A stretch of DNA of 64,000 nucleotides from Clostridiales bacterium UBA4039 (GTDB lineage: Bacteria; Bacillota; Clostridia; Lachnospirales; Vallitaleaceae), in NCBI GenBank assembly GCA_002382805.1, contig DGAD01000043.1:94778-158777 (forward strand), written 5' to 3'. Under the pieces are notes generated by a model. The model was not told the DNA's origin and did not search any database. It was given only the letters and a program-made list of their open reading frames with translations. The first letter of the stretch is position 1; every line of letters begins with the position of its first letter. Below are positions 1 through 64,000 of the stretch, piece by piece. The position numbers and the translations under genes were made by a program.

Positions 1-2
1 CA

Positions 3-1250
3 GCGTTAGTGCCTCATTTAACCGTGGCAGAAAATATAATGATGGATGAAATTATTAGTCCGCAACAAAAAACAATGCTGAATTGGAAAAAAATCAAAAA
101 ACAAGCACGAAAAGAATTGGAAGCTTTAGGGTTAGATATTGATGTTAACAAATTGGTAAGTGACTTAACATTATCTCAAAAGCAGATGGTACTGATTGGA
201 CGTGCGGTTTATCAAAAAGCGAAGTTTTTAATCTTGGATGAACCAACAGCTCCACTTAGTTTAGAAGAAACAGAAAAACTATTTAAAATTGTGTCGAAGC
301 TAAAACAAGATGGAATGAGCATTATATTTATAAGTCATCGTTTAGATGAAGTATTTCAAATAAGTGAAAAAATTACGGTGCTAAGAGACGGTCAATATGT
401 GGGAACATATAATGCCTCTGAGACATGCATTGATAATATAGTAGAAAAAATGTTGGGGCGTAAGTTGGAAAACACCTATCCCAAACATATCGGTGACATC
501 GGTAAAGAAGTTTTGAAGATACGCGATTTAACAGGGACCGGCGGAATACATCATGTGGACTTAACGTTGCACGAAGGAGAAATCATTGGTCTGGCAGGAC
601 TTGTCGGCGGTGGTAAGACAGAACTATGCAAGTTGATTTTTGGAGAAGGTAATATTACCCAAGGAACCATTGAACTCAATGCAAAACAAGTCGTTAATAA
701 AAATCCGGCGATTGCGGTTAAAAACGGATTCGCACTTGTCCCTGAAGAACGAAGAAAAGAAGGGATATTGGTTCATGAATCGATAGAAACCAATCTAACG
801 TTACCCACATTAGACAAGTATTGTAAGTATTCTTTTATGAATCGTATCAAAATGAAAAAAGTGTCAAAAGATAATATTGAAAAAGTTGGGATCAAAACAC
901 CCACAGAAAAGCAGATTGTTGCAAATCTAAGTGGTGGAAACCAACAAAAAGTTGCAATTGGAAAATGGCTGCTATCTGACGCACAAGTCTATATCTTTGA
1001 TGAGCCGACAAAAGGTGTTGATGTAGGTAGTAAAGCAGAAATATATCGGCTTATTGGTGAATTGGTTAAGGCAGGAAAAAGTGTTATCTATGCGACCTGT
1101 GAATTCCCCGAAATCCTAGGGTTAACCGATCGAACCTATGTTATGTATAACGGAACCATAGCCAAAGAGCTTATTACCAAAGAAACAGATGAAGAAGAAT
1201 TATTATTATACTCTACCGGAGGTGGCCAAAATGTTAAAAAACGAGCCTAA
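3..1250 (+). CDS. Sugar ABC importer ATPase, CUT2 type (5' end outside window)
   Basis: Two-domain ATPase of the ribose/rhamnose/AI-2 class of sugar importers; it powers uptake through the permease encoded next. The visible part begins inside nucleotide-binding domain 1: its Walker A lies before the window, but the signature region (LTLSQKQ) and Walker B (FLILDEPTA) are seen. Domain 2 has Walker A (GGGKTE), signature (NLSGGNQQ) and Walker B (YIFDEPTKGVD). Family members are about 500 residues, so roughly 85-90 are missing. The frame is open back to base 3, so the GTG at 9 is not the true start. The stop overlaps the permease start by 20 bases. Being directly upstream of mtnK/mtnA, it probably imports a 5-substituted ribose; that specificity is inferred. 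Confidence 0.9.
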   Translation, partial: ALVPHLTVAENIMMDEIISPQQKTMLNWKKIKKQARKELEALGLDIDVNKLVSDLTLSQKQMVLIGRAVYQKAKFLILDEPTAPLSLEETEKLFKIVSKLKQDGMSIIFISHRLDEVFQISEKITVLRDGQYVGTYNASETCIDNIVEKMLGRKLENTYPKHIGDIGKEVLKIRDLTGTGGIHHVDLTLHEGEIIGLAGLVGGGKTELCKLIFGEGNITQGTIELNAKQVVNKNPAIAVKNGFALVPEERRKEGILVHESIETNLTLPTLDKYCKYSFMNRIKMKKVSKDNIEKVGIKTPTEKQIVANLSGGNQQKVAIGKWLLSDAQVYIFDEPTKGVDVGSKAEIYRLIGELVKAGKSVIYATCEFPEILGLTDRTYVMYNGTIAKELITKETDEEELLLYSTGGGQNVKKRA

Positions 1251-2232
1251 ACAAAAAATAGATTTATTTCAGTTCTTTTATAAGTACGGCACGATTTTAG
1301 TAACTGTATTAGCCGTATTGTTCTTTACAATTCGATTAGAAAATTTTATGAACTTCAATAATATCACCAATATTTTTCGATCCGTATCTATTGTAGGATT
1401 AATCGCCCTTGCGATTACCATGGCACTGACTGTTGATGGATTTGATTTATCTGTAGGTGCTGTGGCTGGATTTGCATCTGTAATCGCTGCAAAAATCATG
1501 GTTATCTGGGAAATGAACCCTGTGTGGGCGATTGCAATTCCCTTAGTCGTAGGTGTCTTGGTAGGTATGGTGAATGCCTTCTTAATTATCAAAGTAGGTA
1601 TTTCAGACATGTTGACAACACTCTCGATGATGTTTTTATTAACAGGAATCTCTATTACATTCCAAAATGGTACGGCGATATACAACTACATGCCACTACC
1701 AGATAATGCAGGTATTGCACCTGGGATGATGCATCCGGCGTATCTGTTTATTGGACAAGGCAAGATATTTGGCATTCCGTTTCCGGTTATTTTGATGCTC
1801 ACAGTGGTCATCATTGTACACATCTTTTTAAACTATACAAAATACGGACGTTACCTATATATGGTTGGAGGTAATGAAGAAGCGGCAAAACTTTCTGGAA
1901 TCCCTACCAAAAAATATCGATTATTAGCTTACATCTTTTCAGGGTTCATTGCAGCGCTTGGTGGTTTGGTTTTAGGTGCCAGATTAGGTTCAGGTGAAGT
2001 TGATGCAGGTGGATCATACTTGATGGATGCAGTAGCTGCAGCCTTTATTGGATTCTCAGTCTTAGGAATTGGAAAAGCCAATGCCTTTGGAACTTTACTT
2101 GGAGCGCTTTTGATGGGAATCTTGTTAAATGGATTGATTATGATGGACTTCCCATACTATTCCCAAGATATTGTTAAAGGAATCGTATTAATTATAGCCT
2201 TAGGATTAACCTATTATAAGAAGAAAGATTAA
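1231..2232 (+). CDS. Sugar ABC importer permease, CUT2 type
   Basis: Inner-membrane channel subunit of a CUT2 (BPD_transp_2) sugar importer, about 333 residues with some eight to ten hydrophobic segments. Family hallmarks are the early GFDLSVGAVAGF motif and the late GFSVLGIGKANAFGTLLGA motif. I chose ATG 1231 because GGAGGTGG (1218-1225) sits just before it; an in-frame ATG at 1189 would add 14 residues with no ribosome site. It overlaps the ATPase gene, so the two are translationally coupled, and it lies 20 bases before mtnK. Substrate is unknown from sequence alone; the operon suggests 5-deoxyribose or methylthioribose. Confidence 0.9.
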   Translation: MLKNEPKQKIDLFQFFYKYGTILVTVLAVLFFTIRLENFMNFNNITNIFRSVSIVGLIALAITMALTVDGFDLSVGAVAGFASVIAAKIMVIWEMNPVWAIAIPLVVGVLVGMVNAFLIIKVGISDMLTTLSMMFLLTGISITFQNGTAIYNYMPLPDNAGIAPGMMHPAYLFIGQGKIFGIPFPVILMLTVVIIVHIFLNYTKYGRYLYMVGGNEEAAKLSGIPTKKYRLLAYIFSGFIAALGGLVLGARLGSGEVDAGGSYLMDAVAAAFIGFSVLGIGKANAFGTLLGALLMGILLNGLIMMDFPYYSQDIVKGIVLIIALGLTYYKKKD

Positions 2233-2251
2233 TTTTGAGAGGAGACCGACG

Positions 2252-3457
2252 ATGAGTAAATACGTAGAATTAAATGAAAAAACAGTCATTGATTATGTTA
2301 ACAGCAAGATGGAGTTCTTTCGACCGGATGCCGAGTATGTGTGCAATGAAATTGGAGATGGAAACTTAAACCTCGTCTTTCGCGTCAAAGATACGAAAAA
2401 CAATAAAAGCGTTATTGTTAAGCAAGCCCTTCCTTATGTAAGAGCGGCGGGAGAAGATTGGCCTCTTGATATTGGCCGTGGTGAAATTGAATCGCATATC
2501 CTAGATATTGAATATAAACTGACCGATGGTTTAGTGCCAAAAGTCTACTTCTATGATACAGATATGTATTGTATGGCGATGGAAGATTTAGATAACTACA
2601 TTATCATGCGATATGGATTGCTTGACTATATCCAATATCCAGAATTTGCGGATCAAATCAGTGACTTTTTAGTCAAAACACTTTTGCTTACATCCGATGT
2701 TGTGATGGAGCATAAAGAGAAAAAAGAAAGTGTCAAAGAATTTATCAATCCGGAGTTATGTGAAATAACAGAAGATTTAGTTTATACAGAACCATTTCAT
2801 ATTGGAGCACGTAATAATATGGAAGAAGCGATTGTTAAGTTCCATCAAGAAGAGATTGTAGATGACGAAGAATTGGCACGAGAAGTGGCTAAGTTAAAAT
2901 TTGACTTTATGAATAATGCCCAAGCACTTTTACACGGAGACTTGCACACAGGAAGTATCTTTGTCAATCAAGATTCAACAAAAGTTATCGACCCTGAGTT
3001 TGCTTTTTATGGTCCGATGGCCTATGACATTGGTGCATTAATCGCCAACTTGATTATGAACTATATATCAACAAAAGCATCTCTTGAAGAGGGCGAGCTT
3101 CGCCAAAAACATGAGGCGTTTTTATTGGATGCCATCCGTGAAGTCATCGATCAGTTCAAAGCAAAATCCTTAGAAATATGGGATGAAGTTGTGACGGATA
3201 AAATGGCAAAAGCAAAAGGGTTCAAAGAATACTATATCAATGATGTACTTGTTAACACTGCAGGAGTGACAGGGTGCGAGATGATTCGTCGAACAGTAGG
3301 ATTTGCCCATGTTAAAGACTTAGACGGTATTGCAGATGATACAAAGCGCATCAAAGCCAAAAAAGATAACATGCATTTGGCAAAAGTGCTGATAAAAAAT
3401 AGAGCAGAAATAGTCACTGGCGAAGAATATCTTCGTTTGATTGAAAAATATTTATAG
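2252..3457 (+). CDS. mtnK: S-methyl-5-thioribose kinase (probably also 5-deoxyribose kinase)
   Basis: Cytoplasmic ATP-dependent kinase placing phosphate on C1 of 5-methylthioribose; homologues in the dual DHAP salvage route also use 5-deoxyribose. The 401 residues match MtnK in length. The choline-kinase-like fold shows an N-terminal glycine loop (EIGDGNLNLVFRV, 33-45), the catalytic HGDLH motif (228-232) and the metal-binding IDPEF segment (246-250). The start is set by GAGGAGA (2238-2244). It is followed after 11 bases by mtnA. None of the remaining universal methionine-salvage genes (mtnB, C, D, E, W) is in the window, which argues for a carbon-use or disposal role ending at the aldolase rather than methionine regeneration. 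Confidence 0.93.
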   Translation: MSKYVELNEKTVIDYVNSKMEFFRPDAEYVCNEIGDGNLNLVFRVKDTKNNKSVIVKQALPYVRAAGEDWPLDIGRGEIESHILDIEYKLTDGLVPKVYFYDTDMYCMAMEDLDNYIIMRYGLLDYIQYPEFADQISDFLVKTLLLTSDVVMEHKEKKESVKEFINPELCEITEDLVYTEPFHIGARNNMEEAIVKFHQEEIVDDEELAREVAKLKFDFMNNAQALLHGDLHTGSIFVNQDSTKVIDPEFAFYGPMAYDIGALIANLIMNYISTKASLEEGELRQKHEAFLLDAIREVIDQFKAKSLEIWDEVVTDKMAKAKGFKEYYINDVLVNTAGVTGCEMIRRTVGFAHVKDLDGIADDTKRIKAKKDNMHLAKVLIKNRAEIVTGEEYLRLIEKYL

Positions 3458-3468
3458 GAGATGATGAA

Positions 3469-4524
3469 ATGATTACAACAGTTATTCCAGCAAAATTAAA
3501 CGAAGATAAGACAAAATTAGAACTTATTGATCAAACGTTATTACCTAATGAGGAAGTGTTCCTCTATTTAGACCAACGGGAAAAGATTTTTGAAGCGATT
3601 AAGATGTTACGCGTTCGTGGCGCTCCAGCAATTGGAGTGGCCGCAGCATATGGATTATATGTATGCATGAATAAGATGGAAACACAAGATTTTGAGGCGT
3701 TTAAAAAAGAATTCACAGAGACAAAGGATTATCTTGCCACCAGTCGACCAACCGCAGTAAATCTATTCTGGGCACTAGATCGCATGCAAGACCGCTTTGA
3801 AAAAGAAGAGGCAAAAGGTGCAACGATCGAACAAATGAAAAAAGCGCTCTTAGATGAAAGCGAAAAAGTCTTCGAAGAAGACCAAGCCATGGGCAAAGCC
3901 ATTGGAGAATATGGATTAGAACTACTAAAACCAGGCATGGGTCTTTTAACACATTGTAATGCAGGTGGAATCGCAACATCGGGTATCGGAACAGCATTAG
4001 CACCGATGTATTTGGGTCATGAACAAGGATATAACTTTAAAGTGTATGCAGATGAGACAAGACCTTTGCTTCAAGGTTCCAGATTAACAGCATATGAACT
4101 ATATAAAGCCGGATTAGACGTAACGGTTATCTGTGATAACATGGCATCCCTTGTTATGAAAGAAGGAAAAATAGACGCCGTGCTTGTAGGCTGTGATCGA
4201 ATAGCAGCCAATGGAGATGCTGCGAACAAGATAGGTACATCAGGAGTTGCAATCCTCGCCAAAGAATATGGAATTCCAATGTATATCCTTGGACCAACAT
4301 CAACCATTGACATGAATACTGCAACAGGACAAGACATTGAGATTGAGCTTCGTGATGAAGAAGAAATCGGCAATGGATTTGGCCGAAGAACAGCTCCAAA
4401 AGAAGTCAAAGCCTATAACCCTGCTTTTGATGTAACTGATGCAAAGTACATCACCGCTATTATAACAGAGAAGGGAATTGTTCGTCCACCTTACAAGGAG
4501 AACTTGAAGAAATTGTTTGAATAG
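3469..4524 (+). CDS. mtnA: S-methyl-5-thioribose-1-phosphate isomerase
   Basis: Aldose-ketose isomerase converting methylthioribose-1-phosphate (or 5-deoxyribose-1-phosphate) to the ribulose-1-phosphate form. At 351 residues it is family length. It has the RVRGAPAIGVAAAYG motif (48-62), the catalytic cysteine in HCNAGGIATSG (Cys163) and the catalytic aspartate in GCDRIAANGD (Asp243), equivalent to Cys160/Asp240 of the Bacillus enzyme. The related eIF2B-like proteins lack this Cys/Asp pair, so true MtnA is well supported. Ribosome site is GGAGATG just before the start. Only 9 bases separate its stop from the aldolase start. Confidence 0.93.
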   Translation: MITTVIPAKLNEDKTKLELIDQTLLPNEEVFLYLDQREKIFEAIKMLRVRGAPAIGVAAAYGLYVCMNKMETQDFEAFKKEFTETKDYLATSRPTAVNLFWALDRMQDRFEKEEAKGATIEQMKKALLDESEKVFEEDQAMGKAIGEYGLELLKPGMGLLTHCNAGGIATSGIGTALAPMYLGHEQGYNFKVYADETRPLLQGSRLTAYELYKAGLDVTVICDNMASLVMKEGKIDAVLVGCDRIAANGDAANKIGTSGVAILAKEYGIPMYILGPTSTIDMNTATGQDIEIELRDEEEIGNGFGRRTAPKEVKAYNPAFDVTDAKYITAIITEKGIVRPPYKENLKKLFE

Positions 4525-4533
4525 GAGATGCCT

Positions 4534-5325
4534 ATGAGTACATATATGAATGAAATCAAGATTCGCAATGCGATTTGTGATGTGGGTCAAAAATTATATG
4601 ATAAAGAATTTGTGGCGGCCAATGATGGGAACATCTCAGTAAAGCTCGATGATAATACCCTCTTGGTGACACCAACAGCCGTATCAAAGGGTGGTATGAA
4701 GCCGGATGAAATCGTTAAGATGACCTTAGATGGAGAAATCTTAAGTGGAGGTAAGCCATCGTCTGAAGTCAAGATGCATATACAAGTCTATAAGACGAAC
4801 CCTGAGATTCAAGCGGTCGTTCATGCGCATCCGCCGATTTCAACAGCCTTTGCAGTGGCGCGGGTGCCCATGGAGACACCGATTCTTGCAGAAGCAGTCG
4901 TCAACTTAGGCGTGGTTCCGGTAGCTGATTTTGCGCTACCGGGTACCAAAGAGGTGCCAGAATCTATCAAACCTTATGTGCGGGATTATAATGCGGTACT
5001 TCTTGCCAACCATGGATTGTTAACATGGGGCAGAGACCTTAGAGAAGCATTTTTTAGGATGGAATCAGTGGAACATTATGGAAAAATACTTCTGTATGTA
5101 AAACAAATCGGAGATCCGAGAGAGTTTAACTGTACAGAAATTGACGCATTATTAGATATTCGTAAAAAGATTGGTGTCTCATCGGGAGGCGTACCGGCAT
5201 GTAAACCGGCATATGCCACAGAGACGGTAAAACCTGAGACAGAAGACGATGTCAAAGACTATAATGAAGTGGAATTAGCTCAGGCAATTACCAACGAAGT
5301 TATGAGACAGCTTCATAGGAGGTGA
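4534..5325 (+). CDS. Class II (fuculose-phosphate type) aldolase with C-terminal encapsulation-like tail
   Basis: Zinc-dependent class II aldolase/adducin-family enzyme, 263 residues. Visible active-site elements: ANDGNISV (29-36), PSSEVKMH with the catalytic Glu78, the HAH zinc pair (His97, His99) and ANHG (His160), matching Glu73/His92/His94/His155 of FucA. In the mtnK-mtnA context it should cleave 5-methylthioribulose- or 5-deoxyribulose-1-phosphate to DHAP plus methylthioacetaldehyde or acetaldehyde. Unlike plain FucA it has a linker (about 214-243) and a C-terminal amphipathic helix (ELAQAITNEVMRQL), typical of BMC cargo targeting. Start ATG 4534 is preferred over 4528 because AGGAG (4523-4527) touches the earlier one. 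It could also act on rhamnulose- or fuculose-1-phosphate. Confidence 0.88.
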   Translation: MSTYMNEIKIRNAICDVGQKLYDKEFVAANDGNISVKLDDNTLLVTPTAVSKGGMKPDEIVKMTLDGEILSGGKPSSEVKMHIQVYKTNPEIQAVVHAHPPISTAFAVARVPMETPILAEAVVNLGVVPVADFALPGTKEVPESIKPYVRDYNAVLLANHGLLTWGRDLREAFFRMESVEHYGKILLYVKQIGDPREFNCTEIDALLDIRKKIGVSSGGVPACKPAYATETVKPETEDDVKDYNEVELAQAITNEVMRQLHRR

Positions 5326-5329
5326 AAAG

Positions 5330-6775
5330 ATGCAAATTAGTGAAAAAGAAATACAGCAACTGGTCAGTCAAATTGTTCGGCAAACGATGGGGCAAGAAAA
5401 ACAAGCAATTGATGTGAGTCCATCAAGTGGAGAATATAAAGCATCACCTATTCAAGGACATCAAATCGGTGTATATGAAAAAATGGAAGATGCAATTGAA
5501 GCGGCAAAAAAAGCTAACCAACACTATAGCCAATACAGCATCAAGGATCGACAACGCTTTATCGATGGAATAAAAAAATGGACCTTAAAGGAAAAATACG
5601 ACCTAGCGAAACGGGTTGTTGAAGAAACCGGACTTGGAAACTATGAAGATAAGATCAGAAAACATGAGCTTGCAGCAAGAACACCAGGGACTGAACTCTT
5701 AGAGACCAAGGCGCAAAGCGGGGACACAGGACTTGCTATTATTGAAGAGGCGCCTTTTGGTGTCATCGGAGCAACTACACCGGTAACCAACCCTTCTGAG
5801 ACAGTCATTAGCAATACGATAGCCATGTTGGCAGCGGGAAATACAGTTGTTTTTAATGTGCATCCAAGTTCCAAAAGGGTGTGTGCATATACGGTGTCCC
5901 AGATCAATCAATTGATTGTAGAACTAGGAGGACCCAAGAACCTTATCACTATGGTCAAAGACCCAACGATGGAATCACTGACGGTACTAGCGTCTTGCCC
6001 AATGGTTAATATGCTGGTAGGAACCGGTGGTCCGGGACTGGTTAAAGCCTTATTAAAATCCGGGAAAAAAGCCATAGGAGCAGGTGCAGGTAACCCGCCG
6101 GTTGTCGTTGATGAGACGGCCAACATAAAAAAAGCGGCGATTGATATTATCACAGGACACTCTTTTGATAATAATATAGTATGTATATTGGAAAAAGAAG
6201 TGTTTGTTGTGGATGAAGTAGCCAATGAACTGATTGAAACAATGGTTCAAGAAGGAGCAATGCTTATAAAAGGTGATACGATAAAAGCTTTGCAAGAGTT
6301 GATTACATATGAAGATCAAGAAGGCGCTCATGTACGTAAAGAGTGGGTCGGCAAAGATGCTCATACATACTTAGATGCCTTGAATATATCATACGACCAA
6401 AAACCAAAGTGCATTATTTGTGAAACAACATTTGAACATCCATTTGTACAATTGGAGTTATTAATGCCGGTATTACCAATTGTACGTGTCGATAACTTTA
6501 AAAAAGGTGTCGAATACGCTGTTAAAGCAGAGCATGGCAACCGACATACAGCAATCTGCCATTCCCAAAATATCGATAACATCACCTACTATGCGAAAGC
6601 AATTAATACGACAATCTTTGTCAAAAATGCACCTTCGCTTGCAGGGATAGGTGTCGATAGCGAGTCGGTGGTTAGCTTTACTATAGCCGGACCAACCGGA
6701 GAAGGAATTACAACAGCGAAAAACTTTACAAGAGCACGTCATTGTGTCCTTGTTGATGGGTTTAGAATTATATGA
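5330..6775 (+). CDS. CoA-acylating aldehyde dehydrogenase, microcompartment cargo (PduP/EutE family)
   Basis: NAD-dependent oxidation of a short aldehyde with CoA to acyl-CoA, the signature enzyme of metabolosomes. The 481 residues show an N-terminal amphipathic helix (EKEIQQLVSQIVRQTM, 5-20), a variable linker (21-45) and the catalytic domain, with the expected cysteine in FDNNIVCILEKE (Cys285). The N-terminal helix plus linker is the usual encapsulation-peptide arrangement of PduP-type enzymes. AGGAGGTG (5318-5325) precedes ATG 5330. The stop overlaps the next shell gene (ATGA). The likely substrate is acetaldehyde (from 5-deoxyribose) or methylthioacetaldehyde; lactaldehyde is also possible. 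Confidence 0.93.
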   Translation: MQISEKEIQQLVSQIVRQTMGQEKQAIDVSPSSGEYKASPIQGHQIGVYEKMEDAIEAAKKANQHYSQYSIKDRQRFIDGIKKWTLKEKYDLAKRVVEETGLGNYEDKIRKHELAARTPGTELLETKAQSGDTGLAIIEEAPFGVIGATTPVTNPSETVISNTIAMLAAGNTVVFNVHPSSKRVCAYTVSQINQLIVELGGPKNLITMVKDPTMESLTVLASCPMVNMLVGTGGPGLVKALLKSGKKAIGAGAGNPPVVVDETANIKKAAIDIITGHSFDNNIVCILEKEVFVVDEVANELIETMVQEGAMLIKGDTIKALQELITYEDQEGAHVRKEWVGKDAHTYLDALNISYDQKPKCIICETTFEHPFVQLELLMPVLPIVRVDNFKKGVEYAVKAEHGNRHTAICHSQNIDNITYYAKAINTTIFVKNAPSLAGIGVDSESVVSFTIAGPTGEGITTAKNFTRARHCVLVDGFRII

Positions 6776-7098
6776 TAGGCTCGTCGGTACGTGGTAATGC
6801 ACTGGGAATGCTAGAAGTTTGCGGTTATGCAACAGCTCTTATTGTTATCAGTGAAATATATCAGAATATGGACATCCATGTGGTAGCGATTAATATTAAT
6901 AAACCAGCAGTGGCGGTTCTTGAGAAGATTCCACTGCAGGCGCAGATTAAGTTTCAAGGCAGTATTGATCAAGTTCGAGCGGCAATGGAGCTGGGATATG
7001 AAGTGGCATTAAAATACAACGAACCCGAAGACATCATTCAATCAACCATCGCCAACCCGCATCCAGGAATACAAAAGTTAATAGAAAGCTCAAAATAA
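6772..7098 (+). CDS. Divergent BMC-H shell protein
   Basis: Single BMC-domain protein (about 108 residues) that would form a hexamer in the microcompartment shell. The domain starts at ALGMLEVCGYATAL, matching the beta1-alpha1 pattern of BMC-H proteins, and ends with NPHPGIQKLI, the counterpart of the PRPH tail of PduA. The pore-loop region does not carry KIGSG, so it probably has a different pore. The gene overlaps the aldehyde dehydrogenase stop by 4 bases (ATGA) and so depends on coupled translation. It could be a specialised cofactor or metabolite pore. Its identity as a BMC domain rests on position and pattern and is less certain than the two PduA-like neighbours. Confidence 0.8.
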   Translation: MIGSSVRGNALGMLEVCGYATALIVISEIYQNMDIHVVAININKPAVAVLEKIPLQAQIKFQGSIDQVRAAMELGYEVALKYNEPEDIIQSTIANPHPGIQKLIESSK

Positions 7099-7124
7099 TC
7101 AATGAGTGAATGGAGGAAAAATTG

Positions 7125-7400
7125 ATGGGAAGTTCAATAGGATTTATAGAAACCAGAGGTCTTACAGCAGCATTAGAAGCGGCCGATAACATGTTAAAAA
7201 CAGCACAAGTTGAACTTGTAGGAACAGAAAAAATCGGATCCGGATTAATTACAGTTGTTGTGAAAGGAGAAGTAGGCGCGGTAAAAGCGGCAACAGAAGC
7301 AGGAGCGGATACGGCAAGTCGATTAGGTGAACTCGTTGCAGTTCATGTAATTCCAAGACCTCACGATGATTTAATTAAAATTTTGCCGGTGCTGAAATAA
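7125..7400 (+). CDS. BMC-H shell protein, PduA/PduJ-like (copy 1)
   Basis: Canonical hexamer-forming BMC shell protein, 91 residues. It has the [19 protein letters not shown] opening, the pore motif KIGSG, the [11 protein letters not shown] helix and the VHVIPRPH ending seen in PduA, PduJ and EutM. Start ATG 7125 is chosen because GGAGG (7112-7116) lies just upstream; an ATG at 7110 overlaps that ribosome site. A close paralogue follows at 7745, with one other BMC gene between. It probably forms the bulk of the facets and lets the small aldolase substrate or product cross. Confidence 0.95.
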
Positions 7401-7403
7401 TAT

Positions 7404-7682
7404 ATGGCGATAGGGATTATAGAGATCCAAAACCTTGTTAATGGATACTTAGCAAGTGATTTGATTATGAAAATGGTTAATTGTGACATCATTCATCATA
7501 AGAAAGCATTGGGTGGACGATTAATCACCATTGTCTTTGAAGGCAGTGTCTCTGATCTAAACCTTGCTATGGATGAAATAAAAAAGACGTATCAAGAGAC
7601 AACGTTATTGAAAGTGGCTGAAGTCATTGCGAATCCGCCAGATGCATTAATGAAGTATTTTGAAAAAGGAGTCTTTCAATGA
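7404..7682 (+). CDS. Divergent BMC-domain shell protein
   Basis: Small single BMC-domain protein, 92 residues. The order [21 protein letters not shown], a central loop around [17 protein letters not shown], then a helix and [15 protein letters not shown] matches the BMC fold. The usual KIGSG pore motif is replaced by a lysine/glycine-rich loop (KKALGG), so the pore should differ from the PduA-like copies. There is no clear ribosome site, only 3 bases from the previous stop, implying coupled translation. Its last codons overlap the following gene's alternative ATGA start (7679). It may be a minor facet component. Confidence 0.8.
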
Positions 7683-7744
7683 GTGAAAATACTGTAAAAA
7701 AAACAAAGCCAACAACGAAATCACCACAGGAGGTAAAAAAAATT

Positions 7745-8017
7745 ATGGGAAATGCAATTGGTTTTATAGAGACAAGAGGTCTAACGGCGGCATTAGAAGC
7801 AGCTGATAATATGCTTAAATCAGCAGAAGTTGAACTCGTAGGTATGGAAAAAATCGGCTCTGGATTAATTACTGTAACAATTCAAGGCGATGTAGGTGCG
7901 GTAAAGGCGGCTACAGAAGCAGGATCAGAAGCTGCATCCAGATTGGGAGAATTGATTGCTGTTCATGTGATTCCACGTCCACATAACAACATGGCATCAA
8001 TTTTGCCAAAAATGTAA
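7745..8017 (+). CDS. BMC-H shell protein, PduA/PduJ-like (copy 2), possible longer isoform
   Basis: Second canonical BMC-H protein, about four-fifths identical by eye to the copy at 7125, with the same [24 protein letters not shown] and VHVIPRPH elements. Two starts are possible. ATG 7745 has a strong AGGAGGT (7728-7734) and gives the normal 90-residue protein. ATG 7679 overlaps the previous stop as ATGA and adds a 22-residue hydrophilic lysine/threonine-rich N-terminal tail. I prefer 7745, but both could be used. The pair with copy 1 looks like a local duplication with one divergent shell gene between. Confidence 0.93.
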
Positions 8018-8023
8018 AAAACT

Positions 8024-8683
8024 ATGCAAGTTAGTGAACGCATGATTGCCTTAGTCACAACAAGAGTGCTTCAACAGATTACCCAAGAACAAGGGTATCA
8101 ATATGCCGTGCCTATTGGAATATCCAATCGGCACGTGCACCTAAAAAAAAGCGACGTGGAAATGTTGTTTGGCAAAGGCTATACGTTACAAAAACTCAAA
8201 GATTTAAAACAAACAGGAGAATATGCATGTCAAGAGACGGTGACGCTGATAACAGAGCGTCAAGGTAAGACATATAAGATAGACAATGTACGTATTCTTG
8301 GCCCTGAACGTGACCAAACCCAAGTTGAGATATCAGCCACCGATGCACGTCAGTTAAAGTTAAATCCACCGGTACGTAACTCCGGAAATCTAGAACGTTC
8401 TGAACCGATTACATTACAAGGTCCCCATGGTAGCGTGACAATTGAAAACGGATGCATTATTGCAACAAGACACTTGCACTTATCAACAGAAGATGCAAAA
8501 CATATGAATATAAAATCGGGTGACGAAGTATCCGTTTTACTTGGTGATGAAAAATCCGGACGTATGGATCATGTCAGTTGTAAAGTACATGAAAATTATG
8601 TATTAGAACTACATATCGACACAGATGACGGCAATGCATTTCGGGTTCAAAGTGGAGATATGGCTACGGTCTTATTACCTTAA
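8024..8683 (+). CDS. pduL: Phosphate propanoyltransferase-type acyltransferase PduL
   Basis: Converts acyl-CoA plus phosphate to acyl-phosphate, recycling CoA inside the shell. The 219 residues contain both PduL beta-barrel domains and the metal-binding histidine motifs SNRHVHL, TRHLHLS and LELHIDTDDGNA. The first about 25 residues (SERMIALVTTRVLQQIT) form an amphipathic helix absent from non-compartment PduL proteins, a likely encapsulation peptide resembling those on the aldolase and dehydrogenase of this operon. It starts 6 bases after the shell gene. No acetate kinase is in the window, so the final ATP-forming step would be encoded elsewhere. Confidence 0.95.
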   Translation: MQVSERMIALVTTRVLQQITQEQGYQYAVPIGISNRHVHLKKSDVEMLFGKGYTLQKLKDLKQTGEYACQETVTLITERQGKTYKIDNVRILGPERDQTQVEISATDARQLKLNPPVRNSGNLERSEPITLQGPHGSVTIENGCIIATRHLHLSTEDAKHMNIKSGDEVSVLLGDEKSGRMDHVSCKVHENYVLELHIDTDDGNAFRVQSGDMATVLLP

Positions 8684-8708
8684 ACAGGGGAGAGGAAGAA
8701 GGGATACA

Positions 8709-8948
8709 ATGCGCATTGGAAAAGTCGTTGGAAACATCGTATCAACCAAAAAGCATCAAACGCTCGTAGGAGCTAAGTTTATGCGAGTTGAGCTTGAGAC
8801 AAAAGAAAATATTATTGCTGTCGATCCGATTGGCGCAGGGATTGGTGATGATGTCATTATTACAGAAGGCCATAACACGATCTATGCACTAAGCAGCGAT
8901 GTCAAACAACCCGTTGATGCCATTATTATAGGTATTGTTGATGAATGA
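8709..8948 (+). CDS. EutN/CcmL-type BMC-P vertex protein
   Basis: Pentamer-forming protein that caps microcompartment vertices. The 79 residues start with MRIGKVVGNIVSTKKHQTLVGAKFMRVE and end with PVDAIIIGIVDE, both diagnostic for the EutN/CcmL family; GAGIGDDVIITEG is the conserved central turn. I chose ATG 8709; an upstream in-frame ATG at 8625 lies inside pduL and would add 28 unrelated residues. A purine-rich stretch (GAGAGGAAGAAGGG, 8690-8703) serves as ribosome site. One BMC-P gene is enough to close a shell, so the locus looks complete. Confidence 0.95.
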   Translation: MRIGKVVGNIVSTKKHQTLVGAKFMRVELETKENIIAVDPIGAGIGDDVIITEGHNTIYALSSDVKQPVDAIIIGIVDE

Positions 8949-8988
8949 TCATAGGGGTTGGATATCAAAACTAAGGTGGTGAAGAGTT

Positions 8989-9516
8989 TTGTTTAAGCAA
9001 GAAGGAGCGATTGGCATTTTAGAGTACATAACCATTCCACAAGGGATAAAAGTACTCAATGATATTATAAAGCACGTTAATTTATCACATGTTCAGGCAA
9101 AAATTTTTCCTGGATCAAAATATATGATTATCATGCAAGGGGAACATGGAAGTATCGAGTATGCAATGGAAATAGGGATGGAGCAAGAAGGCCTTGTTGA
9201 CATTGGATGGCTTGGAAAAATCCATGACCAATTAGTCCCTGTGTTTAACGAAGAACAAAGCCCGAAGCATGTAGCGGAAAATGTATTGGTTTTTCAACAA
9301 TTAAGTCATGCAAAAGCCTATGAAGAGTGCAATATGCTCTTACATGGATTTGATTTATCTGTAGTAAAATTCAAACATAACGAGGCGTTAGAAGGTAGTT
9401 CCGTAGTGATTTTATCAGGAAGCGTTGCAGCGACGCGTGCAGCCAAAGAACGTATAAAATCCGCAGAAATCATTACAAATATAGAACCCTGGATACTAGA
9501 AGAAATTGCGAGGTGA
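8989..9516 (+). CDS. Tandem-domain BMC-T shell protein (TTG start)
   Basis: Fusion of two BMC domains in about 175 residues that would form pseudohexameric trimers. Domain 1 runs from AIGILEYITIPQG (about 7-85) and domain 2 from NVLVFQQLSHAKAY (about 98-165), each with the strand-helix pattern and an EGSSVVILSGSVAATRAA-like helix. No ATG or GTG fits; TTG 8989 follows AAGGTGG (8972-8978) at proper spacing, so a TTG start is likely. BMC-T proteins usually have large gated pores for bulky cofactors or substrates such as NAD, CoA or sugar phosphates, which this compartment needs. Domain 1 diverges most from known types. Confidence 0.85.
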   Translation: MFKQEGAIGILEYITIPQGIKVLNDIIKHVNLSHVQAKIFPGSKYMIIMQGEHGSIEYAMEIGMEQEGLVDIGWLGKIHDQLVPVFNEEQSPKHVAENVLVFQQLSHAKAYEECNMLLHGFDLSVVKFKHNEALEGSSVVILSGSVAATRAAKERIKSAEIITNIEPWILEEIAR

Positions 9517-9520
9517 ATGT

Positions 9521-10588
9521 ATGGAAACGATTCGAATATTAGGCGTCGGTGACCCGGCAGTATATACATATCAAAAAAAAGCAGATACCCTTATTCAACC
9601 TATAGAAGATGCCCTTGGGATCCACATTGACTTACAAATCGTCTCTTTTGCTGATTATTATGAGACCCTAATGGATGCATTTGAACATAGTAAATATGAT
9701 ATTGTCATGGTAGCTGGTCATTTATGGTTACCTTTTTTTGTAGAACAAGGCTACGTAGAGCCAATCTGTGAAGATAAAAAACAAGCACAATTAGACGATG
9801 TCCTTGAAACGATAAAAAGTGAGATGTTCTACAAACAGAAGCAGTATCTGTATCCTTGCTTTTGTGACGGACATATTCTTGTCTATCGTAAGAATCGAAT
9901 CCATGCAGACTTTAAAGATACCGTGAGTATTATAGACGTGATGAACTATTTAAAGACCCAGACGGCGAAGAATCAGTTTGCTCTAAAGGCCCATCCGTCG
10001 GAGCTTTTCCTAGATATATTGCCATATTTTCGTGCGTTAGCCATTGAGCCCATTGATGCTATGGGTAGAGTAGAAGAAGATGGCGCAAAGATAGAGCAAG
10101 TAGTTAGCCTATATCAAAAAGCGATTAGATATTGTGAACCTCAAGTTCGAGAGTTTGGTAATGAACAGGTGTGTAGTCGTCTTCAATCAGGTGCAGTGGA
10201 TATGGCGGTTACATGGGGTGGACAATTGGGTGCAGTTATGGATGCAAGTTGTGTCGAGCCGGAACAGATGGGCTTTGCGGCACTTGAAGAATCTTGGAAT
10301 GTGACCTGGTCTTTTGGGTTAAATGCCAAGAGTAAGAAGAAGGACTTGGCTATTGAAGTAATGAAAAGGCTGACGGCAAAATCTGTGGATCAAGAAGTAG
10401 GGCGAACTTGTGGCAACCCAACAAGGCTAAGCAACTTTTTAGATGATCAAGACCGATACCCATGGTATAGTGTTGCAAAAACGATGATTGAACACGCAAA
10501 GCCTTTGCCCAGTACACCTTTTTTACCGGAAGCAATCAGTGCGTTAACCAGCGCTCTTGATTCTTACCTGCATCACGAAGGAGCGTGA
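9521..10588 (+). CDS. Solute-binding-protein-fold protein without a signal peptide
   Basis: About 355 residues resembling family 1 extracellular solute-binding proteins: beta-strand start TIRILGVGDPAVY, a YDIVMVAGHLWLPFFVEQGY hinge segment and a C-terminal PLPSTPFLPEAISAL region. ATG 9521 has GAGGTGA (9510-9516) just before it. There is no signal peptide or lipobox, so it should stay in the cytoplasm. It sits between the BMC-T gene and the alcohol dehydrogenase, far from the operon's importer genes. It might bind a pathway sugar or sugar phosphate, or be a cargo or assembly factor. No specific function is recognised; domain assignment is by pattern. Confidence 0.75.
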   Translation: METIRILGVGDPAVYTYQKKADTLIQPIEDALGIHIDLQIVSFADYYETLMDAFEHSKYDIVMVAGHLWLPFFVEQGYVEPICEDKKQAQLDDVLETIKSEMFYKQKQYLYPCFCDGHILVYRKNRIHADFKDTVSIIDVMNYLKTQTAKNQFALKAHPSELFLDILPYFRALAIEPIDAMGRVEEDGAKIEQVVSLYQKAIRYCEPQVREFGNEQVCSRLQSGAVDMAVTWGGQLGAVMDASCVEPEQMGFAALEESWNVTWSFGLNAKSKKKDLAIEVMKRLTAKSVDQEVGRTCGNPTRLSNFLDDQDRYPWYSVAKTMIEHAKPLPSTPFLPEAISALTSALDSYLHHEGA

Positions 10589-10592
10589 AAAC

Positions 10593-11717
10593 ATGCAGTT
10601 AAACCTACCAACAATTAATCTGTTTGGAGAACAAGCAATTGAACAGTTATATCATGAATTGGAAAAAAGACAGTGGAAGAGCACGTTGATTATTACCGAT
10701 GAATATATGCGCGCGAGTAAGACATTTCAACGTATTTTGCATGTGTTTTCCCGGGCAAAGATTAAATTCAAAGTCTTTGATCAAACAAGACCTGATCCAA
10801 GTATTGAACTTGTAGAGCAGGCTTGTGGGTATATTGAAGGGGCGCCGTGTGACTTTATCCTAACACTTGGTGGAGGATCAGCACATGATCTTGGAAAAGG
10901 TGTTGCCCTTTTGAGTCAGACGGATCAATCAATTAAAGCCTTTGTAGGTGTCGATAAAATCGGACACAAAGTGTTGCCGATTGTGGCGATTAATACGACT
11001 TCGGGAACAGGATCAGAAGTGACACGCTTTGCCATTATCTCTGATGTCGAGGAAAAGGTTAAGCTAGCGATTATTGATGATGCCTTGATTCCGGCAGTTT
11101 CAGTTAACGATACACAAGCGCTTTTATCGATGCCGCCATCCTTAACAGGTGCGACAGGGATGGATGCGCTTACCCATGCGATTGAAGCGTACTTTTCAGT
11201 TGATGCCAATGCGTTAACCAATGCCTATGCGGTTAAGGCGATGGAACTTATTGGTGAGAACTTAATCAACGCTTATATGGATGGAACCAATGTCTTGGCT
11301 AGAGAAAACATGGCACAAGCCCAGTTTATGGCGGGTGTAGCTTTTTCCAACGCATCGTTGGGGTATGTTCATGCGATTGCCCATCAGCTTGGCGGACGTT
11401 ACCACTTGCCACATGGACTGTGTAATGCAGTGCTACTACCGATAGTCATTGATGGTTTAGTAAAAAAGGATAGAAAAATACGATTTGATGCAATTGGAAG
11501 AGCGCTTAAAGCGCCAATATCAAGCTATGGAGTTATTGGGAAAATTAAGCAAATGAATAAAAAGTTAAACATACCGGATTCGTTATCGAAGCTTGGTGTA
11601 GTAAAAGAGGACTTGAATCTAATCGCAGAAAAAGCATTAGAAGATCCGTGTCGACTCACAAGCCCGGTTCAATTTAGTCAAGATGAACTTGTTGCATTAC
11701 TGATGAAAGGACTATAG
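10593..11717 (+). CDS. Iron-containing alcohol dehydrogenase
   Basis: Group III NAD(P)-dependent alcohol dehydrogenase, 374 residues. It has the nucleotide motif LGGGSAHDLGKG, the NTTSGTGSEVT segment, the metal-site motif GMDALTHAIEAY and the HQLGGRYHLPHGLCNAVLLP region with metal-binding histidines. ATG 10593 is preceded by GAAGGAG (10577-10583); an earlier TTG at 10557 lies inside the previous gene. In the compartment pathway it would reduce part of the aldehyde to the alcohol (ethanol from acetaldehyde), regenerating the NAD used by the aldehyde dehydrogenase. This redox pair is standard for metabolosomes. Confidence 0.93.
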   Translation: MQLNLPTINLFGEQAIEQLYHELEKRQWKSTLIITDEYMRASKTFQRILHVFSRAKIKFKVFDQTRPDPSIELVEQACGYIEGAPCDFILTLGGGSAHDLGKGVALLSQTDQSIKAFVGVDKIGHKVLPIVAINTTSGTGSEVTRFAIISDVEEKVKLAIIDDALIPAVSVNDTQALLSMPPSLTGATGMDALTHAIEAYFSVDANALTNAYAVKAMELIGENLINAYMDGTNVLARENMAQAQFMAGVAFSNASLGYVHAIAHQLGGRYHLPHGLCNAVLLPIVIDGLVKKDRKIRFDAIGRALKAPISSYGVIGKIKQMNKKLNIPDSLSKLGVVKEDLNLIAEKALEDPCRLTSPVQFSQDELVALLMKGL

Positions 11718-11728
11718 GAGGTGTCACT

Positions 11729-13066
11729 ATGAAAACGATAATTATTGGAGGCGTTGCGGCAGGAATGAGTGCTGCAAGTAAGATACGTCGAATGCGCTAC
11801 GACTCAGAAGTCGTCGTATATGAACGTGGAGGCACTCTTTCCTATGGTGCATGTGGATTACCCTATTTTGTTGGCGATGAAATTGTAGACTCCAATAAAA
11901 TGATTATACGTACAAAGCCCCAATTTGAAAAAATGGGCATGGATATTCATCTATACCATGAAGTCATTCGTGTGGATGATAAAGCGAAAAAAATTACGGT
12001 AAAAAATCTAACAACGGGAGCTGTTTTTGAAGATAATTTTGATAAACTGCTCATAGCCTCTGGTGCCAGTCCGATTATCCCGGATTGGGAAGGAACAGAT
12101 CACCCGGTGGTTAAGTCGCTATCAACGATTGATGATGGTCAAGTAATTAAGAACATTATAAAAGAAAATAACGTAAAAAATGTTGTTATCATAGGCGCTG
12201 GATTTATAGGTGTTGAACTAGTGGAAGCCGCGTTGGGATTAGAAAAAAATGTCACGTTGATTGAATTTAAAAATCAGATTTTACCGCATTTAGATAAAGA
12301 AATGGCCTTTGAACTTGAGGGAGAACTCAAAAAACAAGGGGCATGCGTTCGATGTAATGAGCGTGTAGAACGACTAGAACCTATCAATGAGCAACAGGTG
12401 TATGTACATACCGATAAAAATCAATATATGGCAGACTTGGTTTTAGTCTGTGTTGGGGTACGCCCAAATACGAGCTTTTTGGAAAATACAAGTGTCGAGC
12501 GTGCGCGTAATGGAGCTGTCATTATAACCCCGGAGATGAAAACCAATGTATCCGATATTTTTGCAGCGGGAGACTGTGCAACAATTTATCATCAAGTCAA
12601 AAAGCATGGTAACAATTATATACCCCTTGGAACCAATGCCAATAAACAAGGAAAAATGGCTGGCGCTATCATCTGTGGAGAGAAAGCGAGCTTTACTCAA
12701 GCATTAGGTACATCGATGATTAAAGTGTGCGATATGGAAGGAGCCAAGACGGGACTGTCGGAGGCAGAAGCCATTATGGAGAACTTTGACTATAAAACGG
12801 TGACCATTCAGGCGTTAAACCATGCGCCGTACTATCCGAATCCGCAGCCAATCAAGATTAAATTAGTGGTAGATGCCAAGTCACGGGCGATTCTTGGGGC
12901 GCAAGCCGTAGGTTATGCAGGAACGGCGCTTAGAATCAACACTTTTGCCTTAGCTATTCATACAAAAATTCCTGTCGATGAGATGGGCTGGGTTGATTTT
13001 GGTTATGCACCACCATTTGCAGAAGTTTGGGATGCGATGCATGTTGCCTGCAATGCCATGAAATAG
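11729..13066 (+). CDS. FAD-dependent CoA-disulfide reductase / NADH oxidase-like protein
   Basis: Two-dinucleotide-binding flavoprotein, 445 residues. It shows the FAD motif GGVAAGMSAASKIRR (8-22), the single redox cysteine in SYGACGLPYF (Cys42), the NAD motif IIGAGFIGVELVEAA and the FAD motif FAAGDCATIYH. The single-cysteine active site is shared by CoA-disulfide reductases and NADH oxidases/peroxidases. In a CoA-consuming compartment operon a CoA-disulfide reductase, keeping CoA reduced, is the attractive reading; oxidation of NADH with oxygen is an alternative. Ribosome site AGGAGGTG precedes ATG 11729. Confidence 0.88.
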   Translation: MKTIIIGGVAAGMSAASKIRRMRYDSEVVVYERGGTLSYGACGLPYFVGDEIVDSNKMIIRTKPQFEKMGMDIHLYHEVIRVDDKAKKITVKNLTTGAVFEDNFDKLLIASGASPIIPDWEGTDHPVVKSLSTIDDGQVIKNIIKENNVKNVVIIGAGFIGVELVEAALGLEKNVTLIEFKNQILPHLDKEMAFELEGELKKQGACVRCNERVERLEPINEQQVYVHTDKNQYMADLVLVCVGVRPNTSFLENTSVERARNGAVIITPEMKTNVSDIFAAGDCATIYHQVKKHGNNYIPLGTNANKQGKMAGAIICGEKASFTQALGTSMIKVCDMEGAKTGLSEAEAIMENFDYKTVTIQALNHAPYYPNPQPIKIKLVVDAKSRAILGAQAVGYAGTALRINTFALAIHTKIPVDEMGWVDFGYAPPFAEVWDAMHVACNAMK

Positions 13067-13074
13067 GAGGAACT

Positions 13075-13905
13075 ATGAAAAAAATAATCTCGTGTTCAAA
13101 AGCGATTGAAACAATAGAAGACGGAAGCTGGTTAGCCATTGGCGGCAACGTATTACATCGTGCGCCTATGGGACTTGTACGCGAAGTGGTACGCCAAAAA
13201 AAAGTGTCGCTTAAATTGGTAAAAACGGCAGGAGCACATGATGTGGATGTCTTGGTGCGTGGTGGATGTGTTGCCAGTGTTGATGCAGGATTTATCAGTT
13301 ATGAAACCGAATATGGACTGGCTACTTATTATCGTAAAGCGGTTGAGAGTGGACGCGTTCAAGGCAATGAACATGCATGTTACACAGTTATTAGTGCGTT
13401 GAATGCAGCGAAGATTGGCGTGCCTTTTATGCCGGTGCGAGGCTTGCAAATTAGTGACCTCATTGAAGCGAATACTTACTTTGATAAAGTGACGGACCCT
13501 TTTAGTGGAGAAGAGATTACGGTCGTTAAAGCAATTCGTCCAGATGTTGCCATTATCCATGTTAATGCATGTGATGAAAGTGGTAATGCCATTATTGAAG
13601 GACCTAAGTTTGATGATATATTAATGTCAAGAGCGGCAAAACGCGTGATTCTATCAACAGAAAAAATAATATCTAATGCGCAGATTCGCTTAAATCAAGA
13701 TAAGGTATCGATTCCTGGATTTTTGGTGGAAGCCATTGTTTTGATGCCAAAAGCAAGTGCACCAGGGTCTTTGCCGGGACATTATGAAGTTCAAGATAAA
13801 GTTATCCGAGATTTTTTGGCGGATAAAGAAGAAAGTAGTTTTGAGGCATATTTAGACAAGTATCGTGGACAAGATCAAGGCAAAGGTGGTGGATTTTCAT
13901 GGTAA
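13075..13905 (+). CDS. CoA transferase, subunit A (glutaconate CoA-transferase-like)
   Basis: Alpha subunit of a family I heteromeric CoA transferase, about 276 residues. The N-terminal GGNVLHRAPMGLVREVVRQ and the internal HVNACDESGNAIIEGP region match the GctA-type fold. ATG 13075 follows AGGAGG (13065-13070). It overlaps the B-subunit gene by 7 bases, as expected for stoichiometric subunits. It could move CoA between the acyl-CoA made in the compartment and another acid (acetate, propionate or methylthioacetate), releasing a free acid without PduL/kinase. The acid partner cannot be read from the sequence. Confidence 0.9.
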   Translation: MKKIISCSKAIETIEDGSWLAIGGNVLHRAPMGLVREVVRQKKVSLKLVKTAGAHDVDVLVRGGCVASVDAGFISYETEYGLATYYRKAVESGRVQGNEHACYTVISALNAAKIGVPFMPVRGLQISDLIEANTYFDKVTDPFSGEEITVVKAIRPDVAIIHVNACDESGNAIIEGPKFDDILMSRAAKRVILSTEKIISNAQIRLNQDKVSIPGFLVEAIVLMPKASAPGSLPGHYEVQDKVIRDFLADKEESSFEAYLDKYRGQDQGKGGGFSW

Positions 13906-14633
13906 TAAAACAACAACAACAGATGCATCCGGCAGATATCATGGTCGTAACCATTGCGCATTTACTAAAGGATAATGAGAAAGTGTTTCACGGAGTATCT
14001 TCTCAGCTTCCGATGGTAGCCATATTATTAGCTAAGGCTATGCATGCAAAAGAACTGACTTATCTGAATATTCCAGGCGGTGTGAATCCCTTAGCACAGC
14101 AACTCTCACCTTATTCTTCAGCAGGACATGAACAATATACCCGTTCGGAAGCGATTTTTCCACTAGAAGAAATATTTGACCTGTCTATGCGAGGCGAGCT
14201 TGATGTGGCTTTTTTGTCAGGAGTACAGTTTGATGTTCATGGCAATGTCAACGCATCCGTTATCGGCGACTATCATAAACCCAAAGTTCGCCTTCCAGGT
14301 GGAGCCGGAAGTGCTGTCTTGATACCAACAGTCAAGCGTGCACTGATATGGCGTAGTAAGCATGATCCAAGAACATTTGTTGAGAAGGTGAACTTCGTGA
14401 CGACGCGTGGCAATATTGATCGGATTATCACCCCATTAGCTGTGTTTAAATTTCAAGACGGACGACTACAACTTGAGGCTATTAGCCCCTTAACAACCAT
14501 GGAAGAAGTCGTTGCGCAAACCGGTTTTAGTGTCAATACAGATAATGTTGATGTTTTGCCCATGCCGACAGCCGAAGAGATGCGTCTGATTCAAAAGATT
14601 GATAAAGACGGGGTACGATATAAGGAGTTCTAA
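13899..14633 (+). CDS. CoA transferase, subunit B (glutaconate CoA-transferase-like)
   Basis: Beta subunit partner of the preceding gene, 244 residues, with the LNIPGGVNPLAQQL, VAFLSGVQFDVHGNVNASVIGD and LPGGAGSAVLIPTVKR segments of the SugarP_isomerase/CoA_trans superfamily. It starts at ATG 13899 inside the A-subunit gene. It is the last gene of the operon: a hairpin terminator follows at 14680. Whether it has the catalytic glutamate of true CoA transferases should be checked by alignment, since I could not place it with certainty. Confidence 0.88.
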   Translation: MVIKQQQQMHPADIMVVTIAHLLKDNEKVFHGVSSQLPMVAILLAKAMHAKELTYLNIPGGVNPLAQQLSPYSSAGHEQYTRSEAIFPLEEIFDLSMRGELDVAFLSGVQFDVHGNVNASVIGDYHKPKVRLPGGAGSAVLIPTVKRALIWRSKHDPRTFVEKVNFVTTRGNIDRIITPLAVFKFQDGRLQLEAISPLTTMEEVVAQTGFSVNTDNVDVLPMPTAEEMRLIQKIDKDGVRYKEF

Positions 14634-14679
14634 TTAAAAAGTCTTAAAGAAAAAAATAAAATCGATACGTGTTAATATC

Positions 14680-14720
14680 GCTCTAGTAAAGGAAAGCAAT
14701 CCTTTGTTAGAGCTTTTTTC
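14680..14720 (+). terminator. Rho-independent terminator of the microcompartment operon
   Basis: A 14-base arm beginning GCTCTAGTAAAGGA (14680-14693) pairs with TCCTTTGTTAGAGC (14700-14713) across a 6-base loop, with one or two wobble positions, followed by TTTTTTC. It closes the 14.6-kb operon 46 bases after the last stop codon. Confidence 0.9.
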
Positions 14721-14729
14721 TTAAGGGTA

Positions 14730-14758
14730 TTGACAGAAGGCGTGGAAAAGCATAATAT
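14730..14758 (+). promoter_or_regulatory. Sigma-A type promoter for the membrane protein/TetR pair
   Basis: TTGACA (14730-14735), a 17-base spacer and TAATAT (14753-14758). It immediately precedes the double palindrome at 14760, so a bound repressor would cover the transcription start. Confidence 0.85.
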
Positions 14759-14759
14759 A

Positions 14760-14787
14760 TGACTATAAGTCACATGACCAGTAGTCA
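14760..14787 (+). promoter_or_regulatory. Double palindromic operator, probably for the TetR protein at 15236
   Basis: Two 13-base palindromes, TGACTATAAGTCA (14760-14772) and TGACCAGTAGTCA (14775-14787), lie 15 bases apart centre to centre between the promoter -10 box and the ribosome site. The outer arms also form a longer ATGACT...AGTCAT repeat. Position and symmetry fit autoregulation by the TetR regulator of this two-gene operon. Confidence 0.75.
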
Positions 14788-14805
14788 TATAAAAAGGAGA
14801 GCGAT

Positions 14806-15210
14806 ATGGAGTTTAATTACTTTAGTTATTTATGTTTTGGGTGGGCATTTGTCGGTATCATAACACGTATTCTTATGGTAGGATTAGGAGAACGCTGGAA
14901 TCGGTGGGAACTTCAACGAGCCTATGCGAAAAAAAAGCCAAAGTGGATTTATGGTCTTGCGATGGGAGGAATCATTCTTGTAGGGGTAACATGGTATAAA
15001 GTTGTTTCCCTTGAGGTGCGTGGAAGCTGGATTATTGCTACCGTACTTTCGTTGACCTTAATCAAGATATCGGCGTTGCTTTTTAATTATGAAAAGTTTC
15101 GGCGCTTTGCTTCGGATACACTTAATAATCCAAAGAAAAAGATGAGATTGACTATTTCGGTTTTTCTGATGTCGATAGTATTTATTCTTCTAGGGCTTTT
15201 TGTGTACTAA
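14806..15210 (+). CDS. Small integral membrane protein of unknown function
   Basis: A 134-residue protein with about four hydrophobic segments (roughly 5-25, 47-65, 75-92, 113-133) separated by basic loops such as RAYAKKKPKW. No family recognised. AAGGAGAG (14793-14800) precedes ATG 14806. It is the first gene of a two-gene operon under a promoter with a strong palindromic operator; the second gene is a TetR regulator. That layout is common for efflux or stress membrane proteins induced by a small ligand. Function is otherwise unknown. Confidence 0.8.
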   Translation: MEFNYFSYLCFGWAFVGIITRILMVGLGERWNRWELQRAYAKKKPKWIYGLAMGGIILVGVTWYKVVSLEVRGSWIIATVLSLTLIKISALLFNYEKFRRFASDTLNNPKKKMRLTISVFLMSIVFILLGLFVY

Positions 15211-15235
15211 AAAATTCAAAGACAGGAGAACAGTC

Positions 15236-15838
15236 ATGCCAAAAGATACATTTTTTAATTTATCCCAAGAAAAGCAGGAGCGGATTATAGAAAGTGCAAA
15301 AGCAGCATTTTCCAAGAAGCGTTATAGTGCTGTAACTATTGATGAAATCGTTGCTCTTGCAAAGATACCCAAGGGTAGTTTTTATCAATATTTTGACAAT
15401 AAAGATGACCTGTATAAATACATATTTTATGATGTAGGAAAAGATAAAAAAGAGATGCTCTTAGAAGCGCTAGATCAATACGATGAGCTTGATTTTTCCA
15501 AGATGTTGATGCAACTTATGAATAAGGCATATGAATTTGAAGCTAGGGATAGGCGAATATTTGAATTAAAGCAGCGATTTTTGAACGAAGTTCCTCAAGA
15601 GACAAAAAATATCATCCTATCTGAACTGGTTCCAGCAACAATGGACCTTTACAAACAGATTATTTTGAAGTATATTCAAAATACAACATTTCGTGAAGAC
15701 GTTGATGTCGAGACAGCAGCATTCATTTTGACAATGGTAACGATGCACATAGATCAATATCCGTCAGCAACAGAAGTTGATCATAGTAATACGTTACTAA
15801 AAGTGTGTAAAATATTAGAGAAAGGACTTGTTAAATAG
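15236..15838 (+). CDS. TetR/AcrR family transcriptional regulator
   Basis: About 200 residues; the N-terminal helix-turn-helix is clear (RIIESAKAAFSKKRYSAVTIDEI, then GSFYQYFDNKDDLYKYIF), and the rest is a helical ligand-binding domain. ATG 15236 is preferred, with AGGAG at 15224-15228; the ATG-like start at 15200 lies inside the upstream gene. It likely represses its own operon through the palindromes at 14760-14787. The ligand is unknown. Confidence 0.92.
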   Translation: MPKDTFFNLSQEKQERIIESAKAAFSKKRYSAVTIDEIVALAKIPKGSFYQYFDNKDDLYKYIFYDVGKDKKEMLLEALDQYDELDFSKMLMQLMNKAYEFEARDRRIFELKQRFLNEVPQETKNIILSELVPATMDLYKQIILKYIQNTTFREDVDVETAAFILTMVTMHIDQYPSATEVDHSNTLLKVCKILEKGLVK

Positions 15839-15909
15839 AGGGTTTGTTTCGATATATAATCTGTAATGACGAATAATGCTAACTTGAATAACAGAAGGGA
15901 AAATAAAAA

Positions 15910-17004
15910 ATGCGTATTGTACCAACAGAGTTTATACCTGAAAACGCAATCTTGGCAGACACCTTATATACGTTGGATGGGCGTATACTTTTAAAAGAAG
16001 GTGCCAAATTAAGCCCGCGTCTCATTGAGAAAATCAATGCGAACAGTATATTCACAGTGTATATCTATGATGAGCACAGTGATAACAAAATAGAAAAAGT
16101 GGTTGATCCGCACTTACGTCATCAAGCGATGATGTTAGTAAAAGATATATTTAGTGCGGCCGGCTACAAGGATGCGCAGGGAGAGTGGAAGCCAAAATCC
16201 ATATATGAATTTATGGACCCTTTGAAAAAACTGGCAGAAGAGATTATCTATGAATTGAGTTCTGCTAAAGAGGTACAATTAGAAACAATTGACATCAAAA
16301 ATGTAGACAACTATTTATATAGTTCTGCAATCAACACAGCTATTTTGTCGGTACTTATAGGCTGGGAAGCCGGATTGACCAATGAGATGATTCAGCATGT
16401 TTTTATGGGAGCTATATTTCATGATATTGGGATGGCGCTCATTGATTCAGGGATTACCTACAAAAAAGGTGCATTGACACGAGAAGAAAAAATTGAAGTC
16501 ATCATGCATCCTAAAAAAGGCTATGAATATTTAAAAGGACAAGCTTTTTTAAGTGCATATGTTAAATCCATTGCACTGCAACATCATGAACATTTGGATG
16601 GGTCAGGATATCCCAATCGTGTAGACAAAGAGGGAATTCATCCATTGGCGCAAATTGTAGGTATTGCAGATGTCTATGACGCAATGACTTCGGATCGCCC
16701 GTATCGAAGAGCTTTGACTGCCATTGAGGCAATCGAAGGCATTATGGGAGGCGCAGGGCGTCACTATGATATGAACTTGGTGAATATTTTTGTAAAAAAA
16801 ATCAATCCATATCCAACAGGATCGCTTGTGAAGTTAAATACAGGTCAGATTGCTGTCATAGATAGTGTTCCCAAAGGTTTCCCGTTAAGACCGGATATCC
16901 GAATTATTCATGGGAAAAAGGGTGCCTATACATATGAAGCTGTCAATCTTCGAGAGAACAATAGTATAACAATTTCGGATGTACAATATAGTTTAGAATT
17001 TTAA
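15910..17004 (+). CDS. HD-GYP domain protein with an altered first metal-ligand site
   Basis: Cytoplasmic protein, 364 residues, of the c-di-GMP phosphodiesterase (HD-GYP) class. HD is at 171-172 (FHDIGM), HHEHLDGSGYP at 225-235, followed by the helical ADVYDAMTSDRPYRRAL tail. The helix that normally begins with a metal-binding histidine (YxHSxxVA) reads YLYSSAINTAILS here, with serine at about 139. That may lower or change activity, or make it a c-di-GMP sensor. The N-terminal 110 residues are a degenerate domain often found in such proteins. It is followed after about 40 bases by a coiled-coil protein gene. Confidence 0.88.
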   Translation: MRIVPTEFIPENAILADTLYTLDGRILLKEGAKLSPRLIEKINANSIFTVYIYDEHSDNKIEKVVDPHLRHQAMMLVKDIFSAAGYKDAQGEWKPKSIYEFMDPLKKLAEEIIYELSSAKEVQLETIDIKNVDNYLYSSAINTAILSVLIGWEAGLTNEMIQHVFMGAIFHDIGMALIDSGITYKKGALTREEKIEVIMHPKKGYEYLKGQAFLSAYVKSIALQHHEHLDGSGYPNRVDKEGIHPLAQIVGIADVYDAMTSDRPYRRALTAIEAIEGIMGGAGRHYDMNLVNIFVKKINPYPTGSLVKLNTGQIAVIDSVPKGFPLRPDIRIIHGKKGAYTYEAVNLRENNSITISDVQYSLEF

Positions 17005-17045
17005 TATTGCCATCTGAAGTGTATTTAATAGATGGAGGGGTAACG

Positions 17046-18011
17046 ATGAGAATTGATGCATCAAAAACATTTTTAGAAACAATGCCAAAGGATGAGGCGG
17101 TTAGACAAACGGCAATCAACAGCAAAGGTGAGACGGTCTATTATGCAGGACGCTCTGTACTAAATAATAGTTTGATAGATGATCGGCGCGAATTTGGTCG
17201 CAATCAGGCAATGCAAGTACTTAAAGGGGTCTTTGAAACCGATAAGAAAGTGGACCAACAGTTGCGCACATTTCGTGAAAATATTAAGCAATCATCAGAT
17301 CAGATAGCAAGTCTGAACAAAGAAATTGACGAGGTTGATTTGCGTCAAAAAGAGCTTATGGAGATGTTTGATGTAAAGCCGGGAGACCAAGAACTTGAAG
17401 ATTTGATGCTATTAAACAAAGAAAGAATTTATAAGAAGTATGGATATAACGATGAAGAGATGCAGGAGTTCTTTTCAGAAGATGAAATAGAGCGCCTAAA
17501 ACAAATCAATGAAAAAGGGTTGTCGGAGTTTCAAAAAGCGGCGATAGACAATCAGGAAGCGCGAGAGCTTTACAAAAAACAAAAAATGGAGCATCAGGAA
17601 ATCATAAAAACATCAACACATGCCATTGATTCTATCTTAAGGCAAAAATTAAAACGCCATCCAATGGTAGATGCACAAGAAGCCGCAGAAGATATTGTTG
17701 AATTAACGGATAAAAATATTATGAGTATGCTTATTAATGAAGGTATTGAAAAGATTGAAAAAGAAGCAAAAGAAAATCAAGAAAAAGTAGAAAAAGCCCA
17801 AGAAGAAAAGCAAGAAGAGGAAGAAAAAGAAGAAACAGATCTAGAGATAATCAACGACAACTCAAAAACAAAGATCAGAAATAATAAAAATGAAGTTGTT
17901 AATAATATGTTAGATGTAACTCAGGCTCAAATAGAGATTAGCAAGATTATCGATGATATGCAACTGATGAAAGAAGATTTAAAAGGGCTTGTACTTGATA
18001 AAACATTGTAA
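17046..18011 (+). CDS. Coiled-coil protein of unknown function
   Basis: A 321-residue, highly charged cytoplasmic protein with no recognised domain. Residues about 65-110 and 155-215 are predicted coiled coil by heptad pattern; residues 230-270 are a Lys/Glu-rich low-complexity stretch (EKVEKAQEEKQEEEEKEE). No signal peptide or membrane segment. ATG 17046 follows GGAGGGG (17034-17040). It probably shares a transcript with the preceding HD-GYP gene. Such proteins can be scaffold or flagellar/motility accessories, but nothing here proves this. Confidence 0.75.
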   Translation: MRIDASKTFLETMPKDEAVRQTAINSKGETVYYAGRSVLNNSLIDDRREFGRNQAMQVLKGVFETDKKVDQQLRTFRENIKQSSDQIASLNKEIDEVDLRQKELMEMFDVKPGDQELEDLMLLNKERIYKKYGYNDEEMQEFFSEDEIERLKQINEKGLSEFQKAAIDNQEARELYKKQKMEHQEIIKTSTHAIDSILRQKLKRHPMVDAQEAAEDIVELTDKNIMSMLINEGIEKIEKEAKENQEKVEKAQEEKQEEEEKEETDLEIINDNSKTKIRNNKNEVVNNMLDVTQAQIEISKIIDDMQLMKEDLKGLVLDKTL

Positions 18012-18050
18012 CTATTTCATGAAACTCTATTGAAAATGTATAGTGGATGA

Positions 18051-18104
18051 TTGACAATTTGTCCATCATCCGTTATAATTTGCTTAAAAGTATATACGTA
18101 TATA
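18051..18104 (+). promoter_or_regulatory. Consensus promoter with palindromic LacI-type operator
   Basis: TTGACA (18051-18056), 17-base spacer and TATAAT (18074-18079) form a perfect sigma-A promoter. Just downstream lies the 14-base perfect palindrome TATATACGTATATA (18091-18104) with the central CG typical of LacI-family operators, placed over the early transcribed region and before the ribosome site. Autoregulation by the LacI protein it precedes is the simplest reading. Confidence 0.85.
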
Positions 18105-18118
18105 GTTTTGGAGGAAAT

Positions 18119-19105
18119 ATGAAAGTTACTATAAATGATATTGTTAAACAATCTGGCTTATCCTATGTCACCGTGTCAAAAGCAATTCGTAATCATCCTA
18201 GTGTGAAGGAAGAAAATCGCCTAAAAGTCATGGACGCCATGAAGACACTGGGCTATGTACCAAGTGCCGCAGCAAGAACCCTTGTCACAGGTAAGACAAA
18301 TGTGATTGCGGTTATGATTTCTGATTTAGGCGACGGGTTTTATGATAGCATCATTGAAGCGTTGAATCGAGAATTTTTTAATAATGGATATCTAGTGACA
18401 TTAAGCATTTGTAAAGAAGACGATCGGGAAAATATTGCTTTTCTAGAACAAAAGCGTGTGGATGGAGTAATTATCATGGCACCGTTTAAAGAAAAGCTTT
18501 TTGCTCAGGTACTGGAAGAACAGAAAGTACCGTATCTTATTATAGATAATCAGACAGCCGATTTTGGAAGCTATTCGATTTTATCGGATAACGAAGAAGG
18601 CGGATATATTGCAGCAAAGTACTTGCTGGATATAGGTTTAACAAAGATTGGACTCATTGGTGGAGAAAAAGCATCATCTTCGACACAAGATAGATATAAA
18701 GGGGCGCTAAAAGCGCTTAAGGAGGCAAGGACAGAGCCTTATTGTACAAAATATGGACATTATGACCAGCCGACAGGATACAACACAATTAAAGAATGGG
18801 TAAAAAAAGAGCAGGTTCCTGAAGCAGTCTTTGCTTTTGATGATCATATTGCCCTTGGTGCGATTAATGCACTAAAAGATTGTGGATTAAGGGTGCCTCA
18901 AGATGTGAGTGTCATTGGATATGATGATAGCATCTTGGCTAACCATTATCAGCCACAGATTACCTCGATAAAGCAACCGGCAGAAAAAATGGCAAAAAAA
19001 GCAGTTGACGAACTCCTTCGACTTTTAGAAGGAAAAGAAAAACCGACAGGAAATGCAAAAATGGTACCTGCACTTTGTATTAAAGAATCAACCAAGAATA
19101 ATTGA
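18119..19105 (+). CDS. LacI family transcriptional regulator
   Basis: A 328-residue repressor: N-terminal helix-turn-helix (TINDIVKQSGLSYVTVSKAIRNHPSV), hinge helix (SAAARTLVTGKT) and a periplasmic-binding-like effector domain with FDDHIALGAINALKD and SVIGYDDSILA. ATG 18119 is set by GGAGG just upstream; the in-frame ATT/ATG region from 18047 overlaps the promoter. It likely controls the GH4 glycosidase and BadF-type kinase downstream, which follow within 64 and 18 bases. Confidence 0.93.
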   Translation: MKVTINDIVKQSGLSYVTVSKAIRNHPSVKEENRLKVMDAMKTLGYVPSAAARTLVTGKTNVIAVMISDLGDGFYDSIIEALNREFFNNGYLVTLSICKEDDRENIAFLEQKRVDGVIIMAPFKEKLFAQVLEEQKVPYLIIDNQTADFGSYSILSDNEEGGYIAAKYLLDIGLTKIGLIGGEKASSSTQDRYKGALKALKEARTEPYCTKYGHYDQPTGYNTIKEWVKKEQVPEAVFAFDDHIALGAINALKDCGLRVPQDVSVIGYDDSILANHYQPQITSIKQPAEKMAKKAVDELLRLLEGKEKPTGNAKMVPALCIKESTKNN

Positions 19106-19168
19106 GGAGAACATTCCTAGACAAGAACAAATCAAATTCATATATACAAAAGTAAAAGGAGAAGAAAA

Positions 19169-20449
19169 ATGAAAAAACTCAAAGTAGCAATCATCGGCGC
19201 TGGAAGTACATATACACCTGAACTTATTGAAGGGATGATTATGCGCAAGCAAAGCTTGCCAATTACTCACTTGGCTTTAATGGATATTGATGAGACGAAG
19301 CTAGAGGTTGTGGGCAATCTTAGTGAGCGAATGATTGACAATTCCAAGCTTGATATTGACGTTCTACAAACAAAAGATCTTGATGAAGCCTTAATGGATG
19401 CGGACTTTGTCTTGGCACAAATACGTGTAGGAAAACTGGCAGCAAGGGTACTTGATGAACAGATTCCGCTAAAATATGGATTCATTGGACAAGAGACAAC
19501 AGGGATTGGCGGTTTTTTCAAGGCACTAAGAACAATACCTGTCATGATGGATATCGCCAAAAGAATGGAGCAACTGTGCCCCGATGCATGGTTAATTAAT
19601 TTTTCCAACCCATCAGGAATTCTTGCAGAAGCATTGCAAAATCATACAAAAATCAAAACGGTTGGTTTATGTAATGTACCCATTAACATGTTCTCTGAAG
19701 TTCATGAAGGACTAGGAGAAGAAGGCTTGGATATTGAATACTTAGGTCTTAATCACTTAAGCTATATCACAGGAATAAAAAAAGGAGACAAGGATTTGTT
19801 TCCTCAAGTATTAGAACAAGGGTTTAATGGAAAAGGTATGAAAAACATACCTGTAAAAGGTTTTAGCACGAATTTGATACAAACAATTGAAGCTATTCCA
19901 TCACCCTATTTAGAGTATTTTTACTTTAGAGAAGAAAAGTTGGAACATCTTCGCCATGAGGAAAAGTGCCGTGGAGAAGTGTGCATGGATATTGAAGAAA
20001 GCTTATTGGAGCTATATAAAAAGCAAACAATCAAGACAAAGCCCAAAGAATTAGAAAGTCGTGGAGGTGCAAGATACTCTGAAGCAGCTATATCGTTAGT
20101 GGATTCCATCTATAACGACACAAAAGACATTCATGTGGTTAATGTACGTAATCAAGGCGCCCTAAGTTTTATGGAGGATGATGACGTGGTGGAGATGGCT
20201 TGCGTGGTTGGCAAGGATGCGGTTAAGCCAATAGCGATTCCTGGATTTGATAACGACCATGTAAAGGAAATGATGCAATGCGTCAAGGCATATGAGCGCC
20301 ATACGATTAAAGCAGCATTGACCGGATCAGACGCCGAAGCCATGAAAGCGCTACTTATTCATCCTTTAGTCGGAGACTATCAAAAGGCGTATGACTGCTA
20401 TGAAGAGATGAAGCAAGCACATAAGAAATACTTGAGTCAATTTCAATAA
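19169..20449 (+). CDS. GH4 family 6-phospho-glycosidase
   Basis: NAD- and metal-dependent glycosidase of family GH4, probably a 6-phospho-beta-glucosidase, 426 residues. It carries the NAD-binding IIGAGSTYTPELIEGM, the INFSNPSGI segment, the metal-binding cysteine in GLCNVPINM and histidine in LNHLSYITG. GH4 enzymes hydrolyse 6-phospho-disaccharides by an oxidation-elimination route. No PTS or importer accompanies it, so the source of a phosphorylated substrate is unclear. AAAAGGAG precedes ATG 19169. It forms an operon with the LacI regulator and the kinase. Confidence 0.9.
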   Translation: MKKLKVAIIGAGSTYTPELIEGMIMRKQSLPITHLALMDIDETKLEVVGNLSERMIDNSKLDIDVLQTKDLDEALMDADFVLAQIRVGKLAARVLDEQIPLKYGFIGQETTGIGGFFKALRTIPVMMDIAKRMEQLCPDAWLINFSNPSGILAEALQNHTKIKTVGLCNVPINMFSEVHEGLGEEGLDIEYLGLNHLSYITGIKKGDKDLFPQVLEQGFNGKGMKNIPVKGFSTNLIQTIEAIPSPYLEYFYFREEKLEHLRHEEKCRGEVCMDIEESLLELYKKQTIKTKPKELESRGGARYSEAAISLVDSIYNDTKDIHVVNVRNQGALSFMEDDDVVEMACVVGKDAVKPIAIPGFDNDHVKEMMQCVKAYERHTIKAALTGSDAEAMKALLIHPLVGDYQKAYDCYEEMKQAHKKYLSQFQ

Positions 20450-20466
20450 AAGGGGAAAACATAGAG

Positions 20467-21474
20467 ATGAAATTATTATTAGGTGTTGATGGTGGTGGAA
20501 CTAAAGCGGATTATGGTTTGTTTACAAAAGAAGGGGAACTCATAGACTACTTACATACAACAAGTCGTAGTCATGAAAGCCTAGCTGGTGGGTTTGAAGA
20601 GGCAGAAGTCTTGATGCTTAAAGACTTAGACTACTTAATGCAAAAGCATGGGATTAACCCATCGGATGTAACAGCCGCTTTTGGATTAGCGGGAATTGAT
20701 ACTCCGGCTCAGCGAAAAATCATTGAAGCAAGTATTCAAAAGGTAGGGTTTGCTGATTTTGTAGTTAGTAATGACTCAGTACTTGGAATAAAAGCAGGGT
20801 GCCCTTCAGGAATAGGCATTTGCTCGATTAATGGAACAGGAACGGTAGCCAGCGGAATTAATGAGCAAGGAGATATCCTACAGGTTGGTGGAATAGGAAT
20901 GGTAACAGGGGATTATGCAGGTGGTGGATTTTTATCCACCCTTGCAGTTAATTCAGTCTATAACTACTACGAACGCTGTGGAGAGTATACGGTCATGGTT
21001 GAACGTATCATGAAAGTAATGGAAGCGGATACGGCGCAAGACCTTTTAGAACGCATCTATCATAAGTTCATTCAATGTCGCGATCAAGATAAGATGATTG
21101 TGACCATATTGATGGAATCTGCACTAGAAGGTGATAAGATAGCCGCAGATATTGTCAAAAAGGCGGCCCTAGAGATGGCGAAGTCGGTATCAGGATGTAT
21201 TCAACACCTGGCGTTTAAACAAGAACCGGATGTTGTTTTAGCGGGATCGCTTTGGACGAAAGTAAAAAATCCATTAATGTTAGAGACTTTTATTGAGAAT
21301 GTACATAAATATTCAGGGTATGCAATTAAACCGCGTATCTTAGATGTGGTTCCTATGGTTGGCGCGGTGATTTGGGCACTAGAACTATCTCAAAATGCAC
21401 CGGCAACACATGAACAAAGAGAGTGTATTCGCATGAATATGAAAAATCATATATCTGCAAAAGCATTAAAATAA
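20467..21474 (+). CDS. BadF/BadG/BcrA/BcrD-family sugar kinase (N-acetylglucosamine kinase-like)
   Basis: A 335-residue ASKHA-fold ATPase. It shows the phosphate-1 loop LLGVDGGGTKADYGL, the FGLAGIDTPAQ segment, the phosphate-2 region CSINGTGTVASGI and the adenosine motif DVVLAGSLWTKV. Bacterial members next to glycosidases are usually N-acetyl-hexosamine kinases. It may phosphorylate the aglycone sugar freed by the GH4 enzyme 18 bases upstream. Substrate is inferred only from context. Confidence 0.88.
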   Translation: MKLLLGVDGGGTKADYGLFTKEGELIDYLHTTSRSHESLAGGFEEAEVLMLKDLDYLMQKHGINPSDVTAAFGLAGIDTPAQRKIIEASIQKVGFADFVVSNDSVLGIKAGCPSGIGICSINGTGTVASGINEQGDILQVGGIGMVTGDYAGGGFLSTLAVNSVYNYYERCGEYTVMVERIMKVMEADTAQDLLERIYHKFIQCRDQDKMIVTILMESALEGDKIAADIVKKAALEMAKSVSGCIQHLAFKQEPDVVLAGSLWTKVKNPLMLETFIENVHKYSGYAIKPRILDVVPMVGAVIWALELSQNAPATHEQRECIRMNMKNHISAKALK

Positions 21475-21572
21475 GTATATATAGTTTTCCTTTTTTTTGA
21501 TATAATTACATGATGTCATGAATTAGACGCATCGATTGCAGGTGCACTCAAAAAAAAGGAGGACGATTAAGT

Positions 21573-22055
21573 ATGACAAATCAAGTTAGTGTTGAAAAAG
21601 TAAGAGAAGATGCAGAAAATCTTTTTAGAGAAGGTAAGTTCTATTGCTCAGAGGCAGTGATTTCATCTATTCGCAGTAATTTTGAACTGGATGTACCAGA
21701 AGAAGTGATTGCCATGGCATCGGGATTTCCGGTCGGTATTGGAAAATCAAAATGTACCTGTGGTGCAGTATCCGGAGGTGTCCTTTCTTTGGGGCTTGTC
21801 TTTGGACGCACAACAGGGTCTTCGCCAGCAGATCCGTTGAGTGTGAAAACACTTGAGCTTGCTAATGAACTTCAGGCTCATTTTAAAGCCAATCACAAAG
21901 TGTTATGTTGCAGTGTTCTAACAAAAGGAATGGATATGGCTAGTGGCGAACATAAAAGTCAATGTGTTGCCTTTACAGGGGAGATGGCGGCAAAAACTGC
22001 AGAAATCATTTTAAACCATTGGGAATATGCCAGAGAAATGAGGCCCTTAGTATGA
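21573..22055 (+). CDS. C_GCAxxG_C_C family redox protein
   Basis: About 160 residues with the cysteine pattern of the C_GCAxxG_C_C family (PF09719-type): Cys in FYCSEAV, the CTCGAVSGG core, a double cysteine in VLCCSVL and a late Cys in SQCVAFTG. Such proteins are thought to bind a metal or cluster, or to carry electrons, in anaerobes; biochemical roles are unproven. GGAGGACG precedes ATG 21573. Its stop overlaps the start of the next gene (ATGA at 22052), so it is translationally coupled to a TDT-type transporter, an unusual partner worth noting. Confidence 0.88.
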   Translation: MTNQVSVEKVREDAENLFREGKFYCSEAVISSIRSNFELDVPEEVIAMASGFPVGIGKSKCTCGAVSGGVLSLGLVFGRTTGSSPADPLSVKTLELANELQAHFKANHKVLCCSVLTKGMDMASGEHKSQCVAFTGEMAAKTAEIILNHWEYAREMRPLV

Positions 22056-23011
22056 GAAGATTCTTAGAAAAAGTGCCGTATCCAATTGCAGGATTGATGC
22101 TGGCATATGCGGCGCTTGGAAATCTACTGGCAAAGCCCATTGGCTTAAATGCAAAGCTTGTGTGTGCGATACTTGCAAGCTTTATTCTTGTTGTTCTTAT
22201 TCTTAAGATGATTATTCTACCCAACTCAATCAAAAAAGCATTCGGGATACTTCCGGTGGCAAGTGTTATGGCAACATTGCCAATGGGGATGATGTTACTT
22301 GCAGTCTATGCAAAACCCTATGTAGGAATTGTTGCCATGGTGCTATGGGCGCTGGGGCTAATGTTAAATATTGGTATCATCATCGCCTTTTCAATAAAAT
22401 ACCTTGTTCCCTGGAATATTAAAAATGTATATGCAAGTTATTTTGTAACTTATGTGGGTATCGTGTGTACCAGTGTAACAGCAAAAGCATTTCATATGGA
22501 CGGTGTTGGTGTTGGTGCCTTTATTTTTGGACTGGTAAGCTATGGCATATTAATTCCGATAGTTTTTTGGCGCTATATAAAATACCCGATACAAAAAGAA
22601 CTTTTAAAGCCTTTGATTATTATCTTTGCAGCGCCTGCAAATCTATTAGTTGTCGGCTATGTACAATTGGGGCTACAATGGTCAAACATGCTATTGACTG
22701 TTTTGTGGGGCATTGGTATATTAACCACGCTCTTTGCATGGGTACAATTGCTTCGATTATATCGATTGAAGTTCTATCCAAGTTACTCCGCATATACATT
22801 TCCGTTAGTTATCGGTGCGACATCAACGATGCAGTATTTTAACTATATAAGCAGAGCACAAACCGGTCTTGAGTGGATTGGATATATAGGGAAGATACAA
22901 ATGGCAGTGTGTACTTTTGCAGTTTTTTATGTAACGCTTCGATATGCAGCTGCATTGTTTTTTACGCGAGCAGTAGAGTCGGAAGTAGTGGATGCAAGAC
23001 CTGCTAGATAA
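22052..23011 (+). CDS. TDT (TehA/SLAC1-like) family transporter
   Basis: Integral membrane protein, about 319 residues with ten hydrophobic segments, starting with PYPIAGLMLAYAALGNLL, the hallmark of Bacillota TehA-like proteins of the tellurite-resistance/dicarboxylate transporter family. They are channel-like carriers of small anions. Start ATG 22052 overlaps the upstream stop; an earlier start at 21962 lies inside the upstream gene. Substrate unknown. Confidence 0.88.
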   Translation: MRRFLEKVPYPIAGLMLAYAALGNLLAKPIGLNAKLVCAILASFILVVLILKMIILPNSIKKAFGILPVASVMATLPMGMMLLAVYAKPYVGIVAMVLWALGLMLNIGIIIAFSIKYLVPWNIKNVYASYFVTYVGIVCTSVTAKAFHMDGVGVGAFIFGLVSYGILIPIVFWRYIKYPIQKELLKPLIIIFAAPANLLVVGYVQLGLQWSNMLLTVLWGIGILTTLFAWVQLLRLYRLKFYPSYSAYTFPLVIGATSTMQYFNYISRAQTGLEWIGYIGKIQMAVCTFAVFYVTLRYAAALFFTRAVESEVVDARPAR

Positions 23012-23125
23012 CTCGGTGGTACCTTCACCCTTTCAAAAAGATTTGAATATCTAAGCATTCAAGAGTATAATAGGTTGAAAGGCAGAAACTATGGAAGATG
23101 TAGCACCATATCAAGGAGGACACAC

Positions 23126-24154
23126 ATGAGTTTTAAATTTGTTCAAAACATTCAATCGCCGGAAGAGATTAAGATGCAACTCCCGGTATCTAAAGCTTTT
23201 GTTCAAGCAAAGATTGAGAGAGATAAAGAAATACAAGATATATTTAGAGGCAAATCAGACAAGTTTTTAATGATTGTCGGACCATGCTCTGCAGATAATG
23301 AAAAATCAGTCTTAGATTATATTGAGCGATTATATAAAATACAAGAACAAGTAGAAGAAAAGATTCTGATTATTCCAAGAATATATACAAATAAACCACG
23401 AACAACAGGAGAAGGGTATAAAGGAATGCTTCATCAGCCAGATCCATTGGAAAAAGCGGATATGGAAGCTGGAATTAAAGCAATGCGGGCAATGCATGTA
23501 AAAGCAGGAGAGCTTACTGGTATGTCGAGTGCAGATGAGATGCTCTACCCGGATAACCATGAATATCTTGATGACATATTAAGTTATGTGGCTGTAGGCG
23601 CTCGAAGTGTAGAAAATCAACAACATAGAGTCACGGCAAGTGGCATCGATATTCCGGCAGGAATGAAAAACCCTACAAGTGGAGATACGTCCGTTATGCT
23701 CAATGCTATCAGAGCAGCTCAGATAGGACATAATTTTATCTATCGAGGTCAAGAGGTTAGAACCGAAGGGAACCCTTTTGCACATGCCATCATGCGTGGA
23801 TTTGTGAATCAATATGGACGCAATATTCCAAATTACCACTTTGAGGATTTAAAATATTTGATTGAGCAGTATTTGGAGCGCGATCTTAAGTATCCAAGTA
23901 TCATCGTAGATGTTAACCACTCCAATTCCAATAAACAGTTTCAACAACAGCCTCGTATTGCTGATGCAATCATGCGAAATCGAAGTTATGATTCAGATTT
24001 AAAACAATATGTCAAAGGAATCATGGTTGAAAGTTATATTGAAGGTGGAAGTCAAAAAATTGACGGTGGAGTTTATGGAAAATCGATTACCGATCCATGT
24101 TTGTCCATTATGGAAACACAACGAATGATTTTAAATATTGCTGAAAAGTTATAA
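23126..24154 (+). CDS. 3-deoxy-7-phosphoheptulonate synthase (type I, AroFGH-like)
   Basis: First enzyme of the shikimate pathway: phosphoenolpyruvate plus erythrose-4-phosphate to DAHP. The 342 residues include MIVGPCSAD, IPRIYTNKPRTT, the GARSVENQQHR segment, AGMKNPTSGD and VDVNHSNSNKQ, all class I-alpha features. ATG 23126 has AAGGAGGA directly before it; an upstream in-frame start at 23075 would add 17 unrelated residues. Sensitivity to a particular aromatic amino acid cannot be judged by eye. No other aromatic pathway gene is adjacent. Confidence 0.93.
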   Translation: MSFKFVQNIQSPEEIKMQLPVSKAFVQAKIERDKEIQDIFRGKSDKFLMIVGPCSADNEKSVLDYIERLYKIQEQVEEKILIIPRIYTNKPRTTGEGYKGMLHQPDPLEKADMEAGIKAMRAMHVKAGELTGMSSADEMLYPDNHEYLDDILSYVAVGARSVENQQHRVTASGIDIPAGMKNPTSGDTSVMLNAIRAAQIGHNFIYRGQEVRTEGNPFAHAIMRGFVNQYGRNIPNYHFEDLKYLIEQYLERDLKYPSIIVDVNHSNSNKQFQQQPRIADAIMRNRSYDSDLKQYVKGIMVESYIEGGSQKIDGGVYGKSITDPCLSIMETQRMILNIAEKL

Positions 24155-24188
24155 GGATGATTTAAAAGGTAAAGGAGAGATGAGTGAT

Positions 24189-24617
24189 ATGAAAAAACTT
24201 GGAAAAGTCGTAAGTTATATTTTGCTGGTGTTAGGTGTAGCGAACATGGTTTTTCTTCTTACTCGAATCAAAAAAGCCATAGGATTAGCGAGTAGTTATG
24301 AACTTATATCAACATTTGGGGAGAAAAGTGTTGATATGTCAAAACAGCCAGAGATTATTAGCCTTGGAGCTATGTTCTCAGACACAACCCTAGATTATAC
24401 GCAGGCAAAAACACGAAGAGAGCCCTATGTATTAGAGCTCATGGCTTCCTATGCGGGAGTTAAGGTACTTGTGCCGGAAGAGTGGTATGTTGAAACCAAC
24501 GGCAAGCTAAAATTGTCAGGTATTGAAAACATGACCATGACATATGAAAAACGTGTGCCGGATCTGATTATTGACCATGACTTGGTGTTTGCAGGTCTAG
24601 AAATTAAAGTCATATAA
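24189..24617 (+). CDS. Membrane-anchored protein of unknown function
   Basis: About 142 residues: one N-terminal hydrophobic segment (LGKVVSYILLVLGVANMVFL) followed by an exposed region. No family recognised. ATG 24180 and 24189 are both possible; AAAGGAG (24171-24177) is 2 bases from the first and 11 from the second, so I prefer 24189. It lies 34 bases after the DAHP synthase and ends 5 bases before the convergent GGDEF/HD-GYP gene. Confidence 0.7.
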   Translation: MKKLGKVVSYILLVLGVANMVFLLTRIKKAIGLASSYELISTFGEKSVDMSKQPEIISLGAMFSDTTLDYTQAKTRREPYVLELMASYAGVKVLVPEEWYVETNGKLKLSGIENMTMTYEKRVPDLIIDHDLVFAGLEIKVI

Positions 24618-24622
24618 GGCGC

Positions 24623-26956
24623 TTATGCGTGAGGGTTTTGTTTAAGAAAGTTAATAAAGGCATCAACAAGTTCGGGGTCGAGTTCGGCCCCTTTTTGTTT
24701 GTGTAAAAAGGCGAGTGTAGTATCAAAATCTTCTTCGTCAGATTGAAAATCATTGACAAAGGTTACATAGTTTTCAACAATATGTAAAATGCGAGCTTCA
24801 ATTAAGATTTCTGTACCTTTTAATCCCTTAGGATAGCCTTCGCCGTTCCAATTTTCATGATGCTCTAAAACGATTTCTGCATAAGCTTGGGTCTCACTGG
24901 CAGCGTTTAAAATACGATAGCCTATTTCGGTATGACGAGCAACGACATCAAATTCCTCGGGGGTCAATGCGTACATAGGCTTTTCGACAAGTTCACGAGG
25001 AAAAGATACCTTTCCAATATCGTGCATATACGCTGCATGGTGAAGATATTCGATATTGATTGTATCAAGATTTAAGTACGTGGCAAACGCGATACTATAT
25101 TTTTGAACATCAAGTGCATGTTGATGCTCCAAAGGAAAATGTTCTTTTAGGTGGTTTAATATTTTCTCTATAGCTAACGAACGAAAAACCTGAGATTCTG
25201 TTAATTTTTTGGTGTACATGGTTTCATCAGAAGTATTCAAAATCTCTATAATGGATTCGCTAGGCATATTTTTCGTTTTGATTCCATAGGAAATGGACAG
25301 TGGGACAATACCAACATCTGGTTTTTCAATGGAGTCATATAGGCGCTTAAGGACAAGTTTAGCTTCGAGCGTATTAGTTTTTGGAAGAATAATAATGAAT
25401 TCGTCTCCGCCATAACGGGCGGCGACATCGCTTGTACGCAGATGATGGCGTATAATCTCGGCAAGCTTTTTCAGATAACTATCGCCAATAGCATGTCCAA
25501 AAGCATCGTTAATCAGTTTTAAGCCATTCATATCAATCATGACCAGACTTATAGGTAGATTATGTGAATTGTCTAAACGCTTTAGTGTTTCTTCGAAGTA
25601 ACGACGATTATAAAGTCCGGTTAATTGGTCATGATAACTTAGATAGACGATGGTATTTTGCTGGTCCAGCAAAGATTTATTTAACTTTTGTAGCGCTTGA
25701 GTACGCTTCGCTACTTTTTCTTCTAAAGTTTCCATCTGAGTGCTAATCGTATCGGCCATTTGGTTAAACCCTTTGGCAAGGCGACCAAACTCATTGTCCT
25801 GATAAGAGTGTACACGTAGATTATGATTGCCTTCAGAGTATGCTTGGGTTATATTGGTAAGCTCAATAATAGGTTGTAATACTTTTTTGTTGCGTTTGCT
25901 CCAGGCATAACTTGAAAAAACAGCCAATATCAAAATAAGAATAAGAGCAACCAAAATTGTCGTATAGTATGTCTTTATAATAGGGTGGGTAGGGATTTCG
26001 ATGACAATTAACCAGTCCAATCCATAAGAAGAATAGGGGACGATACGTAAAAAAGTCTCCTCTGGCCAAGCGTTGGCAACATAGTTGCCTTCACCGGTCT
26101 GCTTATAGTGGTTAAGAGCATCAATAGCTTCTTGGCTTCCTAGACTGGAAAAAGGAATACGTTCAAAATAATTGCTAGACATCTTATAATTGGCAAGCCC
26201 TAAAGAGTTGGCGATGACAAGTTCGGAGTCTGCTTCGATAATATAGCTGTCGCCTTTGTATATTGTTGCATAGTTATGCATTTGTTCATTGAGACGATTA
26301 AGGGTAAAGTGGGCACCAAGGACACCTAGTAAATTATGTGCATCATCAAAGACAGGCGCAGAAATAGATAGCGCCAAATCATCCATAACAAAATGTTTGT
26401 ATATAGGAGAAAAAACAAGAGGAGAATTGTTTTGATTTAAAGCCTCGGTGTACCATGGGCGTGATCTAGGGTCAAACACAGGATTGGTCAGGATTTTTTC
26501 GCCGCGATTATAAGTGGAATCAATACCATAATAGATGGAATGAAAATCTGTTGATTCATCAGCCAACATGATTTCGATAGAACCGTTTTCACCGCGCCGA
26601 ACTCCATAGTAATAACCGTCAGGCGTACCCATAGAATAACTATAGATATGGTCAGGAGCGATATCTAAAGCGCTAACAAAATAAGGATCGCGCTGTGCAC
26701 TCTCGGTAATATCAATAGCCTCAGTATTTAAAAGTGTTTGTCCAAATTTAATGATATGAACAGGACTAGTTAGGACTTCTTCGACTTCTTCTAATAGATT
26801 TGATTGTGCTTCGTGTTGAAGCGTGTCAATTAATTGATTATTAGATGTTGTCCAAGCAAAAATCAAGACGGAACTAACAATAATCAAGGTTGAAATTGAA
26901 AGAATTAAATAGGAAATATTTAATGTCTTAATAACCGATTGCGTTTTTTGCTTCAT
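24623..26956 (-). CDS. Membrane sensor with Cache, HAMP, GGDEF and HD-GYP domains
   Basis: About 777 residues combining c-di-GMP synthesis and hydrolysis modules. Order: N-terminal membrane helix (about 15-37), an extracytoplasmic dCache-like ligand domain, second membrane helix (about 330-350), HAMP linker, coiled coil, GGDEF (YGGDEFIIILPK, active motif intact) and HD-GYP (HDIGK and HHENWNGEGYPKG). ATG at 26956 is preferred because GAGGGGTGA is positioned for it; an upstream ATG at 26998 would add 14 residues. It is divergent from the response-regulator-like HD-GYP gene at 27097, suggesting a linked signalling pair. Confidence 0.92.
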   Translation of the reverse strand: MKQKTQSVIKTLNISYLILSISTLIIVSSVLIFAWTTSNNQLIDTLQHEAQSNLLEEVEEVLTSPVHIIKFGQTLLNTEAIDITESAQRDPYFVSALDIAPDHIYSYSMGTPDGYYYGVRRGENGSIEIMLADESTDFHSIYYGIDSTYNRGEKILTNPVFDPRSRPWYTEALNQNNSPLVFSPIYKHFVMDDLALSISAPVFDDAHNLLGVLGAHFTLNRLNEQMHNYATIYKGDSYIIEADSELVIANSLGLANYKMSSNYFERIPFSSLGSQEAIDALNHYKQTGEGNYVANAWPEETFLRIVPYSSYGLDWLIVIEIPTHPIIKTYYTTILVALILILILAVFSSYAWSKRNKKVLQPIIELTNITQAYSEGNHNLRVHSYQDNEFGRLAKGFNQMADTISTQMETLEEKVAKRTQALQKLNKSLLDQQNTIVYLSYHDQLTGLYNRRYFEETLKRLDNSHNLPISLVMIDMNGLKLINDAFGHAIGDSYLKKLAEIIRHHLRTSDVAARYGGDEFIIILPKTNTLEAKLVLKRLYDSIEKPDVGIVPLSISYGIKTKNMPSESIIEILNTSDETMYTKKLTESQVFRSLAIEKILNHLKEHFPLEHQHALDVQKYSIAFATYLNLDTINIEYLHHAAYMHDIGKVSFPRELVEKPMYALTPEEFDVVARHTEIGYRILNAASETQAYAEIVLEHHENWNGEGYPKGLKGTEILIEARILHIVENYVTFVNDFQSDEEDFDTTLAFLHKQKGAELDPELVDAFINFLKQNPHA

Positions 26957-27096
26957 ACATGTCACCCCTCTGTGCACAAAACTATGAACATATTTCAATT
27001 ATACGCTAATACGTTAGGAAATGCTATAAGGTATAAGAAAAATAGTGAATTCATCGATAGAAACATGTATAATAAAGAAGTGAATGGAGTGATCCT

Positions 27097-28587
27097 ATGG
27101 AAAGTAAAAATGTTATAACACATATTCAAGACAATGAAGCCAAGAAGAAAGTGCTTGACGTTTTTGATGAGCTGAATCTGCTGGATCTAAGTATTGATGA
27201 CTATGAAGAATTTTTTCATGCATTAATCCACATAAAGCCCTATTTGTTTATGGTTGAGATTAATTCACTTGAAGATCCATATATTAAAGTCATTCAAATC
27301 ATAAAAAAATCCGTGCTTACACGTTCGACACCAATTGTTGTACTTAGTAAAGCAAAAGATGAAGCGCTTTATCAAGAGCTAAGTAAGCTGGATTTGATGG
27401 GGATTATTCAAGCTCCTTTTCATAAAGGGGTTATGCATATTGAGATTCGTAATGCGCTTAATATGCTTAAAAATCAAAGATTGCTGGATAATACCCAGGA
27501 CTTACAGGCGGTTCAGTCGGTGATGATCTCTAGCTTAGCTTCCTTAACAGAATATAGAGACCCTGAAACCGGTGAACATATCAAACGTACACAAAATTAT
27601 GTCAAAGCGTTGGCGATTACCTTAAAGCGTCAAGGTTTTTTTGTCGATGAATTGACACCGGAAAATATAGAAGCCATCTATATGTCGGTTCCGCTACATG
27701 ATATTGGAAAAATTGGAATACGGGATGAGATTTTACTTAAACCCGGACGACTGACAGAAGAAGAATATGAAGAGATGAAGCGTCATACCACACTTGGATA
27801 TGAGGCAATTAATAAAGTTGGCAGTAAACTAAAAAATAATGACTTTTTAAACTATGCGGCCGAAGTTGCTTATACCCATCATGAGCGTTATGACGGAACC
27901 GGCTACCCTAGAGGGCTTAAAGGAGAAGAGATTCCTCTTGTAGGACGACTGATGGCAGTAGCAGATGTATATGATGCGCTGGTTTCAGAACGTATATATA
28001 AGGTGGCCATGACGCATGATGAAGCGATGGATATTATTATTACTGAGCGAGGAACGCACTTTGATCCATGTATTGTTGATTGCGCCGTCGGTCTTGAACG
28101 TACATTTAGAAATATAGCACAGACATATTCAGATACAGAACCTGATGATAATCGGCACCATCTATTAGAACGGATACATCGACAGGGACACTTAAATCGA
28201 ATACTGATTGTTGAAGATAGTCGGATTGTACGCCGAGTTATGGAAAACCAGTTTTTATCGTTGGGGATTAATGTTGATGTTGCCATTGATGGTCGTGAAG
28301 GACTGGATAAGATTGTTCATAATTCTTACGATTTAGTGCTTTTAGATATTGAATTACCCAAGTTAAATGGTTATGAGATGGTCGAAGCAGTTAAAAAGCG
28401 TCAAGAACTTCCTGTCATTATTGCGATGACAGCAACAGATTATAGTGTGACACTGCATGAAATCAAAGCGATGGGAATAGCTGGATTAATACTTAAACCA
28501 GTTGATTTGGAACGCTTAGGAACGAAGTACGCAGAGATTCTTCGCAAAACAAAATCAAGACAGCTGCTAAATGAGGATGGACGATAA
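27097..28587 (+). CDS. HD-GYP phosphodiesterase with receiver domains
   Basis: A 496-residue cytoplasmic protein: an N-terminal receiver-like domain lacking clear acidic residues (about 1-120), a full HD-GYP domain (GEHIKRTQNYV, LHDIGK, HHERYDGTGYPRG) and a C-terminal receiver domain whose phospho-acceptor lies in LVLLDIELPKLNG. Placing a true receiver after HD-GYP is less common than before it. It should degrade c-di-GMP under control of phosphorylation. TGGAGTGAT precedes ATG 27097. A decayed HD-domain gene follows. Confidence 0.92.
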   Translation: MESKNVITHIQDNEAKKKVLDVFDELNLLDLSIDDYEEFFHALIHIKPYLFMVEINSLEDPYIKVIQIIKKSVLTRSTPIVVLSKAKDEALYQELSKLDLMGIIQAPFHKGVMHIEIRNALNMLKNQRLLDNTQDLQAVQSVMISSLASLTEYRDPETGEHIKRTQNYVKALAITLKRQGFFVDELTPENIEAIYMSVPLHDIGKIGIRDEILLKPGRLTEEEYEEMKRHTTLGYEAINKVGSKLKNNDFLNYAAEVAYTHHERYDGTGYPRGLKGEEIPLVGRLMAVADVYDALVSERIYKVAMTHDEAMDIIITERGTHFDPCIVDCAVGLERTFRNIAQTYSDTEPDDNRHHLLERIHRQGHLNRILIVEDSRIVRRVMENQFLSLGINVDVAIDGREGLDKIVHNSYDLVLLDIELPKLNGYEMVEAVKKRQELPVIIAMTATDYSVTLHEIKAMGIAGLILKPVDLERLGTKYAEILRKTKSRQLLNEDGR

Positions 28588-28629
28588 TCGATTCAAAATA
28601 ATATTTATACACATAAAGGAGAGAGCATT

Positions 28630-28794
28630 GTGGATATAACAAGAGAAAAAGCATGGGAACTGTTAACAACATATACAAAGACACAAGCGTTGCAACAGCA
28701 TGCCTTAGCTGTTGAGCTCGATGATATTATCCAAGAAACCATTGCCGGTATGCAAAAAGAAGCTGAAGCGATTGGCTTAAAAGGAACGTTATAG
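28630..28794 (+). pseudogene. HD-domain hydrolase gene with an internal in-frame deletion
   Basis: A 54-codon frame starting at GTG 28630 after an intact AAGGAGAG (28616-28623). The first part (REKAWELL...QQHALAVE) is the N terminus of an HDIG family hydrolase, and after one junction at VE|LDDII the rest (QETIAGMQKEAEAIGL) is that family's C terminus. The middle of about 130 residues, including the HD motif, is missing, yet frame, start and stop are kept. It is either a recent deletion pseudogene or a retained micro-protein. Confidence 0.7.
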
Positions 28795-28822
28795 ACCAAT
28801 ACTTCAGCTACACATAAGATGC

Positions 28823-29449
28823 TTACCAATTATTTTTTAGTTGTTGCGCCTCTTCAGTAATTTCTTCTACAACACTTTGAACGAGTGGAGTATGATCTGG
28901 AGCAGGTGCTTTTTTTATGTTGAGATTTTTGCGCAGGCGTTTTTTCATAATCTCTGTGAGGTAACCGCCCTTAAACGTTTTGGGCTCATAAGAGATTACA
29001 AATGCCTCAGGTTCAAAGTCATAGATAATGTCCATCAACTCTTTTTCTTTTTTACGCTGGGTTAAGATGTCTAGGCGGTGTCTGGTACCAAGACGCCCTT
29101 TTCCGGAAAAAACAGTGACGCCAAAACCTTTTTCACGAAGCGTCTCAACCATAGCTTCGTTCTCATGGTTGATATTGACATGTACATCAATAAACCCAAT
29201 CGCAAGTTTTTGTTCGACATAGATGCCAACGATAAGACCCAGAGTGAAACCGACAGAGTATATAACCATTTCAAGATAGCTTTGCTCTCCAGAAAGGACA
29301 ATACTTAGACCGAAGATGTAGATTAAGGCTTCCAAAAAGCCAAAAAAAGCGGTAAAGAATTTTAGGTTCTTGACCATACTAATGGTTCGAAGGGTTAGCA
29401 TGGGGACATAAGCAAGTTGTACAAGTATGATGAGTAATAATTTTGACAT
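28823..29449 (-). CDS. UPF0316 family membrane protein (DUF5698/DUF2179)
   Basis: A 208-residue protein with three N-terminal membrane helices (about 5-25, 35-52, 60-78) and a soluble C-terminal DUF2179-type domain (FGVTVFSGKGRLGTRHRLDILT... FEPEAFVISYEPKTFKGGY). The family is widespread in Bacillota and uncharacterised; related DUF2179 domains may bind small ligands. GGAGGAACT precedes the start on the minus strand. A lysine/proline-rich tail extends past the usual end. Confidence 0.9.
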   Translation of the reverse strand: MSKLLLIILVQLAYVPMLTLRTISMVKNLKFFTAFFGFLEALIYIFGLSIVLSGEQSYLEMVIYSVGFTLGLIVGIYVEQKLAIGFIDVHVNINHENEAMVETLREKGFGVTVFSGKGRLGTRHRLDILTQRKKEKELMDIIYDFEPEAFVISYEPKTFKGGYLTEIMKKRLRKNLNIKKAPAPDHTPLVQSVVEEITEEAQQLKNNW

Positions 29450-29617
29450 AGTTCCTCCTAATCGTTGCTGATTAATCCTAAAGTCCTAGGATAACATAAA
29501 AACGTAAAGAGTAAAACCGTTATTGTAGCGAAAAATACAGAAAAATGTTGACTTAAAGCAAACACGAAGTGCTATTCTATAGATGGTTAAAAAAACAACG
29601 AATAAAGGAGAACAACG

Positions 29618-30151
29618 ATGAAAAAAAATACGATAACGAATTTGGTATTAGCAGGTCTTATGCTTGCTCTTGGAATGGTTTTACCTTTTTTAACAGCGCA
29701 GATTCCACAGATGGGTAATATGTTCTTGCCGATGCATTTTCCTGTATTGCTTTGTGGATTGATTTGCGGGTGGAAATACGGAGGAATCGTAGGTTTTATA
29801 CTTCCTATCTTTCGTTCAATGGTCTTTGGCATGCCGCCGATGTTTCCGGTGGCGATTGCTATGGCCTTTGAATTGATGACCTATGGCGTTGTCATTGGTC
29901 TTGTCTATGGGTATCTTCCAAAAAAAATCGGATGGACATACGTGGCGCTTATTGCAGCGATGATTGCAGGGCGCTTGGTGTGGGGGATCGTTCAAGTTGT
30001 TTTGTTGGGACTATCGGCAAAAGGTGCGTTTTCGCTACAGATGTTTTTAAGTGGTGCGTTGCTTAATGCGATTCCGGGGATTATATTGCAGTTGTTGTGT
30101 ATTCCTGTGATTATGACATTAGTACAAAAAAGACGACGGATTTATCCTTAA
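29618..30151 (+). CDS. ECF transporter substrate-binding (S) component
   Basis: A 177-residue membrane protein with about five to six hydrophobic helices and the early LAGLMLALGMVLPFLTAQIPQMGNMFLPMHFPVLL pattern of ECF S components, including the small-residue helix used to dock on EcfT. S components capture a vitamin or metal for a shared energising module encoded elsewhere. No riboswitch is evident upstream, so the ligand is unknown. AAAGGAGAACA precedes ATG 29618. Confidence 0.88.
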   Translation: MKKNTITNLVLAGLMLALGMVLPFLTAQIPQMGNMFLPMHFPVLLCGLICGWKYGGIVGFILPIFRSMVFGMPPMFPVAIAMAFELMTYGVVIGLVYGYLPKKIGWTYVALIAAMIAGRLVWGIVQVVLLGLSAKGAFSLQMFLSGALLNAIPGIILQLLCIPVIMTLVQKRRRIYP

Positions 30152-30166
30152 TTTTGTTAAGAGTTC

Positions 30167-30195
30167 TTGTGTATTTAAAAAAAATACAGTACAAT
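30167..30195 (+). promoter_or_regulatory. Promoter of the second CUT2 sugar-transport operon
   Basis: TTGTGT (30167-30172), a 17-base spacer and TACAAT (30190-30195), 82 bases before the substrate-binding protein gene. No clear operator palindrome was found between it and the gene. Confidence 0.6.
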
Positions 30196-30276
30196 GAAAA
30201 GGATTGAATTTTCGATTCGTATCGTTTGTGTACGGTTGCGAAAATGCAAAAGACAGAATTTTAAGGTGGTTAGACA

Positions 30277-31290
30277 ATGAAAGGCAAAAAAAGGTTAAAG
30301 TATGCAGTTATATATATTCTTTTGCTTTTGTTTGTGATTACAGGGTGTAAAGAGCGTTCCATAGATGAGCCAAGAACGTCAGATACAATCCGTATCGGTA
30401 TGATTCCCAAGGTTAGCGGCATCTCTTATTTTGATCAATGCGCCGAAGGGGCCAAAGAAGTTGCCGATCAATATGGGATGGAGCTGATTTATCGAGGGCC
30501 TTCTTCAGCAGACGCTGCGTCTCAAGTCAACATTGTTCAAGATATGATTTATGATGGAGTGGATGTCATCGCCATTGCACCGGTAGACCCGGATGCGGTA
30601 AAAGTTGTTCTAGAAGAAGCTAGGGAGCAGGGAATTATTGTTGTTACGTTTGACGCGGATTCAGTCCGTGATAGTAGGGATGTCTTTGTCAATCAGGTCT
30701 CGGCAAAAGATTTGGCAATCCATATTATCGATGAAACGGTCAAGCTTGTGGGAGAAGAAGGCAATTATGCTATATTGACAGCATCAATGACTGCAGACAA
30801 CCAAAATACATGGATTCATTGGATGCAAGAATATCAAGCGAAGCAATACCCGAAGTTAAATTTACTGACGATTATCCCAACGGATGAAGATCAGCAAAAA
30901 GCTTATGCCCACACGAGAAATCTCATTCAAGCCTATCCGGAATTAGATGGTATTATAGCGATGTCAACAGAAGCAGGACCGGGAGCGGCTCAGGCAATGA
31001 AAGTACTAGGGACAAAAGATGAAGTGAAGCTTTATGCATTAGCACTTCCAAATGATATGCGCAGCTATCTTAAGGAAGGGTCGGTACATCTAGTGACCTT
31101 GTGGAATCCATATCATTTAGGTCGTCTAACTGTCGAAGTCATTCATACATTAATAGAAGGTCAACAGATCAAAGATGGAGCATCGTATGGTGAGATTGGA
31201 CCAGTAGACTATATTGAAGCAGATAGGACGGTGATTATGGGGGAACCGTTAGACTTTAACGCAGACAATGTAGATGATTATGACTTTTAA
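30277..31290 (+). CDS. Sugar-binding lipoprotein of a CUT2 ABC importer
   Basis: A 337-residue extracytoplasmic receptor. Signal peptide with lipobox VITGC at about 24-28, then a two-lobe type I periplasmic-binding fold (IRIGMIPKVSGISYFDQCAEGAKE, VDVIAIAPVDPDAV, DGIIAMSTEAGPGAAQA) resembling LsrB/RhaS rather than ribose-binding RbsB. It should deliver a pentose, deoxyhexose or AI-2-like ligand to the permeases that follow. GGTGG is the probable ribosome site. The ligand is unknown. Confidence 0.9.
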   Translation: MKGKKRLKYAVIYILLLLFVITGCKERSIDEPRTSDTIRIGMIPKVSGISYFDQCAEGAKEVADQYGMELIYRGPSSADAASQVNIVQDMIYDGVDVIAIAPVDPDAVKVVLEEAREQGIIVVTFDADSVRDSRDVFVNQVSAKDLAIHIIDETVKLVGEEGNYAILTASMTADNQNTWIHWMQEYQAKQYPKLNLLTIIPTDEDQQKAYAHTRNLIQAYPELDGIIAMSTEAGPGAAQAMKVLGTKDEVKLYALALPNDMRSYLKEGSVHLVTLWNPYHLGRLTVEVIHTLIEGQQIKDGASYGEIGPVDYIEADRTVIMGEPLDFNADNVDDYDF

Positions 31291-31307
31291 AGAGAATGGT
31301 GGTTCAT

Positions 31308-32267
31308 ATGGACATGAAAAAACTGTTAAAAAAACGGGAAAGCTATATTTTATTTATTACAATCATATTATGGGTTGGAATATCCTCGTCAAATGTTAAC
31401 TTTGCCAATCCGACGTATTTATTGGAACTTATCGGGGTTAACAGTGTGTATTTTATCTGCGCACTTGGCGTGTTGCCGTTGATGATTAAAGGAAACTTTG
31501 ACTTGTCTATCGGTGGTATAATAGCCTTGACCAGTGTTTTTCTCTCGCTTATTAGTACAAGTGTGTTCCTTCCGATTCCTCTAGTGATAGTTTTAGGTGC
31601 ACTGATCGGAAGTGTTATAGGAATGCTTAATGGTAGCCTTATTGCAAAGTTTCAAGTTTCCTCAGTGGTTGTGACCCTTGCAACGATGCATATTTTTTAT
31701 GGCATATCCAAATTTATCCATCAAAAAGTCTTGGGACAGTTGGCTGTAGGGGAAAGCTACACGATACAAGGGTATAATGGCTTGATTGAAAGCGCAAGCG
31801 TCCTTGTTATGATACTACTCACATATTATGTGTTGAGACACACGCGCTTTGGACGTAGTCTCTATGCATTTGGTGGTGATCGTAAGTTGGCACTTCAAAA
31901 AGGTTATGTGGAAGCGGCATCTACAATTAAGGCCCATGGATTTAGTGGGTTAAGTGCAGGAATAAGTGCTGCCATTCACTTGATTACATTTAACCAAACA
32001 AGTGTCGATGCATATATGAACATCGAGTTTGAGCTGATTCTTATTGTTATCTTGGGTGGACTCAATATTCTTGGCGGCTATGGAACAGTGTTTGGAACGC
32101 TTGTGGCCAGTTTGTTTATCGTTATCCTTCGAAGTGGGCTGGTTTTTGCACGTATTCCGGTTTTTTGGCATGACATGATGATTGGTGGCATTATTATCTT
32201 GGTGATTGCATATGGCGTTCTTAAAAATCGCATCAAGAAAAGATATATTAAAGTAGGTGAATCTTAA
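31308..32267 (+). CDS. CUT2 sugar ABC permease (subunit 1)
   Basis: About 319 residues with eight to ten membrane helices; the GNFDLSIGGIIALTSV and ILGGLNILGGYGTVFGTLVASL motifs identify BPD_transp_2 permeases. ATG 31308 follows GGTGGT (31298-31303); ATG 31296 would place the ribosome site inside the coding region. The stop overlaps the next permease start by 1 base. It forms a heterodimer with that subunit. Confidence 0.9.
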   Translation: MDMKKLLKKRESYILFITIILWVGISSSNVNFANPTYLLELIGVNSVYFICALGVLPLMIKGNFDLSIGGIIALTSVFLSLISTSVFLPIPLVIVLGALIGSVIGMLNGSLIAKFQVSSVVVTLATMHIFYGISKFIHQKVLGQLAVGESYTIQGYNGLIESASVLVMILLTYYVLRHTRFGRSLYAFGGDRKLALQKGYVEAASTIKAHGFSGLSAGISAAIHLITFNQTSVDAYMNIEFELILIVILGGLNILGGYGTVFGTLVASLFIVILRSGLVFARIPVFWHDMMIGGIIILVIAYGVLKNRIKKRYIKVGES

Positions 32268-33232
32268 TGCTAAATACATACGAAAAAAAGTTGCTAGGGA
32301 TTCTTGCAGGGATTATATTGCTGGGGACGATGATATTTGGTCGAGAGTTCTTATCCGTTAAGACACTCCTTATCATGGCGAATCAATTACCGGAATATGG
32401 ACTGATCTCCATTGCGTTAATGGTTACATTAATTGTCTGTGGCATGAATTTATCGATTGTCTCCATGACAACTTTGGCAGGAATTATCGGAGCGTTATCC
32501 ATGAATTACTTTAGAGAACTTGGACTTTTTTCGGTAATGATTGGCATTTTAGTTATGGTCGTAGTCGGGGCATTGACAGGAGCGCTTAATGGTGCTATTG
32601 TGAGCTATCTGGAAGTCTCGCCCATATTAACAACGTTAGGCACGATGATGCTCTTTCGAGGAGCGGCGCTTAATATTACCAAAGGTGGTGCAATTACATC
32701 GTTTCCCTTAGCGTTTACACATATCGGCAGTGGAAAGCTCCTAGGGATACCAGCGCCGCTGATTGTGTTTATTCTTGTCGCTGGTGCAGTTAGCTGGTGG
32801 CTTAATATGAGCGCCTTTGGTAAACAACTGTATCGAATCGGAAAGAACAAGGAAGCGGCAATATACTCAGGAATTAATGTGAAAAAAATCGTTTTTGTGG
32901 CATATGTTGTGGCAGGATGTATAGCTGGGATTACAGCGATGATTATGTCGGCGCGTTACAATTCGATACGGGTTGACTATGGGGAGACTTATTTATTAAA
33001 TGGCTTGGTGATTGTAAGTTTAGGAGGCGTTGACATTAAAGGTGGCAAAGGGACGGTCAAAGGGGTTTTGATTGCCATTGTTATCATGAGTGTTGTCCTG
33101 CGTTTGATGAACTTAGCTTATGTGGATTCGAATTTGATGAATGCAATTATGGGTGTAATACTACTTGTAAATATATTTGTTCAGTATTATTCTGAACATA
33201 GGGGAAGACGTAAAATAGACAAAGAAATATAG
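32267..33232 (+). CDS. CUT2 sugar ABC permease (subunit 2)
   Basis: A 321-residue membrane protein with the GMNLSIVSMTTLAGIIGAL and SLGGVDIKGGKGTVKGVLIAI motifs. It starts at ATG 32267 within TAATG, sharing a base with the previous stop, so translation is coupled. With the preceding permease and the ATPase at 34033 it completes an importer. Confidence 0.9.
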   Translation: MLNTYEKKLLGILAGIILLGTMIFGREFLSVKTLLIMANQLPEYGLISIALMVTLIVCGMNLSIVSMTTLAGIIGALSMNYFRELGLFSVMIGILVMVVVGALTGALNGAIVSYLEVSPILTTLGTMMLFRGAALNITKGGAITSFPLAFTHIGSGKLLGIPAPLIVFILVAGAVSWWLNMSAFGKQLYRIGKNKEAAIYSGINVKKIVFVAYVVAGCIAGITAMIMSARYNSIRVDYGETYLLNGLVIVSLGGVDIKGGKGTVKGVLIAIVIMSVVLRLMNLAYVDSNLMNAIMGVILLVNIFVQYYSEHRGRRKIDKEI

Positions 33233-33240
33233 GTGATAAA

Positions 33241-34017
33241 ATGTTTGGTATCGAAAGACTGCAAGCGATAAGGGAGCTTGTTAAAGAGAAGAAATCAGTT
33301 GAAGTAGCATATTTGAGCAAAGAGCTTGATGTCTCAGAAGTAACTATTCGTAGGGATTTAGACAAATTGGAAAAAGAAGGGCTTGTTGAAAAAACTTATG
33401 GTGGCGCCATCCTCATTGAAAAGAGTGGGGCGACTTTAGATGAAAAAAAATATAAAATAGATGAAGAGAGCAATGATGAAAATCAATGCTTTCAACGTAT
33501 TACTGGAGTTGCGGCTAAGACGATAGAACCTGGAGATACGGTTTTTATTGGTGGTAGCGGGATGGGGCTTGAGTTAGTAAAATGTCTTGTGGATGCTAAG
33601 GATATGATTATTGTTACCAATAATGTTGAGATTGCAATGTTTGTATATAAGCAAACAGATCATAAGTTAGTTATGCTGGGTGGCGAGATTGATATGGTCA
33701 GCGGCAATGTTATCGAGTTTGACCAACTCGATGAACTGCTTATTGAAAAAGCTTTCATTACAGCGGATGGTGTTGACTTGCAGTATGGGTATACCGTCAA
33801 TGAAAAAAATGAAGTTCGTCTGTATAAGAAGCTTCATCAGGTTTCTAGAGATATTATATTGGTTGTCCCAAGTGACCGATATCATCGACGTGGGCTTGTC
33901 AAGATGGCGCTGCTACAGTCCATTATGACCATTGTATCGGACAAAGAGATGCCGGAAGATTTTAAAGCGTTTTATTTTGAGAACAATATTAAGGTGCACA
34001 CGTCAATGTTGAACTAA
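33241..34017 (+). CDS. DeoR family transcriptional regulator inside the transporter operon
   Basis: A 258-residue repressor with N-terminal winged helix (RELVKEKKSVEVAYLSKELDVSEVTIRRDLDKLEKEGLV) and a DeoR effector domain resembling ribose-5-phosphate isomerase (GDTVFIGGSGMGLELVK, KAFITADGVDLQYGY). DeoR proteins typically sense sugar phosphates. It starts 9 bases after a permease gene and ends 16 before the ATPase, so the regulator is embedded between two transporter subunits, unusual for CUT2 loci. Confidence 0.92.
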   Translation: MFGIERLQAIRELVKEKKSVEVAYLSKELDVSEVTIRRDLDKLEKEGLVEKTYGGAILIEKSGATLDEKKYKIDEESNDENQCFQRITGVAAKTIEPGDTVFIGGSGMGLELVKCLVDAKDMIIVTNNVEIAMFVYKQTDHKLVMLGGEIDMVSGNVIEFDQLDELLIEKAFITADGVDLQYGYTVNEKNEVRLYKKLHQVSRDIILVVPSDRYHRRGLVKMALLQSIMTIVSDKEMPEDFKAFYFENNIKVHTSMLN

Positions 34018-34032
34018 TCGCAGGAGAAGTGT

Positions 34033-35460
34033 ATGAGTGGAAAAGGTATTTTAATTGAAAATGTGAAAAAAGCATATCATCATAATGTGGTTTTGAACAT
34101 TGAAAATGCTGTGTTTGACCTGGGCAATATTTATGGTGTCACAGGGACAAATGGTGTAGGCAAGACGACGTTGTTAAAAATCATCAACAAAACGATAGAG
34201 CCAGATGTTGGGCAGGTCACCCATGACTTGAGGGTAGAGATGGTGTGTCACGAAAATGGATTGTTTCAGGATATGACAGTATATGAGAACATGTATTTGA
34301 ATCGTGAGCCGAGACAATCTATTTTAGGACTAAAAAGAATCGATTGGAAGCAAGCCAAAAGAAAAACAGGAGAAATACTTCAAGCCTTTGGATTGGACAT
34401 CGATCCATTGGTTCATGTTCGGGAATTGAAAATGGCAACGCAAAAGCTGCTTGAAGTGGTTATTTCCCTCTCAAAAGAGCCGGATGTCCTTATTATTGAT
34501 GAACCTTTGACCTTGCTGGATTTGAATCAAGTGCAGTTTCTTAATACTATGGTCAAAAAATATATGACAGATGAACGGATAACGATTTACTCTTCGCATC
34601 GCTTGGATGAACTTTTTCAAGTAGTTGACCAGGTTGTTACAATGCGGGATGGTAAAATAGTTGCGATACAAGAGGCAGAGGAGACCATTCTAGAAGGAAT
34701 GTTGGAATTTGCAGAAAAGGATGTCCACAAGTATCCCAAGCGCCGCATTGCTTTTGGGGAAGAGATACTAAGCGTACGTGGACTGACGACAGACCATATT
34801 CACAGGATTGATTTTGAGCTTAGAAAAGGTGAGATGCTTGGAATTGTGGGACTTCGTGGTGCATATAAGTCGTCAATTGGAAAAGCCCTTTTTGGTGTCA
34901 TTGATTTTGAAGGGCATATAAAAGTGGGAGGATCGGAGAAAAGGATTCGTACGACGACCCATGCCGTTGAGGCGGGGATTTGTTACCTTGGAAGTGCCAA
35001 TGAAGGCATGTTCATTGATGATTCAGTTATGGATAATATTGTCTCGGCCAATGTACCTCGTGTACGTAAGTTGAGTCGAAGTGCCAAACAATTAATTTCT
35101 AAGTACTATCTTGAATTGTTAAACGTCTCCAATGCAGGGGTCGATTATCTTATGGAAAACATGAGTGCAGGTAATAAGCAAAAAATCTTGCTGGCAAAGT
35201 GGTTTTTCAGTAAGTCACGCGTCTTTATTTTTAATAAGCCGACGGCCAATGTGGACAATTCTTCTAAAGTAGATATATATAATATTTTTACTGACTTGGC
35301 TGAGACAGGGGCGGGAATTATATTAATTAGTAATGATCTTGAAGAAATCGCAGGTCTTTGTGACCGAGTCTTAGTTATCGAAGCCGGAAAAATCAAGCAA
35401 GAAATCCATCGCAAAGATTTATCCGTACATAATCTTGTTAAAGCGTTACAAGATTGGTAA
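34033..35460 (+). CDS. CUT2 ABC ATPase with a degenerate second nucleotide-binding domain
   Basis: A 475-residue double-ATPase. Domain 1 keeps Walker A (GTNGVGKTTL) and Walker B (VLIIDEPLTLLD), although its signature reads MATQKLLE. Domain 2 is degraded: the Walker A position reads GLRGAYKSS, the signature MSAGNKQKI lacks the second Gly, and Walker B reads VFIFNKPTANVD, replacing the catalytic Asp-Glu by Asn-Lys. Only one ATP site may be hydrolytic. It is the last gene of the operon and is followed by a terminator at 35488. Confidence 0.88.
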   Translation: MSGKGILIENVKKAYHHNVVLNIENAVFDLGNIYGVTGTNGVGKTTLLKIINKTIEPDVGQVTHDLRVEMVCHENGLFQDMTVYENMYLNREPRQSILGLKRIDWKQAKRKTGEILQAFGLDIDPLVHVRELKMATQKLLEVVISLSKEPDVLIIDEPLTLLDLNQVQFLNTMVKKYMTDERITIYSSHRLDELFQVVDQVVTMRDGKIVAIQEAEETILEGMLEFAEKDVHKYPKRRIAFGEEILSVRGLTTDHIHRIDFELRKGEMLGIVGLRGAYKSSIGKALFGVIDFEGHIKVGGSEKRIRTTTHAVEAGICYLGSANEGMFIDDSVMDNIVSANVPRVRKLSRSAKQLISKYYLELLNVSNAGVDYLMENMSAGNKQKILLAKWFFSKSRVFIFNKPTANVDNSSKVDIYNIFTDLAETGAGIILISNDLEEIAGLCDRVLVIEAGKIKQEIHRKDLSVHNLVKALQDW

Positions 35461-35487
35461 AAAATACATAATACGCATATTAATGAG

Positions 35488-35510
35488 AATAGCCTTAGGG
35501 CTATTTTTTT
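35488..35510 (+). terminator. Rho-independent terminator
   Basis: AATAGCC pairs with GGCTATT across a 4-base loop (35488-35505), followed by a run of T. It ends the 30.3-35.5 kb transporter operon. Confidence 0.9.
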
Positions 35511-35634
35511 TGTGTAATGGAAAAAATTACTTCCATCAACAACATATCCTCCTGATAATGTGATATAACTGAACAAAATCGACAAGAGAAGAACAATCAA
35601 TGAACTCAATCGAACATAAAAATGCATAAAAGTA

Positions 35635-35663
35635 TTGACAATGCCTTGGAAAAGTTGTAGGAT
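35635..35663 (+). promoter_or_regulatory. Promoter of the rhamnose-type ABC importer operon
   Basis: TTGACA (35635-35640), a 17-base spacer and TAGGAT (35658-35663), about 100 bases before the first gene. The leader between contains the inverted repeat at 35715. Confidence 0.75.
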
Positions 35664-35714
35664 GTAAACAGATGAAAGCAAACGAACACAATCATAACAA
35701 AGCGAACATTTCAT

Positions 35715-35731
35715 GTGAGCAAAGTGTTCAC
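35715..35731 (+). promoter_or_regulatory. Inverted repeat in the leader, possible operator
   Basis: GTGAGC and GTTCAC separated by AAAGT (35715-35731) form an imperfect 6+6 inverted repeat about 50 bases after the -10 box. No regulator can be assigned; the AraC protein at 58987 or DeoR at 48773 are the nearest candidates. Confidence 0.4.
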
Positions 35732-35761
35732 GCAAATACAGTGTAGGAGTTGGCAAGAGAT

Positions 35762-37258
35762 ATGGCGATTTTAGAGTTGAAAAACATTTCTAAAAACTTT
35801 GGTGGCGTGCAGGCACTACGCGGCGTCAACTTAGAGCTTAGACAAGGTGAGATTCACGGATTGATGGGGGAAAATGGTGCAGGAAAGTCTACAACGATTA
35901 AGGTAATCACCGGAGTGCACCAACCCAGCGAAGGCGAGATTTATCTAGATGGTAAAAAGGTGGTTGTTGAAGATCCCAAGATGGGAAGCGAACTAGGAAT
36001 TGCAGCAATTTATCAACATGTAACCGCTTTTCCCCACTTAAGTGTGACAGAGAACATCTTCATGGGAAGAGAGCGGATGAACAAGTTTAATATGTATGAC
36101 TGGAAAACCATGAATACAGAGGCGCAAAAATTATTGGATGACATCGGTGGTGATATTGACGCCAAAACGATGATGGGCGATTTAAGTGTAGCTAAGCAAC
36201 AGCTTGTTGAGATTGCAAAAGCCTTATCGGCGAATGCTCGAATTTTAATTATGGACGAGCCGACAGCATCTTTGACCAAGGTAGAATGTGAAGAGTTGTA
36301 CCGTATTGCTGAAAAGCTACGTGATGATGGTGTATCGATCATCTTGATTTCGCACAAGTTTGAAGATGTTTTTCGCTTGGCTAATCGTGTGACGGTCTAT
36401 CGAGATTCACAATATATCGGATGCTGGGATATCGATAAGATATCGCAATCGGAGTTGATCAAAGCTATGGTGGGACGTGAGTTGACACAGATGTATCCCC
36501 CAAAGGCGGCTAAGATTGGAGAGGAAGCCTTTCGCGTGGCGAATCTATCTAAGATGGGATATTTTCGGGATATAAGTTTTGATGTTCGACGCGGAGAGAT
36601 AGTGGCGCTGACCGGACTTGTTGGAGCTGGGCGGACAGAAGTGTGCCAAAGCATTATCGGAGCCATGACACTTGATTCAGGTGAAATCTATGTGGAGAAT
36701 CAACGGGTGAAAAATCATAACCCCAATGAAGCCTACAAAAACGGAATCGGATATCTACCCGAAGACAGACATCTGCATGGCTTAATTTTGGATATGGACA
36801 TCATCAAAAATACGACCTTGGTAAACCTGGATATGTTTTCAAAGTTTGGTTGGATGGATGAAAAAGAGGAAGAGAAAAAAGTGATTGATATCGCTGAACG
36901 GATGGAGCTAAAGGCGGGAAGCCTATACGACAATCCTTCAACCCTATCCGGTGGAAATCAACAAAAAGTGGTTTTTGGAAAGCTGTTGGTCAATGATATC
37001 AAAATCTTGATTCTTGATGAACCGACCAAAGGGGTTGATGTCGGTGCCAAGTATGCTATCTATGAAGTAATGAATGAACTCGCGGCAAAAGGGTATGCCA
37101 TTATCATGGTATCTTCTGAGATGCCGGAAGTCTTAGGAATGGCAGATCGTGTTATTGTCATGCGAGAAGGAAGGGTATCGAGTATATTTGATAATATCAA
37201 CCTAGAGCAAGAACAAATCCTAGCGTCGGCGCTTCCGGATTACAATGCGGACAAATAA
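35762..37258 (+). CDS. CUT2 ABC ATPase, rhamnose-type importer
   Basis: A 498-residue double-ATPase. Domain 1 has GENGAGKSTT, LSVAKQQLVEIAKAL and ILIMDEPTASLT; domain 2 has GLVGAGRTEV, LSGGNQQKVVFGK and ILILDEPTKGVDVG, so both look active. I prefer ATG 35762; TTG 35750 abuts AGGAG directly. It is the first gene of an ATPase-permease-permease-receptor operon of the rhamnose/AI-2 class, and the nearest downstream sugar genes are rhamnose genes. Rhamnose as substrate is inferred. Confidence 0.9.
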   Translation: MAILELKNISKNFGGVQALRGVNLELRQGEIHGLMGENGAGKSTTIKVITGVHQPSEGEIYLDGKKVVVEDPKMGSELGIAAIYQHVTAFPHLSVTENIFMGRERMNKFNMYDWKTMNTEAQKLLDDIGGDIDAKTMMGDLSVAKQQLVEIAKALSANARILIMDEPTASLTKVECEELYRIAEKLRDDGVSIILISHKFEDVFRLANRVTVYRDSQYIGCWDIDKISQSELIKAMVGRELTQMYPPKAAKIGEEAFRVANLSKMGYFRDISFDVRRGEIVALTGLVGAGRTEVCQSIIGAMTLDSGEIYVENQRVKNHNPNEAYKNGIGYLPEDRHLHGLILDMDIIKNTTLVNLDMFSKFGWMDEKEEEKKVIDIAERMELKAGSLYDNPSTLSGGNQQKVVFGKLLVNDIKILILDEPTKGVDVGAKYAIYEVMNELAAKGYAIIMVSSEMPEVLGMADRVIVMREGRVSSIFDNINLEQEQILASALPDYNADK

Positions 37259-37273
37259 AACAGGAGATGAATT

Positions 37274-38305
37274 ATGACGAATAAAGCAGAATCAATCAAA
37301 ACAAATGCACATTTTTCAGCAAAAGATGTTGCAAAAAGTATTGTGAAAAACAGATCGTTCGGATTAATAATGGCATGTGTTGTTTTGTTAATCCTAGCGT
37401 CTCAATTAACACCCCAACTGCTTACGGCAAAAGCATTAAATGATATGTTAAAAAATAATGCCATAGCTGGTATCTTGGCCATAGGTATGTTGATGGTGCT
37501 TGTCACCCGTGGAATTGACTTGTCCATCGCAGCAACCATGGTGTTTAGCGGAACGGTTATTGCCATGATTAATGCCGACCACCCTGACGTCCCGATCTTT
37601 GCCCTTGTAATGCTAGCTGTAGTTATCGGAACGGTTATTGGGTTTTATAACGGGATCTTAATCAGTAAGCTAAAGTTACTGCCGATTATTGCAACCTTAA
37701 GTACGCTCTATGTGGTTCGAGGCTTAGCGTATGTAGTCAGTCAGTCGCGCTGGATTGTACCGGCTAACTTTTCTGATAGCTATAAGGCATTTGGCGTGGG
37801 AAGTGTCTTTGGCGTCAATAATTTGATTATCACCGCAGTCATCATGTTTTTCATTTTTTATGTTATCTTAACCCATTTAAAATTTGGACGACGTATCTTT
37901 GCAATCGGATCGAGTCCTGATTCGGCAAGGGTATCAGGGATTAATAGTGAAGGAGTTATTATTGCAGTCTATGCCATCATGGGAGCTATTGCCGGATTTG
38001 CAGGGTTTTTGTACACATCCAACTATGCGATTGCTCAAAGTACGATGGCTATGGGAATGGAGATGGACGTTATTGCCATCTGTATCCTAGGTGGTGTGAG
38101 TATCAGCGGTGGTACGGGGAAAATCTCGGGTATCATCATTTCCACCGTACTATTTGCCATTATCAGCTCATTCTTAAGTATGTTATCTGGATTAAGTATT
38201 TGGACAGACGCGATTAAAGGCGTGTTGATTATTGGAGCGGTTATCTTAAATATCTATACGTCACGCTCGGCAAAACAGCGGGCATTACGCGAAAGAAATA
38301 TATAA
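37274..38305 (+). CDS. CUT2 ABC permease, rhamnose-type importer (subunit 1)
   Basis: A 343-residue membrane protein with about nine helices and the TRGIDLSIAATMVFSG and CILGGVSISGGTGKISGIIIS motifs of BPD_transp_2 permeases. CAGGAGATG precedes ATG 37274. It begins 15 bases after the ATPase gene and should pair with the next permease, as in RhaP/RhaQ of rhizobial rhamnose importers. Confidence 0.9.
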   Translation: MTNKAESIKTNAHFSAKDVAKSIVKNRSFGLIMACVVLLILASQLTPQLLTAKALNDMLKNNAIAGILAIGMLMVLVTRGIDLSIAATMVFSGTVIAMINADHPDVPIFALVMLAVVIGTVIGFYNGILISKLKLLPIIATLSTLYVVRGLAYVVSQSRWIVPANFSDSYKAFGVGSVFGVNNLIITAVIMFFIFYVILTHLKFGRRIFAIGSSPDSARVSGINSEGVIIAVYAIMGAIAGFAGFLYTSNYAIAQSTMAMGMEMDVIAICILGGVSISGGTGKISGIIISTVLFAIISSFLSMLSGLSIWTDAIKGVLIIGAVILNIYTSRSAKQRALRERNI

Positions 38306-38317
38306 AGGGGTGCGAAT

Positions 38318-39313
38318 ATGACAACAGAGACAATAAAAAAAACATATCGATTCAGTGTTGAAAAAACCGATGGAAAATTCGAACTCAAAAAATTCTTGGT
38401 TCGATGGGAAATGATTCTAATTTACATATTTTTACTATTTAACCTATTAATGTATGTGTTAAATGGAGACGTGTTCACACGAAGTTACATGAGCATTATC
38501 CAAGCAGGAATGGACTTGTCCTTTATGGTCTTTCCTATGATATTTGTTCTCCTTTTGGGAGACATTGATGTCTCGGTAGGCTCGATTCTTGCCTTGTCAG
38601 CGATGACGCTTGGCCTGACCTATGAAGCGACAGGGAACACGGCGTTGGCCTTAACGGTCTGCTTGTTAACAGGAGCCGGAGCCGGATTTTTAAATGGCTT
38701 TATCATCACCAGGTTTAAGGAGATATCGGCGGTTATTGTTACAATAGCCGGGATGCTTTTTTACCGGGGTGTGGTTAAGATTGTGCTGGATGTACGCTCC
38801 TTAACGCTTTTCCCGGATTGGTTTGGTGATTTAGGTTATTCGAACTTTTTAGGTTTACCGATTTCTCTTTGGGTCTTTGCCGTTTTTGCCATTATTTTTG
38901 GATTGATTCTACATAAGACAGCCTATGGACGTCAACTCTATGCCATGGGGAAAAATTCAGAAGGTGCTTATTTTTCAGGGATTAAGGTAAGTAAGATTAA
39001 GCTCATCACCTTTACCTTGATGGGACTTATGGCAGCAGTGTCAGCGATTTTTTACCTAGGACGTTCACCGAGTGTCGTGGCTAATGTTGGCGAAGGCTAT
39101 GAACTTCGGGTTATTGCCATCTGTGTTCTAGGCGGCGTATCGACCAGTGGAGGAAAAGGAAAGATATTTGGCCCGATTATCGGCGTGTTCATCATGTCGT
39201 TCTTAGATAAATTGATGGGCTATAACGGTGTTCAACCGGCAGCAAGAGTTATGGCGGTAGGTATCCTACTTGTTGTTGCATTGCTGGCTGAAAAAATAAA
39301 TCACACAAATTAA
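38318..39313 (+). CDS. CUT2 ABC permease, rhamnose-type importer (subunit 2)
   Basis: A 331-residue membrane protein, about nine helices, with the LGDIDVSVGSILALSAM and CVLGGVSTSGGKGKIFGPIIG motifs. A long N-terminal cytoplasmic tail of about 35 residues precedes the first helix. AAAGGGGTG precedes ATG 38318. It is the second half of the channel for the operon's sugar. Confidence 0.9.
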   Translation: MTTETIKKTYRFSVEKTDGKFELKKFLVRWEMILIYIFLLFNLLMYVLNGDVFTRSYMSIIQAGMDLSFMVFPMIFVLLLGDIDVSVGSILALSAMTLGLTYEATGNTALALTVCLLTGAGAGFLNGFIITRFKEISAVIVTIAGMLFYRGVVKIVLDVRSLTLFPDWFGDLGYSNFLGLPISLWVFAVFAIIFGLILHKTAYGRQLYAMGKNSEGAYFSGIKVSKIKLITFTLMGLMAAVSAIFYLGRSPSVVANVGEGYELRVIAICVLGGVSTSGGKGKIFGPIIGVFIMSFLDKLMGYNGVQPAARVMAVGILLVVALLAEKINHTN

Positions 39314-39327
39314 ACGGAGGGAAAACT

Positions 39328-40560
39328 ATGAAAAAAGTATTAGCAATGACACTTATACTAGCGATGCTAGTAGCAATGGTTGGATGTGGATCCAACGACT
39401 CGGATTCATCAGATGCATCTTCAAGCAGTTCATCTTCAGAAGCGAGCACGGATAGTGGTTCGGATGCAGGCTCAAGTGATGCAGAAGCGACAGAAAATGA
39501 AGACCCAGAGACACATGTATTTATGTTTAAAAGTACAGGTAACCTATTTGGAGACTTGATGTATCAAGGATTTAAAGAAGCGGTTGAATCTACAGGTAAC
39601 CTTGCAGAGTACCAATCGCCAGCAGAGACAACAGCAGCGGCTCAAGTTGCCCTTGTTGAAGAACTTATCGCCAAAGGCGTATCCAGTATTACGATTTCAG
39701 CTAATGACGCTAACGCGTTCAATGCGATTTCAAAACTTGCTGAAAGTAATGGAGTAAAGTTATTAAGTTCAGACTCAGCCATCGATCCAAGTATCCGTGT
39801 TGGGCATACAATCCCTACAACTATAGATGGTGTTGGAACCCACTTAGTCTATGCAGCGATTATGATTTTAGCAGAAGAGTCTTATGAAAAAGACATGGAT
39901 ATGAAAGCAAAAGCAGAAGAAATCCTTGCAAACAATACTTTTGCAGATGACCCGGTTGTTATCGGTGTCTTATCAGCAACAACAACATCACCGGTTCAAA
40001 ACCAATGGATTGCTTCTATGGAAAAAGAATTGGCACGTCTTGATGCGGCTTATCCCGGCAACATCGCTGATGCCAACGAAGGTGCTGATGATTCCATGTT
40101 AGATATCAAATATGGTAATGATGACCCTCAAGATAGTGTAACTCAAGCCAATGCATTTATCTCAGAAGATAAAGTGGATATCATCGTATCGCCAACAACT
40201 GTAGGTATGTTTGCGGCAGGTCAACAACTTCAAGACGGTGAATCACGTATTAAGTTAACAGGTCTTGGTTTACCAAGTGAGATGGCAAACTTCATGCCTA
40301 ACGGACCGGAAGACGAATTTGACGCAGTGTGTCCATTCATGATGCTTTGGAACGTTATCGACTTAGGTGCAGTATCTGGTGCGGCAGCGGTTGCAGCAGT
40401 TGAAGGAACCTTTGACGGTTCTGTTGGCTCATCTTTTGAATATGATGGTAACACATATACAGCGATTGAAGATCCAGATAGTGACGGTTCTGTCATCGTT
40501 GTAGGTAATCCATTTGTCTTCTTCCAAGGTAATATGGAAGAATGGGGAAGTATCCTATAA
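39328..40560 (+). CDS. Rhamnose-type sugar-binding lipoprotein
   Basis: A 410-residue receptor with a lipoprotein signal (lipobox MVGCG near residue 20), then a Ser/Asp-rich linker of about 35 residues that probably spans the wall, then a type I binding fold (FMFKSTGNLFGDLMYQGFKEAV, SITISANDANAF, SPTTVGMFAAGQQL). Among CUT2 receptors it is closest in pattern to RhaS/LsrB-like proteins. GGAGGG precedes ATG 39328. It is the last gene of the operon and is followed by a strong terminator, typical for the most expressed subunit. Confidence 0.9.
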   Translation: MKKVLAMTLILAMLVAMVGCGSNDSDSSDASSSSSSSEASTDSGSDAGSSDAEATENEDPETHVFMFKSTGNLFGDLMYQGFKEAVESTGNLAEYQSPAETTAAAQVALVEELIAKGVSSITISANDANAFNAISKLAESNGVKLLSSDSAIDPSIRVGHTIPTTIDGVGTHLVYAAIMILAEESYEKDMDMKAKAEEILANNTFADDPVVIGVLSATTTSPVQNQWIASMEKELARLDAAYPGNIADANEGADDSMLDIKYGNDDPQDSVTQANAFISEDKVDIIVSPTTVGMFAAGQQLQDGESRIKLTGLGLPSEMANFMPNGPEDEFDAVCPFMMLWNVIDLGAVSGAAAVAAVEGTFDGSVGSSFEYDGNTYTAIEDPDSDGSVIVVGNPFVFFQGNMEEWGSIL

Positions 40561-40581
40561 AATAAAACTAGAACGAGACAT

Positions 40582-40622
40582 ATATCAAGCCCTTAGTGTT
40601 TACTAAGGGCTTGATATTTTTT
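40582..40622 (+). terminator. Strong rho-independent terminator
   Basis: A perfect 15-base stem (ATATCAAGCCCTTAG with CTAAGGGCTTGATAT) with a 6-base loop and a T run. It ends the sugar-importer operon and marks the left edge of the Rhs-type island. Confidence 0.95.
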
Positions 40623-40711
40623 GTGTTCTCTAGGACCTTTCCCGCCGCGAACAATATCTCTTTGAGATAACGCGACAGCGTCGCTTTGTTCTGGTAATCA
40701 GGAGTAAATAT

Positions 40712-41160
40712 GTGCGGATTGACCTATTTATTTAAAAATGAGACAATAAAGGCGGAGGATCGATTTTAATACATCAGAGTACTAAGATGTAGAAAGTGGT
40801 CATTGGGAGATAGGGGATGAGAAGTTATCTAAGTCAGCGCAGAAGAAAATCAAGCGTTTAACGGATGAATACTTTGGAACCAGTAATCAAGATAAGCGAA
40901 GTCGTATACAAAAGGAAGCCAATGCCATCCGGGAACGAGAGAAAGACAAGAAAAACTCGTCAAGAGATAATGGAGATTCCTTTAGCAAAAAAATCAATGA
41001 AAAAATCAAGAAAAGTACAAAGAAAGATTCAAAGAACAATAAATATATTAATGCAGAGACGTGGAAGCAAGTCAGCCGAGAAACATCAAGGCGAACAAGA
41101 GGAGAAGCGCAGTATGCTCAAAAAGCAGCAGTAAATGTAATTAGCTATATCGAAAAAGAA
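40712..41160 (+). pseudogene. Rhs core remnant and linker (copy 1), deleted
   Basis: Bases from 40712 read as the Rhs core (GLTYLFKNET...) but have lost most of it. Compared with copy 2 at 45.7-46.1 kb, the Rhs hyperconserved block (LYYLRASYYNPEIGRF to FVDPSG) is gone. The join lies at AGTGGTC, which flanks the missing block on both sides in copy 2. From 40786 the frame is open and runs through into the M23 gene at 41161: DVESG joined to HWEIGDEKL, then a Lys/Glu-rich linker. There is no start codon with a ribosome site. It is the typical look of an orphan Rhs C-terminal module left by recombination. Confidence 0.75.
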
Positions 41161-42237
41161 GTGGGGCTTGTTGGAGATTATCAGGCTGACATCGAAAAAC
41201 ATACAGTCCGGTTCCGAGGGAGCTATTTGAATGTTTTAAAAACAACGAATGGAATAATTGACAGTATATTTGGAACGGATAAGAAAGAGCCACGCCTCCA
41301 AATAAAAGAAATTAAAATCCCTTTAGTGTCAATGCATTTAGAAGGAGAGATAAAAGGAAGAAGTGAAATATATCATAGTATTTTTGATTCAATTATTGAG
41401 GGTACGAATGCTTATGATTTTGGCTACGTATCAAATAAGGTGACTGTATATGATTCTGTATCGAGTAATGGGACTGGTATAGGTACGGGTAATAGGTACG
41501 TAAATGATGAATATTTTAGAATTTACAGTATTGAAAATGGATATGCAAAGATAGGATATTTTAGCTACGGCCAAAACGGGTCTAGTACAGGGAAAGATGG
41601 GTATATCTCAGTTGATTCGATATCAAGCTATAGCCAGATGTATGATGTGGTTACCGTAAACCATAGGGGAGACGCTTCAAGACAAGTAGAAGTCGAACTT
41701 GTAATACTAAATGAAGAAGCTCAAGGAGTTCATTCGTATAATGACCCATTCAAGTACTTTTCTCCTGGTGCGGGAAGAGCGGCAAATGAAAATGTTGATT
41801 TATTAATGGAAGCTGGACGTAAAATATATGGTCACGATGATTTTATTATATCTGCATTTTATGGGGAACTCTATTCTCAGGGGTTACATGAAGGTACTGA
41901 TTTTGTTGGTACTACAGAAAAAGTCAAAAATGGTGCTCCAATGTATCCATTTGGAAATGGAAATGTTGTTAAAAGTAGTAGTAGAGGTGTAAATCAATTT
42001 GTGGTAGATTATGATGGGATTTATGGGATATATCAGCATAGTTCTAATATACCTTCGTTTGGAAGTGGTACATCGAATGATAAAGTTCTTGCTAAGCAGA
42101 GTTCAATTGGTGCAGGTAATCAGATTCATCTGCACCTTGAGATTACTAATGTTTTAGGTGATTATTATATGAAAAATAAGGACTTAATACAAGAGCAACC
42201 ACTTCCATATGATTTATACAGAGATTTGATAAAATAG
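41161..42237 (+). CDS. Orphan Rhs C-terminal module: M23 peptidase toxin candidate
   Basis: The frame (358 codons from the nominal GTG; truly open from 40786) has a shared pretoxin segment ending IFDSIIEGT, an SH3-like region (YGYVSNKVTVYDS type), then an M23 zinc endopeptidase domain. M23 ligands are seen in LHEGTDFVG (H and D) and IHLHLEI (HxH). M23 enzymes cut peptidoglycan cross-links. As an Rhs C-terminus it would be delivered to neighbours and attack their walls. No ribosome site precedes the GTG, so expression may need recombination onto an intact Rhs gene. A lipoprotein gene follows after 9 bases. Confidence 0.75.
   Translation: MGLVGDYQADIEKHTVRFRGSYLNVLKTTNGIIDSIFGTDKKEPRLQIKEIKIPLVSMHLEGEIKGRSEIYHSIFDSIIEGTNAYDFGYVSNKVTVYDSVSSNGTGIGTGNRYVNDEYFRIYSIENGYAKIGYFSYGQNGSSTGKDGYISVDSISSYSQMYDVVTVNHRGDASRQVEVELVILNEEAQGVHSYNDPFKYFSPGAGRAANENVDLLMEAGRKIYGHDDFIISAFYGELYSQGLHEGTDFVGTTEKVKNGAPMYPFGNGNVVKSSSRGVNQFVVDYDGIYGIYQHSSNIPSFGSGTSNDKVLAKQSSIGAGNQIHLHLEITNVLGDYYMKNKDLIQEQPLPYDLYRDLIK
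41213..41406 (+). repeat. Pretoxin homology block, copy A
   Basis: This 194-base block is almost identical (about three differences by eye) to 46389-46582. Both encode the segment ending HLEGEIKGRSEIYHSIFDSIIEGT. Similarity stops sharply at GGTACG (41401-41406), after which the toxin domains are unrelated. It is the recombination seam for swapping C-terminal modules. Confidence 0.85.
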
Positions 42238-42246
42238 GAGGAGTAT

Positions 42247-43443
42247 ATGAGATATATTATTGGATTAGTTGTAGTTATTATATTAGGTTCATGTGCTTTG
42301 GAATCTGAAAATAAGATAATAGAAGAAAAAGTAGTGGAAGAGCAGGGGAATGAACTAGATAATAAAAACTCTGATTTTAATCTTAGTAATGTAAAGGACG
42401 ACTTGAAGGATGGTATAGGTCTGCAAGAGAATAAGCTAGATACATTGATTTTTTCGGGTTCTTTAATTGGCGCAGTATATGATGGTGAGTTTATTACTAG
42501 AGAAGATGTTACGGATGAGGTGAAAGAGAGTTTGCAGAACCAAGAATACGTGAAGGTTCTTTCGCAAGAAAATTATTCACTGGATATAAAAGAAGAAGCT
42601 GTTTCAGGAATATTGAATTTAGATAATGACAGATTGGTATCAGTCAAGGAAGTAGATAACGATATCGAAATGCCCTTAGGTTATGGAAATTTATTTGTTT
42701 CAAAGGAAAGCATTCAAAAAGAATACCTATTGAAGCAAGAGGACGCTCCTTCATCGACATATGAAATATTAAGGGAAATATTAGATGGCAAGGGCTTTGT
42801 AAATACACCAGTTGTAATTTCTGAGTGTTTTAAAGCTAATGTTCTAGGTGACCAAGCTAATGAGTATATCATTCGAGCAACGAATGTAAATGAGTATAGG
42901 GTCGATGACAAATATTTTAAATCACTCGAAAGTATGAAGGTTGGTCAAATGGATGATTATTATGGTGTAGGAGTTTATAATATTATTATAGTTATCTCAG
43001 GTGATTCAAAATATGTTTTGAGTGAGAGTTATACAAAATTAGACAGTATATACTTCGAAGATTACTTCGAAGATTTTTATGAATTTCAAATGCAAAATAC
43101 AATGTTTGTATACGAAGATAATGTAAAAGGATATTTTTTTACTAAAAAGGGAAATGTTGAAGCAAGAATGTTTAATAGTGTCCAGATTTCAATTGAGGAT
43201 TCGTTTTATGATTCACTTTTCCAGTTTGGAAAGAGCTCAATAAGTTATATCATCGATTTAAATGACGATGGGAAAGTTGAAATTTTTATTATAACCCTTG
43301 ACAATCAAGAAAGCTACAAATATCAAATGTTTACAGAACAAAACGAAGAAATAGTAGAAGTGTATAGTGGATTTTATTGGACGGCAGAAGACTATTATGT
43401 TGATTATTTTGAAGAATTTAGAAACCAATATATTACTTGGTAA
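42247..43443 (+). CDS. Lipoprotein, candidate immunity protein for the M23 module
   Basis: A 398-residue exported protein: short signal peptide with lipobox ILGSC at about 12-16, then a Glu/Asn-rich linker and a mixed alpha/beta body with a late DLNDDGKVEIFI segment. No family recognised. AGGAGGAG precedes ATG 42247. It lies 9 bases after a peptidoglycan-peptidase toxin candidate. An immunity protein against a wall-acting toxin must sit outside the membrane, so a lipoprotein fits well. Immunity function is inferred from position and location only. Confidence 0.65.
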   Translation: MRYIIGLVVVIILGSCALESENKIIEEKVVEEQGNELDNKNSDFNLSNVKDDLKDGIGLQENKLDTLIFSGSLIGAVYDGEFITREDVTDEVKESLQNQEYVKVLSQENYSLDIKEEAVSGILNLDNDRLVSVKEVDNDIEMPLGYGNLFVSKESIQKEYLLKQEDAPSSTYEILREILDGKGFVNTPVVISECFKANVLGDQANEYIIRATNVNEYRVDDKYFKSLESMKVGQMDDYYGVGVYNIIIVISGDSKYVLSESYTKLDSIYFEDYFEDFYEFQMQNTMFVYEDNVKGYFFTKKGNVEARMFNSVQISIEDSFYDSLFQFGKSSISYIIDLNDDGKVEIFIITLDNQESYKYQMFTEQNEEIVEVYSGFYWTAEDYYVDYFEEFRNQYITW

Positions 43444-43565
43444 CTAAGTGTGTTTTGCATAAATTTTCCATAGGTTTCCACATTTAAATCGCTAAAGTTG
43501 GTGGAGAAACCACGTAAAAGATTTTAGTCTTTGTCATGAGAAGGTCTTTAAACATCTTATTTTAG
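43444..43565 (+). other. Intermodule spacer with inverted repeat
   Basis: GGTTTCCAC (43473-43481) pairs with GTGGAGAAACC (43501-43511) with one bulge, a stem with a 19-base loop but no T run. No gene seen. The spacer ends at GGGGACG (43565-43571), resembling the GGGTACG module seam of the other cassettes. Confidence 0.5.
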
Positions 43566-43634
43566 GGGACGGGTGAAACAGGAGATAAAAGTAATATTGG
43601 TTATGTATCTGATTTCAAGTCAAAGTACGGTGAT

Positions 43635-44198
43635 ATGATGATTGAAATGGGGAGTGAGCTTAACGTTGATGCAAACCTACTAGCTGCTGTTATACTAGTT
43701 GAGTTAAGTGGTTCTGGTTTCGTTGATGAAAAGCTTAAAATTCGGTTTGAAAACCATATATTTGTATCAAATGCTGGATATTCAGACTTGTTTTCATATG
43801 ATACTAGTAAGAGGTGGAAAGGACATAAGTGGAGAACTAACAACTCGAGTGAGTGGCAAACTGTTCATACAGGTAGTCAAACTACAGAATATGCAGCGTT
43901 TAATTTTGCTTCAACACTTGATGAGGATTCTGCATATAATTCAATAAGTATGGGAATGGGACAGATAATGGGATTCAACTATGCGGCTGCAAGTTATAAT
44001 TCAGCTAAAGAAATGTACGATGACTTTAGTAAGGGACATGAAGCGCAAATCAGTGGGATGTCAACTTTTATATCTAATTATAATAGTGGTAAAACATTGA
44101 AGGCTCTACAAGATGGGAACATAAAAAGCTTTGTTACCCAATATAATGGTTCGGGTCAAGTAGACACTTATACAAAGCTAATACAGCAAGCATTATAG
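43635..44198 (+). CDS. Orphan module: N-acetylmuramidase (PF11860-type) toxin candidate
   Basis: 187 residues from the nominal ATG, but the frame is open from 43566, right at a GGGGACG seam. The protein has the N-acetylmuramidase pattern: LLAAVILVELSGSGF (catalytic Glu in VELSGSGF), KIRFENHIF and SISMGMGQIMGFNY. Such enzymes cut the glycan strand of peptidoglycan and are usually phage or secreted lysins. Here there is no signal peptide, no ribosome site and no phage gene, which favours a displaced Rhs C-terminus. Two hairpins follow at 44293-44388. Confidence 0.75.
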   Translation: MMIEMGSELNVDANLLAAVILVELSGSGFVDEKLKIRFENHIFVSNAGYSDLFSYDTSKRWKGHKWRTNNSSEWQTVHTGSQTTEYAAFNFASTLDEDSAYNSISMGMGQIMGFNYAAASYNSAKEMYDDFSKGHEAQISGMSTFISNYNSGKTLKALQDGNIKSFVTQYNGSGQVDTYTKLIQQAL

Positions 44199-44292
44199 GT
44201 AGTCTGATATCATTGAGAGATAGCGAAAAGATTGAAATTCAATAGTTCTGTCTACATTATTCGTTGAAATCTGACAACATAATTCAACACAT

Positions 44293-44337
44293 AACCCATG
44301 GTTTTGACATTCATAATCATTCCATGGGGTTTCTTTT
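44293..44337 (+). terminator. Hairpin with T tail after the muramidase module
   Basis: AACCCATGG (44293-44301) pairs with CCATGGGGTT (44322-44331) with a 20-base loop, followed by TTTCTTTT. Probable terminator of the muramidase module. Confidence 0.6.
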
Positions 44338-44343
44338 AGAGTT

Positions 44344-44388
44344 GGAGTATTTCGCTATCAATTAATTGTAGCAAAATACTCTCCTTTT
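44344..44388 (+). terminator. Second hairpin with T tail
   Basis: GGAGTATTTcGCTA pairs with TAGCaAAATACTCtCC, followed by TTTTCT. A tandem stem-loop directly after the first, separating the muramidase module from the next one. Confidence 0.65.
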
Positions 44389-44432
44389 CTATATACGGGT
44401 TTTTATTGAGCGCTTACGTAGATAGATACATC

Positions 44433-44732
44433 ATGGACTTTACAATGGATAATGATGTTGATGGTGATGGTGCAATAATGTATTCATACTATTACAATGG
44501 ACTTAGAGAAGATAAAGAATCATACAATAATTTTTATCAGGAACTTGTAAAAAAAGATGTTCTAGTATTTTAACGAGAAACCAAAGGTGAGAGGACTGCT
44601 ATTGGAATGACTATTTTTCCAGGCTATGCAAGAAGTATACAAAATAGTACATCACAGGTAGAAGAATCAATCTGGGATTATTCAGAGGAGGTTTATGATG
44701 AAATTCACAAAGTATATAATAATAGGAAGTAG
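44433..44732 (+). pseudogene. Decayed gene fragment between toxin and membrane genes
   Basis: The frame from ATG 44433 encodes MDFTMDNDVDGDGAIMYSY... and meets TAA at 44571-44573, but continues open in the same frame (GERTAIGMTIFPGYARSIQ ... EEVYDEIHKVYNNRK) to 44730. It has no ribosome site. The tail overlaps the following gene in another frame. It looks like the remains of another toxin C-terminus or immunity gene with an in-frame stop. Confidence 0.5.
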
Positions 44733-45216
44733 CGTAATTTTACTTTTATTAGTGATAATAGGTGTATCCATAATCAGTAATGATGATTATGAAAGGAAAG
44801 TGTATGTGGCGACAGTCGAATGGATAGATACTCTTAGTCCGGGTTCAAGTACGACAAAATATGTGTTGTATTGTAAAGATGGGAAATTAATGCGGTTGGA
44901 AAAAAATGTTGTTATGAAAATGGGGAGTGAGGATGAAAAATATATTGCGGGATTATATCGGCAAACTGATGATATGCTTTCTAACGATATGTTTAAAGTA
45001 AATGGTGTAACCTATGAAATAGAAAAAGACGGAGGCGACACGATTTTATATTCCCGTAAGTGGGATATAGAAGATATGAATGTCAACAGATTAGTAGAAA
45101 CCAATGAATCTCTTATGAAGTATTGGATGTTTTATTCAGCAATAGATAATGGTAATATTTCAGCAGAAAAGTTTGAAAGTAAATTAATTGAAGAGGGGTA
45201 TGTTGCTAATGATTGA
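44698..45216 (+). CDS. Membrane-anchored protein, candidate immunity protein
   Basis: About 172 residues: one N-terminal membrane helix (YIIIGSSVILLLLVIIGVSI) and a soluble domain with mixed strands facing outward by the usual topology. No family recognised. GAGGAGG (44685-44691) sets the start at ATG 44698. It overlaps the next small membrane gene by 8 bases. Like the lipoproteins of the other modules, it places a small exported domain beside a wall hydrolase module; immunity is inferred. Confidence 0.6.
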   Translation: MKFTKYIIIGSSVILLLLVIIGVSIISNDDYERKVYVATVEWIDTLSPGSSTTKYVLYCKDGKLMRLEKNVVMKMGSEDEKYIAGLYRQTDDMLSNDMFKVNGVTYEIEKDGGDTILYSRKWDIEDMNVNRLVETNESLMKYWMFYSAIDNGNISAEKFESKLIEEGYVAND

Positions 45217-45433
45217 TAATATATTAGAAACGTATAGCAAATTAGATTTAGGCTTTCTTGCAGTTTCATCAACTTACATATTTCGAGTAAAGAAATTTCG
45301 TAAAGAGTCTAAATATTATGGGCGGTGGTTTTATAATGCACCGATAGTAGTTATGATTCTAATAGGAATAACAGCTGTTGGTTATGTATTGTTACGAACT
45401 ATATTATTTATGTTAAATCATATAATTGGTTAA
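45209..45433 (+). CDS. Small two-helix membrane protein
   Basis: 74 residues with two hydrophobic segments (about 10-25 and 45-70) joined by a basic loop (RVKKFRKESKYYGRW). ATG 45209 overlaps the upstream stop, so the genes are coupled. No family recognised. The 119-bp repeat begins 9 bases after its stop. It may be a second subunit of an immunity function. Confidence 0.6.
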   Translation: MIDNILETYSKLDLGFLAVSSTYIFRVKKFRKESKYYGRWFYNAPIVVMILIGITAVGYVLLRTILFMLNHIIG

Positions 45434-45441
45434 TAGTTATT

Positions 45442-45560
45442 CCCACCCAGTGCCTAACAAACCATAACCATTATTACTACAAGAGGTAACCCTCGTAGTA
45501 CCTGTACCAAAATTTCATGAAAGTGCCAATTACAACACTTGTGATCGGTACTTCTTTTTT
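45442..45560 (+). repeat. 119-bp direct repeat, copy 1 (module end, contains terminator)
   Basis: Starts CCCACCCAGTGCCTAACAAA and ends in TTCTTTTTT; it matches 47798-47916 with about nine differences by eye and the same length. It contains two stem-loops: TACTAC...GTAGTA and the terminal AAGTGCC...GGTACTT followed by TTCTTTTTT, a rho-independent terminator. One copy ends each of two toxin/immunity modules. Confidence 0.9.
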
Positions 45561-45633
45561 CTTAATGTATCGCTTTTTAAACCATTTAAGTCGTTTTTAA
45601 TGTAATCGATTAATAAAAACGATTGTAAAAATG

Positions 45634-46402
45634 TATAATGACGTCAATGCAGAACATATGCAAAAACAACAGGATATCCTTATCCAACGACGTGTTAGCC
45701 ATTATGATGGTGATTATCTCATTCACGAGGCCTCTACATCAGGGCAAGAGATTAGTTATGTACGCGGATTGACCTATTTATTAAAAAATGAGACAATAGA
45801 GTCGGAAGTTTGATCCTATTATCTTCAAGATGAACATGGCAATGTGACATATATGGTTAATGAAAGTGGCGAGGTCGTAAATGCCTATGATTATGACGCC
45901 TTTGGCAAGGCTATCTTCACTTTGGAGACAGGTGCAAGTATGCTATACGCTATACATCAGAGTACCAAGATGTAGAAAGTGGTCTCTATTATTTAAGAGC
46001 CAGTTATTATAATCCGGAGATAGGACGCTTTACCAGTGAGGATAGCTATAGAGCTAGCAGGGAAAATCCCTTCCGCTTGAACCTATATACATATTGTCAT
46101 AACGACCCGATTAACTTTGTGGATCCAAGTGGTCATTGGGAGATAGGGGATGAGAAGTTATCTAAGTCAGCGCAGAAGAAAATCAAGAAAAGTATAAAGA
46201 AAGATTCAAAGAACAATAAATATATTGATGCAGAGACGTGGAAGCAAGTCAGCCGAGAAACATCAAGGCAAACAAGAGGAGAAGCACAGTATGCTCAAAA
46301 AGCAGCAGTAAATGTAATTAGCTATATCGAAAAAGAAGTGGGGGTGATGGAGATTATCAGGCTGACATCGAAAAATATACAGTCCGGTTCCGAGGGAGCT
46401 AT
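45634..46402 (+). pseudogene. Rhs core C-terminal part (copy 2), frameshifted
   Basis: Contains the recognisable Rhs core: SYYLQDEHGNVTYMVNESG, YDYDAFGKA, then YRYTSEYQDVESG-like, LYYLRASYYNPEIGRF, LNLYTYCHNDPINFVDPSG. It is broken by an in-frame TGA (45811-45813), a one-base loss in an A run (45934-45936) and another one-base loss near 46342 where copy 1 reads EVGLVGDY. No N-terminal Rhs region is present. It is a relic of a longer Rhs/WapA-type gene. Confidence 0.85.
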
Positions 46403-46582
46403 TTGAATGTTTTAAAAACAACGAATGGAATAATTGACAGTATATTTGGAACGGATAAGAAAGAACCACATCTCCAAATAAAAGAAATTAAAATCCCTTT
46501 AGTGTCAATGCATTTAGAAGGAGAGATAAAAGGAAGAAGTGAAATATATCATAGTATTTTTGATTCAATTATTGAGGGTACG
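46389..46582 (+). repeat. Pretoxin homology block, copy B
   Basis: Near-identical partner of 41213-41406, ending at GGTACG (46577-46582). After it the sequence switches to a glucosaminidase domain instead of the M23 domain of copy A. Confidence 0.85.
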
Positions 46583-47206
46583 AGTGATGTTGAGCAATCT
46601 ATTATTGATAATGGAATCGCAGTAAATGATATTGATAATAGACCTAAACAAATTGAATTCTTGAACTCGATTCTTCATGGTGCGGTTTCCAAGTATTTAA
46701 GAACAGGTATATCATGGCAAGTTACTATGGCACAAGCCGCACAGGAAACTGGATGGGGCGACAAGGAAATCATCGATATGTATAGTGGCAAGTCTAGTAA
46801 TAATTTGTTTGGTATAAAATATTATGGTTCTGAATCAAATACGGATGAGTATGCGTTGACATGGACTACGGAATATATTAGCAGCTCTGATTTAGGGTAT
46901 TGGAAAAGCGAACAGGCAAAGTGGGCGCAAGAAGGTGAAGCCCTAATTCAGACGGGAAAAACAAACAGTAAAGACGAAATACAAATAAAGGTAATTCAAC
47001 CATTTAGTGTTTATAGTTCCAAAGATGATAGCATAATTGCAAATTCTCAGACATTAGGTAATGGGCGATATGATGATGCAATGCAGTACAAAGATGACCC
47101 ATATGCTTTTATTGATGCAATTGCAGGAACATATGCTACAGATGATAGTTATGCATCAAGTATTAGTTCTATAATGACTAAATATCTAACATGGGATGGC
47201 AAATAA
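46403..47206 (+). CDS. Orphan Rhs C-terminal module: glucosaminidase toxin candidate
   Basis: 267 residues from a nominal TTG 46403: the shared pretoxin segment to IIEGT, then a glucosaminidase domain of the FlgJ/PF01832 type with VTMAQAAQETGWGDKEI (catalytic Glu in QETGWG), SSNNLFGIKYYG and FIDAIAGTYATDDSYA. The enzyme class cuts the peptidoglycan glycan backbone. No signal peptide. A weak GAGGGAG lies just upstream; the upstream Rhs frame is broken, so the module is probably silent or expressed only after recombination. A lipoprotein gene follows after 14 bases. Confidence 0.75.
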   Translation: MNVLKTTNGIIDSIFGTDKKEPHLQIKEIKIPLVSMHLEGEIKGRSEIYHSIFDSIIEGTSDVEQSIIDNGIAVNDIDNRPKQIEFLNSILHGAVSKYLRTGISWQVTMAQAAQETGWGDKEIIDMYSGKSSNNLFGIKYYGSESNTDEYALTWTTEYISSSDLGYWKSEQAKWAQEGEALIQTGKTNSKDEIQIKVIQPFSVYSSKDDSIIANSQTLGNGRYDDAMQYKDDPYAFIDAIAGTYATDDSYASSISSIMTKYLTWDGK

Positions 47207-47220
47207 ATTTGGAGGTTTTT

Positions 47221-47745
47221 ATGCGAAAAGTAATTATAATCGTTTTGACCATATTTTTTCTTAGTGGCTGCAACGATATGAGTAATAATTCTAGCGAAGT
47301 AAATAAAAATACAGCAGATGGTAATACACAGGAGGCCATTGATGATTCAGATGGAATATCAAGTTTAGATGTGGTGGACTCTAGTGATAGTTCCATAGAT
47401 GTATGTGAAAGTGTGAACGCAGAAGACTTTTTGTATCAGGAGGTGAAAGAACTTAAACCACTAGAGAGTTATATATATCAAGAATCACAAAAAGAGGCGT
47501 ATATAATAATAGAAAGTGATGTAACGCTTCATGTAATTAATTTTGAAGGTACAGAAGATGAGTATTATATGGTATATGTCGGAGAACGGTATGAATACCA
47601 TGATGTGAATTGGTGTTGGTTTTATGTCAATAAAGACTTAGATATAGTACTGTATTATGATGCTGTTGAAGACGAAGTTTATTCATTGTCAGAATGGAGA
47701 GAAACTGAAATGTATAGAGCGCAATTTGCATTCATCAATGAATAA
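47221..47745 (+). CDS. Lipoprotein, candidate immunity protein for the glucosaminidase module
   Basis: 174 residues with signal peptide and lipobox FLSGC at about 15-19, an Asn/Ser/Asp-rich linker of about 45 residues, then an acidic, Tyr-rich globular domain (EDEYYMVYVGERYEYHDVNWCWFYV). No family recognised. TTTGGAGG precedes ATG 47221. Gene order, toxin then lipoprotein then 119-bp repeat, is the same as for the module ending at 45560. Extracytoplasmic immunity is inferred. Confidence 0.65.
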   Translation: MRKVIIIVLTIFFLSGCNDMSNNSSEVNKNTADGNTQEAIDDSDGISSLDVVDSSDSSIDVCESVNAEDFLYQEVKELKPLESYIYQESQKEAYIIIESDVTLHVINFEGTEDEYYMVYVGERYEYHDVNWCWFYVNKDLDIVLYYDAVEDEVYSLSEWRETEMYRAQFAFINE

Positions 47746-47797
47746 TTGTATTGTTACTCGAATCTATATTAGTAAAAATGTAATTTAGGCGGGATTA

Positions 47798-47916
47798 CCC
47801 ACCCAGTGCCTAACAAACCAAAACAATAACTACTATAAGAGGTAACCCTCCTAGTACCAGTACCAAAATTTCATGAAAGTACCAATTACAACACTTGTGA
47901 TCGGTACTTCTTTTTT
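47798..47916 (+). repeat. 119-bp direct repeat, copy 2 (module end, contains terminator)
   Basis: Same length and boundaries as 45442-45560, including the two stem-loops and the terminal AAGTACC...GGTACTTC plus T run. It closes the glucosaminidase/lipoprotein module. Confidence 0.9.
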
Positions 47917-48012
47917 GTGACTTGATACACCGGTATAAGCCCCCTTTTTTGCCTTTTCTAATAGACGCGAGGGTTAAAAATAATTGCAATCTGTAAAGGA
48001 GAGGTATAAAAA

Positions 48013-48030
48013 GTAACATCCGAGTGTTAC
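48013..48030 (+). promoter_or_regulatory. Inverted repeat upstream of the nucleotidyltransferase gene
   Basis: GTAACA and TGTTAC (6+6, 6-base spacer) lie 71 bases before the start of the nucleotidyltransferase gene, next to a possible TATAAA -10 box (48005-48010). It could be an operator. Confidence 0.4.
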
Positions 48031-48101
48031 AATATTCATATTACAGAAAGTTAAACATATAATAAGCAAATATTAAGGGAGATTCGTAGAGGAGTATTTA
48101 T

Positions 48102-48596
48102 ATGGATAAAAAATCAGTAACAACACAAGAAGATTTGATGGCGGTCATCAACCTGTTAGAAGACGGAGGTATAACATATTGGATTGACGGTGGATGGGGT
48201 GTTGACCTATTGGCAGGAAGACAAACAAGAATACATAGAGATATTGATATAGACTTTGATGCTACACAGACAGAAAAATTGTTGGATATGCTTTTAGAAT
48301 ATGGATATAAAGTGGATACTGACTGGAAACCGGTTCGAATTGAATTGTATAGTGAACAATATGGTTATCTAGATATACATCCATTTGTTCTCAATGAGGA
48401 TGGAAGTGCAAAACAAGCAGATTTAGAAGGCGGATGGTATGAATTTGACAAAGAAATATTTGGTACGGCATTGTTTTTAGAAAAGACAATTCCGTGCATA
48501 TCGCTAGAGGGACAAAAGCTCTTTCATTCAGATTATGAATTAAGAGATAAAGATAAGCATGACCTTTCCGTTCTTGAAAATATATCAAAAGTATAA
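48102..48596 (+). CDS. Lincosamide nucleotidyltransferase-like protein (Lnu family)
   Basis: A 164-residue nucleotidyltransferase of the aminoglycoside/lincosamide adenylyltransferase type. The active-site pattern WIDGGWGVDLLAGRQTRIHRD and IDIDFDA contains the glycine and aspartates expected for metal-dependent nucleotide transfer, and length and order fit Lnu(A)-like enzymes that inactivate lincomycin and clindamycin. GAGGAG precedes ATG 48102. It lies at the right end of the Rhs island with its own terminator, so it may be an acquired accessory gene. Actual resistance is unproven; many family members act on unknown substrates. Confidence 0.8.
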   Translation: MDKKSVTTQEDLMAVINLLEDGGITYWIDGGWGVDLLAGRQTRIHRDIDIDFDATQTEKLLDMLLEYGYKVDTDWKPVRIELYSEQYGYLDIHPFVLNEDGSAKQADLEGGWYEFDKEIFGTALFLEKTIPCISLEGQKLFHSDYELRDKDKHDLSVLENISKV

Positions 48597-48612
48597 ACGC
48601 ATCAATTCACTC

Positions 48613-48650
48613 AAAACCACCATTTTATAAGGTGGTTTTATTCTTTTGTT
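48613..48650 (+). terminator. Rho-independent terminator
   Basis: AAAACCACC (48613-48621) pairs with GGTGGTTTT (48631-48639) and is followed by ATTCTTTTGTTTT. It ends the nucleotidyltransferase gene. Confidence 0.9.
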
Positions 48651-48688
48651 TTATTCTATCAAGAAGGCATGCTTGAAATTCTTTCTTC

Positions 48689-48717
48689 TTGCATCAAACA
48701 GACAAAGGATGTATAAT
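48689..48717 (+). promoter_or_regulatory. Promoter of the DeoR/RhaM/kinase operon
   Basis: TTGCAT (48689-48694), 17-base spacer and TATAAT (48712-48717), 56 bases before the DeoR gene. Confidence 0.8.
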
Positions 48718-48740
48718 AAACACAGAGAAAAAAAGAAAAA

Positions 48741-48756
48741 CACAGATTTGTCTGTG
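48741..48756 (+). promoter_or_regulatory. Perfect palindrome, probable DeoR operator
   Basis: CACAGATTTGTCTGTG: a 6-base perfect inverted repeat with a 4-base centre, about 24 bases after the -10 box and just before the ribosome site. Its place in front of a DeoR gene suggests autoregulation. Confidence 0.55.
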
Positions 48757-48772
48757 AGAAGAGGAGACAGCG

Positions 48773-49537
48773 ATGCTTCCAATCGAGAGAAGAAAAGAAA
48801 TTGTCCAGATGATCAAAAAGGAAAAATCGGTGCGGGTTAATGAGCTCAGTGAACAGTTTGAAGTCACAGAGGAAACGGTGCGTCGAGATTTGGAAAAACT
48901 GGAAAAAGAAGGGGTTTTAAAGAGGACCTATGGTGGTGCGGTATTAGACAACCTGGTGTCCGATGACCTGCCTTACTCAGATCGAGAAAAAGTAAATATG
49001 GACCAAAAGCGTTTGATTGCAACCTATGCTTCTGAATTAGTTGAAGATGGTGAGACTATCTTTATAGATGCTAGTACATCTGCTCTAGAGGTTATTAAGC
49101 AAGTGGATATGACCAAGCGTATTACGGTAATAACCAACTCTCTTAATGCGATTCACCAGTTGAGCCAGTATACGCACATTCATCTTATTGGCATCGGGGG
49201 CAATCTCAATGACCAGACCCTGTCTTTTGAGGGACCGATGGCAGCAAGGTTTATCGACCACTATTATGCGGATAAGATGTTTTTTTCGGTCAAGGGGATA
49301 TCAAAGGAGCGGGGGATGATGGATTCGCGAGAATCCTTGGCAGAGCTTAAGAGTCATATGATTGCCAATTCCAAAGAAGCTATTTTGGTCATCGATGAGT
49401 CCAAGTTTGACCAGTCAGCCTTGGTGCGCATTATTGAGACGGATGCGATTGATACAGTGATTACCGAGTACCCATTAGATAAATCATGGAAGAACTACTT
49501 TGATGATCAAGGTGTACGTGTGATCATTGCAAAATAA
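48773..49537 (+). CDS. DeoR family regulator (fructose/lactose-repressor-like)
   Basis: A 254-residue repressor with winged helix RRKEIVQMIKKEKSVRVNELSEQFEVTEETVRRDLEKL and effector domain EDGETIFIDASTSALEVIKQ, ITVITNSLNAI. GAGGAGACAG precedes ATG 48773. It heads an operon with RhaM and a PfkB-family sugar-phosphate kinase. The effector is probably a sugar phosphate such as fructose-1-phosphate or rhamnulose-1-phosphate. Confidence 0.92.
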   Translation: MLPIERRKEIVQMIKKEKSVRVNELSEQFEVTEETVRRDLEKLEKEGVLKRTYGGAVLDNLVSDDLPYSDREKVNMDQKRLIATYASELVEDGETIFIDASTSALEVIKQVDMTKRITVITNSLNAIHQLSQYTHIHLIGIGGNLNDQTLSFEGPMAARFIDHYYADKMFFSVKGISKERGMMDSRESLAELKSHMIANSKEAILVIDESKFDQSALVRIIETDAIDTVITEYPLDKSWKNYFDDQGVRVIIAK

Positions 49538-49587
49538 TACACAGGAAATGTGTGGAATAGAATACAAAAAAAGGAAGGTATAGTATA

Positions 49588-49914
49588 ATGGAAAAGAGTA
49601 ATAAATTTGCATGGACTTGGGAAATAAAAGAAGAAGCCTTAGAGGAATACGTAAATATGCACTTAGAGCCTTGGCAAGAGATTCTTGATGAACACACAAA
49701 AGCAGGATTTAAAAACTATTCGATTTTTCAAAATGGTAACCAGTTTTTTTATGTGTTTGAGTGTGATGATGTAGAAAAAGCATTTGCCTATATTGATCAA
49801 AGTGAACCGTGTCAACGTTGGAATGCGATTACGTCTAAGATGGTTAAGGGTAGCTTTGACTTTGGTGAGGCTGATCCGATTACGCCTATGCGTGAGGTCT
49901 TCTACTTGAAGTGA
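49588..49914 (+). CDS. rhaM: L-rhamnose mutarotase
   Basis: 108-residue protein of the RhaM/RhaU family, which interconverts alpha and beta anomers of L-rhamnose in the cytoplasm for the isomerase. The family pattern is seen: FAWTWEIKEEALEEYVNMHLEPWQEI, a central NYSIFQNGNQFFYVFEC and the C-terminal CQRWNAITSKM with the conserved tryptophan. It lies between the DeoR gene and the PfkB kinase gene, so a rhamnose gene sits in what otherwise looks like a fructose-1-phosphate operon. Confidence 0.93.
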   Translation: MEKSNKFAWTWEIKEEALEEYVNMHLEPWQEILDEHTKAGFKNYSIFQNGNQFFYVFECDDVEKAFAYIDQSEPCQRWNAITSKMVKGSFDFGEADPITPMREVFYLK

Positions 49915-49953
49915 TTTTCCTAAGGGTATGCCCTAAAGGAGAGGATGAGTTTA

Positions 49954-50886
49954 ATGATTACAACGATTACATTTAACCCGGCTTTGGATAAAACGATTCA
50001 AGTGGATGCACTTGACTATGGTAAGGTAAATCGTGTCGGACATTTTCGAGAGGATTTAGGCGGCAAAGGGATTAATATGGGACGTATTCTTGGTGGATTT
50101 GGTATCGAGACCAAGCATGTTATCGTCCTAGGTCAAGATAATCAAAAGGCAGTACTGGAGTTTTTTGAAAAAGATGGCATGCAGCTAGAGTATTTATCGG
50201 TGGCGGGCTATACCCGTACCAACATGAAAATTGTAGAACGGGCCAAAAATCAGACCACAGATATTAACGAAGCAGGTCTTGAAGTGTCCGCTAAAGACAT
50301 ACAAGCACTCTTTGCGATGATTGACGAAGCGGCCAAGGATAGTGATTATCTTGTGATGGGTGGTTCGTTGGCAAAAGGGATGCCGACAGACATGTACGGT
50401 CAGATTGCTAGACGTTATGGTCATATGTGTCGAGTCGTGATTGATGCGGATGATGATGTCTTGATTGAAGGGCTAAAAGGGCGACCTTTTATGGTGAAGC
50501 CCAATATTCATGAGCTGGAAAATGCCCTTAATCGTAAGCTTACAACGCTGGAAGAGATTGTAACAGCGGCGCGAGACTTGATTGATCAATATGGAGTTGA
50601 GATTGTGGTTGTGTCCATGGGAAAAGAAGGTAGCTTGGTGGTGACGCGAGACACGATGCATCGTCAAGGAACTTATCCGACAGAAGTCGTAAGTACAGTT
50701 GGTGCAGGGGACTCTATGGTTGCAGGGTTTATCTATGGATTGATCCATGAGATGGGGTTAGATAAGAGCCTGGCTTTTGCTTCGGCGTGTTCGTCCTTAA
50801 CGATTGAGGTTGAAGGCTATCCAAAGCTTGATTTGCAAGAAGCTATGCGAAGAACCGAGCACCTGATGGAGGAATCTTTTAGTTGA
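49954..50886 (+). CDS. PfkB-family 1-phosphofructokinase/tagatose-6-phosphate kinase
   Basis: About 310 residues of the FruK/LacC branch of the PfkB family: TITFNPALDKTIQV at the N terminus, DLGGKGINMGRIL substrate motif, and the C-terminal ATP/anion-hole motif STVGAGDSMVAGFIYG with the catalytic aspartate. ATG 49945 is also possible; AAAGGAGAGG spacing favours 49954. Substrate could be fructose-1-phosphate, tagatose-6-phosphate, or a ketose-1-phosphate from deoxyhexose catabolism. No PTS gene is nearby. Confidence 0.88.
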   Translation: MITTITFNPALDKTIQVDALDYGKVNRVGHFREDLGGKGINMGRILGGFGIETKHVIVLGQDNQKAVLEFFEKDGMQLEYLSVAGYTRTNMKIVERAKNQTTDINEAGLEVSAKDIQALFAMIDEAAKDSDYLVMGGSLAKGMPTDMYGQIARRYGHMCRVVIDADDDVLIEGLKGRPFMVKPNIHELENALNRKLTTLEEIVTAARDLIDQYGVEIVVVSMGKEGSLVVTRDTMHRQGTYPTEVVSTVGAGDSMVAGFIYGLIHEMGLDKSLAFASACSSLTIEVEGYPKLDLQEAMRRTEHLMEESFS

Positions 50887-50912
50887 CGGACATTTCGCTT
50901 CTCATGTATACT
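50883..50912 (+). promoter_or_regulatory. Promoter of mgsA
   Basis: TTGACG (50883-50888), 18-base spacer and TATACT (50907-50912), overlapping the stop of the kinase gene by a few bases. Confidence 0.75.
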
Positions 50913-50972
50913 TAGTGTGTGACTGAATACACGACATTATAGATCACGATATGTGAGAACAGGAGGTAACAT

Positions 50973-51461
50973 ATGGATCCAATTAATCCAGATATGATTA
51001 CGTTAACGATGGAAAAGAAAAAAAGCATTGCCCTGATTGCCCATGATAGCAAAAAGGCAGACTTGATTGACTGGTGTAAAGAGCATCATGATACATTAAA
51101 AAAACACTTTTTATGTGGGACAGGAACAACAGCGCGTATGATTTCAGAGCATGTTGACTTGCCGGTCAAAGGGTATAACAGTGGACCCCTTGGTGGAGAT
51201 CAACAGGTTGGAGCAAAGATTGTCGAAGGACGTATCGACATGGTCATCTTTTTCTCTGATCCACTCACCGCTCAACCCCATGACCCGGATGTGAAAGCCT
51301 TGCTTCGAATTGCTCAGGTATATGACATTCCCATGGCGAATAATCGCGCATCAGCAGACTTCTTCATAACATCAACGTTTATGAATGAAACTTATGATCG
51401 AACTATCATTAATTTTCATAAAAACATCAAAGACCGTTCAGAAACTTTGTTGAACGAATAG
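50973..51461 (+). CDS. mgsA: Methylglyoxal synthase
   Basis: Converts DHAP to methylglyoxal and phosphate, a phosphate-releasing bypass of lower glycolysis. The 162 residues show IALIAHDSKKADLIDWC, the catalytic region GTGTTARMISE, SGPLGGDQQVGAKI and FFSDPLTAQPHDPD. AGGAGG precedes ATG 50973; the N terminus (first 15 residues) is longer than usual. Two pathways in this window release DHAP (rhamnose and the BMC aldolase), so an enzyme draining DHAP and restoring phosphate fits. Confidence 0.94.
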   Translation: MDPINPDMITLTMEKKKSIALIAHDSKKADLIDWCKEHHDTLKKHFLCGTGTTARMISEHVDLPVKGYNSGPLGGDQQVGAKIVEGRIDMVIFFSDPLTAQPHDPDVKALLRIAQVYDIPMANNRASADFFITSTFMNETYDRTIINFHKNIKDRSETLLNE

Positions 51462-51464
51462 ATA

Positions 51465-51518
51465 AAAGCACTTCGTTAGACCGCTCATAGAGACGGCTTT
51501 CACGGAAGTGCTTTTTTG
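51465..51518 (+). terminator. Rho-independent terminator of mgsA
   Basis: AAAAGCACTTC pairs with GAAGTGCTTTT, with a smaller internal stem (ACCG/CGGCT) in the loop and a T run after it. Confidence 0.9.
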
Positions 51519-51554
51519 TTCTATAGGTAAGTTGTTTTATTCAAAATTTTCAAA

Positions 51555-51827
51555 TCACAGGTAATATCCATTAAATAACATCATGGCATGTTCGTTTATA
51601 ATTGCATTTGGTGGGGATAAAAGATTTGCCACTATAAAACCGAAAGAGACAACCAAAAATATTATTGCAAATATTTTTATCCATAGAAGGAAATGATTTT
51701 TTTTGATCTTTTGAGAAAAATACAAAATTATTAACAAGGTAACTGCAATTAATATTGCCAATACTAAAAAAATGATTGCTGGTAATGAACTTAAAAAGGA
51801 TAATTCTAAAATACTTGTAAAAGTCAT
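51555..51827 (-). CDS. Small membrane protein of unknown function
   Basis: 90 residues with two to three hydrophobic segments (about 10-40 and 48-70). No family recognised. GAGGAGGG lies before the start on the minus strand, although at a long spacing of about 12 bases. It stands alone on the minus strand between mgsA and rhaB. An overlapping frame (51571-51876) is less likely as it lacks a good start context. Confidence 0.55.
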   Translation of the reverse strand: MTFTSILELSFLSSLPAIIFLVLAILIAVTLLIILYFSQKIKKNHFLLWIKIFAIIFLVVSFGFIVANLLSPPNAIINEHAMMLFNGYYL

Positions 51828-52045
51828 AATTTATGATTTCCCTCCTCGTGATCATGTGTGTGCATCTACATATCAATATAAAAGTTATTTGCTAATTAAC
51901 AAAAGTTGCAACATTGAGATTGTCGATTAAATTATACACACACCATATCATGTTTTTTTAAGAATGAAAGGATAATGTAACGAATACTACCTTTTGATGT
52001 CATGAATGGCAGGCAAATCACCAAGACCTCTTTTTTTGTCAGTCC
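51828..52045. other. Intergenic region upstream of rhaB, no gene seen
   Basis: AT-rich DNA between the divergent small membrane gene and the hairpin at 52046. It should contain promoters for both directions; a TTGCAA (51906) and an ATTATA (51931) are present but with poor spacing, so I do not call a promoter. No open frame longer than about 60 codons with a ribosome site. Confidence 0.5.
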
Positions 52046-52086
52046 AAACCTCGCCTTATGTTAATGGCAGAGGTTTCTTTTTTTGC
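52046..52086 (+). terminator. Hairpin with T tail in the rhaB leader (attenuator or terminator)
   Basis: AAACCTCGCC (52046-52055) pairs with GGCAGAGGTTT (52067-52077) with a one-base bulge, followed by CTTTTTTTG. No + strand gene ends just upstream, so the structure either stops readthrough or acts as an attenuator 45 bases before rhaB. Confidence 0.6.
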
Positions 52087-52130
52087 TATACTTTTATTAA
52101 AGTGATTTAAATGAATAGGAGGACAAGAGC

Positions 52131-53585
52131 ATGGCAATAACATGTATTGCTGTCGATATTGGTGCATCTAGTGGACGACTGATTGCAGGCACTATTGAAG
52201 ACGGAAAATTAAAACTTGAAGAATTGCATCGCTTTAAAAATGCAATGACACATATTGACGGGCATGACCGTTGGGACGTGGACGGTTTGTTTGAACAAAT
52301 CGAAGATGGATTGAAGAAAGTATATGAAATCTATCCAAGCGTATCATCAATAGGTGTAGATACATGGGGCGTGGACTATGCCTTGTTAGACCGACAAGGT
52401 GAGTTGATTCGTAAGGTTTATGCTTATCGAGACCATCGAACAGATCACACCATGGAAGAGGTCTTTGAAGAAATCGGACGAGACGAGATATATGAAAAAA
52501 CCGGTGTTCAGTTTTTGCAGTTTAACACCTTATATCAACTTAAGGAACACTATAAAATGCATCCTGAAGATGTGGAAAATGCCAAGGTATACATGATGGT
52601 TCCGGATTATCTGCACTATAAGTTATCGGGTAAGACATCCATAGAGTATACGAATGCGACGACAACGCAACTGTTGAATGTTCATACCAACACATGGGAT
52701 GAAGAACTTGTCAAAGTGACCGGGTTTGACGGTGCGATTTTTGTAGATCCGATTGCCCCTGGGTCTAAGCTTGGAGAAGTCAAGGCAGAGATTTTAGACA
52801 AAACAGGTTTCGATAAAATGGATGTTGTCGTGCCGGCAACACATGATACAGGTTCAGCCGTTGCGGCAGTGCCGGCTGTCGATAAAGAGTTTGCTTATAT
52901 TAGTTCGGGTACATGGAGCTTGATGGGTGTGGAGAGTGATACACCCATAGCCAGTGAACTTGCCGGACAATATAACTTTGCCAACGAAGGTGGTGTATAT
53001 AATACCTATCGCGTGCTTAAAAATATCATGGGGCTATGGCTAATTCAAGAAGTCCAGCGAATCTATGACTACCAATACAGTTTTGCTGAACTGGTAGAGC
53101 TTGCTGAAGAAGTAGAGCCTTTTGGCTGTCTAATCAATCCTAATCATGAGCGCTTCTTAAATCCTGATAATATGATTGAAGAGATTCAAGCCTTTTGTAG
53201 GGAGACAGGGCAGAACGTTCCGAGTGAACCGGGACAGATTGCTAGGTGTATCTTTGAAAGCTTGGCTTTTCAATATAAGGAAGTGCTGTTGCAGCTAGGT
53301 GAAGTCTATGATGTGCCGATTAAGCGTATTCATATTATTGGCGGCGGTTCAAAAAACCTATTACTTAACCAGCTCTGTGCAGATTTTACAGGATGCGATG
53401 TGTATGCAGGACCGGATGAGGCAACAGCTATTGGGAACTTGTTGATGCAGTTTATTACCAATGGAGCCCTAGATTCATTGACAGAGGCGAGGAAGCTTGT
53501 CATGGACTCTTTTGATATTCGAAAATTTGAACCAAAAACATATGATGGTATAGAAAAACAATGGGATAAATTTAGGAGGTTATAA
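52131..53585 (+). CDS. rhaB: Rhamnulokinase
   Basis: FGGY-family kinase, 484 residues, phosphorylating L-rhamnulose at C1. It carries [20 protein letters not shown], the [13 protein letters not shown] and YRDHRT motifs of RhaB, the [15 protein letters not shown] segment, and [22 protein letters not shown] precedes ATG 52131. It ends 1 base before the rhaA start region and shares its terminator. The product, rhamnulose-1-phosphate, needs an aldolase that is not encoded nearby. Confidence 0.96.
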
Positions 53586-53586
53586 G

Positions 53587-54855
53587 ATGTTAAATAAGCA
53601 AAGAATTGAAGAAAGTTATACGATTGCAAAACAGATGTATAAAGAAATGGGTGTCGACACAGATGCGGCATTAAAGACGTTGGCGACGATTCCTGTATCT
53701 GTTCACTGTTGGCAAGGTGATGATGTCAGCGGATTTGAAAATCCGGATGGCGAGTTGTCCGGCGGTATTCAAGCGACAGGAAATCATCCGGGAAAGGCGA
53801 GAACACCACAAGAACTTCGTGCAGATATGGAAAAAGCTTTTTCATTGATTCCGGGGAAAAAGCGTGTTAACCTTCATGCCCTATATCTTGAAACAGACGG
53901 ACAAGCCGTTGAGCGTGACCAAATCGAGCCAAAGCATTTTGCTAATTGGGTTCAATGGGCAAAAGCCAATGATTTGGGCTTGGATTTTAACCCAACCCTT
54001 TTCTCCCATCCAAAAGCAGACGATGGAATGACACTTAGTCACCCGGATGCAGAGATTCGTAACTTCTGGATTGAGCACGTTAAGCGCTCACGAAAAGTTA
54101 GCGAGTACTTTGGTCAAGAGCTTGGAACACCTTCGGTAATGAATATTTGGATTCCGGACGGATTCAAAGACATTCCTGCAGATCGTCTAGGACCTAGAAA
54201 ACGACTCAAAGAGTCATTGGATGAGATCTTGACAGAAAAAATCGATCGACAATATCACCTGGATGCGGTGGAGTCCAAAGTCTTTGGTATCGGTTCAGAA
54301 AGTTATGTTGTCGGATCTCATGAGTTTTATATGGGATACGGCGTCAAAAATGATGTCCTTGTCTGCTTGGACGCTGGGCACTTCCATCCGACAGAGGTGA
54401 TCTCGAACAAACTCTCAGCGATGAGCCTGTTTGTTGATGAGTTGTTACTCCATGTGAGCCGTCCGGTACGTTGGGATAGTGACCATGTAATCGTTCTTGA
54501 TGATGAGTTGATGGCAATTGCCCAAGAGATTGTTCGTGGCGACTTATTAGACCGCGTTCATATCGGATTGGACTTCTTTGATGCGAGTATCAACCGTGTA
54601 GCCGCGTGGACCATTGGAACACGCAACATGTTTAGAGCCTTGCTAATGGCCCTTGTTGAGCCTTTTGATGCCCTAAAATCTGCAGAAGTAGACTTTGACT
54701 TTACGACACGTCTTGCCATGCTCGAAGAATTAAAATCAATGCCATGGCAAGCGGTATGGGATTATTACTGTATGCAACAAGGGGTACCGGTAGGATTGGA
54801 CTGGTTGGATGAAGTGAAAAAATATGAACAAGACGTTCTATTAAAAAGAGGATAA
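53587..54855 (+). CDS. rhaA: L-rhamnose isomerase
   Basis: Manganese-dependent isomerase of L-rhamnose to L-rhamnulose, 422 residues (family about 420). Evidence: [64 protein letters not shown] with metal ligands, and [23 protein letters not shown] precedes ATG 53587. It is the second gene of the rhaBA operon. Confidence 0.96.
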
Positions 54856-54870
54856 AAAGCCCAATAATAT

Positions 54871-54911
54871 GGGGCGTATCGAATAGAAAATTTCGATGCG
54901 CCCCTTTTTTT
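54871..54911 (+). terminator. Rho-independent terminator of rhaBA
   Basis: GGGGCGtATCGAA pairs with TTCGATgCGCCCC and is followed by TTTTTTT. Because its complement also ends in A-rich sequence, it could also serve the convergent gene at 54945. Confidence 0.92.
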
Positions 54912-54944
54912 ATTCTATAGGAAAGTCCTACTTTAGCTTTGTTC

Positions 54945-57929
54945 TTAATGTTCGGTGATTAGATTAGCGCTATGCAAAAACTTTTCAATGGCTGCCAAAG
55001 CTTCTGCATGTGTCAGGTTTTCTTTTGGGTCTAATGTAGTGGCATTTCTTCCGGTAAATATTCGAGCGTTGGTTACTTTGATTGCAGATGGAAGTGCCCA
55101 CTTAGCAATATCTGAGGTGTCCATTGAAGCTGAATCCTCATATGGGTTCGTATAATTGGCAACATCCATAATATTTGCATACATGATCATCGCTTCTTCT
55201 CTTGTCACCAGTGCATCGGGTCTAAAGGTAGAATCTGGATATCCGCTGATTATATTCCAGTTGTTTGCGATAACGATTGCTGCAAAGTGTGGGTTTTCTT
55301 TGTCGATATCTGTAAACATAGATTCTGTAGAAGTATCGGATTTATATATTCCAAGGCTACGTGTCAGATATTCGACAAGCTCAGCTCGAGTTATTGGTTT
55401 GTCAGGGTCAAAGTTTTTTGGGTCCGGCAAAATCAAACGAGACGTCATATTCTCAACGGTAGCTTGAGCCCAGTGATTCTCGGGTAGGTTAACGCTGACA
55501 GGGTTATTTATTACGGAGTAAGTTGAGTTTGTTAATGCGCTGATTCGTATATAAAGCTGATTATCTTTGGTGAATAAGGCTGTAGGTACTGGGTTATAAG
55601 TATAGTCCGCATTAAATACAATACCGGTAGAGATATCTTCAGCGACAGAACCTTTAGGCGCTTGTAGAACTCTTTCGACATAATTGGTGAATCTATTGAC
55701 CTCTATTTTTTGTGGGAAGCTATTATTTTCGGAAGAGGCATAAATTTTAAATTCTAAAGGCTCAATAAGTATTTTTGCATTTTTTTCCTTTGTTTTTTCA
55801 TGCATTAGAAGCTGATTTTCTTTTGGGGCTTTGTTAATTTGAATATCAAATTCAATTTTTTGAAGCTCGCCAGTATCTAATGCCATCTGCTGGGCGATAG
55901 AATCGACGTCTAACATGGATGCGGGTATATTGTAAGAGATACCCTCTCGGCTGATTAAAATGTTAAAGTTATTATGTTCAAGTTTTTTTACAATATCTCC
56001 GGTAAGGGATATGTTTGAGTTTGCGGCTGAACGATCAGGAACAATAATTTCAATCGTATTATCTACTTGAAGTTCTGTATTTTGTGAGTCTTTTATCCGC
56101 TTATCAATAATTTTTGTGACAGAATCAGTTAATACGGAGATGTCTACAGTTCTTATACCGTTTTGGGTATGAATCTGCTCATTACCGATATTAAAACTCT
56201 CGTTATTAATCTTTATGACAGTATTTTTAGGTGTAGAAGTATCTGAGGATGAACTGCCACCTCTGCTGGGTGCTGGCTTAACGATAACATTTATACCTGC
56301 CAAAAGATTTCCGGGATTTAAAAACGCAGCAGAAGGCTCTATAGAGCCTGTAAAATAGTAAGTTCCCGGAGTATCAGGCTTATAATCTGGAGTGTTTGTA
56401 TTCCAAGATATAGCAGCACTTGTTGTTGTTGAGTTACTTAAGTTTACATTAACCGTTGAAGGAAAGTTGATTGAAGTTGCAAGCGTTCCTTTTGATACGC
56501 TAATATCGGATAGTGGAGAAACAGAATCAATATTTGGTAATGGAACTTCGCCGACAGCAACGTTAACATGTGCCTTGACATCATTTGGATTCGAGATGTT
56601 AGGATCGGCTATTGTGAAAGTACCTGTAAAAGCATAGGTTCCGGCTTGGGTTGGAGAGTATACAGGCGTTCCATTGTCCCAGGAGATAGCAGCAGATGTT
56701 GTTGATGAATAGTCGCTGATGTTTAGTAAGACAGAAGTCGGTAGAGGTACTTGGTTTAAAGGGGTTCCGTTCTCAACATTAATCTGAGGAATATTCGCAA
56801 CATTCATTACTCTTAATATATAATTCGCAACAGGCATATTGGCAAAATCAGAAAACTTAAGAGAAGTTTCAGCAACGGTCAAATCATCTATACCGGTTTG
56901 GTTATAACTTAGGATTAGATTAGTATCAAAAGAGGTAAGTTTAGCGTCGAGTGTCAGGGTGATTTCATTATCTGCTACGAGGGCTTCGATAATTTGGGGA
57001 TTAGATGAAGCGCCACTTAATGTAAAAGCGTTAGGGTCAGCTGCACCGCTAACCATAGTTTTATTTAGTTTGAGTTTAATATGCGTTGTATCGATGGTAT
57101 TAGCTGATCCGATAAGTCGTTTGATGGATGACGAATCAGAATAATATATAGAACCATCCGTATCGACTGCGATAGCCCATACATCAGAAGAGTTAGCATT
57201 AAAGGAATCAAGTTTGCTTCCGTTAAGATCATATTTGTCGATCGTTCTAGTATTGGAGTTGGGTACGTACAAAAATCCGTCTTTACCCACTTTAACTTCA
57301 TTGATAAAGCCGGTATTTGTGATGATTTCAGTTTTTGTACCGTCAGGAGTGACTTTGAATACGCTTTGTGAATTACGTGAAGAGACATATAGATTGTCGT
57401 TAGAATCGATAGTTAAGCCAATAATAGAAGAATTAGAAAAACCAGACGCAAATATTGCATTGCCTGTACCATCAGAGTTCATCTTTATAATATTGCCGTT
57501 TTGATAATCTAATACAAAGATTTTATCCTGGCTATCAATTGCAATTCCGGTTAATAAGACCCCGGTATCTAATAAGACTGAAGAATTACCACTAGGGTCA
57601 ATTTTTTTGACTTTACGACCTGCGTGTTCGGCTATGTATAGATTTCCGGCATTGTCGAAAGTCATACCTAGGGGTTGCAGAGTCGAAGAGAAAAAGACAT
57701 TTTTGTTACTGCCGGTTTTATCCATTTGGAGTATTTTGCTACCTGAATATTCGGAGACATATAACTTATTATCATCGGAAAAGATGATGTCCAAGGCACT
57801 TGCATGCCCGGAGGAGATGTCAATTCCATAAAATGAATTGGTTTCTGCGTGTAAAACCTCGAATGAACTCAAAGATGAAAAGATTAATAGAAATGCCAGT
57901 AGAAATGAAATGCGTTTTTTATGATACAT
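54945..57929 (-). CDS. Secreted NHL-repeat / SLH cell-wall-anchored protein
   Basis: A 994-residue exported protein. Signal peptide (about 1-28), then about six NHL-like beta-propeller blades (residues 30-270; repeated SNDNLYVSSRNSQ-type units), an Ig-like middle with two repeats of the form SAAISW..GTPVYSPTQAGTY (about 380-560), a Ser/Gly linker, a further domain, and three C-terminal SLH motifs (NHWAQATVENM, FRPDALVTREEAMIMYAN, LDPKENLTHAEALAAIEKF) that bind wall polymers. GGGAGGG precedes the start. Probably a surface adhesin or structural protein. Confidence 0.9.
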   Translation of the reverse strand: MYHKKRISFLLAFLLIFSSLSSFEVLHAETNSFYGIDISSGHASALDIIFSDDNKLYVSEYSGSKILQMDKTGSNKNVFFSSTLQPLGMTFDNAGNLYIAEHAGRKVKKIDPSGNSSVLLDTGVLLTGIAIDSQDKIFVLDYQNGNIIKMNSDGTGNAIFASGFSNSSIIGLTIDSNDNLYVSSRNSQSVFKVTPDGTKTEIITNTGFINEVKVGKDGFLYVPNSNTRTIDKYDLNGSKLDSFNANSSDVWAIAVDTDGSIYYSDSSSIKRLIGSANTIDTTHIKLKLNKTMVSGAADPNAFTLSGASSNPQIIEALVADNEITLTLDAKLTSFDTNLILSYNQTGIDDLTVAETSLKFSDFANMPVANYILRVMNVANIPQINVENGTPLNQVPLPTSVLLNISDYSSTTSAAISWDNGTPVYSPTQAGTYAFTGTFTIADPNISNPNDVKAHVNVAVGEVPLPNIDSVSPLSDISVSKGTLATSINFPSTVNVNLSNSTTTSAAISWNTNTPDYKPDTPGTYYFTGSIEPSAAFLNPGNLLAGINVIVKPAPSRGGSSSSDTSTPKNTVIKINNESFNIGNEQIHTQNGIRTVDISVLTDSVTKIIDKRIKDSQNTELQVDNTIEIIVPDRSAANSNISLTGDIVKKLEHNNFNILISREGISYNIPASMLDVDSIAQQMALDTGELQKIEFDIQINKAPKENQLLMHEKTKEKNAKILIEPLEFKIYASSENNSFPQKIEVNRFTNYVERVLQAPKGSVAEDISTGIVFNADYTYNPVPTALFTKDNQLYIRISALTNSTYSVINNPVSVNLPENHWAQATVENMTSRLILPDPKNFDPDKPITRAELVEYLTRSLGIYKSDTSTESMFTDIDKENPHFAAIVIANNWNIISGYPDSTFRPDALVTREEAMIMYANIMDVANYTNPYEDSASMDTSDIAKWALPSAIKVTNARIFTGRNATTLDPKENLTHAEALAAIEKFLHSANLITEH

Positions 57930-58077
57930 AAAAACCCTCCCTGATTTTAAAAAAATTTTAAGAAAAAATATATATATGTATTATATCATGAAATTATAAG
58001 TGATTTTAAAAAAAATAACATAAAATGTTTTTTTGCTTTATAATAAGAGTAAATATTAAAAGTGGAAGGAAGTAAAT

Positions 58078-58926
58078 ATGCCTGTAAAAGTTATAACAGA
58101 TAGTACATCATATATATCACAAGAGTTAGTAAAAAAATACGAGATAGATATTTTATCCCTCAATGTACTTTTAAATGGAAAGAATAAACGGGAATTAGAT
58201 TGGACAAATGAAGAGTTTTATCAAGAGATGGAGCAATGTGGAGAATTCCCAAAATCTTCACAGCCTTCTTTAGATGAGATGGTCAACCTTTTTGAAAAAC
58301 ATATACTTCAAAATGAACAAGTTGCAGCAGTTTTTATGTCGTCTAAGATGAGCGGAACGTTTGCAACAGCAACGATGGTTAAAGAACAGCTGTTAGAAAA
58401 GTATCCGGAGGCTGAAATAGAAATATTGGATTCCAAAACGAATTCAATGCAGCTTGGATTTGCAGCACTTGAGGGAGCAAAAAAAGCAAGTGAAGGTGCT
58501 AGCCTAAAAGAGGTTTTAGGTGCTATGGAGCATGTTATTGATAATAGTCGATTTTTGTTTACGCCAGAGACGTTTGAGTATCTAAAAAAGGGCGGAAGAA
58601 TAGGCGGAGCAGCGGCGCTTTTGGGACATTTGTTTAATATAAAACCTGTCCTTACGGTAGAAGATGGGCAGACCATGGTCTTTGGAAAGGTAAGAACGCG
58701 AAAAAAAGCAATCGATTTGATTTTGAACAAACTTTATGAAGATGTATCGGATAGAGAACTTGGTGGTATCATTGTCCATCATATAAACTGTGAAGATAAA
58801 GGTCAGGAGATAGCTGAGGAGATTAGGCTAAAACTGGGAATTAAAGTGAAGGTGCAGTCGATAGGACCGGTCATAGGGACACACGTAGGACCGGGGAGTG
58901 TAGGCGTTGCATATTGGTTAAAGTAA
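58078..58926 (+). CDS. DegV family fatty-acid-binding protein
   Basis: 282 residues with the DegV start VKVITDSTSYISQELVKKYEI, the central SSKMSGTFATA and the late GPVIGTHVGPGSVGVAYW motifs. DegV proteins bind a fatty acid; in Bacillota some (FakB) present it to a kinase (FakA) for phospholipid synthesis. No fakA partner is in the window. GGAAGGAAG precedes ATG 58078. Confidence 0.93.
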   Translation: MPVKVITDSTSYISQELVKKYEIDILSLNVLLNGKNKRELDWTNEEFYQEMEQCGEFPKSSQPSLDEMVNLFEKHILQNEQVAAVFMSSKMSGTFATATMVKEQLLEKYPEAEIEILDSKTNSMQLGFAALEGAKKASEGASLKEVLGAMEHVIDNSRFLFTPETFEYLKKGGRIGGAAALLGHLFNIKPVLTVEDGQTMVFGKVRTRKKAIDLILNKLYEDVSDRELGGIIVHHINCEDKGQEIAEEIRLKLGIKVKVQSIGPVIGTHVGPGSVGVAYWLK

Positions 58927-58986
58927 GCTGTGGTAACATATCATTGAACAAGAGTGAGGATATGTCTAAGGAAAGAGGTGGTAATG

Positions 58987-59961
58987 ATGACGACTCAGGA
59001 ACTTGATCAGCGCCTTCGTGGGCTTAATGAAGTAGAACTTGCCTATCGGGGAACGACACCGGATGGTTTAAGAACATACTTTTCTAACGAAAACCCAACA
59101 GATGCATGGATTATCAACAGTGACAAGCTGATGGAGGAAGGAGAGGTTATCGCTATCCATAAACATGATCGCTTTGTAACCTTTGACAAGCACCGTCATG
59201 ATTATCTTGAGATGATTTTTGTCTATTCAGGTGCGATTCGTCAATCCATTGAGGGCAAAGATTTAACCATCAACAAAGGGGAGATATTTCTTCTGGATAT
59301 GAATATGGAACATAGTATCTATGAGGCCGGTGAAGATGATATTGCTATTAATATTTTGATAAAAAAGGAATTCTTCGATTCTTTTTTCATGAAACAGGTG
59401 GCATATAATGATGTGATTTCTAACTTCGTGGTCAAAGCTATCTATGGAAAAAAAGACGTGAAGCAGTATATTTATTTCCAAACCTCAAAAAACGAGCAAA
59501 TTTGGAATTTTATGCTCCAGCTTCTGATGGAATACTATGAACAAAGAAATGGCGTGGAGACAGCGATTCGTGCGTATATGCTTTTGATTTTTAACGAACT
59601 GTTTCGAAGCTATGAAAAACACTTGTCTAAATCGATGGTTAATGCAATCGACACCAGTATTTCAGCGGAAGTTTTAAATTATATTAATGACCATTTTAAG
59701 GATTTGTCCCTAACGATGATGGCAAAAGACTTTAATTATCATCCGGATTATCTAGGGAAGATGATTAAGAAGATGACCGGATCGAGCTTGACGACATTGG
59801 TAAAAGATCGTAAGCTCGATTATGCAGGATATCTTCTTGAACATACTGAGATGGCCATTAGTGATATTGTTGCAGAGATAGGGTATTCGAATATTTCCTA
59901 TTTTTACAAGCAATTCAAGAAAAAATTTGGTGCAACACCAGATCAAATACGCAAAAAATAA
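58987..59961 (+). CDS. AraC family regulator, possibly of rhamnose genes
   Basis: About 324 residues: N-terminal cupin sugar-binding domain (FDKHRHDYLEMIFVYSGAIRQ, FLLDMNMEHSIYEAGEDD) and a C-terminal two-HTH AraC domain (LSLTMMAKDFNYHPDYLGKMIKK, ISDIVAEIGYSNISYFYKQFKKKFG). ATG 58984 and 58987 are both possible; GAGGTGG spacing favours 58987. RhaR/RhaS are AraC proteins and this gene lies 4 kb from rhaBA, but the SLH and DegV genes lie between, so assignment to rhamnose is only a guess. Confidence 0.9.
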   Translation: MTTQELDQRLRGLNEVELAYRGTTPDGLRTYFSNENPTDAWIINSDKLMEEGEVIAIHKHDRFVTFDKHRHDYLEMIFVYSGAIRQSIEGKDLTINKGEIFLLDMNMEHSIYEAGEDDIAINILIKKEFFDSFFMKQVAYNDVISNFVVKAIYGKKDVKQYIYFQTSKNEQIWNFMLQLLMEYYEQRNGVETAIRAYMLLIFNELFRSYEKHLSKSMVNAIDTSISAEVLNYINDHFKDLSLTMMAKDFNYHPDYLGKMIKKMTGSSLTTLVKDRKLDYAGYLLEHTEMAISDIVAEIGYSNISYFYKQFKKKFGATPDQIRKK

Positions 59962-60022
59962 GAGTGCATTTATCTACCAACTTATTGGTGATGATTGATC
60001 AACAGCATCTGATTATTAATAG

Positions 60023-60051
60023 TTGACAATTATATGAGTGATGAATATAAT
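60023..60051 (+). promoter_or_regulatory. Consensus promoter
   Basis: TTGACA (60023-60028), 17-base spacer and TATAAT (60046-60051). A perfect sigma-A promoter about 108 bases before the small protein gene at 60160; the long leader has no clear structure. Confidence 0.85.
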
Positions 60052-60159
60052 GAACTAAGGTTAATTATAGATTCCAAAAGGAACGGTAACCATAGGGATG
60101 AATAAATAAAGATGAGTATATAGATGAGTGTATATAATTCATCGTACGCGGGGAGAAAA

Positions 60160-60447
60160 ATGAACGTTATATTGGTAGCTAATGAAGAGACTAATTATTT
60201 TAGTTCTTATATGAGTGGAGCTTTTAAAGAAAAATTAAAATTTCTTGACGTTGGTAGCTATGACCTTTTTCATGATCGAATGCATGAGATAGATTATAGT
60301 TTTTTTGTAGTGATTATTGATAATTATTACAGCCACACTTCTACGGATAAATATAACCGAATTCTTCAATTCCTTAATAACAAAGAACAGCACAAAGGTA
60401 CAGGTAAAGTCTTGTTGATGACTGAAGCGTTGAGTATTTGTAGATAA
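60160..60447 (+). CDS. Small protein of unknown function
   Basis: 95 residues beginning MNVILVANEETNYFSSYM. The pattern of a strand, then YSFFVVIIDNYY, then a late GTGKVLLMTEA strand resembles an alpha/beta receiver-like fold, but I recognise no family and the protein looks short, perhaps truncated. GGGGAG (60150-60154) precedes ATG 60160. A perfect consensus promoter stands upstream. Confidence 0.6.
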   Translation: MNVILVANEETNYFSSYMSGAFKEKLKFLDVGSYDLFHDRMHEIDYSFFVVIIDNYYSHTSTDKYNRILQFLNNKEQHKGTGKVLLMTEALSICR

Positions 60448-60490
60448 TATTTCGGGAAATATCAAGAAGGATTTTCTTGTTGTTATTTTA
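60447..60490 (+). terminator. Probable terminator hairpin
   Basis: AATATTTC/GAAATAT and CAAGAA/TTCTTG stem-loops, followed by TTGTTATTTT, right after the small gene. The T run is imperfect. Confidence 0.45.
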
Positions 60491-60680
60491 GCCTAACTAT
60501 AACAGGTATTATTATAAAATAGACTTATTATGAGGATACTTTATCTTGTATTCAAGAACGACAGGTATTTGAGAAAAATAAAGAAAGTACTATAAATATT
60601 TTTTTTTGCAACATAAATCACATTAGGTTTTGCAACAAAAAAGATACCATTAAAGCGTAGAACAAAAGGAGAGTATAACA
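60491..60680. other. Intergenic region, short TTTTGCAACA repeats
   Basis: AT-rich DNA without a gene. TTTTGCAACA occurs twice, at 60604-60613 and 60628-60637, 24 bases apart, upstream of the stalk-domain gene. This could be a direct-repeat regulator site; I could not place a good promoter. Confidence 0.35.
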
Positions 60681-61661
60681 ATGAAAAAAACAATAGCAGT
60701 ACTACTAATCATCATCACAAGCATGATTACCCTTCAAAACGTAGAAACCACAGCCATTGAAGTGGAATTACCGTTACGAATCGTCATTGATGGAGAACAA
60801 CTGATGTTTCCGGATGCACAGCCATTTATCGACAATAACAATCGAACCCAAACCCCGGCACGGTTTATAGGTGAAGCATTAGGAGCGACTGTGACATGGA
60901 ATCAAACTAAACAACAAGCAAAGTTTGTTAAAGATAATAGTGAATTGTTAATCAACATAGGAAGTAAAACCTATCAGCTAAACGGAAAAGACAGAACGAT
61001 GGACACAGAAGCCATTATCAATAATGACAGAACTTTTGTGCCGGCACGTTATGTAGCAGAAGCTTTCGGAGCAGAAGTATCGTGGGATCAAAAAGTGAAA
61101 ACGGTATATATTAAATCAGGAGAAGGAACAACGATAACAACTGGAGAAGGTAATGTAACCGACTACGACGGAATATCCTTTGATCCGGAGAAAGACGAAA
61201 ACACAAGAGGAATCATGACAGTAGAAAAACACGCAGAGTTCTGTCTGAAAATGGCCGAAAGTGTAAGTTTTTACAAAAAAGATGGAGAGTTATGGATGAA
61301 AGGTGAGTTTCCTGAAGTACCTGAAGGGTATAGGTGGGATTTACATCTTGAGCCTTTTTATTTAGATAAGACGAGTCACCTATACGGAAAGTTTTCCAAG
61401 CATGAAGAAGCGATGTTCCCTATGGTAGGAAGTTTTGATATAAAATCGTTTGAACAAGATGAGACAAAATTAAATTGGATTAGAATGGTGATAAAGCTAT
61501 GGAATGAAAATAATCAATATTTAGGAAAATTTAACTTACAAACAAAAGATACCCAAGGTAAATATGAGAATGAAGTGAGATATATAACTAATAATGGAGA
61601 ACCGGATATTGATTACTTAGATACCTTTGATTTTGACTACTTTAATCAATGGTTTAAATAG
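60681..61661 (+). CDS. Exported protein with copper-amine-oxidase-N-like stalk domain
   Basis: 326 residues: signal peptide (about 1-26), then a stalk domain (PF07833 type) of two similar halves, LRIVIDGEQLMFPDAQPFIDN...TPARFIGEALGATVTW and YQLNGKDRTMDTEAIINNDRTFVPARYVAEAFGAEVSWD (about 32-150), then an unassigned domain. Such domains are frequent in wall-associated proteins of Bacillota. AAAAGGAGAG precedes ATG 60681. It probably forms an operon with the broken genes downstream. Confidence 0.88.
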   Translation: MKKTIAVLLIIITSMITLQNVETTAIEVELPLRIVIDGEQLMFPDAQPFIDNNNRTQTPARFIGEALGATVTWNQTKQQAKFVKDNSELLINIGSKTYQLNGKDRTMDTEAIINNDRTFVPARYVAEAFGAEVSWDQKVKTVYIKSGEGTTITTGEGNVTDYDGISFDPEKDENTRGIMTVEKHAEFCLKMAESVSFYKKDGELWMKGEFPEVPEGYRWDLHLEPFYLDKTSHLYGKFSKHEEAMFPMVGSFDIKSFEQDETKLNWIRMVIKLWNENNQYLGKFNLQTKDTQGKYENEVRYITNNGEPDIDYLDTFDFDYFNQWFK

Positions 61662-61673
61662 AGGGGAAATAGG

Positions 61674-63124
61674 ATGAAGAAGATAAGCTTATGGGTTGGA
61701 GTAATACTGCTTCAGTGTTTGTTCTCTCTAGCAACGATTGCCAAAGAACAAGAACAAACAATCATAATAGAAGAACCTACGAATCATGAACTTATACTAA
61801 ACAAGGCGGAGGTAGGTCCTAATGTTATTCAGTTATGGCATTATAGTGGTGGAGCAGTAGGCATTAATTTTTTATTATAATTTGAAACTTACCATACGAC
61901 TTTTTGCCGGGAAGACTTTGGTGATAATCCTGTTGCAGGAAGGTTTAGTGATATGTTACAGGAAGAATTATTCGGAACGATTTTTTCCTCAGGAAGTGCA
62001 ACGCGTAAGTATCGGAAGTGGATTGACACCAGCACGGAAGAAGAAAAAAGTGGACATTATCGATACAGATCAAGTACAGGAAGTTTTCCGTCGGTAGAAA
62101 AAAATATTTATGTTAATACCCTAATATACAATGGTATGGAAGAAATATATAGTCCATGGTTTGACAATACGATTGAGAATAATGATAGAAGCACCCTGAA
62201 AAAAGAATTGAAATGGACAACTGAACCGTATGATTTTACGACAGTCAGATGGATGTATCGCTTGGATAAGAATGGAAATAAAGTGAATCCAACGCCATTA
62301 AGAGGTCGAATCAAGTATATGGACCAAGTAGACAAGCAGCAAAAGAAGGAAGTAGAGATAAAGATGACTACAAACAGGCTGTTTTTGCAACAGATAAACA
62401 TTTGAGAAATAAAGACTACCCAATAAAATCCGGTTATAATTTCAACCCAGGCGGGATATATAGCTTTCATGTTGAAACAACCACATATAAAACGACAAAA
62501 GCATCTACAGAGGATCATCAACAGTTAGTAGAGCAATTAATAGACAGCTTCAGGTATGAAACAAATCTTGTTTATATAACCAGTGGAAAATCAGCAGTAG
62601 ACTTGTCAGGACAGAGGGTAAATGGGGCAGGTCATAGTTATGGTGGTCAAGTGGCAACTTTATCAGCAGATAATCCATATGGATTTGATGGAACAAAAAT
62701 AATAACGATAGATACAGACAAAGGATATTCTAAAAAAGTAGAAGAGATAAAATATAGTCCTATGGTAAACGGAACAACAGATTCGCTATTCAAAGAAATC
62801 TTAGAGGGATACACTGAGTCAGATACACAGGACAGCTTTTCCGATTATAAGTACCGTGAATATATAGAAGGAGGTCAACATCTATATAAAATCACAGAAA
62901 CTTCAACAGTAACCATACGGATTAATAAGAATAATCAAGATTTTTATACTCATGCCAACATGGAAGATGGAGAGTATTATGTAAAAGTATATTTCGAAGA
63001 TATAAATCTGTCAGCCTTACCATCGGCATACAATGTGTTAGATGTATTATCAGGAGTGGAGACGTTAGATTTAATCAATATTCAGGTAGAAGGCTCAATG
63101 TATGATGATGTAAACGGTAATTAG
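61674..63124 (+). pseudogene. Exported protein gene broken by one stop and one frameshift
   Basis: Starts at ATG 61674 with a signal peptide (ISLWVGVILLQCLFSLATIA). An in-frame TAA at 61878-61880 is followed, in the same frame, by an open stretch beginning FETYHTTFCREDFG and running to about 62360. A one-base loss at about 62362 then shifts to the frame DDYKQAVFATDKHLRNKDYPIK..., open to the TAG/TAA at 63122. Without the lesions it would be about 480 residues, an unrecognised extracytoplasmic protein. Whether these are true mutations or assembly errors cannot be told from the sequence. Confidence 0.7.
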
Positions 63125-63180
63125 GAGAAATGGAAATAATTACATAATCTGATGTTATATAGGATGTTAAAGGTGAAAGA

Positions 63181-63899
63181 ATGAAGAAAGTAAAAGTGAC
63201 ACAATATAGGAGAAACCTAAATAAACTCATAAAGAGTGTACTAATACTCATTTTTCTTACAAGTCTAACAGCATGTAAGAAAGAAGAACCAATAACACTT
63301 ATATGGGAAACGTTAGGAATGAGCAAAGAAGAATATGCGTTGGAACGAATGAATGAGAGATATGGACATGAGTTTATCTTTATAGAAGATTATCCAAGAA
63401 CAGAAAACAGGAGTGAAGATGTTGTATTTGTCAAATCAAAAGAATTCATGATAGTTACCTGAAATTTTATTTACGAGATGAAGTCGAAGAAGAACTGAGT
63501 AAAATTGTAGGAGAAGTGTATGAGGATTATAAGGTGTTCTTTAATACAGGTGGTCACTCATTGAGAGGTGAACATCCGGATATGACTGTTAGGGAGTTTA
63601 TGGAACATCAGTCAGAAATTAGAGATGTACATTTCTCGATAATTGTAGAAGATCCTGAATATAAAAGTAATAGAGACATTGATATAGATACAGTAAGGAA
63701 ATTATTTAAAGAAGAGGAAATATTACCCCATATAGTGATTCTATATGTGCATCCGAAAGAATTAGAACAGATCAATCATGATAATATATACAAACGATTA
63801 AATGATATAAAAAAAGAAAAATGGGCCTACACAAGAGGTAGTTTTACAATAGGAGAGGATTACGAATTCGTTTACACAGAATGGAGAGATTATGAGTAA
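63181..63899 (+). pseudogene. Lipoprotein gene with a single-base frameshift
   Basis: The first frame encodes a lipoprotein signal (VLILIFLTSLTACKKEEP) and continues to VFVKSK, then runs into a stop at 63460. A one-base loss at the A run near 63438-63441 leads to the frame HDSYLKFYLRDEVEEELSKIVG...VYEDYKVFFNTGGHS, open to 63899. Restored, it would be a lipoprotein of about 240 residues of unknown function, perhaps functional if the frameshift is an assembly error. Confidence 0.7.
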
Positions 63900-64000
63900 T
63901 GATATATATGGACAGGAAAAGAAAGCGAATCAAAGCAACTCTACGGGACAAAGAATAAAGAATACAAGAAATATAAAACGTAAGCGCTTAATAAAAAACC
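63892..64000 (+). CDS. Start of a gene cut by the window end
   Basis: ATG 63892 overlaps the end of the previous gene (TATGAGTAA) and is open for 36 codons to the window edge: MSNDIYGQEKKANQSNSTGQ then a very basic stretch (NTRNIKRKRLIKN). The basic run may precede a membrane helix or signal. Product unknown. Confidence 0.5.
   Translation, partial: MSNDIYGQEKKANQSNSTGQRIKNTRNIKRKRLIKN

Follow-up and report, generated by a model that had tools for sequence, protein, structure and literature searches.

The window analysed here, a stretch of 64,000 nucleotides from Clostridiales bacterium UBA4039, opens on a series of forward-strand genes that brings together a sugar importer, three enzymes of sugar phosphate metabolism and the parts of a bacterial microcompartment (BMC). 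Its first gene encodes an RbsA-type sugar ABC transporter ATPase (1-1250; PF00005, 111.4 bits) whose 5' end lies upstream of the window, with a start near L009:14514-14529, and the second an RbsC-type permease (1189-2232; PF02653, 137.9 bits). The gene of a sugar-binding lipoprotein (L009:13256-14434), also just upstream, ends about 80-95 bp before RbsA. The importer is followed by MtnK, a 5-methylthioribose / 5-deoxyribose kinase (2252-3457; TIGR01767, 466.6 bits against a cut-off of 275; PDB 2olc, 301.6 bits), by the aldose-1-phosphate isomerase MtnA (3469-4524; TIGR00512, 420.3 bits, cut-off 279; PDB 1t9k, 323.8 bits) and by the signature enzyme of the locus, a class II aldolase with a C-terminal tail (4528-5325; PF00596, 168.6 bits).

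The core enzymes of BMC metabolosomes are all present: a CoA-acylating, PduP/EutE-like aldehyde dehydrogenase (5330-6775; PRK15398, 651.5 bits, cut-off 403), the phosphate acyltransferase PduL (PTAC; 8024-8683; PRK15070, 234.7 bits, cut-off 209) and an Fe-type alcohol dehydrogenase (10593-11717; PF00465, 145.3 bits). The shell set comprises four single-domain BMC proteins scoring from 26.8 to 103.8 bits against PF00936 (cut-off 24.5), namely a divergent member (6772-7098; 26.8 bits), two PduA/EutM-like BMC-H proteins (7110-7400, 99.5 bits; 7679-8017, 103.8 bits) and a divergent BMC-H (7404-7682; 42.8 bits), together with a EutN-type BMC-P vertex protein (8709-8948; PF03319, 80.5 bits) and a BMC-T-like protein with two BMC stretches (8989-9516; PF00936, 44.3 bits). 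BMC-H, BMC-T and BMC-P are thus represented, the BMC-T call being the weakest (48.8 bits with the PduT model TIGR02526, below its cut-off of 250.3). Four further genes complete the series: a member of a conserved family resembling solute-binding proteins (9521-10588; PF01547, 44.7 bits), cytosolic in that it has no evident signal peptide, for which a structure-database comparison gave weak solved relatives only; a CoA-disulfide reductase family flavoprotein (11729-13066; PRK09564, 522.7 bits, cut-off 458); and CoA-transferase-like subunits A (13075-13905; PF01144, 82.2 bits; PDB 5mzw, 133.5 bits) and B (13899-14633; PF01144, 59.6 bits).

Operon structure and enzyme repertoire

A prior sequence-only reading of this DNA had proposed that mtnK, mtnA, the aldolase gene and the BMC genes form one operon, and this is borne out by their common strand, their order and their spacing. 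Intergenic gaps range from -62 to 40 bp from RbsA through the last gene, and mtnK and mtnA lie between importer and aldolase with gaps of 3-19 bp. Of the terminator-like sites, the strongest (14680-14713) consists of a 14-pair stem and then TTTTTT, and is placed 47 bp past the last gene; weaker sites within genes mean little, since 12 terminator-like sites were observed against 10.6 expected from shuffled sequence. The genes hence appear to constitute a single long operon closed by a strong terminator. An upstream DeoR regulator gene (L009:12228-12974) may be a separate transcript, given the 281 bp between it and the binding-protein gene.

Profile searches of the operon's proteins detected no diol dehydratase, ethanolamine lyase or glycyl-radical enzyme, which sets the locus apart from the PDU, EUT and GRM types. 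No 6-deoxyhexose isomerase or kinase was found among these proteins either, and MtnK and MtnA occupy the corresponding places. DeoC-type aldolases (PF01791) and RpiB-type isomerases (PF02502) are likewise absent from the operon, its aldolase belonging to PF00596 and its isomerase to PF01008. Of canonical methionine salvage, MtnB, MtnW and MtnX are missing from the operon, and MtnW finds no match in the genome. The operon's proteins were also set against the published description in section 26 of PMC4207490.

Tail and ancestry of the aldolase

In an AlphaFold2 model of the aldolase, residues 247-264 (5266-5319) form an isolated C-terminal helix preceded by a low-confidence stretch, so that the tail is predicted to consist of a linker and a helix resembling an encapsulation peptide. 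This extension tracks the shell genes: it is found in 36/36 related aldolases with shell genes at the locus and in 6 of the 15 without them, a count from which L058 (the window's species) and aldolase matches below 60 bits or running off the contig were left out, and which includes L050, a locus removed from alignment A2 after a frame error. Records already in the order set (L059, L065, L075 and L084) were merged or dropped. One of the six tailed aldolases without shell genes in the stretch, that of L092, comes from a genome devoid of any shell genes, and the two Chloroflexota loci with shell genes carry a distant, tail-less aldolase. Shell genes elsewhere in the genome are unspecific, occurring in 12 of 25 genomes (5/6 with a tailed aldolase, 3/9 with an untailed related one and 4/10 of the rest). 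Many individual tails are not singled out by hydrophobic-moment shuffles, and the case for the tail therefore draws on its length, on the helix predicted in it and on the way it tracks shell genes.

With the aldolase of a propanediol-type (diol-dehydratase) BMC in the same genome the enzyme shares 44% identity, and with the soluble DrdA-like aldolases that adjoin MtnK in the same order 29-31%. In the tree it groups with the BMC aldolases and not with the DrdA-like clade; it scores 90.3 bits with the DrdA structure 6btd, DrdA itself being outside the aldolase tree. Judged by sequence, the operon would work like a dihydroxyacetone phosphate (DHAP) shunt without being a member of that group by descent of its aldolase.

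The enzyme falls below all NCBIfam cut-offs shown, the best-scoring model being that of OtnC-like decarboxylases (157 bits, cut-off 250). It might be argued that this homologue is such a decarboxylase, or an MtnB-like dehydratase, and that the compartment does something else; the Glu that follows the HxH motif could be taken to signal a dehydratase. The same Glu is present in the aldolase of the propanediol-type BMC, which makes it a mark of the BMC clade, and we find the suggestion hardly credible. The ribulose-1-phosphate aldolase model (110 bits, cut-off 300) raises the question of whether ribose or a ribonucleoside is the substrate, with ribulose-1-phosphate cleaved to DHAP and to glycolaldehyde contained by the shell. 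FucA-type enzymes can use D-ribulose-1-phosphate, and the importer is of RbsA/RbsC type, but kinase family and binding protein both contradict such a pathway, and we hold it to be very improbable.

Distribution of the gene cluster

The other mtnK-mtnA-aldolase-BMC loci that the sequence-only reading had advised looking for do exist across families and phyla, with relatives in Bacillota, Spirochaetota and Chloroflexota. The contig scan lists 80 of 573 confirmed relatives, and its frequencies are thus not unbiased. Conservation of the gene set over such distances rules out chance clustering. Within the order, 24 MtnK loci were compared, 23 of them fetched and one from the window; shell genes occur within the stretch at 11 of these and at none of the other 13, for a rough binomial probability of 4e-10 against a background of 3.9%, a calculation that ignores relatedness. 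Along the starred branches of the MtnK tree, shell linkage changed, by gain or loss, at least 14 times; some rows marked 'noBMC' in this tree derive from short contigs, and those marked 'BMC' include three loci whose stretch lacks BMC-H (L086, L089 and L103) as well as the second MtnK of L096.

These data bear on the possibility that the compartment serves fucose or rhamnose, as treated for the PVM-like type in the pertinent part of PMC8156839, and that mtnK and mtnA are neighbours without functional link. The 44% identity noted above is in its favor, as is the occurrence of rhamnulokinase-like genes in the neighbourhood of 7 of 102 clustered loci, L075 being the one among these seven with shell genes. 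Against it stand the lack of a recognised 6-deoxyhexose isomerase or kinase in the operon, the tight spacing of mtnK and mtnA and their persistence beside the aldolase across families; moreover, the genome's separate BMC locus with aldolase and diol dehydratase suits 6-deoxyhexoses better. We consider this explanation improbable.

Candidate substrate and known systems

The two nearest solved relatives of the binding lipoprotein include the 5-methylthioribose-binding protein 4RY8, the clade of the importer contains a methylthioribose-binding protein, and in Bacillus L127 the importer-MtnK-MtnA module adjoins methionine-salvage genes. We infer that the substrate is 5-deoxy-D-ribose and/or 5-methylthio-D-ribose, two sugars that sequence does not separate. 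Presence of an importer in the module points to scavenging of an outside sugar, and not to disposal of the cell's own by-products; the latter, put forward in the sequence-only reading, is probably not its principal function.

Our preferred reading, to which we assign a probability of roughly 0.8, is that the operon is a catabolic module for exogenous 5-deoxypentoses in which the aldolase acts within a shell. The lipoprotein would bind the sugar for import by the RbsA/RbsC-type transporter, and MtnK and MtnA, both taken as cytosolic, would phosphorylate it at C1 and isomerise the product to a ketose-1-phosphate. Once inside the putatively assembled shell, this would be split by the aldolase, presumably held there through its C-terminal peptide, into DHAP, which would exit to glycolysis, and acetaldehyde (or methylthioacetaldehyde). 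The aldehyde dehydrogenase would turn the aldehyde into acyl-CoA, from which PduL would make acyl-phosphate, while the alcohol dehydrogenase would reduce part of the aldehyde and so recycle NAD. Having aldehyde-consuming enzymes alongside the aldolase would draw the unfavourable cleavage reaction forward and keep the toxic aldehyde confined. That a metabolosome here relies on MtnK, MtnA and a class II aldolase, and both oxidises and reduces the aldehyde, had been anticipated from the sequence, and the idea gains support from the association of tail helix and shell, the methylthioribose-binding relative and conservation across phyla. The fermentation envisaged in that reading cannot be the sole mode, because Bacillales, many of which are aerobes, carry the locus too.

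Alternatively, methylthioribose might dominate in the same compartment, with sulfur or methionine recovered through methylthioacetaldehyde and the sulfur product handled by the flavoprotein together with the CoA-transferase-like pair. The importer's relatives and its salvage neighbours in L127 would fit, and the flavoprotein stays with the aldolase in Bacillus L125, L126 and L128, without shell genes in the stretch. Conversely, profile searches revealed no sulfur-recycling enzyme among the operon's proteins; MtnW exceeds its cut-off in 5/9 Bacillales carriers and 0/11 others, those five having a separate canonical mtnW plus a second MtnK; and, as related in PMC10986504, the soluble E. coli pathway leaves methylthioadenosine sulfur unrecycled. 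We regard this variant as unlikely.

All organisms generate 5-deoxyribose and methylthioribose through their use of SAM, and E. coli, like other bacteria, excretes them; E. coli equipped with the soluble DHAP shunt does not ferment such a sugar. Our literature search found no paper describing a compartment for either. Tentatively, and at somewhat short of even odds, we suggest that a widespread class of metabolosome, its function so far unrecognised, enables bacteria to live on SAM waste sugars excreted by others, fermentation being permitted by in-shell aldol cleavage and aldehyde dismutation, and that the PVM-like loci of Bacillota are largely this organelle, misassigned to fucose or rhamnose. 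If true, this would add a new substrate class for metabolosomes, give a function to loci possibly filed now as fucose/rhamnose-like or unknown, and suggest why fermentation is not supported by the soluble shunt in E. coli yet might work in anaerobes. The idea is directly testable in cultured carriers such as Lacrimispora, Acetanaerobacterium and Proteocatella.

Several known systems share parts of this design. The published PVM-like type, for which fucose or rhamnose use is assumed, may be this same locus; PVM itself has been shown for fucose and rhamnose, whereas the operon combines MtnK, MtnA and a methylthioribose-type importer with no recognised 6-deoxyhexose genes. The diol-dehydratase BMC of the same genome (C54) shares the tailed class II aldolase, aldehyde dehydrogenase, PduL and shell, but adds PduO and, over cut-off, PduC, PduD and PduG, while the operon is without a dehydratase. 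A methylthioribose kinase gene also lies beside BMC genes in the pduU-pduV2-mtnK cluster of Acetobacterium woodii, where the authors call it unrelated to BMC function and the relevant passage of PMC7593272 describes no aldolase. For the SPU metabolosome, the corresponding section of PMC8217296 predicts that a deoxypentose phosphate undergoes in-shell aldol cleavage and yields acetaldehyde; there the enzymes acting on 2-deoxyribose phosphate are a DeoC-type aldolase and an RpiB-type isomerase, and the operon has no recognised member of either type. A further counterpart is the DHAP shunt for 5-deoxyribose disposal (MtnK-MtnA-Ald2 or DrdK-DrdI-DrdA), soluble in the versions detailed in the relevant parts of PMC6079011 and PMC10986504, which likewise clusters a kinase, an isomerase and a class II aldolase and is expected to give DHAP and acetaldehyde or methylthioacetaldehyde. 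In the operon studied here, by contrast, the aldolase is tailed and of the BMC clade, and genes for shell, aldehyde dehydrogenase and PduL follow it.

Operon layout and distribution of the module

Just upstream of the window (C44:94778-158777 of its genome), on a stretch that extends beyond it (L009), lie the genes of a DeoR-type regulator (L009:12228-12974) and, 281 bp further on, of a sugar-binding lipoprotein (L009:13256-14434), past the end of which RbsA begins after some 80-95 bp. A single strand then carries RbsA, RbsC, MtnK, MtnA, the class II aldolase and an aldehyde dehydrogenase, followed by a shell part (four BMC-H-like proteins, PduL, BMC-P and a BMC-T-like protein) and by a 3' part encoding a solute-binding-like protein, an Fe-alcohol dehydrogenase, a CoA-disulfide reductase and two CoA-transferase-like subunits. 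The sequence-only reading had placed mtnK, mtnA, aldolase, aldehyde dehydrogenase, shell genes, PduL and alcohol dehydrogenase together in one operon, and all of them were recognized on this strand, with intergenic gaps of -62 to 40 bp from RbsA to the final gene. A 14-pair stem with TTTTTT (14680-14713) lies 3' of the last gene; promoter-like and terminator-like matches are overall no commoner than in shuffles. The region upstream of the window (L009:705-12159), with three sulfatases, a GH88-family glycosidase, two transporter permeases and a lipoprotein, is probably a sulfated-polysaccharide locus.

The solute-binding-like protein (9521-10588) has no evident signal peptide. It is conserved, and 22 of 102 loci have it together with the module, among them three (L038, L047 and L072) whose stretch holds no shell genes. 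In subunit B of the CoA-transferase-like pair (13899-14633), the motif LNIPGG is found in 13 of 14 aligned relatives and LNIGGG in the remaining one, at the position of the catalytic Glu in glutaconate CoA-transferase. Judged from sequence, the two subunits may not form a CoA-transferase.

Within the order Lachnospirales, MtnK reached threshold in 21 of 295 genomes, and shell genes accompany 11 of the 24 MtnK loci examined. A scan of named genomes, covering 80 of 573 confirmed relatives, yielded BMC matches scoring 90 bits or more in 33, of which three were records already in the order set. Carriers among the matches listed include Lacrimispora, Acetanaerobacterium, Proteocatella, Anaerocolumna, Clostridium bovifaecis, Bacillus dakarensis, Paenibacillus dendritiformis, Gracilibacillus, a Treponema and two Chloroflexota genomes. 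Carriers available in culture are, for instance, Acetanaerobacterium elongatum, Lacrimispora celerecrescens (L074) and Proteocatella sphenisci and, from the Bacillales, Calidifontibacillus oryziterrae. Other loci joining mtnK, mtnA and aldolase to shell genes, which the sequence-only reading had proposed to seek, exist both in the order and beyond it. The gene order of the window is kept in many Lachnospirales and Bacillales loci and is unlike that of other Clostridia and of the Treponema carrier, and several loci with other orders have multiple EutN genes along with a PduS/RnfC-like gene. In C. bovifaecis (L096:1-7000), a second set, comprising an alcohol dehydrogenase, a distant aldolase, MtnA, MtnK and a permease-looking protein, is found immediately 5' of the BMC-associated one. 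DhaK-like dihydroxyacetone kinase genes occur near eight loci (L041, L044, L079, L082, L095, L102, L103 and L107); the one protein tested, that of L095, scores below its cut-offs.

A C-terminal extension of the aldolase

In the structural model of the window aldolase, the catalytic domain is followed by a helix-free stretch (residues 215-246), with the lowest model confidence at residues 231-240, and by a helix (247-264). The extension is a candidate targeting tail. Scored by counting residues past the NHG motif, the extension is present in all 36 related aldolases (at least 45% identity to one of three queries) whose stretch holds shell genes, and in all three whose stretch encodes AldDH and EutN and lacks BMC-H, whereas among 15 related aldolases without shell genes in the stretch it is present in six and absent from nine (Fisher p = 1.6e-6, kinship between sequences being ignored). 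More distant aldolases lack it, both the 19 without shell genes and the two from shell-bearing Chloroflexota loci. Shell genes were found elsewhere in the genomes of five of the six tailed aldolases without local shell genes (none in L092), and in three of the genomes of the nine untailed ones; such genes lend weak support, since some may belong to other BMC types.

Methionine salvage and 6-deoxyhexoses

Methionine salvage was rejected as the role of the window operon, given that no MtnW match was found in its own genome, which has one MtnK copy. MtnW exceeded the cut-off in 5 of 9 Bacillales carriers and in none of the 11 tested carriers from other groups; the three salvage-linked controls were matched, and each of the five MtnW-bearing genomes has a second MtnK, found in pieces in two of them. 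RuBisCO-like proteins are encoded near importer-MtnK-MtnA genes at five loci, the three tested scoring below the MtnW cut-off (L078:17887-19038, L095:13153-14304 and L138:2142-3287; the others are L083:12133-13335 and L103:15509-16663). Transketolase-like genes lie near most of these, with domains confirmed for L103, and together the two may represent another branch of 5-deoxypentose metabolism.

A second BMC locus of the same genome, on contig C54 (L010, L146), also has a tailed class II aldolase, 44% identical to that of the window (45% for the aldehyde dehydrogenases). Diol dehydratase large and medium subunits, the reactivase PduG and PduO exceed their cut-offs there, the small subunit falling below. 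The locus also encodes an aldehyde dehydrogenase, a Zn-type alcohol dehydrogenase, shell proteins, PduL, BMC-P and PduS-like products, and next to it are genes for a further importer of the RbsABC type and for a two-component system. By gene content, the C54 locus would fit 6-deoxyhexoses metabolized through propanediol. The window operon, in contrast, has no dehydratase, and was rejected as its equivalent. Rhamnulokinase-like genes, which occur close to 7 of the 102 loci, including a shell-bearing one (L075, same record as L041), nevertheless count against a clean separation from a 6-deoxyhexose locus; the one such gene tested (L108) scored 454.9 of 527.95 bits.

Proposed pathway and comparison with known systems

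In the proposed pathway, the sugar would be imported, phosphorylated at C1 and isomerized, and aldol cleavage inside the shell would yield DHAP and an aldehyde, to be oxidized to an acyl-phosphate and also reduced to an alcohol. Published data make this scheme sensible: DrdK, of the soluble 5-deoxyribose pathway, acts with near-equal efficiency on 5-deoxyribose and methylthioribose and not on ribose, and the aldol equilibria (~1e-4) favor the ketose phosphate (PMC6079011); both sugars are excreted by E. coli K-12, and E. coli ATCC 25922, which has the soluble pathway, can grow on 5-deoxyribose when respiring but not when fermenting, a failure for which the authors hold ATP yield, redox balance or both responsible (PMC10986504). 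A shell that captured acyl-phosphate from the aldehyde and recycled NAD could help such a fermentation. In the open-licence PMC papers searched, "microcompartment" was found together with neither "5-deoxyribose" nor "dihydroxyacetone phosphate shunt", and a wider search brought up no paper naming such compartments. A 2025 study of this E. coli operon treats a putative transporter and regulation and does not mention microcompartments (PMC12632272).

Among the same open-licence papers, microcompartments and thioribose compounds are mentioned together in a review of alpha-glucan enzymes and in a study on A. woodii; in the latter, a methylthioribose kinase gene lies beside pduU-pduV2 and is called unrelated by the authors (PMC7593272). 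The same pduU-pduV pair, made up of a shell gene resembling EutS/PduU (117.2 bits, cut-off 123) plus an EutP/PduV gene (139.1 bits, cut-off 138.35), forms a satellite on contig C39 of the window's genome (L147:4555-5395). Published PVM-like loci, a catalogued type assumed to serve fucose or rhamnose, have in common with the present locus a class II aldolase, a DeoR regulator and the shell ratio (PMC4207490, PMC8217296, PMC8156839). Going by these descriptions, the locus type may already be catalogued, without its function.
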